From Ensifer sesbaniae (GTDB taxonomy: Bacteria > Pseudomonadota > Alphaproteobacteria > Rhizobiales > Rhizobiaceae): 64,000 nucleotides of DNA. The notes below the pieces were generated by a model. It ran no database searches. It was given only the letters and a program-made list of their open reading frames with translations, and was not told where the DNA came from. The stretch lies in NCBI RefSeq assembly GCF_013283665.1, contig NZ_JABEKU010000001.1, positions 2,595,594-2,659,593 on the forward strand, in the 5' to 3' direction. Made by a program: the position numbers and the translations under genes. This document shows, one piece after another, positions 1-64,000 of this stretch. The stretch's first letter is position 1, and the number at the start of each line of letters is the position of its first letter.

Positions 1-54
1 ATCATCCCCTTCTCAAACAGGGAAAATGATCGCACAAATTTATCGATCAGGACA

Positions 55-96
55 CTAGAGCGCCGTGCGTTCAGATGAACGCAGGTCGCTTTAGAG
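55..96 (-). repeat. Degenerate copy of palindromic module P2
   Basis: A short inverted repeat resembles the second module of the bimodular repeat found elsewhere in the window. Here the inner stem is GCGTTC/GAACGC around a 4-base loop, replacing the usual GCGTCT/AGACGC, so pairing is kept although the bases differ. The flanking AGCGCC and GGTCGCT remain recognisable. No P1 module is visible beside it. Confidence 0.55.
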
Positions 97-108
97 GCGA
101 TCGGCCGC

Positions 109-363
109 TCACCCGTTTTTGGACGGATGAGCGCGATAGTGATCGACCGCAAAGCCGAAAAGCACCTTCAGCATGAACAGCGCCGAGACCACCGTCATCG
201 CCGGCGTCTGGCCCGGAAACAGCGGCAGCCCCGCAAGGCCGGCCGCCAGCAGCAGGCCGCCGACGAAGGTCTGTGCGGCATGTCCGGCAAGCAGGTCAAT
301 ACGGTTCTCAGAAGCCGAAAACCCATGACGGCTTCGCGCCCGAGCCGCCTTCTGCCCCTCCCG
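109..363 (-). pseudogene. Possible small membrane protein, start codon lost
   Basis: An open frame of 84 codons on the minus strand ends in TGA at 109-111. Its last 60 residues read like a real small membrane protein, with a hydrophobic helix around GGLLLAAGLAGLPLF, a second hydrophobic stretch VVSALFMLKVLFGFAV, and a charged tail HYRAHPSKNG. No ATG, GTG or TTG lies in frame between the upstream stop at 364-366 and the hydrophobic part. It may therefore be a remnant, start at an unusual codon, or have suffered a frameshift near 300-330. I do not recognise the family. Confidence 0.3.
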
Positions 364-391
364 TCAAGGCAACACCGCCGCCCTCGCCCGC

Positions 392-1075
392 TCAGCCGGC
401 GACCTTGCCGGCGGCCAGCATGATCTCGCGCGAAGTCGGGAAGACGCCGATCTCCTCCGGCCCGAAGCGGGCCTCGATCTCGCTCCATCGCACGATGCCG
501 GCCGCATCGATGAGAAAGTGGCCGACGAGCTGCGTGCCATGCTGCGCGTAGATGCGACCGTCCGTCTCGTCGGGCTCGAAGCCGTCCACGGCATTGAGCA
601 GGTCGTTGGCCCGCATCGGCTGCGCCGGTTCCGGCATTTCGCCCGTGGGGTTGATCCGCGCCGCCTCGAAATCGGCCAGTCTGGCACGATCCGGCCATTG
701 CGGCGGCTCGTCGCTTTCGGGCGAAAGGAACACGACGCGGGGCACACCGAAATCCCGATGCGTTCTGCATTCCGGATCCGAAAGCAGCGTGACCGGCGTC
801 GGCTGGTAGCCGAAGTAGAGGCGCGCGCGCTCGACCGGCGTGTTGACCACCGCCAAGGTCTCCACCCCGACGGCACGAAGTGCTGGCTCGACAGCGGAGA
901 GCTGCCGGAGCTGACGACGGCAGAAAGGGCAATGCAATCCGCGGAACAGGCCGATCAGGAACGGGCGGCCGCTGAGGCTGGCAAGCGAAACCGGAGCATC
1001 GCGATTGGCGCTCGCAAGCGTGAAGTCGGGTGCCGGTTCTCCCGGCTGCAACGGCTGAGCTCTCCGTTCTGCCAT
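392..1075 (-). CDS. Thioredoxin-fold redoxin (AhpC/TSA-like)
   Basis: A 227-residue redoxin of the AhpC/TSA superfamily, probably a cytoplasmic thiol peroxidase or reductase. The PAPDFTL entry motif (about residues 14-20) is followed by a thioredoxin-like active site GLHCPFC with Cys49 and Cys52. The CPxC arrangement differs from classical peroxiredoxins (PxxxTxxC) and is closer to the peroxiredoxin-like family that carries a CxxC. The start at 1075 is chosen because AGGAGG lies about 8 bases upstream; the longer frame to 1171 adds a low-complexity tail without a ribosome site. It stands alone, transcribed away from the next gene. Substrate is not predictable from sequence. Confidence 0.85.
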   Translation of the reverse strand: MAERRAQPLQPGEPAPDFTLASANRDAPVSLASLSGRPFLIGLFRGLHCPFCRRQLRQLSAVEPALRAVGVETLAVVNTPVERARLYFGYQPTPVTLLSDPECRTHRDFGVPRVVFLSPESDEPPQWPDRARLADFEAARINPTGEMPEPAQPMRANDLLNAVDGFEPDETDGRIYAQHGTQLVGHFLIDAAGIVRWSEIEARFGPEEIGVFPTSREIMLAAGKVAG

Positions 1076-1254
1076 CGGTCTCGCCTCCTGATTACGCCGC
1101 CCTTCCGCAAAGCCCGAAAAATCGATCCCGGCCTGGACAGGCGGGCGTGCCGCCATGGAGCCGTTGCGCATGACCCTCGCGCCCGTGGCGGCACCGACAG
1201 ACTATAGCGGAGATGGCAGCGCCACACTACAGCCGCACCTTCGCACGGCGCCCT

Positions 1255-2751
1255 TTAGCCGCCCCAGCAACGCAACACCTCGGCAAGCGCCGCCACGCCC
1301 TTGCCGATCTCCGCCGGCTCGAGGCTTGCATAGCCCATGACGATACCGGCCCGGTCGGGCCGATGTCCGGCTTCGTCCGCGGCGTAGAGCGGCGAAATCG
1401 GATAGAGGCCGATGCCCGCCGCCCTCGCCCGCGCGATCAATTCGCCTTCCTGCGCCTTCTCGACCCGATCGAACCAGACGACGACGTGCAGGCCGGCATC
1501 GGCGCCCGCGACGGCCACCCGGTCGCCGAGCTCCGCCTTGAGCGCCGCAAGCAGCGCTTCACGGCGGCGGCCATTGCTGCGCCGGCTGCGGCGGATGTGA
1601 CGCTCGTAGGCGCCGCTTGCGATCATCGCTGAAAGCGCCTCCTGCTCCAGAACGGGAGAATGGCGGTCGACCAGTTGCTTGGCGGCGGCGAAGACGGCGC
1701 GAAGCGGCGGCGGCACGACGAGATAGCCGAGCCTCAACATCGGCGACAGGCTCTTCGAAATCGTGCCGAGATAGATGACGTTTTCCGCGTGCGCCATCGT
1801 CTGCAGCGGCGGGATCGGGCGGATATCGTAGCGATATTCGCCGTCGTAATCGTCCTCGATGACATAGGCTCCGCTGCGTTCCGACCAGGCGAGAAGCTCC
1901 TGCCGGCGCCGGGCCGAGAGCACGCTGCCGAGCGGAAACTGGTGCGACGGCGTGACATAGGCGAGCTTCACGTCTTCGAGCCCTTCGAACGCCTCGGTTC
2001 GCAAGCCCTCCCCGTCGACGGCGATCGGAACCACGTCAGCGCCGGCGGCGGCAAAGACCCGGCGCGCCATGACGTAACCGGGATCCTCCACCGCGACCCG
2101 GCCGCCGGGATCGGCAAGCACGCGGGCGGCAAGGTCCAGCCCCTGCTGCGAGCCGTTGACGATGATGATCTGGTCCGGCGCGCACCTGAGCCCCCGCGCC
2201 CGCCAGAGATAGGCCTGAAGGGCCGCGCGCAATTCCGCCGATCCGCCGGGGTCGTCGTAGGCAAGCCGCGGCCTGCGCCGCCGAAGCGCGGCATTGACCG
2301 CCCGCCGCCAGGCCTCGGCCGGAAAGTCGGCCGCCGAGAGGTCGCCATAGCGAAAATCGGCGATCAACCCGCCGGACTGCGGCGGTACCCAGGTCGGCCC
2401 CTCGCCAAGCGCCGCTCCAAAGCGCGACAGCCGAACGGGTGCCTCCGGCCTCGGCGTCGGCGGTGAAGGCGCCCCTTCGGGGAGCGGCTTGGTACCTTCG
2501 TGCTCATGCAGCAGCGCCACCCGCGAGGGCGCGCCCTGCCGGCTTTCCAGAAACCCCTCGGAAAGAAGCTGCTCGTAGGCTGCGGTCACGGTGGTGCGCG
2601 ACACGCCGAGTTCGGCCGCCAGCGCCCGCGTCGACGGCAGCCGATCCCCAGGGCCGTAGGTGCCGCCGAGGATCTGCGCCTTCAGCGCCTCGTAGATCCG
2701 CCGGGTGGTCCCGCCCCTCGCCTCGTTGTTCTCCGCTATCAACTGGCCCAC
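1255..2751 (-). CDS. MocR/PdxR-type regulator (GntR wHTH + aminotransferase)
   Basis: A 498-residue regulator fusing an N-terminal GntR winged helix (about residues 15-80, with GDRLPSTRALAAELGVSRTT) to a fold-type I aminotransferase domain. The PLP-binding segment GTISKSLSPMLRLGYLV contains the expected lysine. Such proteins bind PLP and usually control pyridoxal, GABA or amino acid genes, often the divergent neighbour. Here the divergent gene at 2827 encodes a PaiB-type FMN-binding protein, and the 75-base gap holds an 8-base inverted repeat (2764-2791) that suits a MocR dimer. Family assignment is firm; effector and targets are inferred. Confidence 0.92.
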   Translation of the reverse strand: MGQLIAENNEARGGTTRRIYEALKAQILGGTYGPGDRLPSTRALAAELGVSRTTVTAAYEQLLSEGFLESRQGAPSRVALLHEHEGTKPLPEGAPSPPTPRPEAPVRLSRFGAALGEGPTWVPPQSGGLIADFRYGDLSAADFPAEAWRRAVNAALRRRRPRLAYDDPGGSAELRAALQAYLWRARGLRCAPDQIIIVNGSQQGLDLAARVLADPGGRVAVEDPGYVMARRVFAAAGADVVPIAVDGEGLRTEAFEGLEDVKLAYVTPSHQFPLGSVLSARRRQELLAWSERSGAYVIEDDYDGEYRYDIRPIPPLQTMAHAENVIYLGTISKSLSPMLRLGYLVVPPPLRAVFAAAKQLVDRHSPVLEQEALSAMIASGAYERHIRRSRRSNGRRREALLAALKAELGDRVAVAGADAGLHVVVWFDRVEKAQEGELIARARAAGIGLYPISPLYAADEAGHRPDRAGIVMGYASLEPAEIGKGVAALAEVLRCWGG

Positions 2752-2763
2752 TCATTTATGCGA

Positions 2764-2791
2764 AAACTGGATATTCGGTCCAGTCCAGTTT
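2764..2791. promoter_or_regulatory. Inverted repeat operator candidate in MocR intergenic region
   Basis: AAACTGGA (2764-2771) and its complement TCCAGTTT (2784-2791) flank 12 bases. A second TCCAGT at 2779-2784 makes a direct repeat with the right arm. Mixed direct and inverted repeats between divergent genes are typical of MocR targets. Confidence 0.5.
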
Positions 2792-2826
2792 GCCTCTATG
2801 AAGTGGCAGGCACAAGGAGCGAGATC

Positions 2827-3450
2827 ATGTACACACCCCCGGCGTTCAAGGAGGAGGAACTGAGCGTACTGCATGCGATCATCGAGGCCGCGTCGCTGTC
2901 GACCTTCGTCACCGCAACCGCCGATGGCCTGCTTGCGACCCCGCTGCCGCTGCTGCTTGATCGCGACGAGGGTCCTCATGGCACCCTCTATGGCCACCTC
3001 GCCCGCGCCAATCCGCAAGGGACGACCGCGCCGATCGGCGCCGCCATGGCGACCTTCCTGGGGCCGGACGCCTATGTCACGCCCTCCTGGTACGCGTCCA
3101 AGCGCGAACACGGAAAGGTTGTGCCGACCTGGAACTATTCGGCCGTGCATGCCTATGGCGCGGTCGAGTTCTTCACCGACGAGGACCGGCTTCTGGATGT
3201 CGTCACCCGCCTGACCAACCGCCACGAAGCGGCCCGCGCCGAACCCTGGCAGGTGAGCGACGCGCCCGCCGCCTTCGTCAAGGCGCAGCTTCGCGGCATC
3301 ATCGGCCTCAGGCTGCCGATCGACCGCCTCGACGGCAAGCGCAAGATGAGCCAGAACCGCAGCGCCGAGGACCGCCAGGGCGTCGCCGCCGGGCTTGCAG
3401 CCAGATCCCGCCCCGAGGATCGCCGCGTCGCCGAGGAGATCCCGGTCTGA
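2827..3450 (+). CDS. FMN-binding negative transcriptional regulator (PaiB family)
   Basis: A 207-residue PaiB-like protein with a split-barrel flavin-binding fold. It begins MYTPPAF, the usual opening of this family, and has the conserved central signature VTPSWYASK and VPTWNY around residues 78-102, followed by a helical tail. PaiB homologues are annotated as repressors, although a flavin-dependent redox or haem-related role is possible. The start at 2827 follows AAGGAGC by 8 bases; the longer upstream frame is noncoding. It is divergent from the MocR regulator and probably controlled by it through the 2764-2791 repeat. Confidence 0.9.
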   Translation: MYTPPAFKEEELSVLHAIIEAASLSTFVTATADGLLATPLPLLLDRDEGPHGTLYGHLARANPQGTTAPIGAAMATFLGPDAYVTPSWYASKREHGKVVPTWNYSAVHAYGAVEFFTDEDRLLDVVTRLTNRHEAARAEPWQVSDAPAAFVKAQLRGIIGLRLPIDRLDGKRKMSQNRSAEDRQGVAAGLAARSRPEDRRVAEEIPV

Positions 3451-3540
3451 CGCGCGACGGACATTCCGCCGTGCCGCTCCTGCGCCTTCACCTGATGGAT
3501 CGGGCGCTCCGATTTTCCTTCAACTTTCCCGCGCAAGACC

Positions 3541-3647
3541 TTACAGCGCCGCGCGTCTTTTAAGACGCGCTAAGGTCGCTGTAACACTTTAGATCTGCTG
3601 CATAATTTTGCCCTTAAATCGATTCCGATTTAAGGAATTGTGCAGTA
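3541..3647 (-). repeat. Bimodular palindromic repeat, full copy
   Basis: The P2 module (3541-3583, inner stem GCGTCTT/AAGACGC) is followed by P1 (3598-3645, outer stem CTGCATAATT, inner stem CTTAAATCG/CGATTTAAG). Orientation is inverted compared with the copy at 6702. The outer P1 stem here differs from the common CTGCATGTC form but remains partly paired. Confidence 0.8.
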
Positions 3648-3694
3648 GAACGACTCCCGAATAGGCCGCGCAGCAGCAGACGAGGTATAGCCCC

Positions 3695-4327
3695 ATGCCA
3701 TCGCTCGACATTCTCCTCACCTTCTTCGTCACCACGGCAATCTTCGCCTATATCCCCGGACCGGCGATGCTCTATGCCGCCGCGCAGACCATGGCGCGCG
3801 GCCGCTTCGCCGGACTGATGGCCTCGCTCGGCATCCACCTCGGCGGCTATGTGCACGTCGTTGCGGCCGCCGCCGGCCTTTCCATCCTGTTCCATGCGGT
3901 GCCGACGCTCTATCTCGCGGTGAAGCTTGCGGGTGCCGGCTATCTCGTCTGGCTGGGTTTCACGCTGATGCGCGCCAAGGCGAGCGGCGATGGTCACCTG
4001 CCCGCCGTCGAGGCGAAATCGGCCCGCCGCGCCTTCTTCGAGAGCATCACCGTCGAGGTGCTGAACCCGAAGACCGCGATCTTCTTCGTCGCCTTCCTGC
4101 CGCAGTTCACCGATGCCGCCGCCGCCTTCCCGGTGTGGGTGCAGTTCCTGCTGCTCGGCACCGCCGTCAATCTGATGTTCTCCTCCGCCGATCTCGTCTG
4201 CGTGTTTCTCGCCGATGCCGTCGTCGCCAAGATGCGCCGCTCCAGCCGGGCACAGCGCCTGTTACAGCGCGCCGGCGGCACGGTGCTGATTGGCCTCGGA
4301 GCCCATCTCGCCTTGCAGCGGACCTAG
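3695..4327 (+). CDS. LysE/RhtB family amino acid exporter
   Basis: A 210-residue inner-membrane protein with about six hydrophobic segments and the family signature IPGPAMLYAAAQTMARG near residue 20. A further family motif, LNPKTAIFFVAFLPQF, sits in the middle of the protein. LysE/RhtB proteins export amino acids and related small metabolites using the proton gradient; the substrate cannot be read from sequence. The start follows GACGAGG at a reasonable distance. It precedes the ThDP enzyme by 117 bases on the same strand, so co-transcription is possible but not shown. Confidence 0.9.
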   Translation: MPSLDILLTFFVTTAIFAYIPGPAMLYAAAQTMARGRFAGLMASLGIHLGGYVHVVAAAAGLSILFHAVPTLYLAVKLAGAGYLVWLGFTLMRAKASGDGHLPAVEAKSARRAFFESITVEVLNPKTAIFFVAFLPQFTDAAAAFPVWVQFLLLGTAVNLMFSSADLVCVFLADAVVAKMRRSSRAQRLLQRAGGTVLIGLGAHLALQRT

Positions 4328-4444
4328 GGCAGCGGCCCCACGGCGGCGCGCGCAAGATTTCACCTCCCGAGGCCGGTGTACTGCGCTTGCACCGGGTCGA
4401 GGCGCAGCTATCATGCGCCCGAGGGCCAATCGGGGGACAGGCGC

Positions 4445-6031
4445 ATGGGAGAAGGCGGCCAACCAATTCGCACCACGGGCGCGGATATGCTCGTCGATAC
4501 GCTGCTTGCCAACGGCGTCGACGTCTGTTTCGCCAATCCCGGCACGTCGGAAATGCACTTCGTCGCCGCCCTTGATCGCAAGCCGGAGATGCGCTGCATT
4601 CTCGGCCTTTCCGAAGGCGTCGTCACCGGTGCGGCCGATGGCTATGCGCGCATGACCGGCCGCCCGGCCGCAACCCTGCTCCACACCGGCCCCGGCCTCG
4701 CCAACAGCCTTGCCAACCTGCACAATGCGCGGCGCGCCCGCACGCCTGTCATCAACGTTGTCGGCGACCATGCCTCCTACCATCTCGCCCTGGACGCACC
4801 GCTGACCAGCGATATCGAGTGCCTGGCCCGCCCGATGTCGAACTGGGTGCGGCGGGTGAAGGATCCTGCGGATGTGGGGCCGACGGCGGCGGACGCCTAT
4901 CGCGCTTCGTTGGCGCCACCGGGCGTTGCCACGATGATCCTGCCGGCTGACGCGTCCTGGGGTGCCTTTTCCACCGACGCGCCGCCGCAGAAGGTGCTGC
5001 TCGAAGCGCCGCGCCCGGCAAGTGCGGAAACGGTCCGTAAGGTCGCCGGTCTCATCCGTGCGAACCCTGCAGGGGTCGCCATGGTCTTGAGCGGCGCCGC
5101 CGCAAAGGCAGATGGCCTCGCCGTCGCCGGACGGATCGCGGCCGTACACAACGTCCAGCTTTTCAACGAGGTGCTCGTCGCCCACACCCAGCGCGGCCGC
5201 GGGCGGGTGGCGCCGCGGCGCATCCCCTACCCGATCGACATGGCGCTCGATATGCTCAGCGACGTCAAGGTTCTGATCCTCGTCGGCGCACCGGAACCGG
5301 TGGCATTCTTCGCCTATCCCGGAAAGCCCGGCCGCCTGGTGCCGGAAGGCTGCGCGGTCGTGACCCTTGCCCGCCACGGCGAAGACCTCAAGGCAACGCT
5401 CGAAGCGCTGCGCGACGAACTCGGCATCAGCGCAACGCTGCCGCTGCCCGCAACGGGCGCCCCTACCGACGAGGGCGAACCCTCCGGCACGCTGACGGAA
5501 GACGCAGTCGCCGTCATCGTCGCCCGCAAGGTCCCGGAGAATGCGATCGTTTGCGACGAGGCGGCCACCTCGGCCCGCCGCTTCTTCGCGCTTTCGGCCT
5601 TCTCGGCGCCGCACGACTTCATCATGCAGACCGGCGGCGCCATCGGCGAAGGCATCCCGCTTTCGACCGGCGCCGCGATCGCCTGCCCCGAACGCAAGGT
5701 GATCTGCCTGCAGGCCGATGGCTGCGCCATGTACAACATTCAGGGCCTGTGGACCCAGGCGCGCGAAAACCTCGACATCGTCACCATCATCTTTTCCAAC
5801 CGCACCTACGCGATCCTCCACGCCGAGATGCGCAATGTCGGCGTCGAAGAGATCGGCACCAACGCCCGCCGCATGCTGAACCTCGACCAGCCGGCGCTCG
5901 ACTGGGTCTCGCTCGCCCGCGGCTTCGGCGTCGAGGCGGCCGTCGCCACCTCCTGCGAAGCCTTCGCCGCCCTCTTCGACGCCGCGCTGTCGCGGCGCGG
6001 GCCGTTTCTGATCGAGGCGCGCCTCGTGTGA
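4445..6031 (+). CDS. ThDP-dependent acetolactate synthase/benzoylformate decarboxylase-like enzyme
   Basis: A 528-residue thiamine diphosphate enzyme with the three domains of the family: pyrimidine-binding at the N-terminus, a central domain, and pyrophosphate-binding at the C-terminus. The catalytic glutamate sits in GLSEGVVTGAADGYARM (Glu57). The metal and pyrophosphate motif reads QADGCAMYN ending at FSN, so the first glycine of the usual GDG is alanine; the Asp and Asn ligands are kept. It lacks a regulatory subunit and is separate from the true ilvIH, so decarboxylation or carboligation of a 2-oxoacid is more likely than valine synthesis. The ATG at 4445 is preferred because GGGGGA lies upstream. 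Confidence 0.85.
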   Translation: MGEGGQPIRTTGADMLVDTLLANGVDVCFANPGTSEMHFVAALDRKPEMRCILGLSEGVVTGAADGYARMTGRPAATLLHTGPGLANSLANLHNARRARTPVINVVGDHASYHLALDAPLTSDIECLARPMSNWVRRVKDPADVGPTAADAYRASLAPPGVATMILPADASWGAFSTDAPPQKVLLEAPRPASAETVRKVAGLIRANPAGVAMVLSGAAAKADGLAVAGRIAAVHNVQLFNEVLVAHTQRGRGRVAPRRIPYPIDMALDMLSDVKVLILVGAPEPVAFFAYPGKPGRLVPEGCAVVTLARHGEDLKATLEALRDELGISATLPLPATGAPTDEGEPSGTLTEDAVAVIVARKVPENAIVCDEAATSARRFFALSAFSAPHDFIMQTGGAIGEGIPLSTGAAIACPERKVICLQADGCAMYNIQGLWTQARENLDIVTIIFSNRTYAILHAEMRNVGVEEIGTNARRMLNLDQPALDWVSLARGFGVEAAVATSCEAFAALFDAALSRRGPFLIEARLV

Positions 6032-6179
6032 ATTTCCGTGTCGTTTTCGTGCTGATTCGGGCACCGGCGCGCCGCGAAAATGAAGCCCCCGATCGGTGCG
6101 GTTCACACCTTCCCTGGAGCGAAAATTACAGCCTAAACAACTGATTTAATTAGGCTATTCACAAAAATTCGGCCGCAAA

Positions 6180-6208
6180 CTTGCGCCCGGGAACTTCTCG
6201 CTTATATT
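6180..6208 (+). promoter_or_regulatory. Candidate housekeeping promoter for small XRE gene
   Basis: CTTGCG (6180-6185), a 17-base spacer, and TATATT (6203-6208) match the rhizobial sigma-70 pattern CTTGAC-N17-CTATAT in all but a few positions. It lies about 105 bases before the XRE start, leaving a leader that contains a hairpin. Confidence 0.45.
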
Positions 6209-6269
6209 AGCGGCGCCCCAGGTTCGCGCTCGTCTGTCCGAGTCGCATTTCAGTTTTGGGCCCCCTTCA

Positions 6270-6291
6270 ACCGACAGCTTTCTTTGTCGGT
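6270..6291 (+). other. Hairpin in leader of XRE gene
   Basis: ACCGACA and TGTCGGT form a perfect 7-base-pair stem around an 8-base loop, ending 22 bases before the start codon. It would sit in the 5' leader close to the ribosome site and could affect translation or mRNA stability. Confidence 0.4.
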
Positions 6292-6313
6292 GGATCAACG
6301 AAGGAGACACTTC

Positions 6314-6556
6314 ATGTCCTTTAAGAAAGACCTAACCAAGGCCCCCGGCGCATCTTTGTCCCGCGTCAATATCGGAGCCGCCATCAAGCGTTCGCGTGAA
6401 ACCGCCGGCTATTCGGTCGACGATCTCTCGGTCACGACTGGCCTGACGGAAGTTGAAATCTCGAAGATCGAGCTTGGCGCCGATACCGATCCCGCCAAGC
6501 TGCAGCGCATCGCCGCCGCATTGCAGGTCTCGCCGCAGACCTTTAACGCCGCCTGA
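6314..6556 (+). CDS. Small XRE-family HTH protein
   Basis: An 80-residue protein made almost entirely of a lambda-repressor-like helix-turn-helix (about residues 20-77: GAAIKRSRETAGYSVDDLSV then GLTEVEISKIELG). The start at 6314 follows AAGGAGA by 7 bases; the frame extends ten codons upstream but without a ribosome site. Single-domain XRE proteins of this kind act as local regulators or antitoxin-like factors, but no toxin gene is adjacent. Flanking DNA is intergenic on both sides for several hundred bases, so its targets are not suggested by context. Confidence 0.8.
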   Translation: MSFKKDLTKAPGASLSRVNIGAAIKRSRETAGYSVDDLSVTTGLTEVEISKIELGADTDPAKLQRIAAALQVSPQTFNAA

Positions 6557-6701
6557 CAAGCGGGGGCGGTGCGCCGAAGACAAGCGCGCCGCCGCCTTCC
6601 ACCGCCGGCCGATCCGGTCGCAATCGGGCAAGCCCGCGTCATCCGAACGCACCGCCCTCCAGAAGCCGGCAACGCCAACCAAGGCCAACGCATTCCGTCA
6701 C

Positions 6702-6807
6702 TACTGCATGTCTCCTCAAATCGACCTCGATTTAAGGACGAAGACATGCAGCAAATCAAAGTCCTACAGCGACCTTTGCGCGTCTGATTAGACGCGCGGC
6801 GCTCTAG
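6702..6807 (+). repeat. Bimodular palindromic repeat, full copy (reference form)
   Basis: This is the clearest copy. P1 (6702-6751) has an outer stem CTGCATGTC/GACATGCAG and inner stem TTAAATCG-like arms. A 12-base linker follows. P2 (6764-6807) has outer CTACAGCG/CGCTCTAG and inner GCGCGTCT/AGACGCGC around a 4-base loop. Both modules could form hairpins in RNA. Confidence 0.85.
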
Positions 6808-6808
6808 A

Positions 6809-6908
6809 GCAATTCCAGGAAAAGTGTGAAACGGTTTTCCGTCCGGAATTGCGTAATTTCAAAAGGTTAGACCATTTCACTGTTTCCATGAAACAATGAA
6901 ATGGTCTA
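6809..6908. repeat. Second-family intergenic palindromes (RIME-like)
   Basis: Directly abutting the bimodular repeat is a palindrome bounded by GCAATTCC and GGAATTGC (6809-6852). It is followed by a longer one with arms TAGACCATTTCA and TGAAATGGTCTA (6868-6908). Sequences of this type are scattered through rhizobial intergenic regions and resemble the mosaic elements called RIME; the exact family name is from memory and not checked. Confidence 0.6.
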
Positions 6909-7093
6909 GGCAGCCGGCCCGGCCGGTCGGCCATCGAGGCCGCGCGCCGGCCTCGTCGCGGGCATCCTGGCCCGGTCCGTAATAAAACCCATGCCGGTTC
7001 GGCCAAGAAAAATAATCGGACGAAAAGCTTGGTATTACAGGGTCGTAGAGAGGTTTTCACAAACACCTGAAAACGCAAAACCGGATATTTGTG

Positions 7094-7121
7094 TTGAACT
7101 GAAAAAAGTATCGCCTATATA
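7094..7121 (+). promoter_or_regulatory. Candidate promoter of the cold-shock gene
   Basis: TTGAAC (7094-7099) and TATATA (7116-7121) are spaced by 16 bases. Transcription would begin about 120 bases before the start codon, giving the long leader typical of cspA-type mRNAs, whose folding responds to temperature. The leader from 7128 to 7247 is unusually rich in A and T for this genome. Confidence 0.45.
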
Positions 7122-7247
7122 TCGTCGCATCGAATATTGCTTGTGACCTTTGACGAAGCGCTCCCGCGCGGCCAGATTTCCTCTCAAATATCGATTATGG
7201 CCGGGAGAATATCTTCCGGAAAACTCAACGAATGAAAGGAAATCATC

Positions 7248-7457
7248 ATGGCTTCGGGCACTGTAAAGTGGTTCAACAGCACCAAGGGCTTCGGCTTCAT
7301 CCAGCCCGATGACGGCAGCACCGACGTGTTCGTCCATATCTCGGCTGTAGAGCGGGCCGGCATGCGCTCGCTCGCCGAGGGGCAGAAGGTCACGTTCGAC
7401 GTCGTCGCCGACCGCCGCACCGGCAAGAGCTCGGCCGACAACCTCAGAGCGGCTTGA
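7248..7457 (+). CDS. cspA: CspA-type cold shock protein
   Basis: A 69-residue single cold-shock domain protein that binds single-stranded RNA or DNA and helps melt mRNA structure. Both RNA-binding motifs are intact: RNP1 KGFGFI at residues 13-18 and RNP2 VFVHI at 27-31. The start follows GAAAGGAAATC. A large hairpin and a terminator follow the gene, so it is probably monocistronic. Several paralogues exist in rhizobia, so the exact cspA number cannot be assigned. Confidence 0.95.
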
Positions 7458-7460
7458 TTT

Positions 7461-7514
7461 GTCATTCGCTCTCCCCTGACCACGGATGTACTGGCAGGGA
7501 AGCGCTTGAATGAC
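7461..7514 (+). other. Large hairpin in 3' UTR of the cold-shock gene
   Basis: GTCATTC (7461-7467) pairs with GAATGAC (7508-7514), CGCT with AGCG inside it, and CCCTG (7474-7478) with CAGGG (7495-7499). Together they make a long stem 3 bases after the stop codon and just before the terminator. It may protect the mRNA 3' end or form part of a processed small RNA. Confidence 0.4.
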
Positions 7515-7521
7515 GGGAAGA

Positions 7522-7547
7522 GGTCGGGGAAACAACCCGGCCTTTTT
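7522..7547 (+). terminator. Rho-independent terminator of the cold-shock gene
   Basis: GGTCGGG (7522-7528) pairs with CCCGGCC (7536-7542), with one G-T pair, and is followed directly by five T residues. Confidence 0.75.
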
Positions 7548-7587
7548 GCGTCTCTGGATCCTTCGATCTCCGGTGAAGGAGATCATC

Positions 7588-7707
7588 ATGCCGCAAGCCT
7601 GCGCATTGAGCGAAAAAGCCGCGCTCTCGGCATGCGTCGCACCGGCTTTCCGCCCCGAAGCAACGGGTCGGACCGCCACCACCGCTCGACCTTGGCTCAG
7701 CCCTTGA
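7588..7707 (+). CDS. Candidate 39-residue small ORF before rpsU
   Basis: An ATG at 7588 follows GAAGGAGATCATC, a strong ribosome site almost the same as the one before the cold-shock gene (GAAAGGAAATCATC). The predicted peptide is short, begins MPQACALSEKAAL and ends PWLSP. It has no recognisable domain. The leader duplication suggests that the translation start region was copied. Whether the peptide is made is unknown; the ORF could be fortuitous. Confidence 0.25.
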   Translation: MPQACALSEKAALSACVAPAFRPEATGRTATTARPWLSP

Positions 7708-7783
7708 GCACATGGATAGGCCGACAGTCAGAAGTCACGGCATCGTTTGATGCTGCCCGTGAATCGATGAAGGAGAACGTAAC

Positions 7784-8020
7784 TTGCAGGTACTTGTCAG
7801 AGACAACAATGTTGACCAGGCTTTGCGCGTCCTGAAGAAGAAGATGCAGCGAGAAGGCCTGTTCCGCGAATTCAAGGCGCGCACCAGCTACGAAAAGCCC
7901 TCGGAAAAGCGCGCCCGCGAGAAGGCCGAAGCGGTACGGCGCCAGCGCAAGCTGCAGCGCAAGAAACTCCAGCGCGAGGGCCTGCTGCCGGCGCCCAAGC
8001 GGGCTGCAAAGTCGCGCTGA
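7784..8020 (+). CDS. rpsU: Ribosomal protein bS21
   Basis: A 78-residue bS21 of the small ribosomal subunit, which helps mRNA base-pair to the 16S 3' end. It shows the family opening [40 protein letters not shown] in the middle, and a basic C-terminal extension. The start codon is TTG at 7784, supported by AAGGAG 9 bases upstream and by the position of the conserved N-terminus; no ATG fits. A perfect hairpin (8061-8086) lies 40 bases after the stop. Location downstream of a cold-shock gene is common in rhizobia. Confidence 0.95.
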
Positions 8021-8060
8021 TCGCGCCGCAGTCCCCTTGCGGGACATGCGATAAGACAAG

Positions 8061-8086
8061 GCCGGTGGCGCTGAGGCGCCACCGGC
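8061..8086 (+). terminator. Strong hairpin after rpsU
   Basis: GCCGGTGGCGC (8061-8071) and GCGCCACCGGC (8076-8086) form a perfect 11-base-pair stem with a 4-base TGAG loop. No T-run follows, so it may terminate weakly or protect the rpsU 3' end. Confidence 0.55.
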
Positions 8087-8179
8087 ACCGGATACCGAGC
8101 GGGTCCATGGGCGCAGTTGAACCGCCCGAACCAACCTTGCATCCCGTCGTCGTTTTTTTCCTTAGGCCCGACGCGAATT

Positions 8180-8245
8180 GCAGGTAAAATTACCCGGAGA
8201 ATCAAAAGGCTACAGCGACCGTTGCGCCACTGCGCAGCGTTTTTG
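8180..8245 (+). repeat. Degenerate bimodular repeat
   Basis: CTACAGCGACCGTTGCGC followed by GCGCAGCG (8210-8240) is a shortened P2 module with inner stem TTGCGC/GCGCAG. A vestige of P1 (TGCAGG...) may precede it. Confidence 0.45.
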
Positions 8246-8315
8246 CCAGCAAGACAGCACTCCTGCGGCGTGTCCGCCCTCCAATGGCGTCACGCCCATC
8301 CCGCGGAGACAAGTC

Positions 8316-8549
8316 ATGACGTTTACCGGCAGCAATCTCTTCAAACCCGGCAAGGCTCCGGCCGCCGACAAGGCCGGCGCCAACGATCATTCGGCGAAGA
8401 ACATCATCGCAGCCGAAAAGGTCGCCCGCGACAAGAAGACGGAGAAGCTGAAAGCGCTCCGGCTCGAACGCGCCGCCGCCGAGCCGCAGGCGCCGCCGCC
8501 CGCCCCCAAGACTTCCCGCAAGACCTCCCGCAAGACGCGGCGGCCGTGA
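8316..8549 (+). CDS. Small basic, alanine-rich hypothetical protein
   Basis: A 77-residue protein beginning MTFTGSNLFKPGKAP, highly charged, with a helical KNIIAAEKVARDKKTEKLKA segment and a Pro/Lys/Arg-rich tail TSRKTSRKTRRP. The start at 8316 follows CGGAGAC by 7 bases. The composition suggests a nucleic-acid-associated or disordered protein. I do not recognise a named family. It lies downstream of rpsU with a repeat between them. Confidence 0.6.
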   Translation: MTFTGSNLFKPGKAPAADKAGANDHSAKNIIAAEKVARDKKTEKLKALRLERAAAEPQAPPPAPKTSRKTSRKTRRP

Positions 8550-8917
8550 TCGATCACGGCAGGAACCCGCGGCTGTCGCCCATCGCCCGTGAGAACGACC
8601 TTGTATTGGGCGTATTTGAAGCGCATGGTTCATGCATCGACATTGGCCTAATTGGCTTTTCGCGGCGTCAGAGGTCCACGGCCCGCCAGTTTCCCATTAT
8701 CGACGGCTAAGCTTGCGCGACTGGAAAGCCGAGCGCGAGCGCAAGCGGACCGGCAGTATCCTTGCCACAGCGCACGCTCGGGAAAGCACGAGGCGAGACG
8801 CCTCGACGGAATGAAAGCAGATTGCGCCAGGCGCGACACTTCCGCCCGGACGTCCGACCGCCGCGCAAGCCGCCTGCACGACGACCCGCGCAGGCAATAC
8901 CAGGATTGGACGACCAT
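8550..8917. other. Intergenic region without a supported gene
   Basis: About 370 bases between two small genes. Open frames on both strands here have skewed, arginine/serine-rich translations and no ribosome sites. I see no repeat copy, terminator or RNA gene in it. Confidence 0.4.
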
Positions 8918-9040
8918 ATGTTCCAGGACCTCGCACATAGAATTCGCCGATACGACTACACGCTGGCGGCAATCAAGGCGTCGCTGGTCTTGTCGCTGCT
9001 GTTCGTCGCCTTCGTTATCTTCAGCGGCCTTCTCTGGTAG
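8918..9040 (+). CDS. 40-residue single-pass membrane protein
   Basis: A tiny protein, opening MFQDLAHRIRRYDYTLAAIK, with a basic N-terminal third and one strong hydrophobic helix ASLVLSLLFVAFVIFSGLLW reaching the C-terminus. The charge pattern predicts the N-terminus in the cytoplasm. AGGATTGGA lies upstream as a weak ribosome site. Codon use agrees with neighbouring genes. No family is recognised; small proteins of this type often bind a larger membrane partner. Confidence 0.5.
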   Translation: MFQDLAHRIRRYDYTLAAIKASLVLSLLFVAFVIFSGLLW

Positions 9041-9071
9041 CATCGCGAGCATCCCCCGCTCGCGCGCCACC

Positions 9072-9168
9072 ATAGCGCCGCGCGTCTTCTCGGACGCGCA
9101 AAGGCCGCCCTCGAACATTGATGTTCTGCACGTCCTTAAATCGAGGTCGATTTGAGGAGACATGCAAT
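9072..9168 (-). repeat. Bimodular palindromic repeat, full copy
   Basis: P2 (about 9072-9108, inner stem GCGCGTC/GACGCGC) followed by P1 (9126-9167, inner stem TTAAATCG/CGATTTGA with one mismatch). Inverted orientation. Confidence 0.7.
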
Positions 9169-9269
9169 CGGCTCACGCCATTGTTGCCGATGACGGGCCG
9201 AGCACGTTGCGGGGCGGCCACGATCGGTGGCAAATTCCACTTTTGAGAATCGGGGAGACCTTTTGCCTG

Positions 9270-9334
9270 CTGCATGTTTCCTTCAAAGTGCTCCAGCGAC
9301 CTTCGCGCGTCCTATAAGACGCGCGGCTCTGTAG
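9270..9334 (+). repeat. Bimodular repeat with internally deleted P1
   Basis: Only the left end of P1 (CTGCATGTTTCC) remains, joined directly to the linker TCAAAGTGCT and a complete P2 with inner stem GCGCGTC/GACGCGC. The join suggests that the hairpin of P1 was deleted, as expected for replication slippage at a palindrome. Confidence 0.6.
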
Positions 9335-9374
9335 TCGGCAATTGCCCCCATTGCACTTTTCAACGGGATCTCCC

Positions 9375-10289
9375 ATGGCACTGCACCTCGAAACTCCGCT
9401 GATCGAATCCCTGCCGCTGAGCCTCGCATCGGGCCGCTCCGTCTGGCTGAAGATGGATGCGCTGCAACCGCCGGGCTCGTTCAAGATCCGCGGCGTAGGG
9501 GCGGCTTGCGAGCATCACGCGCGAATCGGCAAGCGGCGCTTCGTATCCTCCTCAGGCGGCAATGCCGGCATGGCGGTCGCCTATGCCGGCCGCCGGCTCT
9601 CCATACCCGTCTCCGTCTACGTTCCGGAAACGACCACCGAGCGGGCGAAGGCGCTGATCCGCCAGGAAGGCGCCGAAGTGATCGTCCACGGCGCCGGCTG
9701 GGACGAGGCGAATGCCCGCGCGCTTGCGTCGGTCGATGCCGACACCGCCTTCATCCATCCCTTCGACGATCCGCTGCTGTGGGCCGGCCACGCCACTGTT
9801 ATCGACGAGGTCGTCAAGGCCGGCCTCGCCTTCGATGCCGTCCTGCTCTCGGTCGGCGGCGGCGGCCTACTCTCGGGCGTCGCCGAAGGGCTGAAGCGCA
9901 ATGGGCTGCGCGATATCCCCATCATCACCGCCGAGACCGAGGGCACCGCATCCTTCGCAGCCTCCGTCAAGGCGGGAAGGCTGGTGGAGCTTCCCGCAAT
10001 CAGTGGCGTCGCCACCTCGCTCGGCGCCCGCAAGGTCTCGGACCGCGCCTTCGAGATTGGCCAGAGCCATCCGGTCGAATGCGTCGTCGTCAGCGACCGC
10101 GCGGCCATCGAAGCCTGCACCCGCTTCCTCGACGATCACCGGGTGGCGGTGGAGCCCGCCTGTGGCGCGGCTCTCGCGGTCGCCTATGCCCACGCCGATC
10201 AGTTGCAGCGCTTCGAGCGGGTGCTGATCATCGTTTGCGGCGGTGCGACGACGACGGTCGCCCAGCTGCAGGCCTGGCAGGCTACCTGA
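9375..10289 (+). CDS. PLP-dependent serine/threonine dehydratase-like protein
   Basis: A 304-residue fold-type II PLP enzyme. The Schiff-base lysine is Lys37 in PPGSFKIRG, the substrate loop is SSSGGNAG (58-65), and the phosphate-binding glycine loop is SVGGGGLLSG near residue 165. The C-terminus VCGGATTT resembles eukaryotic-type L-serine dehydratases, which deaminate serine or threonine to the 2-oxoacid. There is no ACT domain, so threonine deaminase for isoleucine synthesis is less likely. The ATG at 9375 matches the family N-terminus; an ATG 33 bases upstream is in frame but adds nonconserved residues. Confidence 0.85.
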   Translation: MALHLETPLIESLPLSLASGRSVWLKMDALQPPGSFKIRGVGAACEHHARIGKRRFVSSSGGNAGMAVAYAGRRLSIPVSVYVPETTTERAKALIRQEGAEVIVHGAGWDEANARALASVDADTAFIHPFDDPLLWAGHATVIDEVVKAGLAFDAVLLSVGGGGLLSGVAEGLKRNGLRDIPIITAETEGTASFAASVKAGRLVELPAISGVATSLGARKVSDRAFEIGQSHPVECVVVSDRAAIEACTRFLDDHRVAVEPACGAALAVAYAHADQLQRFERVLIIVCGGATTTVAQLQAWQAT

Positions 10290-10290
10290 C

Positions 10291-10399
10291 GTTTAAAGCG
10301 CGTCGCGATCTTTCAGATTCGCTCCTTTGCTTTAAGTCTTTGATATTTAGCATGTCGTTATCGCAAAACCGCCGCACAGTTTTGCGCGACATACTTTAG
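10291..10399. repeat. Rhizobial-type intergenic palindrome
   Basis: An AT-richer block whose right half is a long palindrome: ATGTCG and CGCAAAAC on the left pair with GTTTTGCG and CGACAT on the right (about 10352-10392). It follows the dehydratase gene directly and could end its transcript. It is unrelated in sequence to the bimodular repeat. Confidence 0.6.
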
Positions 10400-10537
10400 G
10401 CGGCGCCGCGCCTTCCCGCATGCAGCGGGAAGACGGCAGCCAGACCCCAAGGTGCCGGCGCGGCAGGCGCGGACCGATTGGGAAGCCATCCGCTGGCCAC
10501 CGTTGACCAGGGCCTGGCGCTCAGGCAGTCTCTTGCC

Positions 10538-11308
10538 ATGGCCAGAGGCGTACTGCTCGATCTCTCCGGCGTGCTCTATGACGGCGACACGGTGCTGCCG
10601 GGTGCCGTCGTGGCGGTCTCGCGCCTCAGGGCCGCCGACCTGCCCCTCCGCTTCCTGACCAACACCACACGGCAATCGAAGCGCCAGCTCATCGCCCAGC
10701 TCCAGCGTTTCGGCTTCGATTGCGCCGCCGACGAGGTGTTCACGCCGGTTGCTGCCGCGTGCGCCTGGCTCGAGGCGAACGGCTACCGGCCGCACCTGCT
10801 CGTTCATCCCGCGCTCGAAGAAGACTTCGCCGATTGCCGCATGGACGGCCCCATCGCCGTCGTCGTCGGCGATGCCGCTGAGCGCTTCAGCTATGGCCGG
10901 CTCAACGCCGCGTTTCGCGCGCTGATGGCCGGCGCGCCGCTGCTGGCGCTCGCCCGCAACCGCTTCTTCCGTGATCGCGACGGCGAGCTGAGCCTCGATG
11001 CCGGCCCCTTCGTCGAGGCGCTGGAACATGCGAGCGGCACCAAGGCGCAGCTCTTCGGCAAGCCATCTGCCGATTTCTTTCTGGCAGCGGCAGCGAGCAT
11101 CGGCCTTGACCCGGCCGATGTGGCCATGATCGGCGACGATGCGGAAAGCGATACCGCCGGCGCGCTTGCCGCCGGGATCGGCACCGCGATCCTGGTGCGC
11201 AGCGGCAAATATCGGGAAGGCGACGAGCAGCGTTTCCAGCCGGCGCCTACCACGGTCGTCGACGACATAAGGGCCGCCTGCGACTTCATCTTGGCAATGC
11301 GGAACTGA
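10538..11308 (+). CDS. HAD-superfamily IIA phosphatase (HDHD2/LHPP-like)
   Basis: A 256-residue HAD hydrolase. Motif I is LLDLSGVLYDG with Asp8 as nucleophile; motif II LTNTTR, the lysine in GKPS, and motif IV MIGDDAESD are all present. The DLSGVLYDG form with a cap of type C2A resembles the HDHD2 and LHPP proteins, which dephosphorylate small molecules or phospho-residues. The ATG at 10538 places motif I at the correct distance from the N-terminus. It is convergent with ilvC and shares the terminator between them. Confidence 0.85.
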   Translation: MARGVLLDLSGVLYDGDTVLPGAVVAVSRLRAADLPLRFLTNTTRQSKRQLIAQLQRFGFDCAADEVFTPVAAACAWLEANGYRPHLLVHPALEEDFADCRMDGPIAVVVGDAAERFSYGRLNAAFRALMAGAPLLALARNRFFRDRDGELSLDAGPFVEALEHASGTKAQLFGKPSADFFLAAAASIGLDPADVAMIGDDAESDTAGALAAGIGTAILVRSGKYREGDEQRFQPAPTTVVDDIRAACDFILAMRN

Positions 11309-11377
11309 CGCTCACCGTCCGCATGGCAAAGGCGATGACGCGAACTTTTGTCCGAAGACTGGAACATCCCGCCAACG

Positions 11378-11405
11378 AAAAAAGCCGGAGCACTGCCCCG
11401 GCTTT
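11378..11405 (-). terminator. Terminator shared by ilvC and the HAD gene
   Basis: AAAGCCGG (11381-11388) pairs with CCGGCTTT (11398-11405). On the minus strand it is followed by six T residues, so it is a good rho-independent terminator for ilvC; on the plus strand the tail is weaker. Confidence 0.75.
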
Positions 11406-11428
11406 CTTCATTCTCTGTTCGATAAGGC

Positions 11429-12493
<1,065 letters not shown>

Positions 12494-12520
12494 TCAGGAA
12501 CCATGCAGCAATTCCTAGTG

Positions 12521-12661
12521 CTGCAGCGACCCTTGCGCTTCTCTCAAAGCGCGGCGCTGCAATTTCTGTGCTGCAGCGACCTCTGCGTGTCTCCGACACG
12601 CGGCGCTGCCATTTTCACTGCTGCAGCGACCTTTGCGTGTCTCCGACACGCGGCGCTACAG
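12521..12661 (+). repeat. Tandem array of three P2 palindromic modules, 50 bp period
   Basis: Units begin at 12521, 12571 and 12621, each starting CTGCAGCGAC and ending in GGCGCTGC or a close variant. Inner stems differ but remain paired: GCGCTT/AAGCGC in unit 1 and GCGTGTC/GACACGC in units 2 and 3. The array lies between the TetR stop codon and ilvC, both on the minus strand, so it may act in the ilvC leader or as a terminator for the TetR gene. Confidence 0.8.
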
Positions 12662-12665
12662 GCCG

Positions 12666-13307
12666 TCACCTCTTCGTGCCGTAAAGCGTGAGGAAGGCGG
12701 CAACCGCCTGCTCCGCCTTGCGGCCAAAACCCTTTTTCATCTCGCCGGCCTCTTCGCCCAAGAGCATCTTCAGATGCCAGTCGGAGACGATGAGCCCATA
12801 GAGGGCGCCATAAGCCTCGTCGGCATCGTCGAACGTCAGCAGCCCCGCCTTGCGGCCGGCCTCCAGCAGCGCCGCCGCACGGCGGCCGATCTGGCGGCGC
12901 CCGCGCTCCTGCAGCATATGGCCGAGCTTGGAGCCGTCGCGGCTCGCCTGGCCGATCGCCAGGCGATTGAGCGCCAGCGACACGTCCCCGGCAAGCACCT
13001 CCAGCAGATCCTTGGCAAAAACGATCAGATGACGCTCAAGGCTCTCGGCATCGAGCGCCTTGGCGGCCACGTCCTGGGTGCGGACCTTGCTCGCCTGGAA
13101 GCCGATCATCGCCGAGATCAACCCGTCGCGATCGCCGAACCACTTGTAGAGGCTTTCCTTGGAGCAATTGGCCGCCCGCGCGATGCCGGCCGTCGTCAGC
13201 GCCTTTTCGCCGCCGTCGACCAGAAGACGCAATGCCTGCTCGAGAACGGCGCCCTGACGTTCGGTCAGCCCCTCCCCGGCATTCGCCTCCCTCATCGCCG
13301 CAGTCAT
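12666..13307 (-). CDS. TetR/AcrR-family regulator
   Basis: A 213-residue TetR regulator. The helix-turn-helix lies around residues 36-62 (ALTTAGIARAANCSKESLYKWFG), with a helical ligand-binding C-terminal domain. The ATG at 13307 leaves a GGGAGCGAGG segment upstream; a second ATG four codons later is also possible. Just beyond it is a perfect 14-base palindrome (13333-13346), which suggests autoregulation. The tail of the gene ends only 5 bases before the tandem P2 array and ilvC. Confidence 0.88.
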   Translation of the reverse strand: MTAAMREANAGEGLTERQGAVLEQALRLLVDGGEKALTTAGIARAANCSKESLYKWFGDRDGLISAMIGFQASKVRTQDVAAKALDAESLERHLIVFAKDLLEVLAGDVSLALNRLAIGQASRDGSKLGHMLQERGRRQIGRRAAALLEAGRKAGLLTFDDADEAYGALYGLIVSDWHLKMLLGEEAGEMKKGFGRKAEQAVAAFLTLYGTKR

Positions 13308-13332
13308 CTGCACGTCGCCTCGCTCCCGATCA

Positions 13333-13346
13333 GTACCGTACGGTAC
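13333..13346. promoter_or_regulatory. TetR operator candidate
   Basis: GTACCGTACGGTAC is a perfect palindrome 26 bases upstream of the TetR start. Partial ACCGTACGGT symmetry continues outside it (GTACGGTT). Size and position fit autorepression. Confidence 0.6.
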
Positions 13347-13456
13347 GGTTCGCACTCTTCTAGTGAAGAGGCCTGGGAGCGTCAAGACGATTCTTACAAG
13401 GGGGCGAAATTTCGGCGGTGACGGCGGGACAGCCTTTATGGTGCACGTCTGTTGCT

Positions 13457-13640
13457 GCCCCTCATCCCCCTGCCGGGACCTTCCCCCCGTCGTCACGGGG
13501 AGAAGGAAGAACGCCGCACCCGCTCGCCTCAACAATAGGCGCCCTCGATTTCCCGCTGACTACGGCTCAGGTCGAGAACGCCGGCAGCAGGGCACGTCCC
13601 CTCTCCCCGCCTGCGGGGAGAGGGTGAGGGTGAGGGGCAA
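13457..13640. repeat. RIME-like paired inverted element, copy 1
   Basis: The block starts GCCCCTCATCC, contains one CTTCCCCCCGT...ACGGGGAGAAGG palindrome, an internal variable part, and a second palindrome CCCTCTCCCCGCCTGCGGGG AGAGGG, and ends GTGAGGGGCA. The ends are inverted complements (GCCCCTCA/TGAGGGGC). The same layout recurs at 36292 and 56733. Confidence 0.7.
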
Positions 13641-13677
13641 AGCTTGCGAGACGATCGCATCCCCCTCAACCCAGCGC

Positions 13678-14526
13678 CTACCTCCACCCCCGCACCGCCT
13701 CCTCGATGAAAGCCGCCACCGCCGCGACACTCGGCACCCGCGCCCGCTCGGGATGCATCATCAGATAGACCGGGCGCTCGGCGATCGCGTCAGGCAAATC
13801 GACCGCCTCGAAGCGAGGGTCGCGCAAGGCGGAGACTTCCGGCAACATCAGTTCGGCACCGAGGGAGAGCGCCGCCTCGATCAGGATCTCCAGCTTGTCG
13901 GCGGTCAGTGCCACCCGGGCGCCGGGACGCAGCCGGGAAAGCGCCTGCATCTCCGGCACATGGGCAAGCGCCGGTCCATAGCGCACCACCGGGCATGGGC
14001 TGTCTCCCTGCCCCTTCGGCCGGAACAGCCGGAAGCGGAGCGTGCCGAGGCTCTTCACCCGCACCGAATCCTCGCCGGTGCGCGCCATGCGGATGGCGAT
14101 GTCGGCCTCGCGCCGTTCGATGCTCAGCATCTGGTTGTCGGCGATGAGATCGAGGGTGAGGCCCGGATGGCGCTGCTCCAGCCGGGCAAGCGATGGCGCC
14201 AGGATGGCGCTCAGCACGAAGCCGATGCTCGTCACCCGCACCTGCCCCTTCAGCTCCGCCGTCCGTCGCAGAAGCGTCGCGAGCGACAGCGACGCTTCCT
14301 CGGACATCGTCCGCAGACGCTCGACGACCGGGGAAAGCACCGGCGTCGGTGTCAACCGGCCGTCGATGCGGTCGAAGAGCGCCGCCCCCACCCGCCGCTC
14401 CAGCGCCGCGAGCCGTCGCGACACCGTCGTCTGGTCGACACCGAGCGAGCGGGCGGCCTGGCTGAGCGTCGCGCCGCGCACCAGATGGTCCAGCAGTTCG
14501 AGATCTGCCCATGTCCCTGCATTCAT
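13678..14526 (-). CDS. LysR-family transcriptional regulator
   Basis: A 282-residue LysR protein with an N-terminal winged HTH (about residues 5-63: LLDHLVRGATLSQAARSLGV then QTTVSRRLAALERRVGAALF) and a periplasmic-binding-like effector domain. The ATG at 14526 follows GGAGGCAAG. It is divergent from an isochorismatase-type hydrolase gene at 14625; the 98-base gap holds two palindromes, one of which overlaps its own ribosome site. It most likely activates the hydrolase and represses itself. Confidence 0.92.
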   Translation of the reverse strand: MNAGTWADLELLDHLVRGATLSQAARSLGVDQTTVSRRLAALERRVGAALFDRIDGRLTPTPVLSPVVERLRTMSEEASLSLATLLRRTAELKGQVRVTSIGFVLSAILAPSLARLEQRHPGLTLDLIADNQMLSIERREADIAIRMARTGEDSVRVKSLGTLRFRLFRPKGQGDSPCPVVRYGPALAHVPEMQALSRLRPGARVALTADKLEILIEAALSLGAELMLPEVSALRDPRFEAVDLPDAIAERPVYLMMHPERARVPSVAAVAAFIEEAVRGWR

Positions 14527-14538
14527 GCAGACTTGCCT

Positions 14539-14571
14539 CCGAAAATTTCGGCTCACTCTGCATCAGTGCAG
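14539..14571. promoter_or_regulatory. Two palindromes in LysR/hydrolase intergenic region
   Basis: CCGAAAATTTCGG (14539-14551) and CTGCATCAGTGCAG (14558-14571, arms CTGCA/TGCAG) lie side by side between the divergent starts. Their spacing of about 20 bases between centres, near two helical turns, fits LysR tetramer binding. Confidence 0.5.
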
Positions 14572-14624
14572 TCGATAAGATCAAGCCCATCAACACCCCG
14601 CTTCGAAAAGCAAGGAGCCTGACG

Positions 14625-15245
14625 ATGACCGCTGCCACCCTTTCGCCCGCCGCCCCGGCAACCCTCTTCACGCTCGCCGGCGTCACGCTCACCCCGCCCC
14701 CGCTTGGCGATGCGACGCTGATCCTGATCGACTACCAGAACGAATATCTGGCCGGTCCCTTGCGGCTCGTCGAACCCGAAGCGGCGATCGAGAAGGCGCG
14801 GCAGCTTCTGGTCGCTGCTCGTGCCGCCGGCGCCAGGATCATCCACGTCGCCCATCGCGGCGCTGCCGGCGGCGTGTTCGACCGGGCTCAGCATCGCGGC
14901 GCGATCGTCGATGCGCTGGCGCCGCTGCCAGGCGAAACCATCGTCGAGAAGCCGCGGCCCAACGCCTTCTCCGGCACCGACCTCTCGGAGATCGTCGGCC
15001 CGGCCGGCACGCCGGTCATCTTCGCCGGCTTCATGACGCACAATTGCGTCTCCTCGACCGCCCGCGCCGCCAAGGACCTCGGCTACGGCATCACGATTGC
15101 GGCCGACGCCTGCACCACCCGCGACCTTCCCTCGCCGGCCGGAACCATTCCGGCGCGCGCCCTGCATGATGCCGAGCTCGCCGGCCTTGCCGATCACCAC
15201 GGCGCCGTCGTCGATGTCGCCGCGTTGATCGCGCCGCGCGGTTGA
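14625..15245 (+). CDS. Isochorismatase-family cysteine hydrolase
   Basis: A 206-residue cysteine hydrolase of the isochorismatase fold. The catalytic triad is visible: Asp36 in ILIDYQNEY, Lys109 in VEKPRPNAF, and Cys141 in GFMTHNCVSST. The family includes nicotinamidase, ureidoacrylate amidohydrolase and isochorismatase; the substrate is not determined here. AAGGAGC precedes the ATG by 6 bases. Divergent from the LysR gene, its presumed regulator, and followed by a strong terminator. Confidence 0.88.
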   Translation: MTAATLSPAAPATLFTLAGVTLTPPPLGDATLILIDYQNEYLAGPLRLVEPEAAIEKARQLLVAARAAGARIIHVAHRGAAGGVFDRAQHRGAIVDALAPLPGETIVEKPRPNAFSGTDLSEIVGPAGTPVIFAGFMTHNCVSSTARAAKDLGYGITIAADACTTRDLPSPAGTIPARALHDAELAGLADHHGAVVDVAALIAPRG

Positions 15246-15273
15246 CCGGCTCGTCAGCCGTCATCGAAACCCC

Positions 15274-15301
15274 GGGCGCCCGCCGATCGTGGGCGCCCTT
15301 T
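15274..15301 (+). terminator. Terminator of the isochorismatase-family gene
   Basis: Two GGGCGCCC octamers (15274-15281 and 15291-15298), each self-complementary, pair around a 9-base loop and are followed by TTT. Confidence 0.7.
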
Positions 15302-15423
15302 GCCGCAGCGCAGCTGCGGAAGATTACGAAAATATAATGATCTCAATGCTGTTCGCCGTGCCCAATCGCTTCTATTTTTGACCTATCCATTTTGGCATCG
15401 GCGATGCCGGTTAGGCGCAAGCG

Positions 15424-16773
15424 ATGAGCAAGACAGCAAAGACGGCGCGAGCCGACACCACGCCCCGCGACGACGCGGCCCCCAATATCACCTTCATTCC
15501 CGGTGCAGTGCAGAAGGCGAAGCGCAAGCGTCGCACGCGCTCCTGGCTGTGGCTGCCGGTCGTTGTCGCCATCGCCGGTGCTGCCTATTACGGCTGGGTG
15601 CGCTACGGCGAGGAGCCGGCAGCGGCGGCAATGGTGACCGACGTGGTGACGCGCGGCGACATCGAAAACAGCGTCACCGCCGTCGGCACGCTGGATGCGG
15701 TCAACTCCGTCGATGCCGGCGCGCAGGTCTCCGGCCAGTTGAAGGCGCTGCATGTCGAGATCGGCGACAGGGTCACGCAAGATCAACTGGTCGCCGAGAT
15801 CGACCCGGCGACGATCGAGAACCGCATCGAGATCGACCAGGCGGAGCTCGCCAACCTGCAGGCGCAGCTCATCTCCAAGAAGGCGCAGCTCGTGCTGAAG
15901 CAGGCCAATATCGACCGTCAGCGCAATCTCGTCGAAGCCAGGAGCGTGGCGCAATCGACGCTCGACCAGGCGATCGCCGATCTCGCCGCGGCCGAAGCCG
16001 ACGTCAACGCCATCGAGGCGCAGATCCGCAAGCAGCAGGCGACCCTTGCCGGCGACAAGGTCGATCTCGGCTATACCAAGATCTATGCGCCGATATCAGG
16101 CACCATCGTCGCCAACCCGGCCAAGGAAGGCCAGACGCTGAATGCCAACCAGACGACGCCGACCATCGTCACCATTGCCGACCTCTCGACCATGACCGTC
16201 AAGGCGCAGGTGTCGGAAGCCGATGTCACCCGGCTGAAGGTCGGCATGGATGCCTATTTCACGCTTCTCGGCCAGCCGGGAAAGCGCTTCGTCGGCAAGC
16301 TTCGGCAGATCCAGCCGATGCCCGACACCGCCAACAACGTCGTGCTCTATTACGCCCTCTTCGACGTGCCCAACCCCGACGGCGAGCTGATGATGTCGAT
16401 GAGCGCACAGGTGTTCTTCGTCCAGGCCGCCGCCAGGGACGTGCTGATCGTGCCGAGCGCCGCCTTGAACCACCCGGCCAAGGGCACCGGCGATGCGGCC
16501 GGCCAGGGCGGCGGCCGAGGTGACGGGCAGAGAAGCGGCCAGGCGGATGGCGCACGTGGTGAGGCCGGCAAAGCGCAAGTCACCGTCGTCACCGCCTCCG
16601 GCGCGCTTGAAACCCGCGACGTCGAAGTGGGTATCCGCAACCGCGTCAGCGCCGAGATCAGGAGCGGCCTCGCAGAGGGCGAGAAGATCGTCGTCAGCAC
16701 CGGCTCCGGCAGCAGCGGCAACGCCCGTGACAGCCGCAGCCTGCGCGGCATGCGCATGCCGCCGATGTTCTGA
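15424..16773 (+). CDS. macA: MacA-like periplasmic adaptor subunit
   Basis: A 449-residue HlyD/RND-type adaptor that links an inner-membrane pump to an outer-membrane channel. A charged cytoplasmic tail is followed by one membrane helix (about residues 40-58, [18 protein letters not shown]), a biotinyl-lipoyl domain, a long coiled-coil hairpin (about 120-210), and beta-barrel domains ([20 protein letters not shown] onwards). A Gly/Gln-rich insert [13 protein letters not shown] lies near residue 360. It is 11 bases upstream of a MacB-type ABC gene, so they form an operon. No TolC homologue is in the window. Confidence 0.92.
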
Positions 16774-16784
16774 GGCTGCCGGCC

Positions 16785-18728
16785 ATGTCCCCGCTCATCT
16801 CGCTCAAGCACGTCTGCAAGACCTATTTCAACGGCGATCTTGCCGTCGAGGTCTTGCACGGTATCTCGCTCGACATCGAGGCGGGCGAATTCGTGGCGAT
16901 CGTCGGCCAGTCCGGCTCCGGCAAATCGACGCTGATGAACATTCTCGGCTGCCTCGACCAGCCGACCGGCGGCGACTATCTGATCGACGGCGAAAGCGTC
17001 GCCGACCTCGACACCGACGAGCTGGCGGCGCTGCGCCGCCGCACCTTCGGTTTCGTCTTCCAGAGCTACAACCTCATTCCGACCGCAAGCGCCAAGGAGA
17101 ATGTCGAGGTGCCGGCCGTCTATGCCGGCATGTCCGCCCGCGACCGGCACGATCGCGCCGAGGCGCTGCTCGAGGCGCTGAAGCTCGGCGAGCGCCTCGA
17201 CCACCGGCCGAACCAGCTCTCCGGCGGCCAGCAGCAGCGTGTCTCGATCGCCCGCGCGCTGATGAATGGCGGCCGCGTCATCCTTGCCGACGAGCCGACC
17301 GGCGCGCTCGACAGCCAGAGCGGCTCGGACGTGATGGCGTTGCTCCGCGACATGAACAACCAGGGCCACACGGTCATCGTCATCACCCACTCACGCGAGG
17401 TCGCCGAACAGGCCGACCGGCTGATCGAGATCCATGACGGCCGCATCGTCGCCGACCGCGCCAAGAAGAGCCGCAGCAATGCCGAGGGGGCTGCCGCCCT
17501 TGCCCGCCATGTCAGCGAAGGTTCGGCGGCGATCGCCGACGTCACGGAAGCGGTGAAGATGGCGTTCCGGGCGCTGAAGGCCAATCTCTTCCGCACCATC
17601 CTGACACTGCTCGGCATCGTCATCGGCGTCGGCTCCGTCGTCGCCATGCTGGCGATCGGCACCGGCGCGCAGGATTCGGTTTTGAGCCGCATTTCCTCCA
17701 TGGGCTCGGACCTCCTGGTGGTGCGCCCCAGCATGGCGAATTTCCGCGGCAGCGCAGGCGGCAGCAACGTCACGCTCATTCCGGCCGATGCCGATGCGAT
17801 CCTCGAAGTGCCGAACGTCGCCTTCGCCGTGCCGGAGATGACGAGCAACGTCACGCTCCGCCGCGGCAATGTCGACTACCAGACGACCGCCAATGGCACC
17901 GTGCCGCAATTCACCACCGCGAAATCCTGGAAGATGGCCAAGGGCGAGTTCATCAATCAGAACGACATGGACGCTTACGCGCCGGTCGCGGTCCTCGGGC
18001 AGACGGTGGTCAAGACGCTCTTTCCCGATGGCGACAACCCGATCGGGCAATATGTGCTGGTCAACAAGATCCCCTTCCAGGTCATCGGCGTGATGGCGGA
18101 AATGGGCGCCACCGCGTTCGGCACCGACCAGGACGATGTCGTGCTGGTGCCTTTGACGACCGGCAGCATCCGCCTCTTCGGCCAGCGCAACGTGCGCACC
18201 ATCACCGTGCAGGTGAAGGATGGTTCGGCGATCGACATCACCCAGCAGACGATCCAGGCGCTGCTCGACCAGCGCCACAAGCGCCAGGACACGCAGATCA
18301 CCAACATGTCCTCCGTGCGCGAGGCCTTCACCGAGACCTCGAACACGCTGAAGCTGTTCTTGGGCTCCGTCGCGGCGATCTCGCTCTTGGTCGGCGGCAT
18401 CGGCGTCATGAACATCATGCTCGTCTCGGTCAGCGAGCGCACCCGCGAGATCGGCGTGCGCATGGCGACCGGCGCCCGCCAGCGCGACATCCTCCTGCAG
18501 TTCATCATCGAGGCGCTCGTCGTCTCGGCGATCGGCGGCACGCTCGGCGTCGCGCTCGGCCTCGCGACCGGGGCGCTCGCCGGCCAGTTCGGCATGCCCG
18601 TCGCCTTCACCCTCGGCCCGGTGGCGCTCGCCTTCGCCTGCGCCTTCCTCACCGGCCTCGTCTTCGGTTTCCTCCCCGCCCGCAACGCCTCGCGCCTGCA
18701 GCCGGCGGTGGCGCTGAGTGCGGATTGA
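16785..18728 (+). CDS. macB: MacB-type ABC transporter (ATPase + permease)
   Basis: A 647-residue fusion of an ABC ATPase (about 1-240) and a FtsX-like permease. Walker A is GQSGSGKST (41-49), the signature LSGGQQQR, and Walker [13 protein letters not shown] membrane helix near 275 leads into a large periplasmic domain and three C-terminal membrane helices, including the [13 protein letters not shown] segment. MacB drives export of macrolides, peptides or lipids through a mechanotransmission cycle with MacA and an outer-membrane channel. It follows the adaptor gene closely. Confidence 0.95.
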
Positions 18729-18808
18729 GGGGCGCGGCGCGGCCGGCTGTAGACAAAGCATGCCCCACTACCCAAGATGGCATTCTGCAACCATTGGCGT
18801 AATTCGAG

Positions 18809-19219
18809 ATGTGGAAGTTCTTCGCAGCCCTGACATGTGTGCTTACGGCGGGGGCCTTCATCTGGCTTGCGCTCTTGGTTTCGGGGCACATCGAAGGCGA
18901 ATTTGGCCTGAGGGACCTGATCAGTATGATCATGTCGGTGCCGACAACCATCGGCCTCGTCTGCTATGCCTACGATAGGATCATGCTTCCATCGGCCTTC
19001 TGGCCGCCTTTTGCCAAGATGCTGACCCTCTGGACGGCCTTTGAAATCGTTGACACGACCTGGGCACTCTTGTCTCTCAGCCCGGCGGCATTTGCCAGGA
19101 GCAAACTGGCCGCGGTGGTGGTGCTCTATCCGGTCCTTCTGGCGTTTGCCTATTTCGGGTGGCTCGGCGTCTGGCGCTACGCCCACGCCGTGAAGCGGCA
19201 ATCTGCTCCCGCGAACTGA
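18809..19219 (+). CDS. Four-helix hypothetical membrane protein
   Basis: A 136-residue protein with about four hydrophobic helices (FFAALTCVLTAGAFIWLALL, LISMIMSVPTTIGLVCYAY, a region near AFEIVDTTWALLSL, and LAAVVVLYPVLLAFAYFGWL). The C-terminus is basic. A weak ribosome site precedes 18809. It lies 80 bases after macB on the same strand but is lower in G+C than macB, so it may be separately transcribed. I do not recognise the family. Confidence 0.65.
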   Translation: MWKFFAALTCVLTAGAFIWLALLVSGHIEGEFGLRDLISMIMSVPTTIGLVCYAYDRIMLPSAFWPPFAKMLTLWTAFEIVDTTWALLSLSPAAFARSKLAAVVVLYPVLLAFAYFGWLGVWRYAHAVKRQSAPAN

Positions 19220-19294
19220 CGCGAACTTCGTTCAGATGCGCGCGCAAGCATTCACCGTGGCGCAAGTCGCCCTGCTCGCGAAAGTGAAGACAGA

Positions 19295-19993
19295 TTGCTC
19301 AACCTCGTACTCTACAGCGACCAGATCTTCCCCGAATGTTCGGTAATCGACCTCAGGCTCGTGGACCGGCTGCGGGCGCGAGGAACCGGAAATCGCATCG
19401 CCTATGTCGCCTCCGGCCCGGAGCCGGATCGCGGCTTCTTCCTTGCTGCCCGGTCCTACTACGGCCGATACGGCCTCGATCTCGCGCTGTTCTTCGATCT
19501 CGATGAGCCGCACTCGGCAGAAGACATCGCCGCACTCTTCGCCTCGGATGCCATCCACCTCGCCGGCGGCCATACCGGCGGATTTCTCGAGCGGCTGAAA
19601 CGAAGCGGCATGCTCGGGCCGCTCCGCGACTGGGCGCTCGCCGGCGGCATCCTCATCGGCGTCAGCGCCGGCGCCATCCTCATGGCCCCGACGATCGCGA
19701 CGGATGCGCTCTTCATCGGCAGGCGGCCGGAGGATATCGCTGACGGCGATGCGCTTGATCTCGTGCCGTTCGAGTTCTTCCCGCATCTCAACGACGACGA
19801 CGCGTACCTGCCTGCGCTCCTGCGCTACAGCGCATCGTTGCTGCGGCCGATCGTTGCCTGCAATGACGGCGACGGCATCATTGTGACCGGCGGGAGGATC
19901 GAGTGCCTGGGGAATCCGCTTTGGCTTGCGGGCGGAGCCGCACGCGCGCCGGGCGAACTCGAGCTCGACGGCTTCTCGATCTTGCAGATCTGA
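19295..19993 (+). CDS. Type 1 glutamine amidotransferase-like / peptidase E family protein
   Basis: A 232-residue member of the peptidase S51 family. The nucleophile elbow is GVSAGA with Ser124, and the glycine motif GGHTGGF is at 91-97. Peptidase E cleaves Asp-X dipeptides; several homologues are uncharacterised. The gene appears to start with TTG at 19295, because the conserved strand LNLVLYSDQ begins right after it and no ATG fits. The ribosome site is weak. Confidence 0.8.
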   Translation: MLNLVLYSDQIFPECSVIDLRLVDRLRARGTGNRIAYVASGPEPDRGFFLAARSYYGRYGLDLALFFDLDEPHSAEDIAALFASDAIHLAGGHTGGFLERLKRSGMLGPLRDWALAGGILIGVSAGAILMAPTIATDALFIGRRPEDIADGDALDLVPFEFFPHLNDDDAYLPALLRYSASLLRPIVACNDGDGIIVTGGRIECLGNPLWLAGGAARAPGELELDGFSILQI

Positions 19994-20031
19994 CGGCGCA
20001 CGTCTGTTGCACGTTGCTGAGCCCCGCCCCT

Positions 20032-20253
20032 CTATATCGCTCCCGCCCGCGCAGCTCCCGCATGGCGTAGCGCCACCGCTTCTTCCCGGGGCGGCAGCGG
20101 TGCCGAGGCGACGTTGCGCCTGCCGCGCTGCGCCTCTCCCGCGGTGATGCCGATGTCGGCGAGGCGCTCGGCGTCGAGTTCACGCAACTGCTGCAACTGC
20201 CAATACCGCGACCGCGGCGAGGCGGCGAGATAGAGACCGATTTCCCTGAACAT
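20032..20253 (-). CDS. DUF1127-domain small protein
   Basis: A 73-residue protein with the DUF1127 core RYWQLQQLRELDAERLADIG followed by a basic tail. Rhizobial DUF1127 proteins are short Arg-rich proteins, some of which influence RNA turnover or phosphate and carbon metabolism. The ATG at 20253 gives the usual N-terminus MFREIGLYL; a longer frame begins at 20313. It is divergent from the LysR gene at 20358, which may control it. Confidence 0.8.
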   Translation of the reverse strand: MFREIGLYLAASPRSRYWQLQQLRELDAERLADIGITAGEAQRGRRNVASAPLPPREEAVALRHAGAARAGAI

Positions 20254-20357
20254 GTCGAATACCCATGTCTTGTGCCTGATTATGGGCACAGTCTGCGCCT
20301 CGACATTCCACAAATGAAGGTTAGCATTCCTATTCGAAGCATAAGGAAAACTTTGAT

Positions 20358-21263
20358 ATGGGTGCGCTCAATCTCGACTATCTCAGAACCTTCGCGCTGG
20401 TCGCCGATCTCGGCAGCTTCTCGGCCGCCGCCGAGCGCCTGGGGCTCACTCAGCCGGCGATCAGCCTGCAGGTGCGCGCTTTGGAAAAGCAGCTCGGCGT
20501 GCGCCTCGTCGAGCGGGTCGGCCGCACCGCGCGGCCGAGTGCCGCCGGGGTGGAACTGCTGGTCCATGCAGGCCGCATCGAGGCCGCGACGAACCAGGCC
20601 ATCGAGGCGGTGGCACGCCACGCCAAGGGCGTTCTCGGCCGCGTGCGGCTCGGCACCGGCGCCACCCCGTGCGCCTTCCTGCTGCCGCCGCTGCTGGCCG
20701 ATCTCAAGCGCCGCTTTCCCGACCTCGACATCACGGTGACGACCGGCAACAGCGCCGACATCGTCAAGGCGGTGGACGAAAATCTGCTTGATATCGGGCT
20801 CGTCACCCTTCCCGTCACCGGCCGCATCTTCGATGTGGCCCCGCTCTTCGACGAACGCTTCGTCGCCATCGCCCCTCTGGGAACCGACCTGCCTGACAGC
20901 GTGACCGCCAAAACCCTGGCGAAGCACCCGTTGATCCTCTACGAACCGGGCGCCAACACCCGCCGGATCACCGACGAATGGCTGATTTCGGGCGGCACGG
21001 ACGTCAAACCGCTCATGTCGTTCGGCAGCGTCGACGCGATCAAGGAAATGGTCGCCGCCGGCCTCGGCGCAGCGCTCGTGCCGGAAATCGCGCTCCGCGC
21101 CGGGGATCGCGAGCGGCTGGAGGTGCGGCCGGTCACGCCGCCTTTATCACGCCGCTCCGCCCTCGTGCTGCGCCGCGACAAACGGCTCGATCGGGCGCTA
21201 CGCGAAACGCTCGCGGCGCTTAGGACGCTGGCAGATCTGGACGAGGAGTTGGGGCGTAGTTAG
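20358..21263 (+). CDS. LysR-family transcriptional regulator
   Basis: A 301-residue LysR regulator: winged HTH at residues 5-63 (LRTFALVADLGSFSAAAERL, LTQPAISLQVRALEKQLGVRL) and an effector-binding domain. The start follows a purine-rich AAGGAAAAC segment. It is divergent from the DUF1127 gene and its stop codon overlaps the stop of the convergent secreted-protein gene by 4 bases (21260-21263). Confidence 0.92.
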   Translation: MGALNLDYLRTFALVADLGSFSAAAERLGLTQPAISLQVRALEKQLGVRLVERVGRTARPSAAGVELLVHAGRIEAATNQAIEAVARHAKGVLGRVRLGTGATPCAFLLPPLLADLKRRFPDLDITVTTGNSADIVKAVDENLLDIGLVTLPVTGRIFDVAPLFDERFVAIAPLGTDLPDSVTAKTLAKHPLILYEPGANTRRITDEWLISGGTDVKPLMSFGSVDAIKEMVAAGLGAALVPEIALRAGDRERLEVRPVTPPLSRRSALVLRRDKRLDRALRETLAALRTLADLDEELGRS

Positions 21264-21646
21264 TCCGCTTGCACAAGCACCTGGCAAAGAATGTCAGAAA
21301 CACCGTCAGACCCGGTAAACGCCATGCCCTTTCCGTCCGGCAGCCTTACCATAATGCGTGTGGCCTTGAGGTTGTCCAGGACAAGCACCTTGAGCCCATC
21401 CTTCGTGACGACAGTCGCTGACCATGTCTTGATGCGCGCCGCTTCTTCGAATGGCGGGAAGTTTGACGAGACTGAAGCGACATCTGCGCCACCCGAACCA
21501 TTAAGCGCGAATTCGATCGTCGTTCCGGGCAGCGCGCAGTTTACGACACCGTGCTTTTGATACGGCTCCGCATTTGCCACCAATGACAAAGCAAAAAATG
21601 CAGTCGCTGTGCCCACCAACAGTGAGCGTAGATTCGAGTACTTCAT
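21260..21646 (-). CDS. Secreted small hypothetical protein
   Basis: A 128-residue protein with a clear signal peptide (LLVGTATAFFALSLVANA, predicted cleavage after residue 26) and a soluble domain with two cysteines (VVNCALPG and DILCQVL) that could form a disulphide in the periplasm. The ATG at 21646 has GGAGGGG upstream. G+C and codon use are lower than those of the neighbours, which may reflect transfer. No family is recognised. Convergent with and overlapping the LysR gene by 4 bases. Confidence 0.7.
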   Translation of the reverse strand: MKYSNLRSLLVGTATAFFALSLVANAEPYQKHGVVNCALPGTTIEFALNGSGGADVASVSSNFPPFEEAARIKTWSATVVTKDGLKVLVLDNLKATRIMVRLPDGKGMAFTGSDGVSDILCQVLVQAD

Positions 21647-21800
21647 TTGCCCCTCCATCCTCAAGGAACTCTTATCGCGAGTCTCGCGAAAGTCGAGTTG
21701 CATTCTCGAAGGAGCTCAACGGGAAGGCTGCAACAGAAGGGAAAACAACATGAAAGCCGGCTAGGTGAAGGCGCATACGCACTATTGTGCTGAGATGGAG

Positions 21801-22186
21801 CTACAGATGCCACACCTCGACCGGGATCTCGCCCCAGTTGTCGTTGAGCCCGTCGCAATAGGTCACGGGGGCGGTCAACGGTTCGTCGATATCGACGCCG
21901 TCCAGGCAGGCGACGTTGATGTTGTAGCAGGTCTCGTTGGTCATGTTCGGCGCGTCGATGCGCTCGAACGGGCGCACGCCGCATCGGCCCGGGTTGCGGC
22001 CGCTATAGTCCGTCAGCGCCGCTTCACCGGCAAGGAGGCGGAAGGCCTCGGGCTTCACCACCACCGACCAGAGGCGCATCTTCACGCAGATGCTGCCGTT
22101 GCACTTCCCGTACCGGCGCTGATGTCCATCTCCGCCTCGATGCGCACGGCGCCGCAATGGCAGCTCCCGCTAGAGGTCTTCAGCAT
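21801..22186 (-). pseudogene. GFA-family (glutathione-dependent formaldehyde-activating) gene with frameshift
   Basis: From a well-placed ATG at 22186 (GGAGGAACGG upstream) the frame reads MLKTSSGSCHCGAVRIEAEM, the GFA zinc-binding opening with its CxCG, but then meets a stop. One base is missing near 22105-22112; restoring it joins to KCNGSICVKMRLW and the rest of the domain down to 21801. Total span 386 bases, one short of 387. GFA-like proteins are small zinc enzymes that handle thiol adducts. Either a genuine recent frameshift or a sequencing error; the downstream half retains normal codon use. Confidence 0.75.
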
Positions 22187-22334
22187 CCGTTCCTCCTTCC
22201 CTCGTTGTCAGCCGGACTATGCCACCAGCGCGATTGAAAATCTGCATCGTCATAATCACCGATCGGAAATCGGGTGGGCGGTGCCCTCCGCCGGCAGTAG
22301 TCAGGGCACACTTCAACAAGAGAAGGATAAGTCC

Positions 22335-23084
22335 ATGGCCATGCTGCAAGACAAGATCGTGATCGTCACCGGCGCCTCTTCCGGCATCGGCCGTGCGGTC
22401 GCCAGGCTCTTTGCCTCCGAGGGCGCGAAGATCGTCGCCAACGCCCGCGGCGAAGGCCCGCTTACCGCCGTCGTCGAGGTGATCCGCGAGGATGGCGGCG
22501 AAGCGATCGCCGTCAGTGGCGACGTCACCGAGGAAGCGACCCATGTCCGGCTGGTGGAAGCGGCGCTCAGCCATTTCGGCGGCCTCGACATCGCCGTCAA
22601 CAATGCCGGCTCCGTCGGCGCCGTCAGGCCGATCGCCGAAATCACCGCCTCCGAATGGCAGGAGACGCTCGCCGCCAACCTCACCTCCGCCTTCCTCGCC
22701 GCCCGCCACCAGATCCCCGCCATGCTGCAGCGTGATGGCGGATCGCTGGTCTTCACCTCCACCTTCGTCGGCACCAGCGTCGGCATCCCCGGCATGGCCG
22801 CCTATGGCGCCGCGAAAGCCGGACTGATGGGCCTCGTCAAGGGCATCACCGCCGACTATGGCGCAAGCGGCATCCGCGCCAACGCCCTGCTTCCCGGCGG
22901 CGTCGATACGCCGGCAGGCGGCAGCAAGGAGCAGAAGGAATGGGCGGCCGGCCTGCACGCGATGAAGCGCATCGCCCAGCCGGAAGAGATCGCCCAGGCC
23001 GCCCTCTTCCTCTCCGGCCCGATGGCAAGCTTCGTCTCCGGTGCAGCGCTCTTTGCCGATGGCGGCAATGCCGCGGTAAAGTGA
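22335..23084 (+). CDS. SDR-family oxidoreductase
   Basis: A 249-residue classical short-chain dehydrogenase. The cofactor motif TGASSGIG is at 12-19, NNAG follows in the middle, and the active site includes Ser in FTSTF and Tyr/Lys in AAYGAAKAG. The C-terminal GAALFADGGNAAVK is typical. The substrate is unknown. AGAAGGA precedes the ATG at 22335; the long upstream frame is noncoding and overlaps the GFA remnant on the other strand. Confidence 0.9.
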   Translation: MAMLQDKIVIVTGASSGIGRAVARLFASEGAKIVANARGEGPLTAVVEVIREDGGEAIAVSGDVTEEATHVRLVEAALSHFGGLDIAVNNAGSVGAVRPIAEITASEWQETLAANLTSAFLAARHQIPAMLQRDGGSLVFTSTFVGTSVGIPGMAAYGAAKAGLMGLVKGITADYGASGIRANALLPGGVDTPAGGSKEQKEWAAGLHAMKRIAQPEEIAQAALFLSGPMASFVSGAALFADGGNAAVK

Positions 23085-23179
23085 CGGGCGGCAACGGCCC
23101 AACAGGCGCCAGGGCCGGCTGCCCTGGCGCGAAGCTGCGGCAGTAGCTCTATCCGGACAGTCGCCTCCCCGGCGGCCCT

Positions 23180-23632
23180 TCAGATCGGTATCTCCGTCGT
23201 CTCCTTGCCCGTGCGGATCACGAATGCCGTGTAATAGCGGGCGACATTGCTCTCCTCGCGGAAGAGCCGCTCGGTGAGCGCATCGAGTTCGTCCATGTCT
23301 TTGAGCCGCAGCATCAGCAGCGCATCGGTCTCGCCGCTGACGCTATAGGCCTGAACGACCGCCGGCTCCTTGGCGGCCATGTCGAGGAAGCGGCGGACAT
23401 ATTGTTCGCCATGGCGCTCGAGCTCGACGGTGATGATCGCCTTCATCGTTCGGCCGGCCTTGGCCGGATTGAGGACCGCGACGATCCGGTCGATGACGCC
23501 CGTCTGATGAAGCCGCCTGATGCGGCGTAGGCAGCTCGACGGCGACAGGCCGACCTCTGCCGCAAGCTCGGCATTGGTGCGCGACGCATCCTGCTGCAAG
23601 AGCTTCAGAAGCTTGCTGTCGATCTTGTCCAT
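23180..23632 (-). CDS. Lrp/AsnC-family regulator
   Basis: A 150-residue feast/famine regulator: N-terminal HTH ([35 protein letters not shown]) and a C-terminal RAM ligand-binding domain with [11 protein letters not shown]. Such proteins sense amino acids and often control the adjacent gene. It is divergent from the Gate-domain membrane protein gene at 23748, with a 115-base AT-rich gap that should hold the operator. Confidence 0.92.
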
Positions 23633-23747
23633 CCCGGTTCCCCCGTTGCGGCCTCATGCAATTTTATTGCACAAACTCGCATATTTTGACCACAACTGCG
23701 AATGGCCTCGCGCTAGTCCTTGGACAACCAGTCAAGGAGACACCGTC

Positions 23748-24731
23748 ATGGCCGTTCTGATCATCCTCTACCGCAAGACGCTCGCCACACTCGAAGTCTA
23801 TTTCGACCTCGTCCGCGTCATCGTCCCCGTCACGATCGTCACGCATGTGCTGCAGGAACTGGGGGTGATCCGGGCAGTCGCGCCCGCCTTCGAGCCGCTG
23901 ATGACCGTGGTCGGGCTGCCGCCCGAACTCGCCTTCGCCTGGCTGACCGGCCTGCTTGTCGGTTTATGGGGCGCCGTGGTGGTCGTCTTCGCGCTGGTGC
24001 CGGTTTCGGAGCTGACGACCGCCGACATGACGGTCTTTTCGGCGCTGATGCTGGTGGCCCATGCCATCCCGATCGAACAGCGTATCATCCAGAAGGCGGG
24101 CCCCAGTTTTCTCGTCACGGGCGCGCTCAGGATCGGCGGCGGCCTCGTCTTCGCGGCGCTGCTGCACCAGGTCTTCGCGGTGACCGGATGGCTCACCACG
24201 CCGCTGAACCCGACATGGATCCCGGTCAACGAGGGCTCCGGATGGGTCGCCTTCGCGCTCAGCACGCTGAAGACGCTCGCGACCATGCTCGTCGTGCTGC
24301 TCGCCTTGAGTTGGACGATCGAGATTCTCAAGCTCGTCGGTATTCTCGGCTGGCTGAACCGGGGCCTGGCGCCGCTCTTTCGCCTCGCCGGCATAAGGTC
24401 CGAGACAGTGCCGTTTACCGCCGTCGGCGTGCTCCTCGGCATATCCTATGGCGGCGCGCTGCTGATCCGCGAGGCGCACGAAGCCAGGGTGGAGCCGCGC
24501 CAGGTCTTCCTCGCCTGCGTCTTCATGGGCTTCGGCCACAGCCTCATCGAGGATACGCTGGTCGTCGTTGCCCTCGGTGCGGATTTCGCCAGCGTGTTCT
24601 TCGGCCGCCTGCTCTTTGCCATCATGGCAACGGCCGTGGTCGCGCGCGTCATCACGTCCGCGCCGGACAGGGTGTTCTTCCGCTCCTTCTTCCGCAAGGA
24701 TGGTGGCGAACCCGCCCTGTCGGAGGCGTAG
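23748..24731 (+). CDS. Gate/nucleoside-recognition domain membrane protein
   Basis: A 327-residue integral membrane protein with about eight helices. It carries Gate-domain-like motifs such as [20 protein letters not shown] in the first half and [10 protein letters not shown]-like [18 protein letters not shown] in the second, indicating two related halves. Members of this group include spore-maturation-like proteins and uncharacterised transporters. The ATG at 23748 follows AAGGAGACACC. Divergence from an Lrp regulator suggests export or uptake of an amino acid or a related solute; this is inference. Confidence 0.75.
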
Positions 24732-24753
24732 AGCAAGCCGCGCAGCGGTTGCG

Positions 24754-25779
24754 TTACTCCGCCGCGACCTCCGCAGCCAGAGTTGGCGGCACCGTCATCC
24801 GCCCGAAGGCGGCGCGGTAGGCGGCGGGCGTCGTCGAAAGCTGCTGGCGGAAATGGTGGCGGAGCGTCTGGGTCGAGCCGAAGCCCGAGGCTTCGGCCAC
24901 CTGCTCCATGCCGAGCGCCGTTTCCTCCAGCAATTGCCGGGCGCGGGAAAGCCGCTCGGAAAGCAGCCAGCGCGCCGGCGTCGTGCCGGTCGCCGCCTCG
25001 AAGCGGCGCAGGAACGTGCGCTCGCTCATGCCCGCCGCCTTCGCCAGCACGGCGATCGAGAAATCCTCGCCGAGCCTTTCGCGCATTCGGTCGAGCAGCG
25101 GCCCGAGCCGGGCGCTCTCGTGCACGTCGGGCACCGCCCGCTCGATGAACTGCGCCTGGCCGCCGTCGCGGTGCGGCGGCACGACGAGGCGGCGGGCGAC
25201 GCGATTGGCGGCCTCGCTGCCGAAATCGCGGCGGATCAGATGCAGGCAGAGATCGATGCCGGCGGCACTGCCGGCCGAGGTCAGCACCGCGCCGCCGTCG
25301 ACATAGAGCACGTCCGGCACCACCTCGATGTCAGGATAAAGCACCTTCAGCCTGTCGGTATAGCGCCAGTGGGTCGTCGCCCTGCGGCCCGAAAGCAGGC
25401 CCGCCGCCGCCAGCACGAAGACGCCGGAACAGATGGAAAGGACGCGCGCGCCGCGATCATGCGCCGCGCGCAAGGCGGCGCAGACCGCCTCCGGCACCGG
25501 CTGGTCGGCGCCCCGCCATCCGGGAACGATGATCGTGCCGGCTTCAGCCAGAAGCCCGATACCGCCGTCGGCAACGAGGCGCACGCCGCCGGTTGCCCTC
25601 AGTTCGCCGGGATCGACAGAGGCGACGGCGAAGCGATACCAGCCCTCGCCCATTTCCGGCCGCGGCAGGCCGAACATCTCGACGGCGACGCCGAACTCGA
25701 AGGTGCAGAGCCCGTCATAGGCAAGCGCCACGACGAGCGGATTTTGAAGCGATGGGGCAGCGGAAAACGACTTTGGCAT
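24754..25779 (-). CDS. GlxA-family (DJ-1/PfpI + AraC) transcriptional regulator
   Basis: A 341-residue regulator with an N-terminal DJ-1/PfpI domain (LVVALAYDGLCTFEFGVAVE through LSICSGVFVLAAAGLL, with Cys in the nucleophile-elbow position) and a C-terminal AraC/XylS double HTH (AKAAGMSERTFLRRFEAATG, GFGSTQTLRHHFRQ). An ATG at 25791 gives four more residues; neither start has a strong ribosome site. A palindrome TGGCA-N4-TGCCA (25795-25808) lies right at the start region. Divergent from a rhodanese gene, a common pairing. Confidence 0.9.
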   Translation of the reverse strand: MPKSFSAAPSLQNPLVVALAYDGLCTFEFGVAVEMFGLPRPEMGEGWYRFAVASVDPGELRATGGVRLVADGGIGLLAEAGTIIVPGWRGADQPVPEAVCAALRAAHDRGARVLSICSGVFVLAAAGLLSGRRATTHWRYTDRLKVLYPDIEVVPDVLYVDGGAVLTSAGSAAGIDLCLHLIRRDFGSEAANRVARRLVVPPHRDGGQAQFIERAVPDVHESARLGPLLDRMRERLGEDFSIAVLAKAAGMSERTFLRRFEAATGTTPARWLLSERLSRARQLLEETALGMEQVAEASGFGSTQTLRHHFRQQLSTTPAAYRAAFGRMTVPPTLAAEVAAE

Positions 25780-25794
25780 GATCTTGAGCATATA

Positions 25795-25808
25795 TGGCAA
25801 TAATGCCA
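25795..25808. promoter_or_regulatory. Operator candidate between GlxA regulator and rhodanese
   Basis: TGGCAATAATGCCA is a perfect palindrome with a 4-base centre, followed 7 bases later by another TGCCA. It overlaps the transcription or translation start region of the regulator, as expected for autorepression. Confidence 0.5.
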
Positions 25809-25878
25809 ACTGCCAGTCCCCGCCAAGCGCTGTTACACCTCTCCTCGCCAACCCGCACGAACACCTGAGGAGAGCCCG

Positions 25879-26286
25879 ATGAGCATCGTCACCGAACCCC
25901 CCGCCGCTTCCCCCGAGATCGCCATTGCCCATTTCGCCAAGCGCCTGAGCGTCGAGACCGATTGCTCGGACGTCGCCCATGCGCTGAAGAGCGGCGAACA
26001 GGATTTCGTGCTGCTGCATGTGGTGGGTTCCGAAGCCGCCTATGCCCGCCGTCACGTGCCGGGCGCCATCCACTTGCCGCACCGCCAGATCAGCGCCGAA
26101 CGCATGGCCGAGTGGCCCGAGGATACGCTCTTCGTCGCTTACTGCGCGGGCCCGCACTGCAACGGCGCCGACCAGGCGGCCCTCAAGCTTGCCCGGCTCG
26201 GCCGCCCCGTGAAGATCATGATCGGCGGCATCACCGGCTGGGAAGATGAGGGCCTCGCCTTCGCCACCGGCTCCGCGCCCGGTTAA
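25879..26286 (+). CDS. Rhodanese-domain sulphurtransferase
   Basis: A 135-residue single rhodanese domain. The active-site loop begins at Cys89 (YCAGPHCNGA), with a second cysteine at 94, and the HVPGAIHLP motif is near residue 59. Rhodaneses move sulphane sulphur to acceptors such as cyanide or thiols. GAGGAGA precedes the ATG. It is divergent from the GlxA-type regulator, its likely controller; this association is frequent in proteobacteria. Confidence 0.9.
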   Translation: MSIVTEPPAASPEIAIAHFAKRLSVETDCSDVAHALKSGEQDFVLLHVVGSEAAYARRHVPGAIHLPHRQISAERMAEWPEDTLFVAYCAGPHCNGADQAALKLARLGRPVKIMIGGITGWEDEGLAFATGSAPG

Positions 26287-26318
26287 GCGCAGGCCCTGCT
26301 CGCCGCCTGAGCCCGGGC

Positions 26319-26475
26319 CTACAGCGCCGCGCATCTGATAAGACGCGCAAAGGTCGCTGTAGCACTTTGATTTGCTGCATGTCTTTGTCCTTAAATCGAG
26401 GTCGATTTAAGGAGACATGCAGTAGCTCACACGATTGTTTCGCGCGTCTGCCAGACGCGCGAAGCGCGCCGCAGC
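26319..26475 (-). repeat. Bimodular palindromic repeat plus extra P2 core
   Basis: P2 (26319-26362) and P1 (26374-26422) form a full inverted copy. Further on, GCGCGTCTGCCAGACGCGC (about 26442-26460) is the core of a second P2 without its usual outer arms. Confidence 0.8.
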
Positions 26476-26560
26476 ACTTTGCAGCGCCACATGACCTTGC
26501 CCCCCGCCGGCATTCAGTAACCCGCGCCTGACGGATCACCCCTTTGCACGAGATGTCGAG

Positions 26561-27049
26561 ATGCACGCCTCACCCCTCACCGTCCGCCCCTTCCAACGCC
26601 ACGACGTGACCGACATGCTGCGGCTGATGCGCGGCCTTGCAATCTTCGAGGGCTACATCGACAAATTCGGCGTGACCGAAGCGGACCTGGTCGAACACGG
26701 GCTTGGCGAAACCCCGCGCTTCGGCGTGCTGATCGCGGAGCTTTGCGGCCGCACGGTCGGCATCGCGGTCCACTACGTCATCCCCTGGACCTACGACCTG
26801 AAGCCGACGCTGGTGCTGAAGGAACTTTTCGTCGAGGAAACAGCACGTTCCTCAGGCGCAGGCGCCGCATTGATCGCGGCTCTGAAACGTTATGCAGCCA
26901 GGATCGGCGCGCCGCGCATCAACTGGACGGTGCTGGCGAGCAACGACGCCGCCAAGCGTTTCTACCGGCGCGAGGGCGGCAGTCATGATGCGATCTGGGA
27001 GCCCTGGACGATGCCGGTCGAGGCCGTTCCGGGCGGCTGCGAAGGCTGA
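26561..27049 (+). CDS. GNAT-family N-acetyltransferase
   Basis: A 162-residue GNAT acetyltransferase. The acetyl-CoA-binding region reads ELFVEETARSSGAGAALIAAL, a variant of the Q/RxxGxG/A motif, and the C-terminus has the usual NDAAKRFYRREGG segment. The layout resembles diamine and thialysine acetyltransferases, but the substrate cannot be assigned. The ATG at 26561 has a poor ribosome site. It stands alone between a repeat and an AT-rich intergenic region. Confidence 0.85.
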   Translation: MHASPLTVRPFQRHDVTDMLRLMRGLAIFEGYIDKFGVTEADLVEHGLGETPRFGVLIAELCGRTVGIAVHYVIPWTYDLKPTLVLKELFVEETARSSGAGAALIAALKRYAARIGAPRINWTVLASNDAAKRFYRREGGSHDAIWEPWTMPVEAVPGGCEG

Positions 27050-27449
27050 AGATCCACCTGACCATGCGCCCCGGAACGGCGTCTAACCCTCGTCGAAGCC
27101 GTCATAACCCGCTTGGGCAGGGCATCTCGCGGCCCTGCCTAGCCCCAATTGACTACTCAAATCCCTCTTAAATTTGATTGATTTCAGACACTGCTTTTGT
27201 CAAACTGTACCTGTAATTGCACACCGCAGACATACAATCCCCGGAAGAGTAGTGTGGTTGCGTTTTTATTGCCGTGCAATTGCTTTATTTGTTTTTATTG
27301 CGCGCTCGAGCCTCCGTTCCCCGCGGAGGCTCAGTTCATTTGAAGAACAGGCAAACGCAAAAGGCCCCGACCGTTTCCAGTCGGGGCCTTGTATTCGGGG
27401 CCTTGTATATTGACTGCCGCAGCGGCGCTTCAGAGGCTGCACCGCCCCA
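27050..27449. other. AT-rich intergenic region with two hairpins
   Basis: About 400 bases, noticeably richer in A and T than surroundings at 27160-27300. One perfect stem, GAGCCTCCG with CGGAGGCTC (27307-27331), stands ahead of the terminator at 27358-27390. No open frame has a good start site. The arrangement AT-rich stretch, hairpin, terminator could represent a small RNA on either strand; nothing else is evident. Confidence 0.4.
27358..27390 (-). terminator. Terminator of the HlyD operon
   Basis: AAGGCCCCGAC pairs with GTCGGGGCCTT around an 8-base loop. On the minus strand it is followed by TTTT, ending the operon that finishes at 27450. Confidence 0.75.
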
Positions 27450-28682
27450 TCAATGGCCGCCAAGCACCAGCGTCTGCACCGGCAGCATCAGCGCCTGCAT
27501 GCGCAGGATCATCGCATGGACGAGGCCCACGGCGTCGACCACATGCAGATAGGCCCAGCGAAGGGTGCTGATATCGGGTGACTCCAGTTCGTCATGGCTG
27601 TTGGTATAGGCGTTGGCGATGCAGCTGCTGCCCGGAGGAACGTCATCGAGCACGCCGGGATAGAGCGGCTCCATGAAGACGGTCAGCGTGCCGGGCTGCG
27701 AGATCTGCGTGACGTCGATCAACTGGTCGCTGGCGCGCACCTGGCCGGCGGCAATCACGTCCTGCACCTCGGTCACGACCAGCGGGATGATGGTGAAGGG
27801 CTTGCCGACGCAGGTCGCCTCGCCGATCATGCCCACCTTCATCACCTGCGTCTCGATCTGGCCGAAGCCGGCAATAAGCCGCGCCCGGCCGGCAGACTCG
27901 GGCACGAGCACGCCCGCCGGCCGCAGAAGCGGATTGACCACTTCGCCGACCCGGAGCGTGAACTGCTGCAGCGTGCCGGACACGCCGGCCCTGACCGTGG
28001 CCTTGGCGATATCGACCTCCGCCTCCTTCAGCGCTGCTTCGGCGCTCGCCTTCTGCGAAGGCAGCAGCGAAGCGAGCTTGGTCTCCAGCGTCTGCTTGTT
28101 GGAAAGGGCGGCGGTGAGTGCGCCCTTGCGCCCTTCGAGGTTGACCTGCCGGCGCTCGATCTCGCGCCGGGCGACGACGTTGGGGTTCAGCTTGTTGAGT
28201 TCGACCTGGGTGTCGTACTCGTCTTGGGCCTGCTGCACCGCCGCCTGGGCCTGCACGATCGCGCCATCGGCAGCGACGAGTTCGGTGCGGGAGACGGTGA
28301 TTTCTGCGTCAACCTCGGCGATCTGCCGGCGCGCAACCTCGGCGGCGGCTTCCTCTTCCGAGCTGTCGAGCTTGAACAGCGGCTGGCCGGCCTTCACCTT
28401 CTCGAAGGTGGTCACGTAGATCTCTGAGACGCGCCCGCTGGTCTCCGGCAGCACCGCGACCGTGCGGAACGCCGCGGTGACGTTCTTCGTCGACGGATGG
28501 AAGTAGAAGATCAGCGTGATCAGCGAAATCGTCAGGATGATGCAGGCGGTGATGCCCCAGCGCAGTTCGAACCAGACGGAGTAGATCGTGATCTCCTTGC
28601 CGAACCTCTTGCCCTGGACATAGCGGCGGAAGAGATAGTCGGGAAGGATCGTCAGCATCGAGCAAAGCATGAATTCGAACAT
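27450..28682 (-). CDS. HlyD-family membrane fusion protein
   Basis: A 410-residue adaptor with an N-terminal membrane helix (about 45-62, CIILTISLITLIFYF), a lipoyl domain (AVLPETSGRVSEIYV), an alpha-helical hairpin (about 110-215) and beta-barrel segments. The extended N-terminal region before the helix and the C-terminal hydrophobic stretch YLHVVDAVGLVHAMILRM are like those of E. coli YiaV/YibH-type proteins. It lies 3 bases downstream of a small membrane protein gene, the same pair organisation as yiaV-yiaW. The transported compound is unknown and no pump ATPase or MFS gene is beside it. Confidence 0.88.
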   Translation of the reverse strand: MFEFMLCSMLTILPDYLFRRYVQGKRFGKEITIYSVWFELRWGITACIILTISLITLIFYFHPSTKNVTAAFRTVAVLPETSGRVSEIYVTTFEKVKAGQPLFKLDSSEEEAAAEVARRQIAEVDAEITVSRTELVAADGAIVQAQAAVQQAQDEYDTQVELNKLNPNVVARREIERRQVNLEGRKGALTAALSNKQTLETKLASLLPSQKASAEAALKEAEVDIAKATVRAGVSGTLQQFTLRVGEVVNPLLRPAGVLVPESAGRARLIAGFGQIETQVMKVGMIGEATCVGKPFTIIPLVVTEVQDVIAAGQVRASDQLIDVTQISQPGTLTVFMEPLYPGVLDDVPPGSSCIANAYTNSHDELESPDISTLRWAYLHVVDAVGLVHAMILRMQALMLPVQTLVLGGH

Positions 28683-28685
28683 GGC

Positions 28686-29126
28686 TCAGGCCTTTCCTTC
28701 CACCGACGGCTGATCTGCAGGCGCTGCCGGATGCCCCGCTGCCGGCTCAGGCTCGGCCGGCACGGGTTCAGTTGCTCCATCCACCTTGCCGGCGATCCGC
28801 TCCAGGGAGCGGGCGACAGACGAAAGTGGCGACGAAAAATCCGGCAGGTCGATCAGCGCCAGAATCAGCGCTGCGATCCAGAAGATGTTGTTGTGCGTGA
28901 GCAGCGAGATCAGCCCCAGCACCGCCACCAGTTCGTATTGAACCTTGTGGCTCTTGTGCGCCATGGTCTCCGGCAGCGAATGGAGCCGGAGATAGAAGGT
29001 GCCAAGCGCGAAGATCGCCAGGATCATGAAGATGACGACGACGTTGAACAGGACGTCGCTCTGCCCCGGTGCCGTGATGAACGCCGGTAAATGATGAATT
29101 GCAGTAGGATGGACGGCCTCAGACAT
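28686..29126 (-). CDS. Small inner-membrane partner of the HlyD protein
   Basis: A 146-residue protein with two or three membrane helices (VLFNVVVIFMILAIFALGTF and a second stretch with NIFWIAALILALIDLP) and a disordered Pro/Ala/Glu-rich C-terminal tail. The ATG at 29126 follows TTGGAGGCG. It is co-transcribed with the HlyD gene (3-base gap). The organisation recalls YiaW/YibI-type partners, though I cannot confirm homology. Confidence 0.75.
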   Translation of the reverse strand: MSEAVHPTAIHHLPAFITAPGQSDVLFNVVVIFMILAIFALGTFYLRLHSLPETMAHKSHKVQYELVAVLGLISLLTHNNIFWIAALILALIDLPDFSSPLSSVARSLERIAGKVDGATEPVPAEPEPAAGHPAAPADQPSVEGKA

Positions 29127-29254
29127 TACGCCTCCAAAAAACGGACCGGACCAGGAGAATCGCACATTAGCACACCCCCAAAAAACGCAAACAAAACTTG
29201 TACTTCAGCCGCAACTTGACCTTGCGGAACTGCGCGCCTAAGCAAATCAGGGTT

Positions 29255-29358
29255 CTACGGCGCCGCGCGTCATCGGACGCGCAAAGGTCGCTGTAGCACT
29301 TTGAATTGCTGCATGTTTTGTCCTTTAACCGGCTACGGTTAAAGGAAACATACAGTAG
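29255..29358 (-). repeat. Bimodular palindromic repeat with exchanged P1 core
   Basis: P2 (29255-29296) then P1 (29309-29356). The inner P1 stem here is TTTAACCG/CGGTTAAA where other copies have TTAAATCG/CGATTTAA, so both arms changed together. Confidence 0.8.
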
Positions 29359-29497
29359 CACCGGCGAAATGCCGGAGGGTTTCGAGCAGGATCCTCGGCG
29401 GCATGCTGTTCCCCCGGTAACCGCAGCCGACGCCCACTCGTCCTATCGCGCGCCGCAGGCGGCCGCACGCACCGTCCATTGCCTGAAGGAGACCACG

Positions 29498-30223
29498 ATG
29501 GCTCAAAACATTTACGACAGGCCGGAGTTCTTCGAAGGCTACAGCCAGCTCGGGCGCTCGCTGCACGGGCTTGCGGGTGCTGCCGAGTGGCCGGCGATCC
29601 GCGCCCTGCTGCCGGATCTCTCAGGCAAGCGCGTCGTGGACCTCGGCTGCGGCTTCGGCTGGTTTTCCCGCTTTGCCCGCGAGGCCGGCGCCGCTCACGT
29701 GCTCGGCCTCGATCTCTCCGAGAAGATGATCGCCCGCGCCCGGGCCGACACGTCCGATCCGGCGATCGAATACAGGATCGCCGACCTCGATGAGCTCGAA
29801 CTCCCCGAGCAAGGCTTCGACTTCGCCTACAGCTCGCTCGCCTTCCACTATGTCGAGGATTTCGGCCGGCTGGTCGCCACCATCCACCGTGCGCTCGCTC
29901 CCGGCGCGCATTTCGTCTTCACCATCGAGCACCCGATCTACATGGCCTCCCACAATCCCGGCTGGCGCTTCGAAAACGGCGAACGGACCTGGCCGGTCGA
30001 TCACTATTCCGAGGAGGGACCGCGCATCACCGACTGGCTGGCGAAGGGCGTGATCAAGCACCACCGCACCATCGGCACGACGCTCAACACGCTGATATCG
30101 ACGGGCTTTGCCATCCGCCACGTTGAGGAATGGCGGCCGACCGAGGCGCAGATCGCCGAGATCCCGGCTCTGGCCGAAGAAGTCGATCGCCCGATGATCC
30201 TGATCGTGAAGGTGCAGAAGTAG
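29498..30223 (+). CDS. Class I SAM-dependent methyltransferase
   Basis: A 241-residue methyltransferase (Methyltransf_11-like). Motif I is VVDLGCGFGWFSRFA near residue 48, followed by GLDLSEKMIARAR and the ADLDELELP segment. It begins AQNIYDRPEFFEGYSQLGRS, as in small-molecule methyltransferases. AAGGAGACC lies 6 bases before the ATG at 29498. Substrate unknown. A nearby imperfect 30-base direct duplication and a small hairpin follow the gene. Confidence 0.9.
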   Translation: MAQNIYDRPEFFEGYSQLGRSLHGLAGAAEWPAIRALLPDLSGKRVVDLGCGFGWFSRFAREAGAAHVLGLDLSEKMIARARADTSDPAIEYRIADLDELELPEQGFDFAYSSLAFHYVEDFGRLVATIHRALAPGAHFVFTIEHPIYMASHNPGWRFENGERTWPVDHYSEEGPRITDWLAKGVIKHHRTIGTTLNTLISTGFAIRHVEEWRPTEAQIAEIPALAEEVDRPMILIVKVQK

Positions 30224-30234
30224 GAGCAAGACAT

Positions 30235-30339
30235 GGCAGCTCATGCATAGGCCGCAGTTCAGCGTGTCTGCCAACCACTGAAGGTGCCTCTTGGCACCAG
30301 CAAGCTGACGGCAGTTCATGCAGCGGCCGCCGTTCACCG
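30235..30339. repeat. Imperfect 30-base direct duplication
   Basis: The segments 30235-30264 and 30310-30339 agree at 25 of 30 positions (both contain TCATGCA and GGCCGC). Between them is a 6-base-pair hairpin GGTGCC-TCTT-GGCACC at 30282-30297. The block fills the gap between the convergent methyltransferase and NDH-2 genes. Confidence 0.5.
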
Positions 30340-30340
30340 C

Positions 30341-31609
30341 CTACCCCTTTTTCTTCAGGCTCTCCTTCTGGGTGATCAGCCGGGCGCTGTGCTGGCCGCT
30401 CAAATAGGTCCAGAACCAGCTCCAGGCGACGGCGAAGCGGCTGCGGGTGCCGATCAGAAAGTAGATGTGGGCGATGCCCCAGATCCACCAGGCAAGCGCG
30501 CCCTTCAGCTTGAAGCGGCCGAAATCGATGATCGCGGCGCGCCGGCCGATGGTGGCAAGGCTGCCCTGGTGACGATAGCGGAAATCGCCCGGCGGTTTGT
30601 CGCCGGCAAGCCGCGCGCGGATGACGTCGGCCACATAGGCGCCCTGCTGCTTGGCCGCCGGCGCGATGCCCGGCACCGGCTTGCCGCCATCATAGGTGAC
30701 GGCGGCCGTGTCACCGATGACGAAAACATCCCTGTGCCCGGGGGCGGTGAGATCGGCGCCGACAATCGCCCGGCCGGCCCGGTCCGCGGCGATGTCCAGC
30801 CAGCGGGCGGCGGGTGAGGCCTGCACGCCCGCGGCCCAGACGAGCGTTCGGCTCGCCACGAACTCCTCGCCGATCATCACGCCCTCCTCGGTGCAGGATG
30901 TCACCGGCGTTCCGGTGCGAACCTCGACACCGAGGCACTTCAGCTCCTCGACCGCGTAAGCGGAGAGATCCTCGCTGAAGGCGGCGAGAATGCGCGGCCC
31001 CGCTTCGACGAGGATCACGCGGGTTCGCCGCGTATCGATGCGGCGAAACTCGTCCGGAAGCGTGCGATGCGCCATCTCGGCGATGATCCCGGCAAGCTCG
31101 ACGCCCGTGGGACCGGCACCGATAATGGTGAAGGTCAGCAGCGCATCGCGCGCGGCCGGCTCTTCTTCCAGCTCGGCGCGCTCGAAGGCGGTGAGCACGC
31201 GGCGGCGGATTGTGGTGGCGTCCTCGAGCGTCTTCAGGCCGGGGGCGAATGGCTCCCATTCGTCATGGCCGAAATAGGCATGCGTCGCCCCGGTCGCCAG
31301 CACCAGCGTATCGTAGCCGACCCGCTGGCCGTCCCTGAGAACGACCGCCTTTCCGGCCGCGTCCACATCCGTCACCTCGCCGAGAAGCGTCGTCACTTCC
31401 GGCCGGTCGCGCCAGAGACTGCGAAGCGGCCAGGCGATTTCCGAGGTCGCGATCAGCGTCGTCGCAACCTGATAGAGCAAGGGCTGGAAGAGATGGTGGT
31501 TGCGCCGGTCGATGAGCGTGATCCGAACCGGTGCGACGGCGAGCCCCTTGACGAGCTGCACCCCGCCGAACCCGCCGCCGACGACGACCACATGATGCCT
31601 GTCCTGCAT
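30341..31609 (-). CDS. ndh: Type II NADH:quinone oxidoreductase (NDH-2)
   Basis: A 422-residue flavoprotein that passes electrons from NADH to quinone without pumping protons. Two Rossmann motifs are present: VVGGGFGG near residue 8 (FAD) and IIGAGPTGVELAG near 165 (NADH). The FAD motif VFVIGDTAAV and the quinone-site region AAKQQGAYVA also match. The C-terminus carries an amphipathic segment WWIWGIAHIYFLIG for membrane association. The ATG at 31609 gives the usual N-terminus; the long upstream frame is noncoding. Confidence 0.93.
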   Translation of the reverse strand: MQDRHHVVVVGGGFGGVQLVKGLAVAPVRITLIDRRNHHLFQPLLYQVATTLIATSEIAWPLRSLWRDRPEVTTLLGEVTDVDAAGKAVVLRDGQRVGYDTLVLATGATHAYFGHDEWEPFAPGLKTLEDATTIRRRVLTAFERAELEEEPAARDALLTFTIIGAGPTGVELAGIIAEMAHRTLPDEFRRIDTRRTRVILVEAGPRILAAFSEDLSAYAVEELKCLGVEVRTGTPVTSCTEEGVMIGEEFVASRTLVWAAGVQASPAARWLDIAADRAGRAIVGADLTAPGHRDVFVIGDTAAVTYDGGKPVPGIAPAAKQQGAYVADVIRARLAGDKPPGDFRYRHQGSLATIGRRAAIIDFGRFKLKGALAWWIWGIAHIYFLIGTRSRFAVAWSWFWTYLSGQHSARLITQKESLKKKG

Positions 31610-31964
31610 GTTTCTTTCCAGTCGGCTCAGCAACTGGCCTTCCGTTTGGACATGCCACAACATTGGGGTTGCAGACGGCGAGGACAAGCGCCGGCATCTC
31701 ATGTCACCCCTGCAAAAAATCAAGAACGGCTGTTCCGGCCTAGCGCACTGACAGGCCTTCAGCGCTCGTTTGGCGCGAGATGCCTGATCCGCGCGACGCG
31801 CGCCCGGATCTCCTCCGGGGTGAACGGCGAGTGACGGTTGCCGGATCGAAGACGTGGTTTTCGGCGATCGAGGGGAGTGCCCCCGCGCACAATGACGACG
31901 CCGATCGCACGAGCAGGGCATCTAATGCGCTTTTGAGTGCGAGCACGTTCACGCTGGCGAATGT
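31610..31964. other. Intergenic region, possible gene remnant
   Basis: About 350 bases. A minus-strand frame ending at 31759 finishes with PFTPEEIRARVARIRHLAPN, which looks protein-like, while its upstream part does not. This may be the tail of a degraded gene. No repeat copy or terminator is clear. Confidence 0.3.
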
Positions 31965-32303
31965 TCAAACAACGCCGGTCGAGCTCCAGCCTCGCGCTCT
32001 CGCCCATTTGTCATAGACCCGGCGCATTTCCGATCTGTCGGCGCCGGTCAGCTCCATAGCTGTTGCATCGGAAATCCCCAGGCCGTGGAGAAGGTCGTTA
32101 AGCGAATTGTTGATAGCAAGGCACTCGGGCCGGTTATCGACAGAGTCGTCCACGTTCGGCCACTTGGCGAGGAGATCGCGCATCTGTTCCTCGGTCACCC
32201 CGATCCGGGTTTCAAGGTCCCATCCGAGGTGTACTAAAGCGCCCTCCATCGAGCGGCGCACGATCTTAAGTTCTTGTTCGGATAATGCAGCGAGCGACAT
32301 CAA
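31965..32303 (-). CDS. Hypothetical 112-residue protein
   Basis: A predicted soluble, mostly helical protein with LSEQELKIVRRSMEGALVHL at the N-terminus and ADRSEMRRVYDKWARARGW near the end. Composition and codon use are normal for a coding sequence, but the ribosome site is weak and ATG ATG at 32298-32303 leaves the start ambiguous. No known domain is recognised. Confidence 0.55.
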   Translation of the reverse strand: MMSLAALSEQELKIVRRSMEGALVHLGWDLETRIGVTEEQMRDLLAKWPNVDDSVDNRPECLAINNSLNDLLHGLGISDATAMELTGADRSEMRRVYDKWARARGWSSTGVV

Positions 32304-32564
32304 GAGTCCGGCGCAAACGATTCAACTGAAGCGGGTATGCGTAACATAATTGCATTCGTCCGCGACAGCCTGACGAACATGGTCGCCAACTTAGGAACCA
32401 ATCGGAACAATACAAAGCGACTAAGTGGCGAATGCCCCGTTCCCGTTCGGCATCGGCAACGCTGAACGCATGCGCCGCGCCTTCCAGCGAAGGAAGGGTA
32501 TCTCACCTTCGGATTATCAAGCCCGCATCGGGTCGCGTCGGCGCACTGCTCCTTGAGAAACACC

Positions 32565-33029
32565 TCACTCCGCATAATCGACCGGCACCGCCGTACCGCT
32601 CTTCAGGATTTCCATCGAGATCGAGGCGGAGACGTCGAAGAGTTCCACCTTGCGCACGATCTGCTTGTAGACCACGTCGTAATGCTCGACGCGCGGCAGC
32701 ACGACCTTGACGATATAGTCGTAATTCCCCGTCAGCCGATGCACCTCGACGATTTCAGGGATATCGCTGATCGCCCGGCGGAAGGTCTCGATCCACTCGT
32801 CCGAATGGTGCGCCGTCTTGATCAGCGCGAAGACGGTCGTCGGCACGCCCATGCGTTGGCGGTCGAGCACGACGATGCGCCTGCTGATATAGCCCGCCTC
32901 CTCCAGCCGCTGGATGCGGCGCGAACAGGCCGACAGCGAGAGGTTCACCCGCTCCGCCAACTCACCAACGGCAACGCTTGCATCCTGCTGCAGCAGCCCA
33001 AGCAGCTTCCTGTCCCTCTCGTCGAGCAC
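32565..33029 (-). CDS. Lrp/AsnC-family regulator
   Basis: A 154-residue regulator: HTH in LLGLLQQDASVAVGELAERV and NLSLSACSRRIQRLEEAGYI, and a RAM domain with VHRLTGNYDYIVKVVLP. The start is taken as GTG at 33029, giving VLDERDRKLL, the usual N-terminus, with GGTGGAGGG upstream; ATG at 33047 would add GGIG. It is divergent from the Asp/Glu racemase gene at 33226, which is its likely target. Confidence 0.9.
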   Translation of the reverse strand: MLDERDRKLLGLLQQDASVAVGELAERVNLSLSACSRRIQRLEEAGYISRRIVVLDRQRMGVPTTVFALIKTAHHSDEWIETFRRAISDIPEIVEVHRLTGNYDYIVKVVLPRVEHYDVVYKQIVRKVELFDVSASISMEILKSGTAVPVDYAE

Positions 33030-33225
33030 GCCGATCCCTCCACCCATAGCCAACCGTTGCGCCATATCTTTGCACATCTATCATCTCTTGCGCAAATATC
33101 TCGCGCCAAGATGCATTTTCCCTTGCAACAAAGCGAACCGTTCCAACGCACTTTGCCGCATAGTTTTCTCCATCGAAAACTGGCTGCGCTCAGCGCGGCA
33201 ACAGCGGGCAGAGAGAGGAATGGTT

Positions 33226-33939
33226 ATGCGCAAGATCGGTCTCATCGGCGGCATGAGCTTCGAAAGCTCGGCGGTCTACTATCGCATGGTCAACGAAGCC
33301 GTGCGCGAGCGTCTGGGCGCGCTGCATTCGGCTGAGGTGCTGCTGCATTCCGTCGACTTCCAGTCGATCGTCGACCTGCAGAAGGCCGGCCGCTGGGACG
33401 ATGCCGCCAGGCGGCTTGCCGATGTCGCCCGCGGCCTGGAGGCGGCCGGCGCCGACTGCGTGCTGATCTGCACCAACACCATGCACCTGATCGCCGACGC
33501 CGTGCAGGCCGCCGTCGACATTCCGCTGATCAACATCATCGACGAGACCGCCGCACGTCTCAAGGCAGCCGGCAGCCGCAGGCCATTGTTGCTCGCCACC
33601 CGCTACACCATGGAGCACGGCTTCTATGCCGAGCGCATGAAGAGCCACGGCATCGACATCATGGTACCGGATGCGGACGGCCGCACGCTGATCCACAATG
33701 TCATCTTCGATGAACTGTGCGCCGGCAAGGTGCTGCGTTCTTCCCGCAGGGCGTTGATCGATCTGATCGACAAGGCCGAGGCGGAAGGCGCCGACGCCGT
33801 CATCCTCGGCTGCACCGAGATCTGCCTGACCCTCGACCCACGGGCTCTGCCGCTGCCGGGCTTCGATTCCACCGCAATCCACGCCGAGGCCGCCGTGGAG
33901 TTCGCGCTGGAAGGGGTCTCGCTGGCGCGGGCCGCGTGA
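33226..33939 (+). CDS. Aspartate/glutamate racemase family protein
   Basis: A 237-residue member of the Asp/Glu/hydantoin racemase fold. Both catalytic cysteines are present: Cys82 in LICTNTMH and Cys196 in ILGCTEICL, as needed for the two-base mechanism. The N-terminus MRKIGLIGGMSFESS is the YgeA/RacX type, so broad-specificity amino acid racemisation is likely. GAGAGGAA lies upstream; an ATG 6 bases earlier is also in frame. Control by the divergent Lrp protein would link D-amino acid formation to amino acid supply. Confidence 0.92.
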   Translation: MRKIGLIGGMSFESSAVYYRMVNEAVRERLGALHSAEVLLHSVDFQSIVDLQKAGRWDDAARRLADVARGLEAAGADCVLICTNTMHLIADAVQAAVDIPLINIIDETAARLKAAGSRRPLLLATRYTMEHGFYAERMKSHGIDIMVPDADGRTLIHNVIFDELCAGKVLRSSRRALIDLIDKAEAEGADAVILGCTEICLTLDPRALPLPGFDSTAIHAEAAVEFALEGVSLARAA

Positions 33940-34068
33940 GCGCCGGCGCTCGGGCCGCTGAGGTACCTACGAGGGGACTGCAAAGACCACCCGTCGGCTT
34001 TAACACGTCTTCCTTCGTCGCCAGGGGCCCGAGCATGCTTATCCAATATAGAAGCCGCAACACCCCTG

Positions 34069-34096
34069 AGCCCCGTCGGGGCTTGATCGGTCAAGC
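34069..34096. terminator. Overlapping hairpins between convergent genes
   Basis: AGCCCC-GTC-GGGGCT (34069-34083) and GCTTGA-TCGG-TCAAGC (34081-34096) share bases 34081-34083, so both cannot form fully at once. The region serves as terminator for the racemase and, on the other strand, for the NIPSNAP gene. Confidence 0.5.
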
Positions 34097-34107
34097 CCGA
34101 GGATGAC

Positions 34108-34476
34108 TTAAGGATTGCTCACAAGCGGCTGCAGGAAAATGCGCTCATAGCTGATGAACGGCGGGTCATTTCCATAACGCGCGTTGGCCGCAATGCCATC
34201 CGGATCTTCGGCAACCTCTCGGCGATAGCTAAGATAGGTAGCCTCATCCGGAAACGTGAACAGCGCGATAGCGATATCGCCGGCACCCTCTTCACCCACA
34301 CCCGGAAAGCTCGTGCCGACGCCCTCGGGCTTTTCGCGCGGGATGAAATAGCCGTGATGCGTTCCGCCGTAACGCTCGATGAGCCTGACCCAGATTTCTG
34401 CGTAGCCGCTGAAGTCGGCCATTCGGCCTTGCTCGATCCGGTAGCGGATTTCACAGGTGACGGGACCATCGGGCAT
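34108..34476 (-). CDS. NIPSNAP-family protein
   Basis: A 122-residue dimeric alpha-beta barrel protein of the NIPSNAP type, with CEIRYRIEQGRMADFSGYAE at the start and a second half including FPDEATYLSYRREVAEDPDG. Function of the family is poorly defined. Its ATG overlaps the stop codon of the upstream VOC gene (TGATG at 34474-34478), indicating translational coupling. The VOC and FAD genes upstream both carry in-frame stops, so its expression may now be impaired. Confidence 0.8.
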   Translation of the reverse strand: MPDGPVTCEIRYRIEQGRMADFSGYAEIWVRLIERYGGTHHGYFIPREKPEGVGTSFPGVGEEGAGDIAIALFTFPDEATYLSYRREVAEDPDGIAANARYGNDPPFISYERIFLQPLVSNP

Positions 34477-34856
34477 CAGGCTTCCTCTCCCTTGTATCCG
34501 GATCTCGGCCCGCGAAGGCCGATGCAATTACCCCAGGGATCGCGCACCTGGCACATCCAGAGCCCCTCCTGTATCGCCATCGGCCCACGATAGAGAAGCG
34601 CGCCGAGCGCTTCGAAATGCTTGAGAGCCCGGTCGAAATCATCGACCGCCCAATGGACGACGGAGCCAGCCGCACCGCTCACCACCTTCTCATCCGCCTA
34701 GACGATTTCGAGATCCACTGTCCCGACCTGGAGATAGGCGAAGTCGAATTCTTCAAGCCACCGTCGCTCGGCATGCGGGAAAGCACGCTGATACCAGGCG
34801 AGCCCCGCTTCCGTGTCTGGAACATGCACCAGAATGGCCGCCACGCTATCGGTCAT
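34476..34856 (-). pseudogene. VOC/glyoxalase-like gene with in-frame amber stop
   Basis: An intact 127-codon frame except for TAG at 34698-34700 (codon 53). Before it: MTDSVAAILVHVPDTEAGLA to GTVDLEIV; after it: ADEKVVSGAAGSVVHWAVDD to the end with DPWGNCIGLRGP, a typical VOC C-terminus. One C to T change from a CAG codon would explain the stop. VOC proteins are metal-dependent dioxygenases, lyases or resistance proteins. Restart at GTG 34685 would make only the second half of the fold. Confidence 0.8.
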
Positions 34857-34903
34857 CGCAATTTCTCCATTCGCCGTCCGGTCCTCTCGTTTCGTCGACT
34901 GCC

Positions 34904-36184
34904 TCAGGCGGAAATCGCGTCCGGGGCCGATCGGAGTAGGCCGTGCGCAGATGCGCCCACCGCCTGCCAGTCGCTTTCGCCAAGCCCGGCAGGCGCGAAG
35001 GGGTCGACCAGCGTGCCCGAGACGATCGAGGCGAGCAGCGCCTGCATCGGCGGCGTGCGCGCGATCGTTGCGACCAGCCGGTCGCGCATCCAGGCGAGAA
35101 GGGTGGAGTCCGACTGGTAGAAGGGCGTGAAGGCCAGCGAGAGAAGCTGGAACAGGGCGACGTGATTGCGGCGCGCGGCGGCATAGGCAGCAAGGGCCGT
35201 GTCGAGGTCCGACGCACGGTCGAGCGCATGCGCCAGCGCCGCCACGTCGAGAAGCGCCATGTTGGCCCCCTGCCCGAGCTGCGGGCTGGTCGAATGGGCG
35301 CTGTCGCCGACGAAGGCGATACGGCCGGAAACGGGCGGGCGCATGGTGCGATGGGCATAACGCGCCAGCGTCAATTGCCCCCAGTCGGCGATCTGATCGA
35401 GCAAGGGCGCACAATCCGGCCAGTAGTCGAGGATACGCGTCTTCCAACGGTCGAGCCCGGCCTGCCGCACCCGGTCCGCATCTGCCACTTTGAGGCTCCA
35501 GAAGAAGGCGACGCGCTCCTTCTCGCCGACCCGCGCCCTGCCCGCCGGCAATAGGCCGATCATCACCCGCGCCCGGTCGTAGCGCTGCACCAGCGCATGG
35601 CGGTCATGGACGAGGCCGTCGCTGTCGAGCGTTGCCCAGAAGGCGCCATAGCTCAGTTCGCGCACCTTGGGCGCCACGGCGGAGCCGGCCGCAAGCGTCG
35701 AGCGTGCGCCGCTCGCATCGATCACCAGATCGTAGGCGCCCGCTTCTCACCTTTCGGCATCGAGAAGAACGGCCTTGTCGGCTTCCACCCTCGCGCCGGT
35801 CAGCGTGACGCCGGTCCGGACCTTCAGACCGGCGCCGCGCACCGCATCGTGAAGCGTGTTGAACAGCGCCGCCCGCTGCACCGCCAGCCCGAACCGGCCA
35901 CTGGCCAGCGCGCCATAGCGCACGTCGAGAACGGTCCGTCCGGATTTCGCATCGGCGCCGTAAAGCCGGTCGATCCGGCTGCCGAGGGCAAGCATCGGCT
36001 GCAACAGGCCGAGCGTGTCGAGCACGGTCAGACCCGTCGGCTGCAGCATCAGGCCGGAACCGACGGGCGATGCCTCTTTGAAACGTTCGAGAAGCTCCAC
36101 CCGATGGCCGCGCCGCGACAGCATCAGCGCCGCCGCAAGCCCCGCCGGGCCGGCGCCCGCAATGCCGATATCAAGTGTCTTCAT
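34904..36184 (-). pseudogene. FAD-dependent monooxygenase gene with in-frame TGA
   Basis: A 427-codon frame for a PHBH-type flavoprotein hydroxylase, broken only by TGA at 35747-35749 (codon 146). The N-terminal part has the GAGPAGLAAALML FAD motif (residues 10-22); past the stop come the DASGARS (DG motif equivalent), the GDSAHSTSPQLGQGANMALLD motif and a helical C-terminus. All family landmarks are otherwise intact and in one frame, so the inactivation is recent or a sequence error. It is first in an operon with the VOC (47-base gap) and NIPSNAP genes. Confidence 0.85.
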
Positions 36185-36291
36185 GATTCCCCGGGGTGAC
36201 GCAGGTGATTTGGCGAAACTATAGGGAAAATCAAGGCGCTAGGGCAAGATTGTACGTCGAGACACGACGTCGCGCGTCGTGCCTCGCCACC

Positions 36292-36504
36292 GCCCCTCAT
36301 CCGCCCGGTGAGGGCTTGCCCCTCATCCGGCCTGCCGGCCACCTTCTCCCCGCAGGCGGGGCGAAGGAGACTCGCGGCACCCGCTCGCTTCACGTCCCCA
36401 TCTTCAATCGCAGCGCTCTCTGACGGCAGGTTCCGATTGGCAACGCCGCCTTCGTCCTCGTCCCCTCTCCCCGCCTGCGGGGAGAGGGTTAGGGTGAGGG
36501 GCAA
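36292..36504. repeat. RIME-like paired inverted element, copy 2
   Basis: Starts GCCCCTCATCC, contains CACCTTCTCCCCGCAGGCGGGG and the mirrored CCCTCTCCCCGCCTGCGGGG AGAGGG, and ends GTGAGGGGCA. The two halves are inverted around a variable centre (about 36385-36455). It fills the gap between the FAD monooxygenase and HxlR genes. Confidence 0.75.
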
Positions 36505-36589
36505 ACTTCACTAACGCTCGCCGGAACAAAGAAGCGTGTCGGGCGCACAAGCGAACCGTTCGCCCGCGGTGTCCGCCCCCCGGAGAACT

Positions 36590-36994
36590 TCACGCCTCCG
36601 CGTCATAAACCTCGCGCGCCGCCCGAATGGCCCCGTGGTTCTCCACCGACCAGTCGACGAAATGCTTGAGCAGGCCGAGCAGCGAACGGCCGAGGTCGGT
36701 CAGCGCATATTCTACGCTCGGCGGCTGGGTCGGGTAGACGGTGCGATGGATATAGCCGTCGCGCTGCAGGTCTCGCAGCGTCTGGGTCAGCATGCGCTGG
36801 GAGATGTCGGGAATCAGGCGGCGGAGCTGCGAGAAGCGCAAGGGACCGTCGGCCAGCGACAGGATCATCAGCGAATTCCACTTGCCGCCGATATTGTCCA
36901 TGACATCGCGCACCGGACAGTTTTCGACATCCATCGGAATGCCGCAGACCATTGCCACGCGCTTGCCATTCACCTCGCCGGTCAGCATGCTCAT
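36590..36994 (-). CDS. HxlR-family regulator
   Basis: A 134-residue winged-helix regulator with [20 protein letters not shown] (Cys near residue 26), the recognition helix region [20 protein letters not shown] and the wing. HxlR proteins often sense electrophiles or redox state through this cysteine. The ATG at 36994 follows GGAAGGG. It is divergent from an NmrA-type reductase gene, the same arrangement as E. coli ytfH-ytfG. GGTA and TACC (36999-37016) around the ribosome site form a weak operator candidate. Confidence 0.9.
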
Positions 36995-37192
36995 AGGCGG
37001 TACCCTTCCTGTTACCACAGCAGAAAAAACTGCCTCCTTTACAGCTCTACCGAGATTACGGGATAAGAGCAAGTCTCAAAAAGAGACCATGTGCCAGTGC
37101 TTCCTCCCAGGCGGCCGGCATCAACGGCGAGCGAGGAAAGGCGGGCGCGCTCCCGCCCATCCCGTCTCAGGTTCAGAGAAAAAGGAAAAGAC

Positions 37193-38077
37193 ATGTCCGA
37201 AACATTGCTCGTCACCGGCGCAACCGGCCAACTCGGCAAGCTCGTGCTCGACCAGCTTCTCGGCTCCGGCGTCGAGCCGGCCCGCATCATCGCCACCAGC
37301 CGAGACACGGCGAAGCTTGCCGATTATGCCGCCAAGGGCGTCAAGACCCGCGCCGCTGACTTCGACGACCCCGCCTCGCTCGAGAGCGCATTTGCCGGCG
37401 CCGACCGGATCCTGATCATCTCGACCGACGCATTGGACCAGCCGGGCAAGCGCCTGAAGCAGCATCTCGCGGCCGTCGCCGCCGCCAAGAAGGCCGGCGC
37501 CAAGCACATCCTCTACACCTCGATGCCCAGCCCCGAGACATCGGTCATCCCCTTCGCGCCCGATCATCTCGGCACCGAAAACGCCATCAAGGCGACCGGC
37601 ATCCCCTACACCATCCTGCGCAACGGCTGGTACATGGAGAACCTGTTCATGGCGCTGCCGCATGCGCTCGAAACCGGCCAATGGTATTCCTCGTCCGGCG
37701 AAGGCCGCCTCGCCCACATCGCCCGTGCCGACGCCGCCAAGGCCGCCGCTGCAGCGTTGGCCTCGAGCACGAACGAGAGCCGCACCTATACGCTGACCGG
37801 CGGCGAGCAGCGCTCGACCGACGAGATCGCCGCCCTCGTCGCCAAGGCGACCGGCAAACCGCTCGAAGTCGTGCATATCTCGGACGAAGCGCTCGCGGGC
37901 GGCCTGAAGGGCGCCGGCCTCCCGGACTTCCTCATTCCGATCGTCGTTTCCTTCGACGCCAACACCCGCGAGGGCCACATCAACATGGTCACGAACGACG
38001 TGACGACGCTGACGGGTGCAACGCCGGTGAAGCTCGGCGCATTCCTGGAAGCGAGCAAGGCGCAACTTGCCGGTTAA
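37193..38077 (+). CDS. NmrA-type NAD(P)-dependent reductase (QOR2-like)
   Basis: A 294-residue atypical SDR. The cofactor motif is GATGQLG (9-15), and the order of segments (TSRDTAKL, ILIISTDAL, HILYTSMPSP, PYTILRNGWYMENL) fits the QOR2/YtfG quinone oxidoreductase group. It probably reduces quinones or related electrophiles with NADPH. AAAGGAAAAG precedes the ATG at 37193. Divergent from an HxlR repressor, so likely induced by electrophilic stress. Confidence 0.9.
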   Translation: MSETLLVTGATGQLGKLVLDQLLGSGVEPARIIATSRDTAKLADYAAKGVKTRAADFDDPASLESAFAGADRILIISTDALDQPGKRLKQHLAAVAAAKKAGAKHILYTSMPSPETSVIPFAPDHLGTENAIKATGIPYTILRNGWYMENLFMALPHALETGQWYSSSGEGRLAHIARADAAKAAAAALASSTNESRTYTLTGGEQRSTDEIAALVAKATGKPLEVVHISDEALAGGLKGAGLPDFLIPIVVSFDANTREGHINMVTNDVTTLTGATPVKLGAFLEASKAQLAG

Positions 38078-38155
38078 GAAACCTGCTTGAAAGGAAGGGA
38101 GCCGGTGGCATGCCGGCTCTTGCCCCGTCCCACTCCCGTCACCGCCTGGGGTGGC

Positions 38156-39370
38156 CTACCTTACGGCCTCCACCGGCGAGGCATCCGCCCGCACCGCGAT
38201 CTCCGCCAGGACGAGTGCGCTGATGCCGGCAACGAAGAACCCGGCGGACAGATTGAGCGTCGTGCCGTCGTAAAAGGCGCCCATAGCGATCGCGAACAGG
38301 GTGGCGATCAGGCTCGATCCGGAGGCGATCAACGAGGCACCGAGACCCGCAACCTGACCCAGCGAGCGCATGGCCGCGGCGTTGAGGTTGCCGAAAAGCA
38401 CCCCGATCGCGAAGAAGGCCGCAAAGCCGAGCACCATCAGCACCGTCAGCGGCGGCCGGCCGGCCCAGGAGGCCGATACCACCAGCATGGCAAGCCCTGC
38501 CGTTGCCAATCCCAGGAAGCCGTAACGCGCCATCGCTTCCGAACCGAAGCGTTGCACCAGCTTCGCATTGAGGAACGAGGCAAGCCCGATGCCCGCGGCG
38601 AGCAGGGCAAAATAGAGGGGAAAGGTCTGTCCGATCCCGTAGGCGTCGAAAAAGAGGTCGGCCGCCGTGCTGAGATAAAGGAGCTGCGCGCCGAAGACGA
38701 GTCCGGTCGCCAGTATCAGGAGCGTCACGCGCCGGTTTGAGAGGATACGCCGTCCGTTCGATACGAGAAGCCGCGGGCGAAAGGGGATACGCTTGTCTTT
38801 CGCCAGTGTTTCCGGCTGCCGCATCACCAGCCACAGCCCGAGAAGGCCGGCCGCCGCGAGGTAGACGGCAAAGACGCTGCGCCAGCCACCGACGGCGATG
38901 ATCCCTTGCGCCAGCGTCGGGGCCAGCATCGGCACCAGAATGAAGAGCGTGAACATGAAGGACATGACGCGGGCCATGGCATCGCCTTCGAACTGGTCGC
39001 GGATCATCGCCCGCGTCGCGATCTTCGGTCCAGAGACGCCGACGCCCTGAAGGAAGCGGCCGAGGATCACCATTTCGAGCGAGCCCGCCACCAAAGCAAC
39101 GACCGTCCCGACCGCATAGACGCCGAGCCCCAGAACCAGCGCCCTCTTCCGCCCCATCGCATCGGAAAGCGGCCCCAGCAGCAGCTCTCCAAACGCCATG
39201 CCGAGAATGAAGAGGGAGATGACGTGCTGGGTGGAAAGGGGCGGCCGGACGCCGAGATCGGCCCCGATCTGGCGCAGGCCCGGCAAGAGCGCATCGATGC
39301 TGATCGAGGTCAGCGAGGTCAGAAGCGCATAGAGGACGATGCGCTCGCGGAAACTGGTGGGGAATGTCAT
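38156..39370 (-). CDS. Bcr/CflA-family MFS drug efflux transporter
   Basis: A 404-residue MFS protein with 12 predicted helices. The early segment TSISIDALLPGLRQIGADLG and the loop motif GPLSDAMGRKRALVLGL match the drug:H+ antiporter group, and GVGVSGPKIATRAMIRD is the Bcr/CflA hallmark region. Exports drugs or metabolites such as chloramphenicol, bicyclomycin or cysteine in relatives. Start chosen as the second ATG (39370); no strong ribosome site is visible. Confidence 0.88.
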   Translation of the reverse strand: MTFPTSFRERIVLYALLTSLTSISIDALLPGLRQIGADLGVRPPLSTQHVISLFILGMAFGELLLGPLSDAMGRKRALVLGLGVYAVGTVVALVAGSLEMVILGRFLQGVGVSGPKIATRAMIRDQFEGDAMARVMSFMFTLFILVPMLAPTLAQGIIAVGGWRSVFAVYLAAAGLLGLWLVMRQPETLAKDKRIPFRPRLLVSNGRRILSNRRVTLLILATGLVFGAQLLYLSTAADLFFDAYGIGQTFPLYFALLAAGIGLASFLNAKLVQRFGSEAMARYGFLGLATAGLAMLVVSASWAGRPPLTVLMVLGFAAFFAIGVLFGNLNAAAMRSLGQVAGLGASLIASGSSLIATLFAIAMGAFYDGTTLNLSAGFFVAGISALVLAEIAVRADASPVEAVR

Positions 39371-39551
39371 TGGCCGCATTCGAGGGAGAGGATGGGCCCT
39401 ACCTATAGCAGTCTTGCCGCAAGCCTGCACGCGCCAGTCGCAAGTTCACCCGCAAAACTCTGGTTTCTGCAGAAGATATTTGCGACCGCCGTTGACGACG
39501 AAGAGATCCTTCATGGCATCGCTCGGGAAGGCAAGGCAAGCCGCGCAAGAA

Positions 39552-39658
39552 CTACTGCATGTCTCCTTAAATCGACCTCGATTTAAGGACGAAGACATGA
39601 AGCAACTCAAAGTGCTACAGCGACCTTTGCGCGTCTTATCAGACGCGCGGCGCTGTAG
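39552..39658 (+). repeat. Bimodular palindromic repeat, full copy
   Basis: P1 (39552-39600) and P2 (39615-39658), nearly identical to the copy at 6702 over the P1 inner stem. It lies between the MFS gene and the 3' end of pdxJ, 15 bases from the pdxJ stop. Confidence 0.85.
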
Positions 39659-39672
39659 GCGCAGAGGTCGCC

Positions 39673-40425
39673 TCAGACCTCCTGCCCGCAGGCGCGGCGG
39701 AAGCGGCGTACCGTTTCGGCCATGCCGTATTCCAGCGCATCGGCCGTCAGCCCGTGACCGATCGAGACTTCGGCAAGATTGGGGATGTGCCGGGCGAGTA
39801 GCGGCAGGTTCGCGACCGTCAGGTCGTGCCCGGCATTGACGTCGAGCCCAAGGCTTGCGGCGATCGCAGCCGTGCGGCCGAGTTCACCGGCGATCTTCTC
39901 GGCCCCGGCCGGATCGTCATAGCAGCCGCCATAGGGGCCGGTGTAGAGCTCGATGCGGTCGGCGCCGGTCTCCTTGGCAATCCGCAGCGCCTCTTGATCT
40001 TCGTCACCGTCGGCAAACAGCGAAACGCGAAAACCCTTCTTCTTCAGCCGGCCGACGACATTGCCGAGCAGGTTGTGGTTCTTGCGGAAATCCCAGCCGT
40101 GGTCGGAGGTCGCCTGCGCCGGGTCGTCCGGCACCAGCGTCACCTGCTCCGGCCGGTGCGCCTCCACGAGGCCTAGGAACTCCTCGTTCGGATAGCCTTC
40201 CATGTTGAATTCCGTCTCCGGAAACGCCTCGTCGATCAGGTCGCGGATCGGCTGCAGATCGGTGAAGCGGATGTGGCGCTGGTCGGGACGCGGATGCACG
40301 GTGAGACCGGCAGCCCCCGCCTCGAGTGCGATGCGGCCAAGAGCGGTGACGGAGGGCCAGGGCAGATCGCGCCGGTTGCGGAGCATTGCGACGGCATTCA
40401 GGTTCACGGACAGTTTTGCAGGCAT
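39673..40425 (-). CDS. pdxJ: Pyridoxine 5'-phosphate synthase
   Basis: A 250-residue TIM-barrel enzyme that joins 1-deoxyxylulose 5-phosphate with 3-amino-1-hydroxyacetone phosphate to make PNP in the DXP-dependent vitamin B6 route. Conserved blocks: [14 protein letters not shown] at the N-terminus, [34 protein letters not shown] and EVSIGHGL. All active-site regions appear intact. The ATG at 40425 matches the family start. The gene stands alone here, not beside acpS or era as in enterobacteria. Confidence 0.97.
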
Positions 40426-40490
40426 GTCTGAACTTTCCAGAAAGTGGACCCTGGCGGGCCCGGACGCAGGCAATGTAGTTGCAATGTTCT

Positions 40491-40538
40491 ACTGCATAAT
40501 TGCCGAAACCAGAAACGGTTTGAGGTCCGATTATGCAG
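40491..40538. repeat. P1 module variant, solitary
   Basis: CTGCATAAT (40492-40500) and ATTATGCAG (40530-40538) form the outer stem, with AAACC/GGTTT inside. It is a P1 module whose outer and inner stems both differ from the common form yet remain paired. No P2 module follows. Confidence 0.6.
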
Positions 40539-40877
40539 CAATTCCAAGGAGGTTGCGCGCGCGGCGATGCGACGATTGCGCGCGGTTCGTTTGCCCGTCT
40601 TGTCTTGACCAAGTCTTGACAATCAACGCCTCTAATATGCGAGAAGGCTCAATGACGAACGGCGAAAATGGCCGGGTGGGCTTCCGCTGCCATCTGCCAC
40701 AGGGAGAACCGCCGCAATTATTGCGTTTATTTCAGAAATACCTCAAACCTGCGGCCTGCTACCCCTGACAACCACCTTTTTTTTGGGCTTAACTTTCCGA
40801 ATCAGATCGAATGGCCCCGCCCGCGCCTCGATCGCATTTCATAGATTTTTACTCATATGACACTGGAGCAAGAACGG
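40539..40877. other. Intergenic region upstream of putative regulator
   Basis: About 340 bases with no supported gene. TTGACA occurs at 40615-40620 but without a properly spaced -10 element. A T-rich block CCTTTTTTTTGGGC lies at 40776-40789, about 90 bases before the gene. Confidence 0.35.
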
Positions 40878-41990
40878 ATGACGACGGTCGAAAGACCCTG
40901 CGACGAGACGATTCGGCGGGCCCTCCGTCGGATCCTCGAAAGCAAGGCTTTCGCGCGTTCGGAGCGCCTCAGGGCCTTCCTCGCCTATGTGGTCGAGAAG
41001 GAGATGGCCGGCGAAGGCCATCAGCTCAAGGGCTATTCGATCGCGATCGACGTCTTCGGCCGGTCCCAGGCCTTCAACGCCGACAGCGACCCGCTCGTGC
41101 GCGTGCACGCCGGCAAATTGCGCAAGCTGCTCAAGGTTTTCTACGAGGGCGACGGTGCCGACGACGAATGGCGGATCGCCATTCCCAAGGGAACCTATGT
41201 TCCGGAGTACCAGCGCGTCCGCAACGAGGAAGAGCATCAGGCAGAAGTTTCGCCCCGCCAGCCGAAGCTGACGAAACGGCGCTTTGCCGGGCATCGGCCC
41301 GCCTGGCCGCCGGCGCCCTTCTCGTCGCCGCTCTCGGTGCTGACCGTGCTGCCGCTGCTTCTCTTCGCGCCGATGCCCTCGCAGGAAATGACGCTGGACA
41401 TCGACGCGCAGGCAAAGCTCTTCAACGCGCGCCACGCGACCGAGCGGGTGCTGCCCTCCGTGCAGGTGAAGGTGATCGGCGCGGACAACGAGGACGCCAA
41501 GGCCTTCGCCACCGCGCTCCGCCTTGCGGCCCAGCGCCACAAGACGCTGGCCCGTGCCACCGATGGCGACACCGGCCGCCCCGTTTCGCGCAATTCCGAC
41601 CTGTCTTTCACCGTGCAGGTGGCCTGGTACGACGCCCCGGCGCAGGGCATCCGCGTCACCCTCTCCCATGATGGCGAGAATATACCCCTGCGCCAGGACT
41701 TCATCACCTGGAAGCGGCTCGCGTCCGAGCCCGACCTGCTTTACGAGAGCATGTCGCTGGCCACGGAACTGTTTTCGCTCGACGGCGAGATCTACGAGCA
41801 CGCCCGCCAGGAGCAGATCGAAAGCCCCCTCATGGGCTGCATGGCCGCCACCCAGCGCTATCGCAGGCACCTGACCCGGGGCGCCTTCGAGGAGGCTTGG
41901 TCCTGCCAGCAGAAGCTGTCGCCACTGCGCGGCGACGAACCGCTGTTCATCCTCAGCTCCAACAGCCCGCTCAAGGTCATCGGTCACTGA
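40878..41990 (+). CDS. Putative membrane-linked regulator with conserved N-terminal domain
   Basis: A 370-residue protein. Residues about 10-115 contain a conserved block: SERLRAFLAYVVEKEMAGEG, LKGYSIAIDVFGR, DPLVRVHAGKLRKLLKVFYE and IAIPKGTYVPEY. I know this pattern from rhizobial and acidobacterial proteins in which it precedes a membrane helix and repeats, and it resembles a winged-helix or response domain, but its function is not established. A weak hydrophobic segment (about 155-172) follows, then a soluble domain of unknown type. GGAGCAAG precedes the ATG at 40878; an ATG 21 bases upstream is also possible. Confidence 0.65.
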   Translation: MTTVERPCDETIRRALRRILESKAFARSERLRAFLAYVVEKEMAGEGHQLKGYSIAIDVFGRSQAFNADSDPLVRVHAGKLRKLLKVFYEGDGADDEWRIAIPKGTYVPEYQRVRNEEEHQAEVSPRQPKLTKRRFAGHRPAWPPAPFSSPLSVLTVLPLLLFAPMPSQEMTLDIDAQAKLFNARHATERVLPSVQVKVIGADNEDAKAFATALRLAAQRHKTLARATDGDTGRPVSRNSDLSFTVQVAWYDAPAQGIRVTLSHDGENIPLRQDFITWKRLASEPDLLYESMSLATELFSLDGEIYEHARQEQIESPLMGCMAATQRYRRHLTRGAFEEAWSCQQKLSPLRGDEPLFILSSNSPLKVIGH

Positions 41991-42481
41991 CCGCGCCGGA
42001 GTGCGGCGCGCCTGTCGATACGCGCCAAGACCACAGCAACACCTTGAATTACTGCATGTTTCCCGAGGTCGGCGGCGACGGGAGCAAACAGGCGATCGCG
42101 ACGGCACTACCAATTGGCGAAACGGCCGTCAGCCTACAATATTAAAGACTGGTCATATATTCGATTCGCGTATAACGTTGCACGCATGCGTTGGGAATGG
42201 ATGCCTGGTTGCTCGTCAGGCAAGCATCGAGGTCCTGAGTAAACCGCGTCGTCCAAGCGGGATGCCCCAGCCGAGCAGCAGGCATTGTCGTTATCGGTCA
42301 ACGAGTGCCTCAGCACGCGGACGCGTTCCGCACATTTGAGAGACCCGGTGATCGCCGCGCTTCCGGACGCGGACTGCGTGCACCCTGGGTCGGCCTCGAT
42401 CCAGGTCACCGATGCGGAAAATCAAACGTTACAGCGATAACGCGCCGGATGGGCGCGGCCTGTAAACCGGGGACGATCGAT
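41991..42481. other. Intergenic region with degenerate repeat
   Basis: Nearly 500 bases. At 41999-42075 is a worn copy of the bimodular repeat in inverted orientation (GCGGCGCGCC...CGCGCC, then ACTGCATGTTTCC). The rest has lower G+C, no gene with a ribosome site, and no other clear structure. Confidence 0.4.
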
Positions 42482-43159
42482 ATGCCGCGAGACCACTGGA
42501 AATACGAAGGCATGCTCGCCGCGCCCGACCGCGGCGGCTTCCTGCCCATCCTTCCCCTTCCAAATCATGACCCGACGGCCCCGCTGGCGATCGCCGACAT
42601 GGCCGATGCCTTCGGCGTCACCCACCGCACCCTGCACTTCTACGAGGAGAAGGGTCTCCTGACCGCCGCCCGCATGGGGCCGATGCGGGTTTACAACGAA
42701 GAACACATCCGCCGCATGGCCGTCATCAACGCCTGTCGCGAGATCGACATGCCGATCGCCACCATCCTGGAGCTTCTGACCGGCCTTGCCGGCACCGAAG
42801 AACAGGCCGATGCCGACCACTTGTTTCGCGAGGCGCTGTTGGCGCGGCGCCGGGAACTTGCCGCCCAGCAGGCAAACCTGCGCCGCCAGATGCAGCGCAT
42901 CACCGAGCTGCTCGAAACCAGCGACGGCAGCGGTGCCGCGGGCGATGATGGGGACCATGTCCACCTTTCCCCGATCGAAAGCGAATGCCTGACCTTCATG
43001 GCCGAAGGCTATCCGGCCTCGCGCATCGCCGGCCTGATGGAGATGGATGTCGCAGCGGCGCTGACCCTCGAAGCCGGCATCATTCGCAAGTTCGGCGCCA
43101 ACAACCGCTTCCAGGCGATCGCCAAGGCCGTCATCGCCGGCATGATCTCGGCGGAGTGA
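42482..43159 (+). CDS. MerR-LuxR composite regulator
   Basis: A 225-residue protein with a MerR-type DNA-binding domain (about 35-105: IADMADAFGVTHRTLHFYEEKGLL then RRMAVINACREI), a coiled-coil helix (ALLARRRELAAQQANLRRQM, about 115-150), and a C-terminal LuxR/GerE-like HTH (about 160-222: LSPIESECLTFMAEGYPASR, IIRKFGANNRFQAIAKAV). Having both a MerR and a LuxR-type HTH in one short chain is unusual. The recognition-helix part of the LuxR domain is atypical (MEMDVAAALTLEAG), so it may be a protein-binding module. Start uncertain; an ATG ten codons later is also possible. Confidence 0.75.
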   Translation: MPRDHWKYEGMLAAPDRGGFLPILPLPNHDPTAPLAIADMADAFGVTHRTLHFYEEKGLLTAARMGPMRVYNEEHIRRMAVINACREIDMPIATILELLTGLAGTEEQADADHLFREALLARRRELAAQQANLRRQMQRITELLETSDGSGAAGDDGDHVHLSPIESECLTFMAEGYPASRIAGLMEMDVAAALTLEAGIIRKFGANNRFQAIAKAVIAGMISAE

Positions 43160-43371
43160 CCGAGGCGCCCCCGCGGCGGCTCTCGCCTTTGCCCATGCGC
43201 TCGCCGGCGTGAACAGTGCTGCCGCGCCCGGAATGAAGGAAGGCCCAAGCCTGCCGGCGGCCGGTCGTGGCACCCGTTCGCGCGCAATTCTCCCGGTTGA
43301 TCGATAATCTGATGTCTTCAACGCCACGCTCATGTTACGAGGCGCTGAAACGACTGAAGTGAGATGCCCCG

Positions 43372-44046
43372 ATGCTTCCCTGGATCCAGCTAGACCGCGC
43401 AACCATTCCCGGAGACGGCGACGAGTTGCGCCTGAAGCAGCGCGGCCAGGAATTTTCCATCATGCTCGGCTCGACCGAGTTGATGAACAGCCGGCTGAGC
43501 GGTTCGGAAGAGGCGCTGGCAACGCTCGCCTACGAGCGGATCGCCGGCGGCAAGAACCTGAGCATGCTGATCGGCGGCCTCGGCATGGGGTTTACCTTGC
43601 GGGCGGCCCTCGCTGTGCTGCCGGACGATGCCCGCGTCACCGTCGCCGAACTGGTGCCGGCCGTCGTCGACTGGGCACGCGGCCCCATGGCCGATCTTCA
43701 CAAGGGCACGCTCGACGATCCGCGCGTTACGATCCACATCGGCGATGTCGGCGCGCTGATCCGCTCGAAGAAGGCCGCCTACGACGCCATCCTTCTCGAT
43801 GTCGACAACGGCCCGGACGGTCTGACCCGCCCCTCCAACGACAGCCTCTACAGCCATACCGGCCTTCGCGCCGCCCAGGCAGCACTTCGGCATGGTGGCG
43901 TGCTCGCCGTCTGGTCGTCCGCGCCGGACAGCGCCTTTACCCGCCGCTTGCGCGAGGTCGGCTTTGCCACCGACGAGGTGAATGTGCGCGCCAACGGCAA
44001 GCGCGGCGGGGCTCGCCACGTGCTCTGGATGGCGACCAAAAAGTAG
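43372..44046 (+). CDS. Spermidine synthase-like methyltransferase-fold protein
   Basis: A 224-residue Rossmann-fold protein of the spermine/spermidine synthase superfamily. The nucleotide-binding loop is IGGLGMGFTLRAAL (about 65-78), followed by VTVAELVPAVVDWA and DAILLDVDNGPDGL. The small size and absent N-terminal beta domain resemble the bacterial SpeE-like proteins of unknown role rather than true aminopropyltransferases. GAGATGCCCCG precedes the ATG. Isolated gene. Confidence 0.8.
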   Translation: MLPWIQLDRATIPGDGDELRLKQRGQEFSIMLGSTELMNSRLSGSEEALATLAYERIAGGKNLSMLIGGLGMGFTLRAALAVLPDDARVTVAELVPAVVDWARGPMADLHKGTLDDPRVTIHIGDVGALIRSKKAAYDAILLDVDNGPDGLTRPSNDSLYSHTGLRAAQAALRHGGVLAVWSSAPDSAFTRRLREVGFATDEVNVRANGKRGGARHVLWMATKK

Positions 44047-44305
44047 CCGGTCCCACCTGCGGCCGGCCCTTCATTCGTGACGCCGCACGAGCTTCGGCCG
44101 ATGTCGCCGGCGTCGCCCGCTGCGCAAGGCGCGGCTTGAAACCGAGATCGGGTTGCCTGCTGGGTCCTTGGTCTTGGCCAACTGATGGCCGTTGGCCCGA
44201 TGGATGGCTCCGAACACCGGCCCTTCTCCAATCGGCGTGTCGAGGTCAAGCTCTTCTCGCTCGTCGCCCGCCTTCGACCCGAAGAAGACATTGCCGGTCG
44301 TGAAA
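44047..44305 (-). other. Intergenic region with possible VOC-like remnant
   Basis: About 260 bases. One minus-strand frame without a start reads FTTGNVFFGSKAGDE, then TPIGEGPVFGAIHRANGHQ and KDPAGNPIS, which resembles a VOC protein C-terminus. I regard it as a weak candidate for a degraded gene. Confidence 0.2.
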
Positions 44306-45205
44306 TTAGAGCAAATGCTTTCGGAGGAAATGCCTCGCTTTTATGAAACTCCATGTTTGGGGCCTGTTTGTTAGCGAGCCATTCTCGCCGAGGACATCAC
44401 TGATCGGATAGGCAAGGAGCTGAGACGCTTCATTCCGGTCCCGTGCGCTTCCTGCTCCCGTCAGGATACTAGCGGCAGCGGATTTGCTGGACATCAGAAG
44501 AAACAACTCCGGATGGCAAAAGACCGGATCGTAAGCAAGACCGACTGCAAACGACCTAGATCGGTTTATGTCAGATACGGCGATTTCTTCTTCAATCTCG
44601 CGCGCGGCCTCATTGAAAAGGTCAACAGGGCCATCGCTGGCAGCAGGTTCCGCGTAGCCCCCGATGAGGTAAAGGCCTCCAGGGTTCTGATCAGCCGCCA
44701 AACTTCTCACTGTGACAATCACTTGGTCGTCTGCAGTGAGCACAATAGCCGTCAGTCCAAGCGGATCGGCGCGCTCCGCATCCGTGTGCTCGACGATAAA
44801 TTCGGGGTGGCGCGTTACCAAATAAGCGGAAAATGAGGTGCGATTTGCAGAAACAATTAGCCGTCCATCTTCAAGTTGATGAGATGCCATCCGCAATAAA
44901 GCGCCATCGAAGGCTGAAGGCCGCCTGGCACGGACAATATCCCAATTCGATTTTCGAGCCGCTGCCACTGCTGTAGGCAGCCGAAACTCTCCTGATAGAC
45001 GGCAGTGTATTCGATCCACGGAAATGCTGAACGATTGATCTTCAAACAAATGTTCACTCCTAACCCGTGTTCGGCTCCATAGGCGGCAAGACAGGACAGT
45101 AGAGAAATTTGAAAGGGCCACAATGACTGCAGTCGAAATCGCGTCCGCTATGCTGACAAAAGGCCTCTCGCACATCGAACACCAGCTTGACCGGCGAATG
45201 GCCAC
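44306..45205 (-). CDS. NUDIX hydrolase (NUDT22-like)
   Basis: A protein of up to 299 residues. The NUDIX box is recognisable as GGYAEPAASDGPVDLFNEAA followed by REIEEEIAV, and the flanking order (FDGALLRMASHQLEDG, then FVVE-like EFIVEHTDAERADPLGLTAI) resembles NUDT22-type UDP-sugar hydrolases. The N-terminal 60 residues and the start are uncertain: the frame opens with GTG at 45205 and no ribosome site is clear. Base composition is clearly lower in G+C than its neighbours and codon use differs, pointing to acquisition by transfer. Confidence 0.65.
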   Translation of the reverse strand: MAIRRSSWCSMCERPFVSIADAISTAVIVALSNFSTVLSCRLWSRTRVRSEHLFEDQSFSISVDRIHCRLSGEFRLPTAVAAARKSNWDIVRARRPSAFDGALLRMASHQLEDGRLIVSANRTSFSAYLVTRHPEFIVEHTDAERADPLGLTAIVLTADDQVIVTVRSLAADQNPGGLYLIGGYAEPAASDGPVDLFNEAAREIEEEIAVSDINRSRSFAVGLAYDPVFCHPELFLLMSSKSAAASILTGAGSARDRNEASQLLAYPISDVLGENGSLTNRPQTWSFIKARHFLRKHLL

Positions 45206-45422
45206 GCCGCTGGACTTTTGGACGCCGGATGGATCAGCAGATTGGCGCCCCCATCTCGCGGGACCAGTTCGATCAGACGGTCGCCCGCCTCGTGCAACTT
45301 CTGAAAACGAAGTGCTTATCAGCTTACGGTCACTTCCGCGTCGTGCGCATAAAGAAAGATCCTGTTGATCGGCAACGTCGCCCCTACCCGTCGGTCGCGT
45401 CAGCCTCGATCAGCGAGATCGG

Positions 45423-46550
45423 TCAGCGAACGATGGTCAGCCGCTCCGCCGCGCGGGTGATGGCGGTATAGAGCCAGCGCTCGCGGGTATCGCGGAAGGC
45501 CCAGCTCTCGTCGAAGAGCACGACGTTGTTCCACTGCGAGCCCTGCGCCTTGTGCACCGTCAGCGCATAGCCGTAGTCGAACTCGTCGTAGCGCTTGCGT
45601 GTCTGCCAGGGGATCTCGCCCTCGACATCCTCGAAGGCGGCCTTCAAGAGCTTGATCTTGGCGGCACCGCGATCCATGTCGTCGTCTTCCGGCCGGATCA
45701 TCAGGTTGATGCCAGGCTTCACCGTTTCCTTCGACGAGCTCATCACCTGCCACAGCGAGCCGTTGAGCAGGCCCTTGGCCGGATCGTTCCTGAGGCAGAC
45801 GAGCTTGTCGCCGGACTGCGGATAGTCGCTGGTGAAGCCCTTGAGCTCGCGCAGGCGCTGGTTGTAGCGCCGGCGGGTCCGGTTGGTGCCGACCAGCACC
45901 TGGTCCGCTTCCAGCACCAGTTCCTGGTTCACCTGCCCGCGGCCGATCACCTGCGTGGTGCCATAGTCGCCATGCATGATCTCATTGCCTTCGCGTACCT
46001 GCATGGCGAGCTGGATGATCGGGTTGTCACGCGCCTGGCGATGGATGTCCGTCAGCAGGTAGTCCGGCTCCTGATTGGTGAAGTAGCCGCCGCCCGAAAC
46101 CGGCGGAAGCTGGCCCGGATCGCCGAGCACCAGGATCGGCGTGCCGAAGCTCATCAGGTCCTTGCCGAGCGCCTCGTCGACCATCGAGCATTCGTCGACG
46201 ATGATCAGCGCGGCTTTCGCGACCGGGCTCTGGCGGTTGATCGCAAACATCGGCGCGATCGAGGTCTTGCCGGTTTCCTCGTCGGAAACCTCTTCCTCGC
46301 CGCGAGGACGATAGATCAGCGAGTGGATCGTCTTGGCGTTGCTGGCGCCCTTGGAGCGCAGCACCTGCGCGGCCTTGCCGGTGAAGGCGGCAAACAGCAC
46401 CTCGCCATCGACATGCTCGGCGAAATAGCGCGCAAGCGTCGTCTTGCCGGTGCCGGCATAGCCGAACAGCCGGAAGAGCGGCGAGCGGCCTTCTTTCAGC
46501 CACTGCGAAACGGCCTTGAGGGCCTCATCCTGTTGCGGTGCGAACTGCAT
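45423..46550 (-). CDS. RecD-like SF1 ATPase/helicase
   Basis: A 375-residue SF1 helicase-like protein. Walker A GYAGTGKTT, motif II VDECSM, motif III GDPGQLPPV, motif V TVHKAQGSQW and the final YTAITRA are all present. It is shorter than RecD2 and has no nuclease or N-terminal extension, matching the stand-alone RecD-like ATPases common in alphaproteobacteria and phages. It probably acts in DNA repair or recombination. The ATG at 46550 gives the start MQFAPQQDEALKAV. Confidence 0.9.
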   Translation of the reverse strand: MQFAPQQDEALKAVSQWLKEGRSPLFRLFGYAGTGKTTLARYFAEHVDGEVLFAAFTGKAAQVLRSKGASNAKTIHSLIYRPRGEEEVSDEETGKTSIAPMFAINRQSPVAKAALIIVDECSMVDEALGKDLMSFGTPILVLGDPGQLPPVSGGGYFTNQEPDYLLTDIHRQARDNPIIQLAMQVREGNEIMHGDYGTTQVIGRGQVNQELVLEADQVLVGTNRTRRRYNQRLRELKGFTSDYPQSGDKLVCLRNDPAKGLLNGSLWQVMSSSKETVKPGINLMIRPEDDDMDRGAAKIKLLKAAFEDVEGEIPWQTRKRYDEFDYGYALTVHKAQGSQWNNVVLFDESWAFRDTRERWLYTAITRAAERLTIVR

Positions 46551-46957
46551 GAGGTTGAGTGTCAGGATTCGGGCGGCACAAGCAAGCCCGGATTTATGGG
46601 CTGCGCCGATGCTGCGACGGCCGTTTGGAAGGCGTTTTTCGGCAACTGAGAAAATTGCCACGCAAAATCAATGTCTTTTCGCCTGATCGCGGCTGTCCGG
46701 CCGTTCGGATCAGAGATGTTTTGTTCACGTTTTTTTCTCATAACCGGCCTTCAATCACACGGCCGCGGCAGCGCTCCGCTCAATTTCGGCTGCCGATGGC
46801 TGTGGCACTTTCTTGCCGTGCCCCTTGAATGCAACGCCGCATTGTTGCTAACGAGCGGGACGGGATGGCGCTGCAGTGCAGACCATCGCTCGAAGCCCGT
46901 TGAGGCCGGCCACGAATGGCCGCTCCCGCCTTTTCCGGGCCATGCCGGAGAATGCCC
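46551..46957. other. Intergenic region between divergent helicase and permease
   Basis: About 400 bases between two divergent genes, with a short T-rich stretch (CACGTTTTTTTCTC near 46730). I see no supported gene, repeat copy or strong hairpin. Promoters for both genes should be here. Confidence 0.4.
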
Positions 46958-48046
46958 GTGACGACCGACAAGCTAAAAGCCGCGTCCCCTCCGGAAAAGG
47001 TCGGCATCGGACGGCTGGCGCCGTGGCTGCAATGGTGCCTGCTTTCGGCCTTCTCGCTCGTGCTTGCCACCTGCTTCGAATTCATCGGCCTTCCCGCCGG
47101 GCTGCTGATGGGGCCGATGCTCGCCGCAGTCCTCGTCGGCATGAATGGCGGCACGATCCGCCTGCCGCGCCAACTGTTTTTCTGCGTACAGTTCATCCTG
47201 GCGATGATGATCGCCGGCGCCATGACGCCGGGCATGCTCGCAACCTTCTCCGGCAACTGGCCGCTGTTCCTCGCCGTCATTCTCTCGGTCATCGCCGTCA
47301 GCACGCTCTGCGGCTGGGTGATCACCCGCATGCGCATCCTGCCGGGCACGACGGCGATCTGGGGCTCGTCCGCCGGCGCCGCCTCGACCATGCTCTTGAT
47401 GGCCGATGCCTACGGGGCGGATGCCCGCCTGGTCGCCTTCATGCAATATCTGCGCGTGATCTTCGTCGCCAGCACCGCAACCGTGGTGGCGCATATGTGG
47501 GTCACCGGTGCGGAAGCCGATGAGACCACCCATTGGCTCGCGCCGGTCGCGGGCCTCCCCTTCCTCGCCACCATCGCCGTCGGGCTCGGTGCTGCCCTCG
47601 CCGGCCGCTTTTTGCGCGTGCCGGCGGGCGCCTTTCTGCTGCCCTTCCTCCTCGGCGCCGTGCTGAACGTCACCGGCGTCATGACCACGGTGCTGCCGCA
47701 GTGGCTGCTGGCCTTCTGCTTTGCGCTGCTCGGCTGGAACATCGGCCTTGGCTTCACCCGCCAGATCCTCATCCACGCGCGCCGCGCCCTGGTGCCGACC
47801 GTCCTCTCGATCATCGTGCTGATCTCCTTCTCGAGCCTGCTCGCGGTGCTGCTGATCAAGGTCGTCGGCATCGATCCCCTCACCGCCTATCTCGCCACCA
47901 GCCCCGGCGGGCTCGACTCGATCGCCGTCATCGCCGCCTCCAGCAATGTCGACCTTTCCTTCGTGATGGCGCTGCAGACCGCCCGCCTGCTGATCATCAC
48001 CATGATCGGCCCGGCGCTCGCCCGCTTCGTCGCCGACCGGGCTTGA
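46958..48046 (+). CDS. AbrB-family permease
   Basis: A 362-residue membrane protein with about ten helices in two repeats, matching the AbrB (ammonia monooxygenase-like) family: GLPAGLLMGPMLAAVLVGMN in repeat one, RVPAGAFLLPFLLGAVLNVTG in repeat two, and the signature ATSPGGLDSIAVIAASSNVD near the end. Function is unsettled; some members are linked to regulation of ammonia or tricarboxylate handling. A GTG at 46958 with GGAGAAT upstream is preferred over the ATG two codons earlier, which overlaps the ribosome site. Confidence 0.85.
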   Translation: MTTDKLKAASPPEKVGIGRLAPWLQWCLLSAFSLVLATCFEFIGLPAGLLMGPMLAAVLVGMNGGTIRLPRQLFFCVQFILAMMIAGAMTPGMLATFSGNWPLFLAVILSVIAVSTLCGWVITRMRILPGTTAIWGSSAGAASTMLLMADAYGADARLVAFMQYLRVIFVASTATVVAHMWVTGAEADETTHWLAPVAGLPFLATIAVGLGAALAGRFLRVPAGAFLLPFLLGAVLNVTGVMTTVLPQWLLAFCFALLGWNIGLGFTRQILIHARRALVPTVLSIIVLISFSSLLAVLLIKVVGIDPLTAYLATSPGGLDSIAVIAASSNVDLSFVMALQTARLLIITMIGPALARFVADRA

Positions 48047-48089
48047 ACCGCTCGCCGTCCGGCTTTGCCGAAACTGCCACCAGTTTTCC

Positions 48090-48119
48090 GGGAATAAATC
48101 CGCCGCGCACCGTGTCTCA
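48090..48119 (+). promoter_or_regulatory. Candidate ECF-type promoter
   Basis: GGGAATAAA (48090-48098) and CGTGTCTC (48111-48118) have the look of an extracytoplasmic-function sigma -35/-10 pair with about 15 bases between the cores. The operon it precedes encodes an ECF sigma factor, which fits autoregulation. Confidence 0.3.
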
Positions 48120-48147
48120 TGATCGGATCTGCAAGCATGCGGCTCTT

Positions 48148-48196
48148 GCGGAAACGGGACTAGAGCATCCCGCGGCCCCTGCGGCAACGGGACTAG
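48148..48196 (+). repeat. Direct repeat upstream of the ECF operon
   Basis: GCGGAAACGGGACTAG (48148-48163) and GCGGCAACGGGACTAG (48181-48196) differ at one position and are exactly 33 bases apart, about three helical turns. They sit 60-108 bases before the lipoprotein gene. Confidence 0.6.
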
Positions 48197-48255
48197 TCTA
48201 GGAGGCATTTGCCCGTTTCCGGATACGAAAACCATCTTGAGGAAGGACAATTGCC

Positions 48256-48630
48256 ATGAAAACGTTTCCATTGACGATCGCCATGCTGCTTGCCGCCGGC
48301 GCCACGGCGTTTGCCGCGCCACCGGTCAAGGAAGTCGAATCGGCCAAGGGCAAGGTACTGGCCGCCGAAAACGGCATGACGCTCTATACCTACAAGGACG
48401 ACCATGGCGGTGTGTCCAGTTGCTACGACAAGTGCGCCGCGAATTGGCCGCCCTTCCTGGCGGAAGCCAGCGCCAAGGCCGAAGGCGCCTATACGCTCGT
48501 CGAGCGCAAGGACGGGAAGAAACAATGGGCGAAGGACGGCATGCCGCTTTATTTCTTCGTCAAGGACAAGAAGATGGGTGACATTACCGGCGACGGCGTG
48601 AAGGGCGAATGGGATGTCGCAAAGCCGTAA
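48256..48630 (+). CDS. COG4315-type secreted protein (YxxD-repeat lipoprotein family)
   Basis: A 124-residue exported protein with a signal peptide (LTIAMLLAAGATAFA, cleavage near residue 20). Two copies of the family motif follow: TLYTYKDDHGGVSSCYDKCA with NWPP, and MPLYFFVKDKKMGDITGDGV with GEWDV. No lipobox cysteine is visible, so it is probably soluble in the periplasm. Cys in CYDKC could bind haem or metal or form a disulphide. Its last 17 bases overlap the ECF sigma gene. Confidence 0.85.
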   Translation: MKTFPLTIAMLLAAGATAFAAPPVKEVESAKGKVLAAENGMTLYTYKDDHGGVSSCYDKCAANWPPFLAEASAKAEGAYTLVERKDGKKQWAKDGMPLYFFVKDKKMGDITGDGVKGEWDVAKP

Positions 48631-49168
48631 TGGCGGAAATGCGGATGCGGGGGGCGATCCCCCCGCATCCGACCGGTTCGAGGAGGATGTGCTGGCATTG
48701 GTGCCGGCACTGAGGCGCTATGCGCGCAGCCTCGTGCGTTCGGACCCGGACGGCGAGGACCTGCTGCAGGACTGCGTGGAGAAGGTGCTGGCGCGCCGCG
48801 CGCAGTGGCGTGGCGTCAATCTGCGCGCCTGGGCTTTCACCATCATGACCAATCTCGGGCGCAATCGGCACCGTTACCTCGCCATGCACCCGCAGGTGGC
48901 GCTGGACGAGGATCTGGGGCTCGAGGCAGAGAACCGCGAGAGCGATCCGCTCGAGCGCTCCAGGCTCGAACGGGCGCTGAACGGCCTTTCCTCAGAAAAC
49001 CGTTCGGTGCTGATGCTCGTGGTGATCGAAGGGTATCGCTACCAGGACGTGGCCGAGATGATGGCCATTCCGATCGGCACTGTCATGTCGCGGCTCTCAC
49101 GCGCCCGGCGCCAGTTGGCCGAAGCCATGAAGGACGACAATGTGATCAGCATGCGGAGACCGAAATGA
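48614..49168 (+). CDS. ECF RNA polymerase sigma factor
   Basis: A 184-residue ECF sigma factor: region 2 (ALRRYARSLVRSDPDGEDLL, QDCVEKVLARRAQWRGVNLRAW) and region 4 (LNGLSSENRSVLMLVVIEGY, YQDVAEMMAIPIGTVMSRLS). It overlaps the upstream lipoprotein gene by 17 bases and its stop overlaps the anti-sigma start (ATGA), so all three are translated as a coupled unit. Likely directs its own operon and perhaps envelope-stress genes. Confidence 0.95.
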   Translation: MSQSRNGGNADAGGDPPASDRFEEDVLALVPALRRYARSLVRSDPDGEDLLQDCVEKVLARRAQWRGVNLRAWAFTIMTNLGRNRHRYLAMHPQVALDEDLGLEAENRESDPLERSRLERALNGLSSENRSVLMLVVIEGYRYQDVAEMMAIPIGTVMSRLSRARRQLAEAMKDDNVISMRRPK

Positions 49169-50013
49169 CGGAAGATTTCAACACCGTCTCCGAAGACGAC
49201 CTGCACGCCTATGTCGACGGTTTCTTGACCCCGCGGGAACGGCAACGGGTCGAGCAATGGCTGGAGCGCAACCCCGCGCGCGCCGAGGAAGTCAGGCAAT
49301 GGCAGGCGCAGGCGGTGGACCTCCGTGCGCTTTTCGCCGGCTACGCCCGCAGCGACGCACGCGACCGCGCCTTGCTCTTAAGCAGCAGCCATAGCGATCT
49401 TCCCCAGCCGAACCCGGGCAGGAACAACGGCAAGGACACAGGTTCCGCCATCCGCCGTCTGCGCGCCATCGCCGCCGGTCTCGCACTTTTTGCCGCCGGC
49501 GGGCTCACCGGCCTCTATGCACCCGCGCTGCTTTCGGCCGATCGCGGCGGCCGTGCGATCGAGACCGCCGACAGCCTGCCGCGACAGGCGCAATCGGCCT
49601 TCCTGGTCTATGCCAGCGAAGTGCGCCACGCGGTCGAAGTTGGCGCCGACGAGCAGAGCCATCTTGCCAACTGGCTCGGAAAACGCCTCGATCACCCGCT
49701 GTCGATCCCCGATCTCTCCTCGCTCGGCTTCTCCCTGGTCGGCGGCCGGCTGCTGCCGGTCAACGGCAAGGCGGGGGCGATGTTCATGTATGAGGATGGC
49801 ACCGGGCGCCGGCTGACCGTTCTTCTCGGCCGCAACGACGACAACCGCGAAACCAGTTTCCGCATCGACAGCGCCGACGGCGTCGAGACCTTCTACTGGA
49901 TCGACGGTCCGATCGGCTACGCCGTCACCGGCGAGGTGCCGCGCAACCTGCTGCAGCAGGTGGCCGACGAGTGCTACCGCCAGTTCGACAAGAGCGAGGC
50001 GACGGGAAGCTGA
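49165..50013 (+). CDS. Membrane-bound anti-sigma factor
   Basis: A 282-residue anti-sigma factor. The cytoplasmic N-terminus DLHAYVDGFLTPRERQRVEQ is an anti-sigma domain without the zinc CxxC pair, one membrane helix lies around 93-112 (AIAAGLALFAAGGLTGLYAP), and the periplasmic part ends in an acidic region with GYAVTGEVPRNLLQQVADEC. It overlaps the sigma gene by 4 bases. In this family the periplasmic domain senses a signal and releases sigma; the adjacent secreted protein is a plausible partner. Confidence 0.9.
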   Translation: MTEDFNTVSEDDLHAYVDGFLTPRERQRVEQWLERNPARAEEVRQWQAQAVDLRALFAGYARSDARDRALLLSSSHSDLPQPNPGRNNGKDTGSAIRRLRAIAAGLALFAAGGLTGLYAPALLSADRGGRAIETADSLPRQAQSAFLVYASEVRHAVEVGADEQSHLANWLGKRLDHPLSIPDLSSLGFSLVGGRLLPVNGKAGAMFMYEDGTGRRLTVLLGRNDDNRETSFRIDSADGVETFYWIDGPIGYAVTGEVPRNLLQQVADECYRQFDKSEATGS

Positions 50014-50052
50014 GGCGGCGACGTGCCGTCTCACTTGCGCGTTTTCATCCGC

Positions 50053-50898
50053 TCAGAAGAAGCCGAGCAGCTTGTAGCGGGTCTTGCGGCGCGCGTCGTT
50101 CCAGAACATGCGGAACAGCAGGAACCGCGTCCACGGCGACATCGGCGGCAGCTTGTCCTTCAGCCGATAACAGCCGACCGTATATTCCCAGCGCTGCGCA
50201 AATTTCTCCCTAAAGGTCTTGGCCCCATAGCGCTGAACCGACCCCGAACCCTCGATGAAATGGAACTCGGGCCCCTCCACATAGGCGACGAGATCGCGCA
50301 CCACGAACTCCGTGATGATGTAGGAGGCGCCAGTCCAGGGATAGCTGAACTCGGCATAGCGGCGCAGCAGAATCTCGAGGCTGCCTTGCGAGCGATAGAT
50401 GCCGTACACCCATTCCGACGGATAGCTGAGATTGCGCGGGATCTTGCCGTCGCGGATGCGTTGGGCAAAATTGAAGACGTCGCGGTTGGGCCTGGCAAGG
50501 CGCCCCTTGCCATTGTTGATCCGCCGGACGTCCGAAGTCCCCAAGAGCTTGGTCTCGTCCGCTTCGAGCGCGGCGACGAGGCGCGACAGGTAGTCGAGCG
50601 TCGAATAGTCGTCGCAGGCCCGGAGGCAGAAATATTCGCCGAACTCGGTACCGAGGCGGAAGCACTTGAGAAAGTTCTCGTCGGCGTCGAGATGCACCTC
50701 GTTCTCGAGCACCTCGAAGCGAGGATCTTTGGCGGCAAAAGCCCTGGCGATCTCCAGCGAACCATCGGTCGACCGGTTCTCGACGATGATGGCGCGAAAA
50801 TCCCTGAAATCCTGGTCCGCGATGCACTGCAGGCACTTTTCCAAGGTCTTCGCCCCATTGAAGACCGGAAACAGAACGACGAGTTTCGCCTTCTCCAT
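50053..50898 (-). CDS. Family 2 glycosyltransferase
   Basis: A 281-residue GT-A-type glycosyltransferase. The N-terminus VVLFPVFNGAKTLEKCLQCI and the IIVENRSTDGS block match the GT2 donor-binding region, and the DXD-like ACDDYSTLD follows. It probably adds a sugar to a surface polysaccharide. GGAGTGAG precedes the ATG at 50898. It is 31 bases downstream of another glycosyltransferase gene, forming an operon; no export or polymerase gene is nearby. Confidence 0.9.
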   Translation of the reverse strand: MEKAKLVVLFPVFNGAKTLEKCLQCIADQDFRDFRAIIVENRSTDGSLEIARAFAAKDPRFEVLENEVHLDADENFLKCFRLGTEFGEYFCLRACDDYSTLDYLSRLVAALEADETKLLGTSDVRRINNGKGRLARPNRDVFNFAQRIRDGKIPRNLSYPSEWVYGIYRSQGSLEILLRRYAEFSYPWTGASYIITEFVVRDLVAYVEGPEFHFIEGSGSVQRYGAKTFREKFAQRWEYTVGCYRLKDKLPPMSPWTRFLLFRMFWNDARRKTRYKLLGFF

Positions 50899-50929
50899 TC
50901 TCACTCCAAGCAACTGGCCGGGCGGCGCC

Positions 50930-52027
50930 TCAGGCACGCTCAAGCCGCGTAATGAATCCGAGATCCAGCAATTGTCTCGATCCGGTAAAGCGCACCGATA
51001 CGTCCGACGCCAATTGCAGGCCGCCGTCGTTTGCAATGCTCTCCTTGATCTTCACATAGACGGCAGAGGCATCGAAATATTGACCGCCTGCCGCCGCCGC
51101 GTCGACGACCTCGGCATAGTCGGCGAAGAACTTGAAATGCAAGAGCACGCCCATGGCGGCCGGGAAATTCCTGTCATAGGGCAAGGGCTGATGGATGCTG
51201 GGGCCGAAGCAGCACGCGCCGTCCCAGAACATCAGCGGATATTTGACCATTTCGAGGTCAGTGCCGAACTTGCGCTGGCGCGGTCCGCCCTTGACGCAAA
51301 AGGCTCGCTTCATCGCGCACATCGTATAGCCGGCAGCGTCGAAATGATCGGCGATCTCCCAGGGAGCCTGCTGCTTCAGCTTCTCGACGTCGGCGCGCTC
51401 GAGGTCGACCGGATACATGTCGAGCATGGGTGCCAGCAGGCGGCGCGCGCCCATGCGCTCCAGCGCCGGAATGAGCCAGCCGAGCCCGCGTTCCTCATAG
51501 CCGTCGTAGACGAGGTACTCGTCGGAATCGACATTGACGTACCACCGGCCGGTGCCATAACGCTCGAACAGCGTTTCCCGCCACTCGCGCCCGCGCCGCG
51601 CCTCCTTGAAACGGACGATGGACGACCAGACGTCGACGTCCGGCTGCGCCACCAGATATGCGCGTGTGCCGTCGGATGAGACGTCGTCAACGCAGATGAA
51701 GCGTGTTACCCCGAGCTTGCGGTAATGCGCCAGGAACGACGGCATCAGCTTGAGATCGTTATGGGTGATGAACATCAACGGGATATCGCCCGACCCCAAG
51801 GTCGCCGGCCCCCGCGCGTTGAGGCATGTCAGCTCGTGCCGGCGCTTCTTTTTCCTTTCCCGCCGGGCTATCCTTTTCGTTTCCAGCCATGTGCCGAGGC
51901 GCTGGAGCGGCGTTCTTCTGAACATGTCCGCCGCCGCCTCCATGGAGGAAAAAGGATATCGCGTCTCGCCCACGGCAAGCTCCGGATCGTTTAGATTAGC
52001 AGCCTCTACGTGAAAATCCGACTGCAA
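50930..52027 (-). CDS. Glycosyltransferase (Glyco_tranf_2_4/GT92-like)
   Basis: A 365-residue glycosyltransferase-like protein. A basic segment (RIARRERKKKRRHELT) precedes the catalytic domain, which has MFITHNDLKLMPSFLAHYRK, FICVDDVSSDGTRAYLV and the metal motif YVNVDSDEYLVYD. The region FHFKFFADYAEVVDAAAAGG follows. This family is common among rhizobial exopolysaccharide and cell-surface genes. It is first in a two-gene operon with the GT2 gene. Confidence 0.85.
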   Translation of the reverse strand: MQSDFHVEAANLNDPELAVGETRYPFSSMEAAADMFRRTPLQRLGTWLETKRIARRERKKKRRHELTCLNARGPATLGSGDIPLMFITHNDLKLMPSFLAHYRKLGVTRFICVDDVSSDGTRAYLVAQPDVDVWSSIVRFKEARRGREWRETLFERYGTGRWYVNVDSDEYLVYDGYEERGLGWLIPALERMGARRLLAPMLDMYPVDLERADVEKLKQQAPWEIADHFDAAGYTMCAMKRAFCVKGGPRQRKFGTDLEMVKYPLMFWDGACCFGPSIHQPLPYDRNFPAAMGVLLHFKFFADYAEVVDAAAAGGQYFDASAVYVKIKESIANDGGLQLASDVSVRFTGSRQLLDLGFITRLERA

Positions 52028-52063
52028 TCAACTTGCGAAAGACTCGGACCGGAGCCTTCGGCG

Positions 52064-52423
52064 TCAGGGGCGCTCAGGATCGTTGGCGAGCACGATCGGC
52101 TGGCCATGCGGCGTCGCTTCCGCCGCCCGCTGCCAGCTCCGCGTCAGGTGTTCCAGCTCGCGGCAGGAGGCGATCGAGAGTTCGGTGACGAGGCGCGAGA
52201 GCGCTGCCACCCAGCAGTCGTAATAGTCGCTGGCGTCCGCCTTGCGGCCGGGCTTGTAGAGTTCGGCCGAAAGCGCCTCGGCCCATTCCGGCCAGGAGAA
52301 CACGCCCTTTTCGTGCAGGCGCACGGTCATGGCGAAGGCGTTCGCCTGCCAGGGTTCGGCAAAGACCGGATCGCCCTCCGGCGATTTCGGCAGCTCAGCC
52401 GAGGCGACGAGCGGCGACACCAC
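52064..52423 (-). CDS. Nitrile hydratase accessory protein
   Basis: A 119-residue protein matching the nitrile hydratase activator/accessory family: PVFAEPWQANAFAMTVRLHE and FSWPEWAEALSAEL, the same fold as the N-terminal part of the beta subunit. It helps insert the metal into the alpha subunit. The start is taken as GTG at 52423, one base after the beta-subunit stop; a longer frame begins inside the beta gene. Confidence 0.85.
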   Translation of the reverse strand: MVSPLVASAELPKSPEGDPVFAEPWQANAFAMTVRLHEKGVFSWPEWAEALSAELYKPGRKADASDYYDCWVAALSRLVTELSIASCRELEHLTRSWQRAAEATPHGQPIVLANDPERP

Positions 52424-52424
52424 C

Positions 52425-53084
52425 TTACACGTGTTCAAGATAGCTCTCCCAGGCATCGATCGAGACCGTCAGCGTCGGGTCGACGCCCTCGCCCCAGATC
52501 TCGGGCCCATCGAAGACGACGGTATAGACCCATTGCGGATTTTCGCCGCGGCCATGGGCGTTATCATCCGGAAAGACGAAGGAGCCCTGCACCGCCTCCA
52601 CCCGGCCGAGTTTGGCGCGGGCATAGCGCGGCAGGCGCGTATGGGTTTCCGGATTGAAATTCTTCGTGCGCACCCGGTCGCCAACGGTAAAGCGCGGCGC
52701 GGTCTCGACCGGACGGTCGCAGGGGCCACCCTTGGCGAGCACGCCGGCGACCATGTCGGCCTTCAGCACCCGCTTCGGGGTCGCCCCCTGTTCCAGCCTG
52801 TGGCCGGCGTCGAGTTCGGCCTGGCTCACGAAGCCGTGGCGCTTCAGCAGCGTCTCCAGCGCCCGCGTCCAGATCTCGTAATAGCTCGCCGAAAGATAGG
52901 TCGCCGGCGGCAGGCTTTCGCGCGCATGCCGGCTTTCGTCGATCGTCCAGGCGCCGAAGGCACCGCAGGAGAGCGTGATGCCGAGCGCCCGCTTCTCCCA
53001 TTCCGCATGAAAATAGGGCTCGTCCTTTTCCGGCGCCACCGGCCCGAGGCCGTGTGCGCCGCCGAGATCGTGGGGGCCGTTCAT
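52425..53084 (-). CDS. nthB: Nitrile hydratase subunit beta
   Basis: A 219-residue beta subunit of nitrile hydratase, which converts nitriles to amides. It opens [16 protein letters not shown], the family hallmark, contains [20 protein letters not shown] and the SH3-like C-terminus with [20 protein letters not shown] and YTVVFDG. Arginines needed at the alpha-beta interface are in place in the conserved blocks. Its ATG overlaps the alpha stop (ATGA at 53081-53084), so the subunits are coupled. Confidence 0.95.
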
Positions 53085-53719
53085 CGGACCGCCTCCGCGG
53101 AAAGCGCCAGACCGGTACCGATCATGGAATCGCGCGTCACCAGGCCAGCCAGTTCCTCCTCGCTGAAGCCTTCGGTGCCCGCAGGCCGTTCCGGCACCAC
53201 GAGATAGCGCAGTTCCGCCGTCGAATCCCACACACGGATACGGGTCGCCTCCGGCAGCGTCACGCCGAACTCCGAAAGCACTCCGCGCGGATCGATGACG
53301 GCGCGCGAACGATAGGGCGGCGCCTTGTACCAGACCGGCGGCAGGCCGAGCACGGACCAGGGGTAGCAGGAGCAGAGCGTGCAGACGACGAGGTTATGGG
53401 TGTCGGCCGTGTTGAAGACGGCGCGCATGTGCTCGCCCTGGCGGCCCGTAAAGCCGAGGCTGGCGATCGCTGCCGTGGCGTCACGCTTCAGCCACTCGGC
53501 GAAATCGGCATCGACCCAGGCCTTCGCCACCACGCGCGCGCCGTTGCGTGGGCCGATCTTCATCTCGTAGGTCTCGACGATCGCATCGATCGCCGCCGGA
53601 TCGATCAGCCCCTTCTCCGTCAGCACCGTCTCCAGCGCCTTCACCCGCGCTTCCATGTCGGTGAAATGGTTGTCGTGATGGTGATGGTGATGGCCGTGGC
53701 CGTGATGGTGTTCGGACAT
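53081..53719 (-). CDS. nthA: Nitrile hydratase subunit alpha (cobalt type)
   Basis: A 212-residue alpha subunit. The metal site [10 protein letters not shown] has the CTLCSC pattern with Thr, which marks non-corrin cobalt enzymes (iron types have CSLCSC). The N-terminus is exceptional: within the first 20 residues there are ten histidines ([13 protein letters not shown]), a likely Co2+ or Ni2+ binding tail. The order alpha, beta, accessory is the usual one for cobalt types. It follows a bimodular repeat by 36 bases. Confidence 0.95.
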
Positions 53720-53754
53720 GCCTGGCTCCTCCGCCGGGAAATCGCTGTCATTAC

Positions 53755-53860
53755 TACTGCATGTCTCCTTAAATCGAGCGCGATTTAAGGACAAAGACAT
53801 GCAGCAAGTCAAAGGGCCACAGCGACCTTTGCGCGTCTCAGAAGACGCGCGGCGCTGTAG
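53755..53860 (+). repeat. Bimodular palindromic repeat, full copy
   Basis: P1 (53755-53804) and P2 (53818-53860); P1 inner stem TTAAATCG/CGATTTAA, with the loop changed to AGCG. It lies upstream of the nitrile hydratase operon and downstream of the LysE gene. Confidence 0.85.
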
Positions 53861-53915
53861 TGCAGAATCACGCTCGCCGAAACCGGCGGGCAGCTCCACG
53901 CCTTCCGGCCTTTCG

Positions 53916-54509
53916 CTATTTCAGCATCGGCCAGAGGCTGACGACGAGCAGCACCGCCATGGTGATGTTGAACCATTTCAGCCGTGACGGCTCGGACAGC
54001 CATTGGCGCAGCGCCGAGCCGAAGCCCGCCCAGGTGGAGACGCTCGGCACGTTGACCAGCGCAAAGACGAGACCAACGACGAGAACGCTTATCAGATAGC
54101 TCTCGCTGCTGGTATAGGTCGCCATGGCCGAAACCGCCATGACCCAGGCCTTGGGATTGACCCACTGGAAGGCGGCGGCGGCAAGGAAGGTCATGGGCTG
54201 TGCACCGGCCTTGCCTTCACCTAGGGAACGCGAGGTGCCGATCTTCCAGGCGATCCAGACGAGATAGGCGCCGCCGGCAAATTTCAGCGTGGTGTAGATG
54301 AGCGGCACGGAATGCAGCAGCGCACCGAGGCCGAAGCCGACGGCGATCAGGAGCACGAAGAAACCGGCGCCGATGCCCAGCATATGCGGCACGGTGCGCA
54401 CGAAGCCGAAATTCACGCCCGATGCGAAGAGCATCATGTTGTTCGGCCCCGGCGTGATCGATGTGGTAAATGCGAACAAAAACAGCGCCAGCAGCGTATC
54501 GGCCTGCAT
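53916..54509 (-). CDS. LysE-family amino acid exporter
   Basis: A 197-residue LysE/RhtB transporter with about six helices. It has the signature [21 protein letters not shown] near the N-terminus and [14 protein letters not shown] in the middle. The substrate is unknown. The ATG at 54509 follows GGGAGGA. Not close in sequence to the exporter at 3695, whose signature is IPGPAMLYAAAQ. Confidence 0.9.
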
Positions 54510-54748
54510 GGGTTCCTCCCGTCTAATTGGGTCAACATAATTGACCTATTGGCCGGCACCAGCCGCGAACTTGTCACCATGACAAATTGACGAAGGCCAT
54601 CTTCAACGACTTTCACGCGAGATTAGCCGCCTGCAGCGCAAGAGAGCCTTGCTCGAGGACGTGGGCTCGAAAGCGCGCGACTTTGCGCTAGATTGGCGAT
54701 CTGACCGGACGACCGCCGTCCGACCTATGCGCCTGCGAGGAGAACAGC

Positions 54749-55594
54749 ATGCATGACCCGATCCCGACAACGACGCTGCCCGATGGCCGCCGCGTGCCCG
54801 TATTGGGGCAAGGCACATGGCGCATGGGCGACGCGCCCGCGCGTGCGGCCGACGAGGTGAAGAGCCTGCAGCTTGGCCTCGATCTCGGCCTGGCGCTGAT
54901 CGACACGGCGGAAATGTACGGCGACGGCGCCTCGGAGCGGATCGTCGGCGAAGCGGTGCGCGGCCGGCGCGACGAGGCCTTCATCGTCAGCAAGGTGCTG
55001 CCGTCGAATGCCAGCCGGCTCGGCACCGAGGCCGCCTGCGAGCGCAGCCTGAAGCATCTCGGCGTCGACCATATCGACCTCTATCTGCTGCACTGGCGCG
55101 GCGGCTATCCGCTGGCCGAAACGGTTGCGGCTTTCGAGGCACTGAAAAAGGCCGGCAAGATCCGCGCCTGGGGTGTCTCCAACTTCGACGTCGACGACAT
55201 GGAGGAACTTCTGTCGGTGCCGGACGGCCGACACGTCGCAGTCAACCAGGTGCTCTACAACCTCTCGCGCCGCGGCATCGAGTTCGACCTTCTGCCCTGG
55301 TGCCAGCAGCGTGGCATCGCGATCATGGCCTATTCGCCGCTCGACGAGGGTCGGCTGCTGCGCAATCCCGATCTCATCCACATTGCCAAGGCGCACCAGG
55401 CGACCCCGGCCCAGATCGCCCTCGCCTTCCTCAAGACCCGCCCCGGGGTGATCTCGATCCCGAAGACCGGCTCGGTGACACGCGCCCGCGAAAACCGCGA
55501 TGCGATGGACATTCACCTGACGGCGGACGACCTCGCCGACCTCGACCGCGCCTTCCCGCCGCCGAAGCGCAAGCGCTCGCTGGAGATGATTTGA
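54749..55594 (+). CDS. Aldo/keto reductase
   Basis: A 281-residue AKR. The catalytic tetrad is visible: Asp52 and Tyr57 ([11 protein letters not shown]), Lys82 (VSKVLP) and His115 (YLLHWRGG). The cofactor region [19 protein letters not shown] indicates NADPH. The relation is to the bacterial YeaE/2,5-diketogluconate-type group. GAGGAGAAC precedes the ATG at 54749. Single gene, convergent with an MDR oxidoreductase. Confidence 0.92.
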
Positions 55595-55616
55595 GGGTTG
55601 GCCGCGCAAGCGAGCC

Positions 55617-56639
55617 TTATCGGCTTTCGATCTCCACCACCACCTTGCCCTTGGCGCGGCCGGATTCCAGGTAGGCAAAGGCTTCCGAAACGTTCTTGAA
55701 CTGATACACCCGGTCAATGACGGGCCGGACCGCCCCAGTCTCGATGAGATCGGCAAGCTCGGCAAGCTCGGTCCCATCAGGATGCATGAAAAGATAGCGG
55801 TATGTGACGTCATGTTTCCTGGCGACGGCGCGTATCCTGTAGGATGCAAGCCAGAAAAGCGTCGTCAGGAACACGCCACCGCCGAGATCCTTCCGCGCGG
55901 TCTCGGGCTCGGGCATGCCGGCAATGGAAACCACCTTTCCGCCGCGCTTGACCACGCCGAACGACCTTTCGAGCGCTTCGCCGCCAAGCAGATCGAAGAC
56001 GCCGTCCATCTCGTGCAACCGCTCCTCGAACCGTTGTGTCGTATAGTCGATCACCACATCCGCGCCGAGCTCTTCGACCAGCGCACGGCCACGAGGCGAT
56101 GCCGTGGTCGTCACCTCTGCCCCCAGCCTTTTTGCCAACTGAATGGCGAAGGTGCCCACGCCCCCAGCGCCGCCGGATATGAAGATCCTGTTGCCCTGCT
56201 TGACGTCGAGTTCGTCGCGAAGTGCCTGCAATGCGGTGAGACCGGCGAGTGGCACGCCAGCCGCGGCGCAGAAATCGATCGATGCGGGCATCTTCGCCAG
56301 AAACTTTTCGGGAACGACCGCATACTCGGCCAAGCCGCCCATGGCATCCTTGGGCATGCGCGCAAAGACACGGTCTCCCGGCGTGAAGGACGTGACGTTC
56401 TCTCCCAGTTCCTCCACCACGCCGGCGAGTTCGTTGCCCATGACGATCGGCAATGGATAGCGCTGGACGATCCTCAGAGCACCTTCGCGCGTCTTGTAGT
56501 CGACAGGATTGAGACCTGCGGCATGCACCCGGACAAGCAGTTCGCCGCGCGCCGGTCGCGGACGCGGTACGTCGCGCAAATGCGCGGCGTCAGGACCGCC
56601 ATATCGTGTGAGAACCAATGCCCGCATCGTGGAGCTCAT
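55617..56639 (-). CDS. MDR-family NADP-dependent oxidoreductase
   Basis: A 340-residue medium-chain dehydrogenase/reductase of the zinc-free quinone oxidoreductase type: VHAAGLNPVDYKTREGAL, MGNELAGVVEELG, and the nucleotide-binding ISGGAGGVGTFAIQLAKRLGA. No catalytic zinc ligands are seen. It probably reduces quinones or enones. The start ATG at 56639 is preceded by a purine-poor leader, so the exact start is slightly uncertain. Confidence 0.9.
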   Translation of the reverse strand: MSSTMRALVLTRYGGPDAAHLRDVPRPRPARGELLVRVHAAGLNPVDYKTREGALRIVQRYPLPIVMGNELAGVVEELGENVTSFTPGDRVFARMPKDAMGGLAEYAVVPEKFLAKMPASIDFCAAAGVPLAGLTALQALRDELDVKQGNRIFISGGAGGVGTFAIQLAKRLGAEVTTTASPRGRALVEELGADVVIDYTTQRFEERLHEMDGVFDLLGGEALERSFGVVKRGGKVVSIAGMPEPETARKDLGGGVFLTTLFWLASYRIRAVARKHDVTYRYLFMHPDGTELAELADLIETGAVRPVIDRVYQFKNVSEAFAYLESGRAKGKVVVEIESR

Positions 56640-56732
56640 CCGGCACCCGATATCTTCGGATTTCCATCCGGGATAAGTCGACGAGAAATGCCGGCGAAGT
56701 CAACCGAGCGAATGGTGTAACAGCTTCCGCCT

Positions 56733-56920
56733 GCCCCTCATCCGGCCTGCCGGCCACCTTCTCCCCGCCTGCGGGGAGAAGGAAACGCGCAGCAACCGCC
56801 CGGTACAAAGACACCGAGTGCTACCTGCACATATTGGTTTTGGGAGATCAGGAAAGCCGCGGCACGCTCGGCGTCGTCCCCTCTCCCCGCCTGCGGGGAG
56901 AGGGTTAGGGTGAGGGGCAA
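56733..56920. repeat. RIME-like paired inverted element, copy 3
   Basis: Starts GCCCCTCATCCGGCCTGCCG, has CACCTTCTCCCCGCCTGCGG and the mirror CCCTCTCCCCGCCTGCGGGG, and ends TGAGGGGCAA. It lies just after the ilvH stop codon and probably serves as its transcript end. Confidence 0.75.
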
Positions 56921-56942
56921 TTCCCTCTCACCTGCTCAACAA

Positions 56943-57515
56943 TCACATGCCCTGCGGGCCGCGGTTCATCGCCGCGATGCCGGTGCGGCAGACTTCGATG
57001 AGGCCGAGCGGCTTCATGATGGCGATGAACTGCTCGATCTTCGACGGCTTGCCGGTGATCTCGAAGACGAAGTGCTCAATGTTGGCGTCGATGACCGAGG
57101 CACGGAAGGCGTCGGCGAGACGCAGCGCCTCGACACGGTGTTCGCCCGAGCCCTGGACCTTGACGAGCGCCAGTTCGCGCTCGATCGGCCGGTCATGGCC
57201 GAGACTGGCGGCACGCACCGTCAGGTCGACGACGCGGTGCACCGGTACCAGCCGCTCGAGCTGGTTCTTGATCTGGTCGAGCACGTGCGGCGTGCCGCGC
57301 GTCACGATGGTGATGCGCGACAGGTGCGCCTCGTGTTCCGTTTCCGAAACCGTGAGGCTTTCGATGTTGTAGCCGCGGCCCGAGAACAGGCCGATGACGC
57401 GGGCAAGGACGCCCGGCTCGTTGTCGACGAGAACCGAAAGCGTGTGGGTTTCGGCAAGCTCGGTTTCCTTGGCAATGAAATAGGCGGAGCCGGTCGGTTG
57501 AAGGTGTGCGCTCAT
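56943..57515 (-). CDS. ilvH: Acetolactate synthase small (regulatory) subunit
   Basis: A 190-residue regulatory subunit. The N-terminal ACT domain reads HTLSVLVDNEPGVLARVIGL and FSGRGYNIESLTVSETE; the C-terminal domain follows. It binds valine for feedback control and stimulates the catalytic subunit. A 20-residue N-terminal extension precedes the ACT domain. It starts 21 bases after the ilvI stop and shares the leader-peptide attenuator at 59368-59480. Confidence 0.96.
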   Translation of the reverse strand: MSAHLQPTGSAYFIAKETELAETHTLSVLVDNEPGVLARVIGLFSGRGYNIESLTVSETEHEAHLSRITIVTRGTPHVLDQIKNQLERLVPVHRVVDLTVRAASLGHDRPIERELALVKVQGSGEHRVEALRLADAFRASVIDANIEHFVFEITGKPSKIEQFIAIMKPLGLIEVCRTGIAAMNRGPQGM

Positions 57516-57536
57516 TCTATTGTTCCTGTCCCTATC

Positions 57537-59315
57537 TCAAACCAGCTGGCGGCCCTTGGCGTCGATCGCATTGGCGACCGCCTCGTCCGTTGCCTCGTCG
57601 GGCAAAAGCATCTCGTTGTGTGCCTTGCCCGAGGGGATCATCGGGAAGCAGTTGGCGAGGTTGGCGACGCGGCAATCGAAGATGACCGGCTGCGGCGTGT
57701 CGATCATCTGGCGGATCGCCTCGTCGAGCTCGCTCGGCTTGTCGCAGCGGATGCCGACGCCGCCATAGGCTTCCGCCAGCTTGACGAAGTCAGGCATCGC
57801 CTCGGTGTAGGAGTGCGACAGGCGGTTGCCATGCAAGAGCTGCTGCCATTGCCGCACCATGCCCATGTACTGGTTGTTGAGGATGAAGATCTTGACCGGC
57901 AGGCCGTACTGAACGGCGCAGGACATTTCCTGGATGCACATCTGGATCGAGGCGTCGCCGGCAATGTCGATGACGAGGCTCTTCGGATGAGCGACCTGAA
58001 CGCCGATCGCCGCCGGGAAGCCATAACCCATGGTGCCGAGGCCGCCCGAGGTCATCCAGCGGTTCGGCTGCTCGAAGCCGAAGAACTGCGCCGCCCACAT
58101 CTGGTGCTGGCCGACTTCCGTGGTGATGTAGGTGTCGCGGTCCTTGCTGAGCTCGTAGAGCCGCTGGATCGCGTATTGCGGCATGATGACTTCGTCGTTC
58201 GGCGTGTAGGCGAGCGAGTTGCGGGCGCGCCACTTGGCGATCGTCTCCCACCAGTCCGAGAGACGCGCCTTGTCGGCCGACTTGGAGGCCGCGCGCCACA
58301 AGCGAACCATGTCTTCGAGAACCGTACCGACATCGCCGAGGATCGGCACGTCGACGCGGACGTTCTTGTTGATCGACGAGGGGTCTATGTCGATGTGGAT
58401 CTTCTTGGAGTTCGGCGAGAACGCATTGAGGCGGCCGGTGATGCGGTCGTCGAAGCGCGCGCCGATGCAGACCATGACGTCGCAATCATGCATCGCCATG
58501 TTGGCTTCGTAGGTGCCGTGCATGCCGAGCATGCCGAGCCAATTCTTGCCGGAGGCCGGATAGGCGCCGAGCCCCATCAGCGTCGAGGTGATCGGGAAGC
58601 CGGTGAGCTCGACCAGTTCACGCAGGAGATGCGAGGCCTGCGGGCCGGAATTGATGACACCGCCGCCGGAATAGATGATCGGCTGGCGCGCGCCCTTCAT
58701 CAGTTCGACCGCTTCCTCGATCTTCTTGAGGTCGCCCTGGGTCTTCGGCTGATAGCTCTTCTGGGTCGGGACGGCAGACGGCGGCGTGTAGGTGCCGGTC
58801 GCGAACTGGATGTCCTTGGGGATATCGACGACGACCGGGCCCGGGCGGCCGGACTGGGCGACGCGGAAGGCCTCATGGATGATGCGGGCGAGATCGTTGA
58901 CGTCCTTGACCAGCCAGTTGTGCTTGGTGCACGGCCGGGTGATGCCGACGGTGTCGCATTCCTGGAAGGCGTCCGAGCCGATCAGCGCTGTCGGAACCTG
59001 GCCGGAGATGCAGACGAGCGGGATCGAGTCCATCAGCGCATCCTGCAGCGGCGTCACCGCATTGGTGGCGCCGGGACCGGATGTGACCAGCATGACGCCG
59101 ACCTTACCGGTGGAGCGGGCATAGCCTTCGGCCATGTGGCCGGCGCCCTGCTCATGGCGGACGAGAATGTGCTCGATCTCTTCCTGCTGGAAGATTTCGT
59201 CATAGATCGGAAGCACGGCGCCGCCCGGATAGCCGAAGATATGCTCGACGCCGTTGTCTTTCAGTGCCTGGAGAACGATCTCCGCACCTGTCATCTGGTT
59301 TTCTGTTCCGCTCAT
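57537..59315 (-). CDS. ilvI: Acetolactate synthase large (catalytic) subunit
   Basis: A 592-residue ThDP/FAD enzyme making acetolactate from two pyruvates or acetohydroxybutyrate from pyruvate and 2-oxobutyrate. Catalytic Glu is in LVRHEQGAGHMAEGYAR, the ThDP motif is DIAGDASIQM to ILNNQYMGMV (GDA-N25-NN form), and the substrate region VTSGPGATNAVTPLQDAL is present. GGAAGCAGG precedes the ATG at 59315. Expression is controlled by an attenuator with an Ile/Leu/Val-rich leader peptide directly upstream. Confidence 0.97.
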   Translation of the reverse strand: MSGTENQMTGAEIVLQALKDNGVEHIFGYPGGAVLPIYDEIFQQEEIEHILVRHEQGAGHMAEGYARSTGKVGVMLVTSGPGATNAVTPLQDALMDSIPLVCISGQVPTALIGSDAFQECDTVGITRPCTKHNWLVKDVNDLARIIHEAFRVAQSGRPGPVVVDIPKDIQFATGTYTPPSAVPTQKSYQPKTQGDLKKIEEAVELMKGARQPIIYSGGGVINSGPQASHLLRELVELTGFPITSTLMGLGAYPASGKNWLGMLGMHGTYEANMAMHDCDVMVCIGARFDDRITGRLNAFSPNSKKIHIDIDPSSINKNVRVDVPILGDVGTVLEDMVRLWRAASKSADKARLSDWWETIAKWRARNSLAYTPNDEVIMPQYAIQRLYELSKDRDTYITTEVGQHQMWAAQFFGFEQPNRWMTSGGLGTMGYGFPAAIGVQVAHPKSLVIDIAGDASIQMCIQEMSCAVQYGLPVKIFILNNQYMGMVRQWQQLLHGNRLSHSYTEAMPDFVKLAEAYGGVGIRCDKPSELDEAIRQMIDTPQPVIFDCRVANLANCFPMIPSGKAHNEMLLPDEATDEAVANAIDAKGRQLV

Positions 59316-59367
59316 TGACCTGCTTCCATCCCTTTTCCAGTTGGGTGCTTAGCTTGTTTGAAGGCAT

Positions 59368-59391
59368 AAAAAAAGGCCCCGTCAGGAGCCT
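59368..59391 (-). terminator. Attenuator terminator of ilvIH
   Basis: GGCTCC and GGGGCC pair around a 4-base loop (59375-59390) and are followed on the minus strand by seven T residues, 53 bases before ilvI. In the leader transcript this is the terminator that the antiterminator prevents. Confidence 0.85.
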
Positions 59392-59398
59392 CGTTCAG

Positions 59399-59444
59399 CG
59401 CATGGGTGGCTATCGCCGGATGGTTACACCATCCTGCCCATGCG
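59399..59444 (-). promoter_or_regulatory. Attenuator stem of ilvIH leader
   Basis: CGCATGGG and CCCATGCG (arms at 59399-59406 and 59437-59444), with GGATGG/CCATCC inside, form the stem that covers the end of the leader peptide gene. When the ribosome stalls at the Val/Ile/Leu codons this stem cannot form and the downstream antiterminator can. Confidence 0.7.
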
Positions 59445-59480
59445 CCGTCCCACCACAAGAATAACCGCGAAATTTTTCAT
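59424..59480 (-). CDS. ilvIH leader peptide
   Basis: An 18-residue leader peptide, MKNFAVILVVGRRMGRMV, from ATG at 59480 to TAA at 59424-59426. A run of V, I, L, V, V codons at positions 6-10 lets the ribosome sense charged branched-chain tRNAs. It is followed by the attenuator stem and terminator before ilvI. Too short for usual gene finders. Its single-copy position and pairing with the terminator are what one expects of an attenuator. Confidence 0.85.
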   Translation of the reverse strand: MKNFAVILVVGRRMGRMV

Positions 59481-59694
59481 GGGGCGAGTTGATAAACACA
59501 AAACCCCCATGCGTCAACGGCTTTTCGGGGCTGGCGGGCATGTTGGCATCTGTGCCGAAGCGAAGGTAGCGCAGGGATACCCTTTTCCTGCGACGCCTGT
59601 TCGCACGCGGCTTTCGGGTCGCTTCCCTTGAAAGCTTGCCCTGCTCCTCCACTTTCATAAGGGTGTTGCCAACGCTACGAACGTGGGAGCCCTG

Positions 59695-59768
59695 CTGCAT
59701 GTTTCCGGAAGATCGAGACCGATCGAAGGACGTGCAGAAAGCCAAGCGTTACAGCGGCCTGCTGGCCA
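59695..59768 (+). repeat. Degenerate bimodular repeat
   Basis: CTGCATGTTTCC and GGACGTGCAG (59695-59737) form a P1 with the inner stem GATCG/CGATC. A damaged P2 (TACAGCGGCC...GGCC) follows. Confidence 0.55.
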
Positions 59769-59874
59769 CAGATATTTCAACAGAGCACATCGCCCTGCTG
59801 TTCGTCCGCGTTGACCGGCAGCGCTGAGAGCGTCGAGGGCCTCCCCTTCGTTTTCTCGATGAAGGGAGATGAAA

Positions 59875-61074
59875 ATGGCAAAGGTCGTTTGCGTCCTCTA
59901 CGACGATCCGGTCGACGGATATCCCAAAAGTTACGCGCGGGACGGGCTGCCGAAGCTCGAGCGCTACCCTGGCGGCCAGACGCTTCCCACGCCCAAGGCG
60001 ATCGATTTTCAGCCGGGGATGCTGCTGGGCAGTGTCTCGGGTGAACTGGGCTTGCGGCCGTTTCTCGAAAACCTGGGGCACAGCCTGGTCGTCACCTCCG
60101 ACAAGGACGGTCCCGACAGCGCCTTCGAGCGCGAGCTCGTCGACGCCGAGATCGTGATCTCGCAACCCTTCTGGCCAGCCTACCTGACCGCCGAAAGGAT
60201 CGCCAAGGCGAGCAAGCTGAAACTCGCAATCACCGCCGGCATCGGCTCGGACCACGTCGATCTCCAGGCGGCGATCGACCGCGGCATCACCGTCGCCGAA
60301 GTAACCTATTGCAACTCGATCAGCGTGTCCGAGCACGTGGTCATGATGATCCTCAGCCTCGCGCGAAACTATATTCCTTCCTACCAGTGGGTCGTGAAGG
60401 GCGGGTGGAATATCGCCGATTGCGTCGCGCGTTCCTACGATATCGAGGGCATGGAGATCGGCACGGTCGGCGCCGGGCGGATCGGCAGCGCCGTGCTGCG
60501 CCGGCTGAAGCCGTTCGACGTCAAGCTGCACTATACCGACCGCCACCGGTTGCCCGACGCGGTCGAGAAGGAGCTCGGCGTCACCTTCCACAAGACGGCG
60601 GCGGAGATGGTGCCCGTCTGCGATGTCGTCACCATCAACGCGCCGCTCCACCCGGAGACGGAAGACCTCTTCGATGCGGCGATGATCGCCAGGATGAAGC
60701 GCGGCGCCTATCTGGTGAACACGGCGCGCGGCAAGATCTGCAACCGTGACGCCGTTGCGCAGGCGCTGGAAAGCGGCCAGCTCGCGGGCTATGCCGGCGA
60801 CGTCTGGTTCCCGCAGCCGCCGCCGAAGGACCATCCCTGGCGGTCGATGCCGCATCACGGCATGACGCCCCATATTTCCGGATCGTCGCTGTCCGCCCAG
60901 GCGCGTTACGCCGCCGGCACGCGGGAGATACTGGAATGCTGGTTCGAAGGCAGGCCGATCCGCGAGGAATACCTGATCGTCTCGGGCGGCAAGCTCGCCG
61001 GCACCGGCGCGCACTCCTATAGCGCAGGCGATGCGACGCGCGGATCCGAGGAGGCGGCGCGCTTCAAGGGCTGA
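59875..61074 (+). CDS. fdh: NAD-dependent formate dehydrogenase
   Basis: A 399-residue D-2-hydroxyacid-dehydrogenase-type enzyme that oxidises formate to CO2 with NAD+, close in length to the 401-residue enzyme of Pseudomonas sp. 101. The PFWPAYLTAERI and AGIGSDHVDLQAA segments, the NAD motif VGAGRIGSAVLRRL, and the active-site His in TPHISG are conserved, as is the VTYCNSISVSEHVV region specific to formate dehydrogenases. Start at 59875 (GGGAGATGAAAATG) fits the ribosome site better than the ATG 6 bases upstream. No partner gene is needed. Confidence 0.95.
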   Translation: MAKVVCVLYDDPVDGYPKSYARDGLPKLERYPGGQTLPTPKAIDFQPGMLLGSVSGELGLRPFLENLGHSLVVTSDKDGPDSAFERELVDAEIVISQPFWPAYLTAERIAKASKLKLAITAGIGSDHVDLQAAIDRGITVAEVTYCNSISVSEHVVMMILSLARNYIPSYQWVVKGGWNIADCVARSYDIEGMEIGTVGAGRIGSAVLRRLKPFDVKLHYTDRHRLPDAVEKELGVTFHKTAAEMVPVCDVVTINAPLHPETEDLFDAAMIARMKRGAYLVNTARGKICNRDAVAQALESGQLAGYAGDVWFPQPPPKDHPWRSMPHHGMTPHISGSSLSAQARYAAGTREILECWFEGRPIREEYLIVSGGKLAGTGAHSYSAGDATRGSEEAARFKG

Positions 61075-61143
61075 AGTCGCAGTTTCCGGCGCGCTCCGGG
61101 TCTCCCGGATCTCGGGGTCGATCGGCTCCGGCCGTACCCCGCC

Positions 61144-61337
61144 TCAGGCGGAGACGGCCAGCGCCGGGTAGTCGATGTAGCCCTTCTCGGTGCCGCCGAA
61201 GTAGGTCATGCGGTCGGCCTCGTTCATCGGCGCATCGGCCTTCGGCCGATGAACGAAGTCCGGGTTGGCCAGCACCATCTGGCCATAGGCTTAGATGGGC
61301 CGGTCCGCCGCGCACCCGACGCGGGCGATCATCTTCC
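61144..61337 (-). pseudogene. C-terminal remnant of an Old Yellow Enzyme (OYE) gene
   Basis: The minus-strand frame reads AYGQMVLANPDFVHRPKADA and FGGTEKGYIDYPALAVSA before TGA at 61144-61146. This is the typical C-terminus of NemA/OYE ene-reductases. The start of the fragment contains an in-frame TAA (61291 region), and nothing recognisable as the rest of the enzyme lies upstream toward the cyclase gene. It is a truncated, inactive remnant next to the formate dehydrogenase. Confidence 0.75.
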
Positions 61338-61385
61338 GGCCCTCATGAGAACACGCTAAAGTATCCGTGACAGGCGGAGAGCGGG

Positions 61386-63119
61386 ATGGCAAACGGGCGC
61401 GTCGAGCGGCGACTTGCGGTCATCATGGCCACCGATATTGTCGGCTATTCCCGTCTGACGGAGGCCGACGAAACCCGCACGCTCGACACGATGAAGCGGT
61501 TGCAGACGTCCATCCTTGCGCCCGGCATCACGGCTTGCGGCGGCCGGATCGTCAAGCTGATGGGCGACGGCACGCTGGTCGTCTTCAACTCCGCCGTCGA
61601 TGCGGTGGATTGTGCCATATCGCTGCAAGAGGCGCTGGCTTGCGACCAGCAGGAGCAGCCGACCGAGGATCGCATCCTCGTCAGGATCGGCATCAACCTT
61701 GCCGACGTCGTTATCGACGGCGACGATCTGCTCGGCGACGGCGTCAACGTCGCCGCCCGCCTGCAGGCCTCGGCCACCCCCGGCGGCATCTGCATCGCCG
61801 ATGTCGTCCATCGGCAACTCGGCGCCAAGTGCCGTTCGGCCTTCCTCGACGGTGGCGAGATCGCACTGAAGAACATCACCCGCCCCATCCACGTCTGGCA
61901 CTGGACGGACGCGCCGGCGATCGGGCCGGCGGCATCGCAGGCCTGCGCGCGCCCCTCGATCGCGGTGCTGCCCTTCGAGAACTTGAGCGGCTCGCCGGAC
62001 CAGACTTTCTTCAGCGACGGGATCACCGAGGATATCATCGGCGGCCTCGCGCGGTTCCGCTCGCTTTCCGTCACCGCCGCTAGTTCGTCCTTCAGCTTTC
62101 GCGGCAAGCATGCCGACATGCGAGAGATCGGCCGGAAGCTTGGTGTTACCTACCTCGTCGAGGGCAGTATCCGTCGCGCCGGCGAACGGATTCGCATCAC
62201 CGCGCAACTGGTTGAAGCTGCCAGCGGAGCGCACCTTTGGTCGGAGCATTACGACCGCAGCCTGACGGATATCTTCACGGTGCAGGACGAGGTGACGCGG
62301 ACGATCGTGTCGACCCTAATCGGGCAGATCGAAACCGCCGATCTGCACCAGGTGCTGCGAAAGCCGACGACCAGCCTCGCGGCCTACGAGTTCTACCTGC
62401 GGGGACTTGTGCACATCCGCGGCTACGAGCCCGACGACAATCAGCTGGCCCATGCGATGTTCCAGGCGGCTGTCGACCGCGACCCGCAGTTTGCGCTGGC
62501 TCATGCCTACTTGGCGCTCGCCATCATCGCCGAGCGCGGCTACGGCAACGCGCCGACGGACGTTCTCGATCAGGCGTTGGCGTTGGCGCGAAAGGCCGTC
62601 TCGCTCGATGAGGGTGAAGGCGGCTGCCAGCGCTTGCTGGCGCTTATTCACGTCAATCGCCGCGAATTCGACCTGGCGGAGCGGCATTACCGCCGCGCCT
62701 ATCTGCTGAACCCGAACGACGCCAATACGCTGGTGCAGATGGGCGGACTCTTTGCCCGGCGCGGGAAGCTCGATGAGGCGATGGAGTGGATCAACGAGGG
62801 CTTCCGGCTGAACCCGTTCCCACCGCCCTGGTACAACGCGGCCCTGGGCAATGCCCTCTACATTCTCGGTCGTTACGAAGAGGCCGCGGCAGCGCTGAAG
62901 GAGTTGCCCAATCCCGGCCCGTTCACCCTCGCCCGCCTTGTCGCCTGCCATGCGCAGGCCGGCAACACTGCCGCCGCCGAGGAAACGAAGACCCAGCTTC
63001 TGCGAGTCTGTCCGGACTTCTCGACAGAAGGCTTCATCCACCGCGGCCTATTGCTCGAGCGAGACGAGCACCGTGACCTGTTCCGCCAAGGCCTGCTGAG
63101 GGCGGGACTGCCAAAATGA
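61386..63119 (+). CDS. Class III adenylate/guanylate cyclase with TPR-like region
   Basis: A 577-residue protein with an N-terminal class III cyclase domain (RLAVIMATDIVGYSRLTEAD, then KLMGDGTLVVFNSAVDAVDC and RIGINLADVVIDGDDLLGDG). It is followed by a middle segment SIAVLPFENLSGSPDQTFFS with GRKLGVTYLVEGSIRRAGER (the adenylate cyclase-associated TolB-like region) and a C-terminal TPR region. The metal Asp residues of the cyclase are kept in TDIVGYS and GDG. Rhizobia have many such proteins; the signal sensed is unknown. Confidence 0.92.
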   Translation: MANGRVERRLAVIMATDIVGYSRLTEADETRTLDTMKRLQTSILAPGITACGGRIVKLMGDGTLVVFNSAVDAVDCAISLQEALACDQQEQPTEDRILVRIGINLADVVIDGDDLLGDGVNVAARLQASATPGGICIADVVHRQLGAKCRSAFLDGGEIALKNITRPIHVWHWTDAPAIGPAASQACARPSIAVLPFENLSGSPDQTFFSDGITEDIIGGLARFRSLSVTAASSSFSFRGKHADMREIGRKLGVTYLVEGSIRRAGERIRITAQLVEAASGAHLWSEHYDRSLTDIFTVQDEVTRTIVSTLIGQIETADLHQVLRKPTTSLAAYEFYLRGLVHIRGYEPDDNQLAHAMFQAAVDRDPQFALAHAYLALAIIAERGYGNAPTDVLDQALALARKAVSLDEGEGGCQRLLALIHVNRREFDLAERHYRRAYLLNPNDANTLVQMGGLFARRGKLDEAMEWINEGFRLNPFPPPWYNAALGNALYILGRYEEAAAALKELPNPGPFTLARLVACHAQAGNTAAAEETKTQLLRVCPDFSTEGFIHRGLLLERDEHRDLFRQGLLRAGLPK

Positions 63120-63141
63120 AGCGACGGCCGTTAACACCGCC

Positions 63142-64000
63142 TCACGGCTGCACTTGCGGCGGCAGCAGAAACAGCGTCATGCCGAAAATCACATAGACCG
63201 TCAGCGCCAGAACGCCCATGTACCAGGCCGAGCGACCGCTGTTGGAAAGCAGCGTCGCTGCCATGGTCGCGATCAGCATCATGACCACCGCGCCCGGCCA
63301 GAGTTGCAGGTCCATCGGCCGCGGGCCGATCACGTAGCTCAGGAGAACCAGCAGCGGCGCGACGAAGAGCGCGATCTGGGCCGCGCTGCCGAGCGCGACG
63401 CCGACGCTCAAATCGAGCCGGTCCTTGCGCGCCGCCGAGAAGGCCGTCGCAATTTCGGCGGCGGCGCCGACAAGGGCGACCACGACGAAGCCGACGAAAG
63501 CCGGCGTCATGCCGAGCTCCTCGGCAGCCACTTGCACCGATCCCACGAAGACCTCGCTGACCAGCGCCACGAGTACCGTGACCGCCAGCAGCACGCCGAT
63601 GCCCGTCGCCAGCGGCCAGTGCACGCCATCCTCGCCATGCTCGGAGCCGGCAGAGGTGAAGAGCTCGCGGTGGGTGCGGAGCGAAAACAGCATCCAGAGC
63701 CCATAGACGACGATCAGCACGATGGAGAGACCGGCGCTCAGCTGCTGGGTAAAGGCGGTTTCCGGCAGGCCGTCGGCACTGCCGATCAGCGATGGCACCA
63801 GCACGGCGACGGTCGCCAGGAACAGGAGACTCGCCTGGAAGCGTGCATTCACCCGGTTGAACTCCTGGAGATGGTAGCGCAGTCCGCCGAAGAGAAATGC
63901 GCCGCCCAGCATGAACAGCGTGTTGGTGACGATCGCACCGGCGATCGATGCCTTGACCAGCAGGTACTGGCCGGCATTGAGCGCCATCAGCGCGATGACG
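63142..64000 (-). CDS. Ca2+/H+ antiporter (Cax/ChaA family), partial
   Basis: The C-terminal 286 residues of a cation/proton antiporter; the gene continues past the window end, so its start is not seen. The repeat-containing helices NTLFMLGGAFLFGGLRYHLQ and VALVGAAAEIATAFSAARKD (family acidic motif GAAAE) are present, with about nine helices in all. Such proteins exchange Ca2+, or Na+ and K+, for H+. The ATG at 63987 is probably internal, since conserved sequence continues upstream. Confidence 0.85.
   Translation of the reverse strand, partial: VIALMALNAGQYLLVKASIAGAIVTNTLFMLGGAFLFGGLRYHLQEFNRVNARFQASLLFLATVAVLVPSLIGSADGLPETAFTQQLSAGLSIVLIVVYGLWMLFSLRTHRELFTSAGSEHGEDGVHWPLATGIGVLLAVTVLVALVSEVFVGSVQVAAEELGMTPAFVGFVVVALVGAAAEIATAFSAARKDRLDLSVGVALGSAAQIALFVAPLLVLLSYVIGPRPMDLQLWPGAVVMMLIATMAATLLSNSGRSAWYMGVLALTVYVIFGMTLFLLPPQVQP

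Follow-up and report, generated by a model that had tools for sequence, protein, structure and literature searches.

A two-hairpin intergenic repeat of Ensifer, most likely RIME1: covarying arms and insertion sites that suggest TA-duplicating mobility

Copies of the repeat and their identity

The window analysed here is a 64-kb stretch of an Ensifer genome. A profile search finds in it seven full and about nine partial copies of a two-module repeat, scattered through DNA that is intergenic according to our own home-made gene calls (Table 1); this agrees well with the original prediction of some fourteen full or partial copies. Copies of 108 nt have two hairpins, of 20 and 18 pairs, and one copy, folded as DNA, gives z = -9.1 when compared with 200 shuffles. 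The variant stems that had been quoted for the two modules are present as well. In P1 these are TTTAACCG/CGGTTAAA at 29324 and AAACC/GGTTT at 40506; in P2 they are GCGTTC/GAACGC at 67, GCGCTT/AAGCGC at 12535, and GCGTGTC/GACACGC at 12585 and 12635. The P1 stem GATCG/CGATC is found at 59711, but it is weak evidence alone, since so short a pattern turns up 8 times in the window. The full copy at 6700-6807 is directly adjoined by a different repeat, which covers about 6808-6960.

Table 1. Copies of the repeat, and one related element, in the window
Feature	Position	Strand	Basis and remarks
Full RIME1 copy	3542-3649	-	Profile search; empty site GTTC-TA-AGG in G009, also empty in G007
Full RIME1 copy	6700-6807	+	Profile search
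Full but diverged RIME1 copy	9071-9170	-	Profile search
Full RIME1 copy	26319-26426	-	Profile search
Full RIME1 copy, stem TTTAACCG/CGGTTAAA	29255-29359	-	Profile search; empty site GTGC-TA-GCG in G009
Full RIME1 copy	39551-39658	+	Profile search; locus L010, empty site GAAC-TA-GGGCGC in G009
Full RIME1 copy	53753-53860	+	Profile search
P2 module, stem GCGTTC/GAACGC	55-95	-	Profile search and stem pattern match
Degraded RIME1 copy	8157-8236	+	Profile search
P2 module alone	9283-9334	+	Profile search
Tandem of three P2 modules, period about 50 bp	12496-12660	+	12496-12560, 12567-12608, 12618-12660
Degraded copy, P1 stem AAACC/GGTTT	40489-40569	+	Profile search; matches at the corresponding place in G009 and G007
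Degraded RIME1 copy	41997-42095	-	Profile search
Degraded copy, P1 stem GATCG/CGATC	59692-59769	+	Profile search
Family B member (second, related two-hairpin family)	10294-10395	-	Picked up by the RIME1 profile too

Rhizobia are already known to carry a small palindromic element, RIME1, and our repeat is most likely the same one: its size, its pair of palindromes and the presence of a copy between chvI and chvG in Ensifer adhaerens SD006 all fit; the match is one of described features, not of the type sequence. Osteras, Stanley and Finan are said to have described RIME1 (Rhizobium-specific intergenic mosaic element 1) in 1995 (J Bacteriol 177:5485) as an intergenic element of rhizobia, about 108 bp long and containing two large palindromes, with the chvI-chvG intergenic region as its type location. 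That element, as described, and the present repeat have in common the 108 nt, the two palindromes, the intergenic position, the rhizobial hosts and the chvI-chvG copy, and at this level, which is not that of sequence, we found no difference between them. The SD006 copy is full (L201:4892-5008) and is flanked by ORFs at 2895-4736 and 5018-5815, while the gap holds no copy in four other Ensifer loci. In locus L200, one of the ORFs that match the SD006 flanking genes has ChvG as its best match, at 494.8 bits, under the cut-off of 740 for that family; the second ORF encodes a response regulator, for which no family exceeds its cut-off.

At least 150 copies occur in the Ensifer genome of the window, a lower bound given that 150 of 1534 candidates were scored. 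All 16 genomes of the genus contain the repeat (E<=1e-10), and so do 46 of the 151 that were sampled from the family (E<=1e-12, with 24 candidates scored per genome). Plasmid records containing it number 351, from Rhizobium (205), Sinorhizobium (116), Ensifer (19), Agrobacterium (8), and Pararhizobium, Allorhizobium and Nitratireductor (1 each), and replicons of S. meliloti 1021 and NGR234 are among them. Weak, partial matches came from Nitratireductor pacificus and Aureimonas altamirensis loci. RIME1 is reportedly limited to the Rhizobiaceae.

Family B has 40 matches in the window's own genome, and keeps the two-hairpin plan with its stems mostly replaced. The 1995 authors reportedly described a second element, RIME2, from R. 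meliloti only. Likened by description alone, RIME2 and family B share the two-hairpin plan and a nearly equal length, but family B is mostly found in Rhizobium plasmids, which account for 338 of its 367 records.

Changes in the hairpin arms

According to the original prediction, both arms of each hairpin change together, so that pairing is retained while the sequence drifts. In aggregate, double changes do exceed chance. On a tree built from about 109 columns, the 151 copies of the window's own genome show 34 double events in 22 pairs, whereas 100 simulations give a mean of 5.9 events and maxima of 14 events and 11 pairs. For 265 copies from two species there are 62 changes from one Watson-Crick pair to another, in 27 of 38 pairs, compared with a mean of 9.9 and a maximum of 18 double events, and at most 13 pairs, in 60 simulations; on internal branches alone, 15 double events compare with a simulated maximum of 5. 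These counts were also controlled with slid and shuffled partners. Pair by pair, the prediction fared worse: in a test in the style of R-scape, none of the 38 pairs reached E<0.05 against the tree null (20 simulations), and the top structural scores of the per-pair G statistic equal those of linked non-structural columns. Some of the variants are alleles shared by a subfamily, as at pair 19-34, where 29 of 151 copies have an alternative Watson-Crick pair. By event counts, then, the covariation of the arms is genuine, and in part it marks subfamilies. The same tree assigns 8.6 changes per column to stems and 16.7 to unpaired sites of the element.

Copies fixed at orthologous loci mostly decay. 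We compared 24 such loci from among the 26 that are filled in the comparison genome, G009; the two left out were L022, judged not to be a true ortholog (stem divergence 0.61), and L075/8804 (net 211), outside the length range. Changes affect 222 of 1748 positions in stems, 204 of 1906 in 45-bp flanks, and 121 of 666 at unpaired sites of the element; the lower divergence of stems relative to unpaired sites, here as on the tree, hints at constraint, though in copies that were found with a model rewarding intact stems. Single changes within pairs comprise 50 to G.T, 48 to A.C and 39 others, and the latter two classes, which lose pairing, outnumber both the G.T changes and the 12 compensated pairs. 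Those 12 nevertheless exceed the 4.2 expected (P = 0.0005), or the 6.3 expected once position and locus rates are included (P = 0.02). Pairs altered on both sides in any way number 31, versus 16.6, although part of this excess may be misalignment.

Replication template switching between imperfect arms would copy one arm onto the other and so regenerate palindromes, the kind of copying mechanism that the original prediction had offered as an alternative to selection. We regard it as a possible but rather doubtful source of the covariation. The excess of compensated and both-sided changes in fixed copies agrees with it, as does the equality of G.T and A.C, which a process acting on DNA predicts. 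At L073/12402, moreover, both P1 arms differ between the species and the long stem is still formed in G009; a precedent for the process appears in the relevant passages of PMC8794818. Multi-base templated tracts are not seen, however, since among the 62 events no adjacent pairs are double-changed on one branch, a weak objection given that chance would yield 0.41, and the predominance of pairing losses in fixed copies also counts against it.

The original prediction also proposed selection on a folded RNA or cruciform. If each copy were kept in place as a folded RNA (a 3' end stabiliser, a processing site or an sRNA), selection would give the covariation, but we consider this unlikely. In its favour are the strong predicted hairpins, the excess of double changes, modest in fixed copies, and the faster change at unpaired sites. 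Changes on internal branches in P1 favour G.T over A.C (47 vs 21); copies also lie closer to stop ends than to start ends of genes (medians 42 and 92 bp), and 26 REP elements and other repeats of S. meliloti are described as transcriptionally active in the part of PMC2873474 that treats them. Against it, G.T and A.C are nearly equal in fixed copies, and at the tree tips as well (230 vs 209); orientation relative to co-directional genes is the same for 46 copies and opposite for 47 (n=93); and stems diverge about as much as their flanks. Taken together, the equality of G.T and A.C, the decay of stems like flanks, and the lack of orientation bias therefore speak against a strand-specific RNA role of the fixed copies. 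A terminator role was rejected, as the 15 U-tract terminators across the 16.5 kb of 38500-55000 are no excess over the 14.1 of shuffled sequence. The one Rfam match that the window yields at gathering thresholds does not lie at a copy. The arms thus change together, yet there is no clear sign of service as RNA, and covariation in a dispersed palindrome should not be taken as proof of RNA function. With respect to local GC skew, the strands of 148 copies from the window's own genome divide 87 to 61, a weak imbalance.

It is very improbable that distinct subfamilies or families explain the variants entirely, with covariation absent: the failure of all 38 pairs in the per-pair test and the distinct family at 10294 fit such a view, but the double events in both data sets, and those on internal branches, exceed the simulated maxima and refute it as a full account, unless the tree is badly wrong.

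Insertion sites

Both flanks could be located in G009 for 44 of the 151 copies, with 26 sites filled and 18 containing little or no extra sequence. Eleven of the latter were resolved to the base, by eye, some of them next to one-base indels; the remainder are L016, L061/11472, L075/1504, L083, L095, L108 and L051/12578, and at the last of these G009 itself carries the start of a copy. All 11 resolved empty sites contain one dinucleotide where filled sites contain two, and this dinucleotide is TA in 6 cases and one base from TA in 5. Young copies, taken as those scoring >110 bits in the window's own genome, lie in the context CTA...TAG, with CTA on the left in 29 of 37 and TAG on the right in 33 of 37. 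These sites suggest that the repeat may be a tiny mobile element that duplicates TA on insertion. The five empty sites that are one base off TA, along with the 23 of 146 copies whose left end is CTG, run against a reading of mobility through TA.

To our knowledge, the 1995 abstract on RIME1 mentions neither TA duplication nor a CTAG preference, and we found no report of target duplication by RIME in the open-access literature, outside which most subscription journals fall. A duplicated dinucleotide with a CTAG preference is new here for RIME1, and the signature offers a testable mode of mobility for the element.

Members of the IS630 family insert at TA and duplicate it, and the title of one paper on the family names a CTAG preference. 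An IS630-family element of the window's own genome likewise lies in C-TA...TA-G, its ends having been set by comparing identical copies; further elements of this family in the genus have a TA context, but there TA was a condition of the search.

A candidate mode of movement

We think it probable that RIME1 is a 108-nt non-autonomous mobile element with two hairpins, which inserts at TA and duplicates it. Like IS630/Tc1-mariner elements and their MITEs, it would insert at TA, preferably within CTAG, and duplicate the TA; the likely mover would be a DDE transposase acting in trans. On this reading the arms covary mainly because spreading lineages have kept both palindromes paired, replacing base pairs singly and chiefly through transitions, and fixed copies diverge at roughly the rate of the DNA beside them. 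We infer that pairing counts at the level of DNA, whether in mobility or by way of template switching that restores the palindromes. More tentatively, RIME1 and family B may both be TA-duplicating miniature elements of mariner type, in which the two DNA hairpins themselves belong to the transposition signal; the arms would then co-evolve as DNA in the lineages that spread, and each family could acquire new stems without giving up the two-hairpin layout.

RIME1 differs from the MITEs of IS630/Tc1-mariner elements in that its terminal inverted repeat is very weak, its interior contains two palindromes, and no partner was found. Its ends share few bases (TACTGC / TACAGC), which makes a poor inverted repeat for a transposase of IS630 type, and the resolved IS630 ends (GTGTCCTGAT, GTACCGCGCC and GTCATCTG) are unlike those of RIME1, CTGCATG/CAGCGCC. 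No transposase with RIME-like ends was found among the IS630-family loci that could be resolved, a minority of those surveyed (30 loci, 20 regions).

Although RIME1 resembles REP elements in being palindromic, extragenic and high in copy number, carries GTAG at its top-strand 3' end, and has an asymmetry of ends (the CTG left ends) that would suit an element bringing its own right-hand TA, we reject as scarcely credible, barring a transposase since lost, the idea that a Y1 tyrosine transposase of the RAYT or IS200/IS605 kind mobilised it as a REP-like element, given that the Y1 (HUH) family PF01797 is found in 0 of 16 genus genomes by a search that is positive in 5 of 14 controls, E. coli included, that empty sites have one dinucleotide and filled sites two, and that REPs, at only 20-40 bp in the description consulted (PMC3733652), are much shorter.

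Two screens for S. meliloti sRNAs, in the passages that concern RIMEs, set them aside as repeats (PMC2573895, PMC2245857), and the former terms such repeats of unknown function. By description, as far as the account in PMC2267715 goes, RIME1 is also like Bru-RS of Brucella, whose intergenic stem-loop repeats are 103-105 bp long and occur in 35-40 copies.

Probable identity with RIME1 and spread of the copies

The window (C1:2595594-2659593, in a genome of 6.9 Mb and 5 contigs) holds 7 full and about 9 partial copies of a 108-nt repeat, as found by a sequence profile search, and the stem variants named in the original prediction are present. The PckA of this genome shares 97% identity with the Ensifer adhaerens L18 protein, which places it in the genus Ensifer. 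The consensus folds into hairpins of 20 and 18 pairs with a linker between them; the two hairpin modules are referred to as P1 and P2. The element is already known. RIME1 was reportedly named by Osteras, Stanley and Finan in 1995, and their abstract is said to describe an intergenic element with two large palindromes and to give its length; our repeat fits RIME1 in all three respects. The type location of RIME1 is said to be the chvI-chvG intergenic region. A full copy (L201:4892-5008) occurs at that place in Ensifer adhaerens SD006, between both ORFs and right after the chvI stop codon, where the gene names are taken from matching ORFs in a different locus, one with ChvG as its best hit, under the curated cut-off, and the other a response regulator; a RIME1 copy is absent from the chvI-chvG gap of four other Ensifer loci. 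The title of the 1995 paper is confirmed through citations in later papers.

A covariance model built from the 7 full window copies yields at least 150 matches in this genome (the best 150 of 1534 candidates were scored), matches in 16 of 16 genomes of the genus (E≤1e-10; 8 to at least 150 per genome), and matches in 46 of 151 genomes of a family-wide sample (E≤1e-12; the best 24 candidates scored in each). Plasmid records with RIME1 number 351, from Rhizobium (205), Sinorhizobium (116), Ensifer (19), Agrobacterium (8), and Nitratireductor, Pararhizobium and Allorhizobium (1 apiece); the Nitratireductor record suggests that RIME1 may not be strictly confined to Rhizobiaceae.

Some window features lie beside or among the copies. 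Three P2 modules stand in tandem at 12496-12660, with a period of about 50 bp; the corresponding place has two hits in the related genome G009 and none in a second, G007, where the flanking matches abut. An additional P2-like hairpin (26431-26502) adjoins the full copy at 26319, which suggests nesting or partial duplication, and a repeat-like stretch at 6808-6960 (AGAGCAATTCCAGG...) is contiguous with the copy at 6700. The single Rfam match in the window lies away from any RIME1 copy: it is the Rhizobiales sRNA Atu_C8 (59358-59478, minus strand, 123 bits), about 200 bp from a degraded copy at 59692.

Repeat blocks in the window, and dinucleotides at base-resolved empty sites (orthologous places in G009 that lack a copy)
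Feature	n	Positions or loci
Repeat block around CCCCTCTCCCCGCCTGCGGGGAGAGGG	4	13588-13640, 36452-36504, 56746-56798, 56868-56920
Second repeat block around CCCCTCTCCCCGCCTGCGGGGAGAGGG	3	13453-13531, 36314-36392, 56729-56807
Empty-site dinucleotide TA	6	L010, L076, window 3542, window 29255, L048/1604, L005
Empty-site dinucleotide one base off TA	5	L023, L024, L068, L051/12448, L034

Probable insertion at TA

For 44 of the 151 own-genome copies, the G009 loci retrieved contain the flanking sequence of either side, and at 18 of these 44 loci G009 has little or no extra sequence. Resolved to the base by eye at 11 of the 18, some next to one-base indels, the empty site has one dinucleotide where the filled site has two, in 11 cases out of 11. 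Young copies are flanked by C-TA on the left and TA-G on the right. IS630/Tc1-mariner elements duplicate TA in this way, as described in PMC2170065; a title cited there names CTAG as the preferred target of an IS630-associated transposon. A search for the DDE_3 family gives 11 matches in the genome, and one of its own IS630-type elements also sits in C-TA...TA-G, its ends set by comparison of identical copies; for the other IS630-type elements of the genus at TA, TA was itself a search condition. The terminal repeats of these IS630-type elements are unlike the RIME1 ends. Y1 transposases (PF01797) were found in none of the 16 genus genomes. Taken together, the TA duplication, the IS630-type parallel and the lack of PF01797 point to a putative TA-specific DDE transposase, which, supplied in trans, would move RIME1 and copy TA at insertion. 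We found no published account of a RIME1 TA duplication in the literature searched.

Covariation in spreading and in fixed copies

When the 151 full own-genome copies are aligned by sequence alone, the G statistic against a tree-based null gives E<0.05 for none of the 38 structural pairs and none of the 5848 other pairs. The highest structural pairs (13-44, 19-34, 12-45, 11-46) score no higher, roughly, than non-structural columns that are linked, 25-28 for example, so part of the variation consists of subfamily markers. The enlarged set of 265 copies (151 own and 114 from G009, orthologous pairs included) was placed on an uncertain tree of about 109 columns, and there 62 events in 27 pairs change one Watson-Crick pair to another, both arms on one branch, versus a simulated mean of 9.9 and maximum of 18 (60 simulations). 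Internal branches carry 15 of the 62, versus a simulated maximum of 5. The events are spread over 55 branches, 49 are transitions, and none double-changes adjacent pairs on one branch, for which chance predicts just 0.41. The predicted joint change of the arms is thus borne out by events on the tree, but not by significance of any single pair. The covariation is real, and it plays out mainly in the lineages that spread rather than in fixed copies.

For copies after insertion, the 24 usable orthologous pairs differ at 222 of 1748 stem sites, 204 of 1906 sites in 45-bp flanks, which may contain gene ends, and 121 of 666 unpaired element sites. Stem divergence is therefore close to flank divergence but lower than that of unpaired element sites; on the tree, stem columns show 8.6 changes per column versus 16.7 in unpaired columns. 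The lower figure may reflect some stem constraint, or a bias from finding copies with a stem-rewarding model. Compensated pairs in fixed copies number 12, versus 4.2 expected by within-locus permutation (P = 0.0005), or 6.3 with position and locus rates allowed for (P = 0.02), a modest excess. At one shared site (L073:12402-12504 and L186 of G009) the P1 arms differ widely between species, and the G009 counterpart still pairs as a GC-rich stem (GCCGCC/GGCGGC).

Constraint on mobile DNA hairpins fits as a source of this covariation. So does template switching that would restore palindromes, with a precedent in PMC8794818; this is the palindrome-regenerating copying offered by the original prediction. 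Another of its readings, a folded RNA, fits less well as a role of individual copies. A one-strand RNA is expected to tolerate G.U above A.C, and no G.T-over-A.C bias appears among single changes from Watson-Crick in fixed copies of the 24 pairs (G.T 50, A.C 48, other mismatches 39). Tree tips have 230 G.T versus 209 A.C, and internal branches 26 versus 21 in P2 and 47 versus 21 in P1, so that a strand effect may act in spreading P1 lineages. Judged by home-made gene calls, none of the 151 copies extends more than 60 bp into a gene; with 5 at locus edges, the 146 classified lie between co-directional (93), convergent (31) or divergent (22) genes, and in the 93 co-directional gaps 46 have the same orientation and 47 the opposite.

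A second two-hairpin family

The element at 10294-10395 (minus strand) is matched by the RIME1 model at 36 bits but belongs to another family, here family B, with at least 40 matches in the genome (the best 40 of 63 candidates scored) and 367 plasmid records. Its consensus, from 24 rows, some out of overlapping loci, has in common with RIME1 the CTA end, the outer stem GCATGTC/GACATGC and the linker ATCAAAG, whereas the P1 inner stem and most of the P2 stem have sequences unlike RIME1, with pairing kept. Because the two profiles match each other weakly (E = 0.079), their kinship rests on the consensus alignment. At site 10294, G009 reads CC-CA-AA versus CC-TA...TA-AA when filled. The start of the 6808-6960 stretch recurs after a family B copy in another locus, L371.
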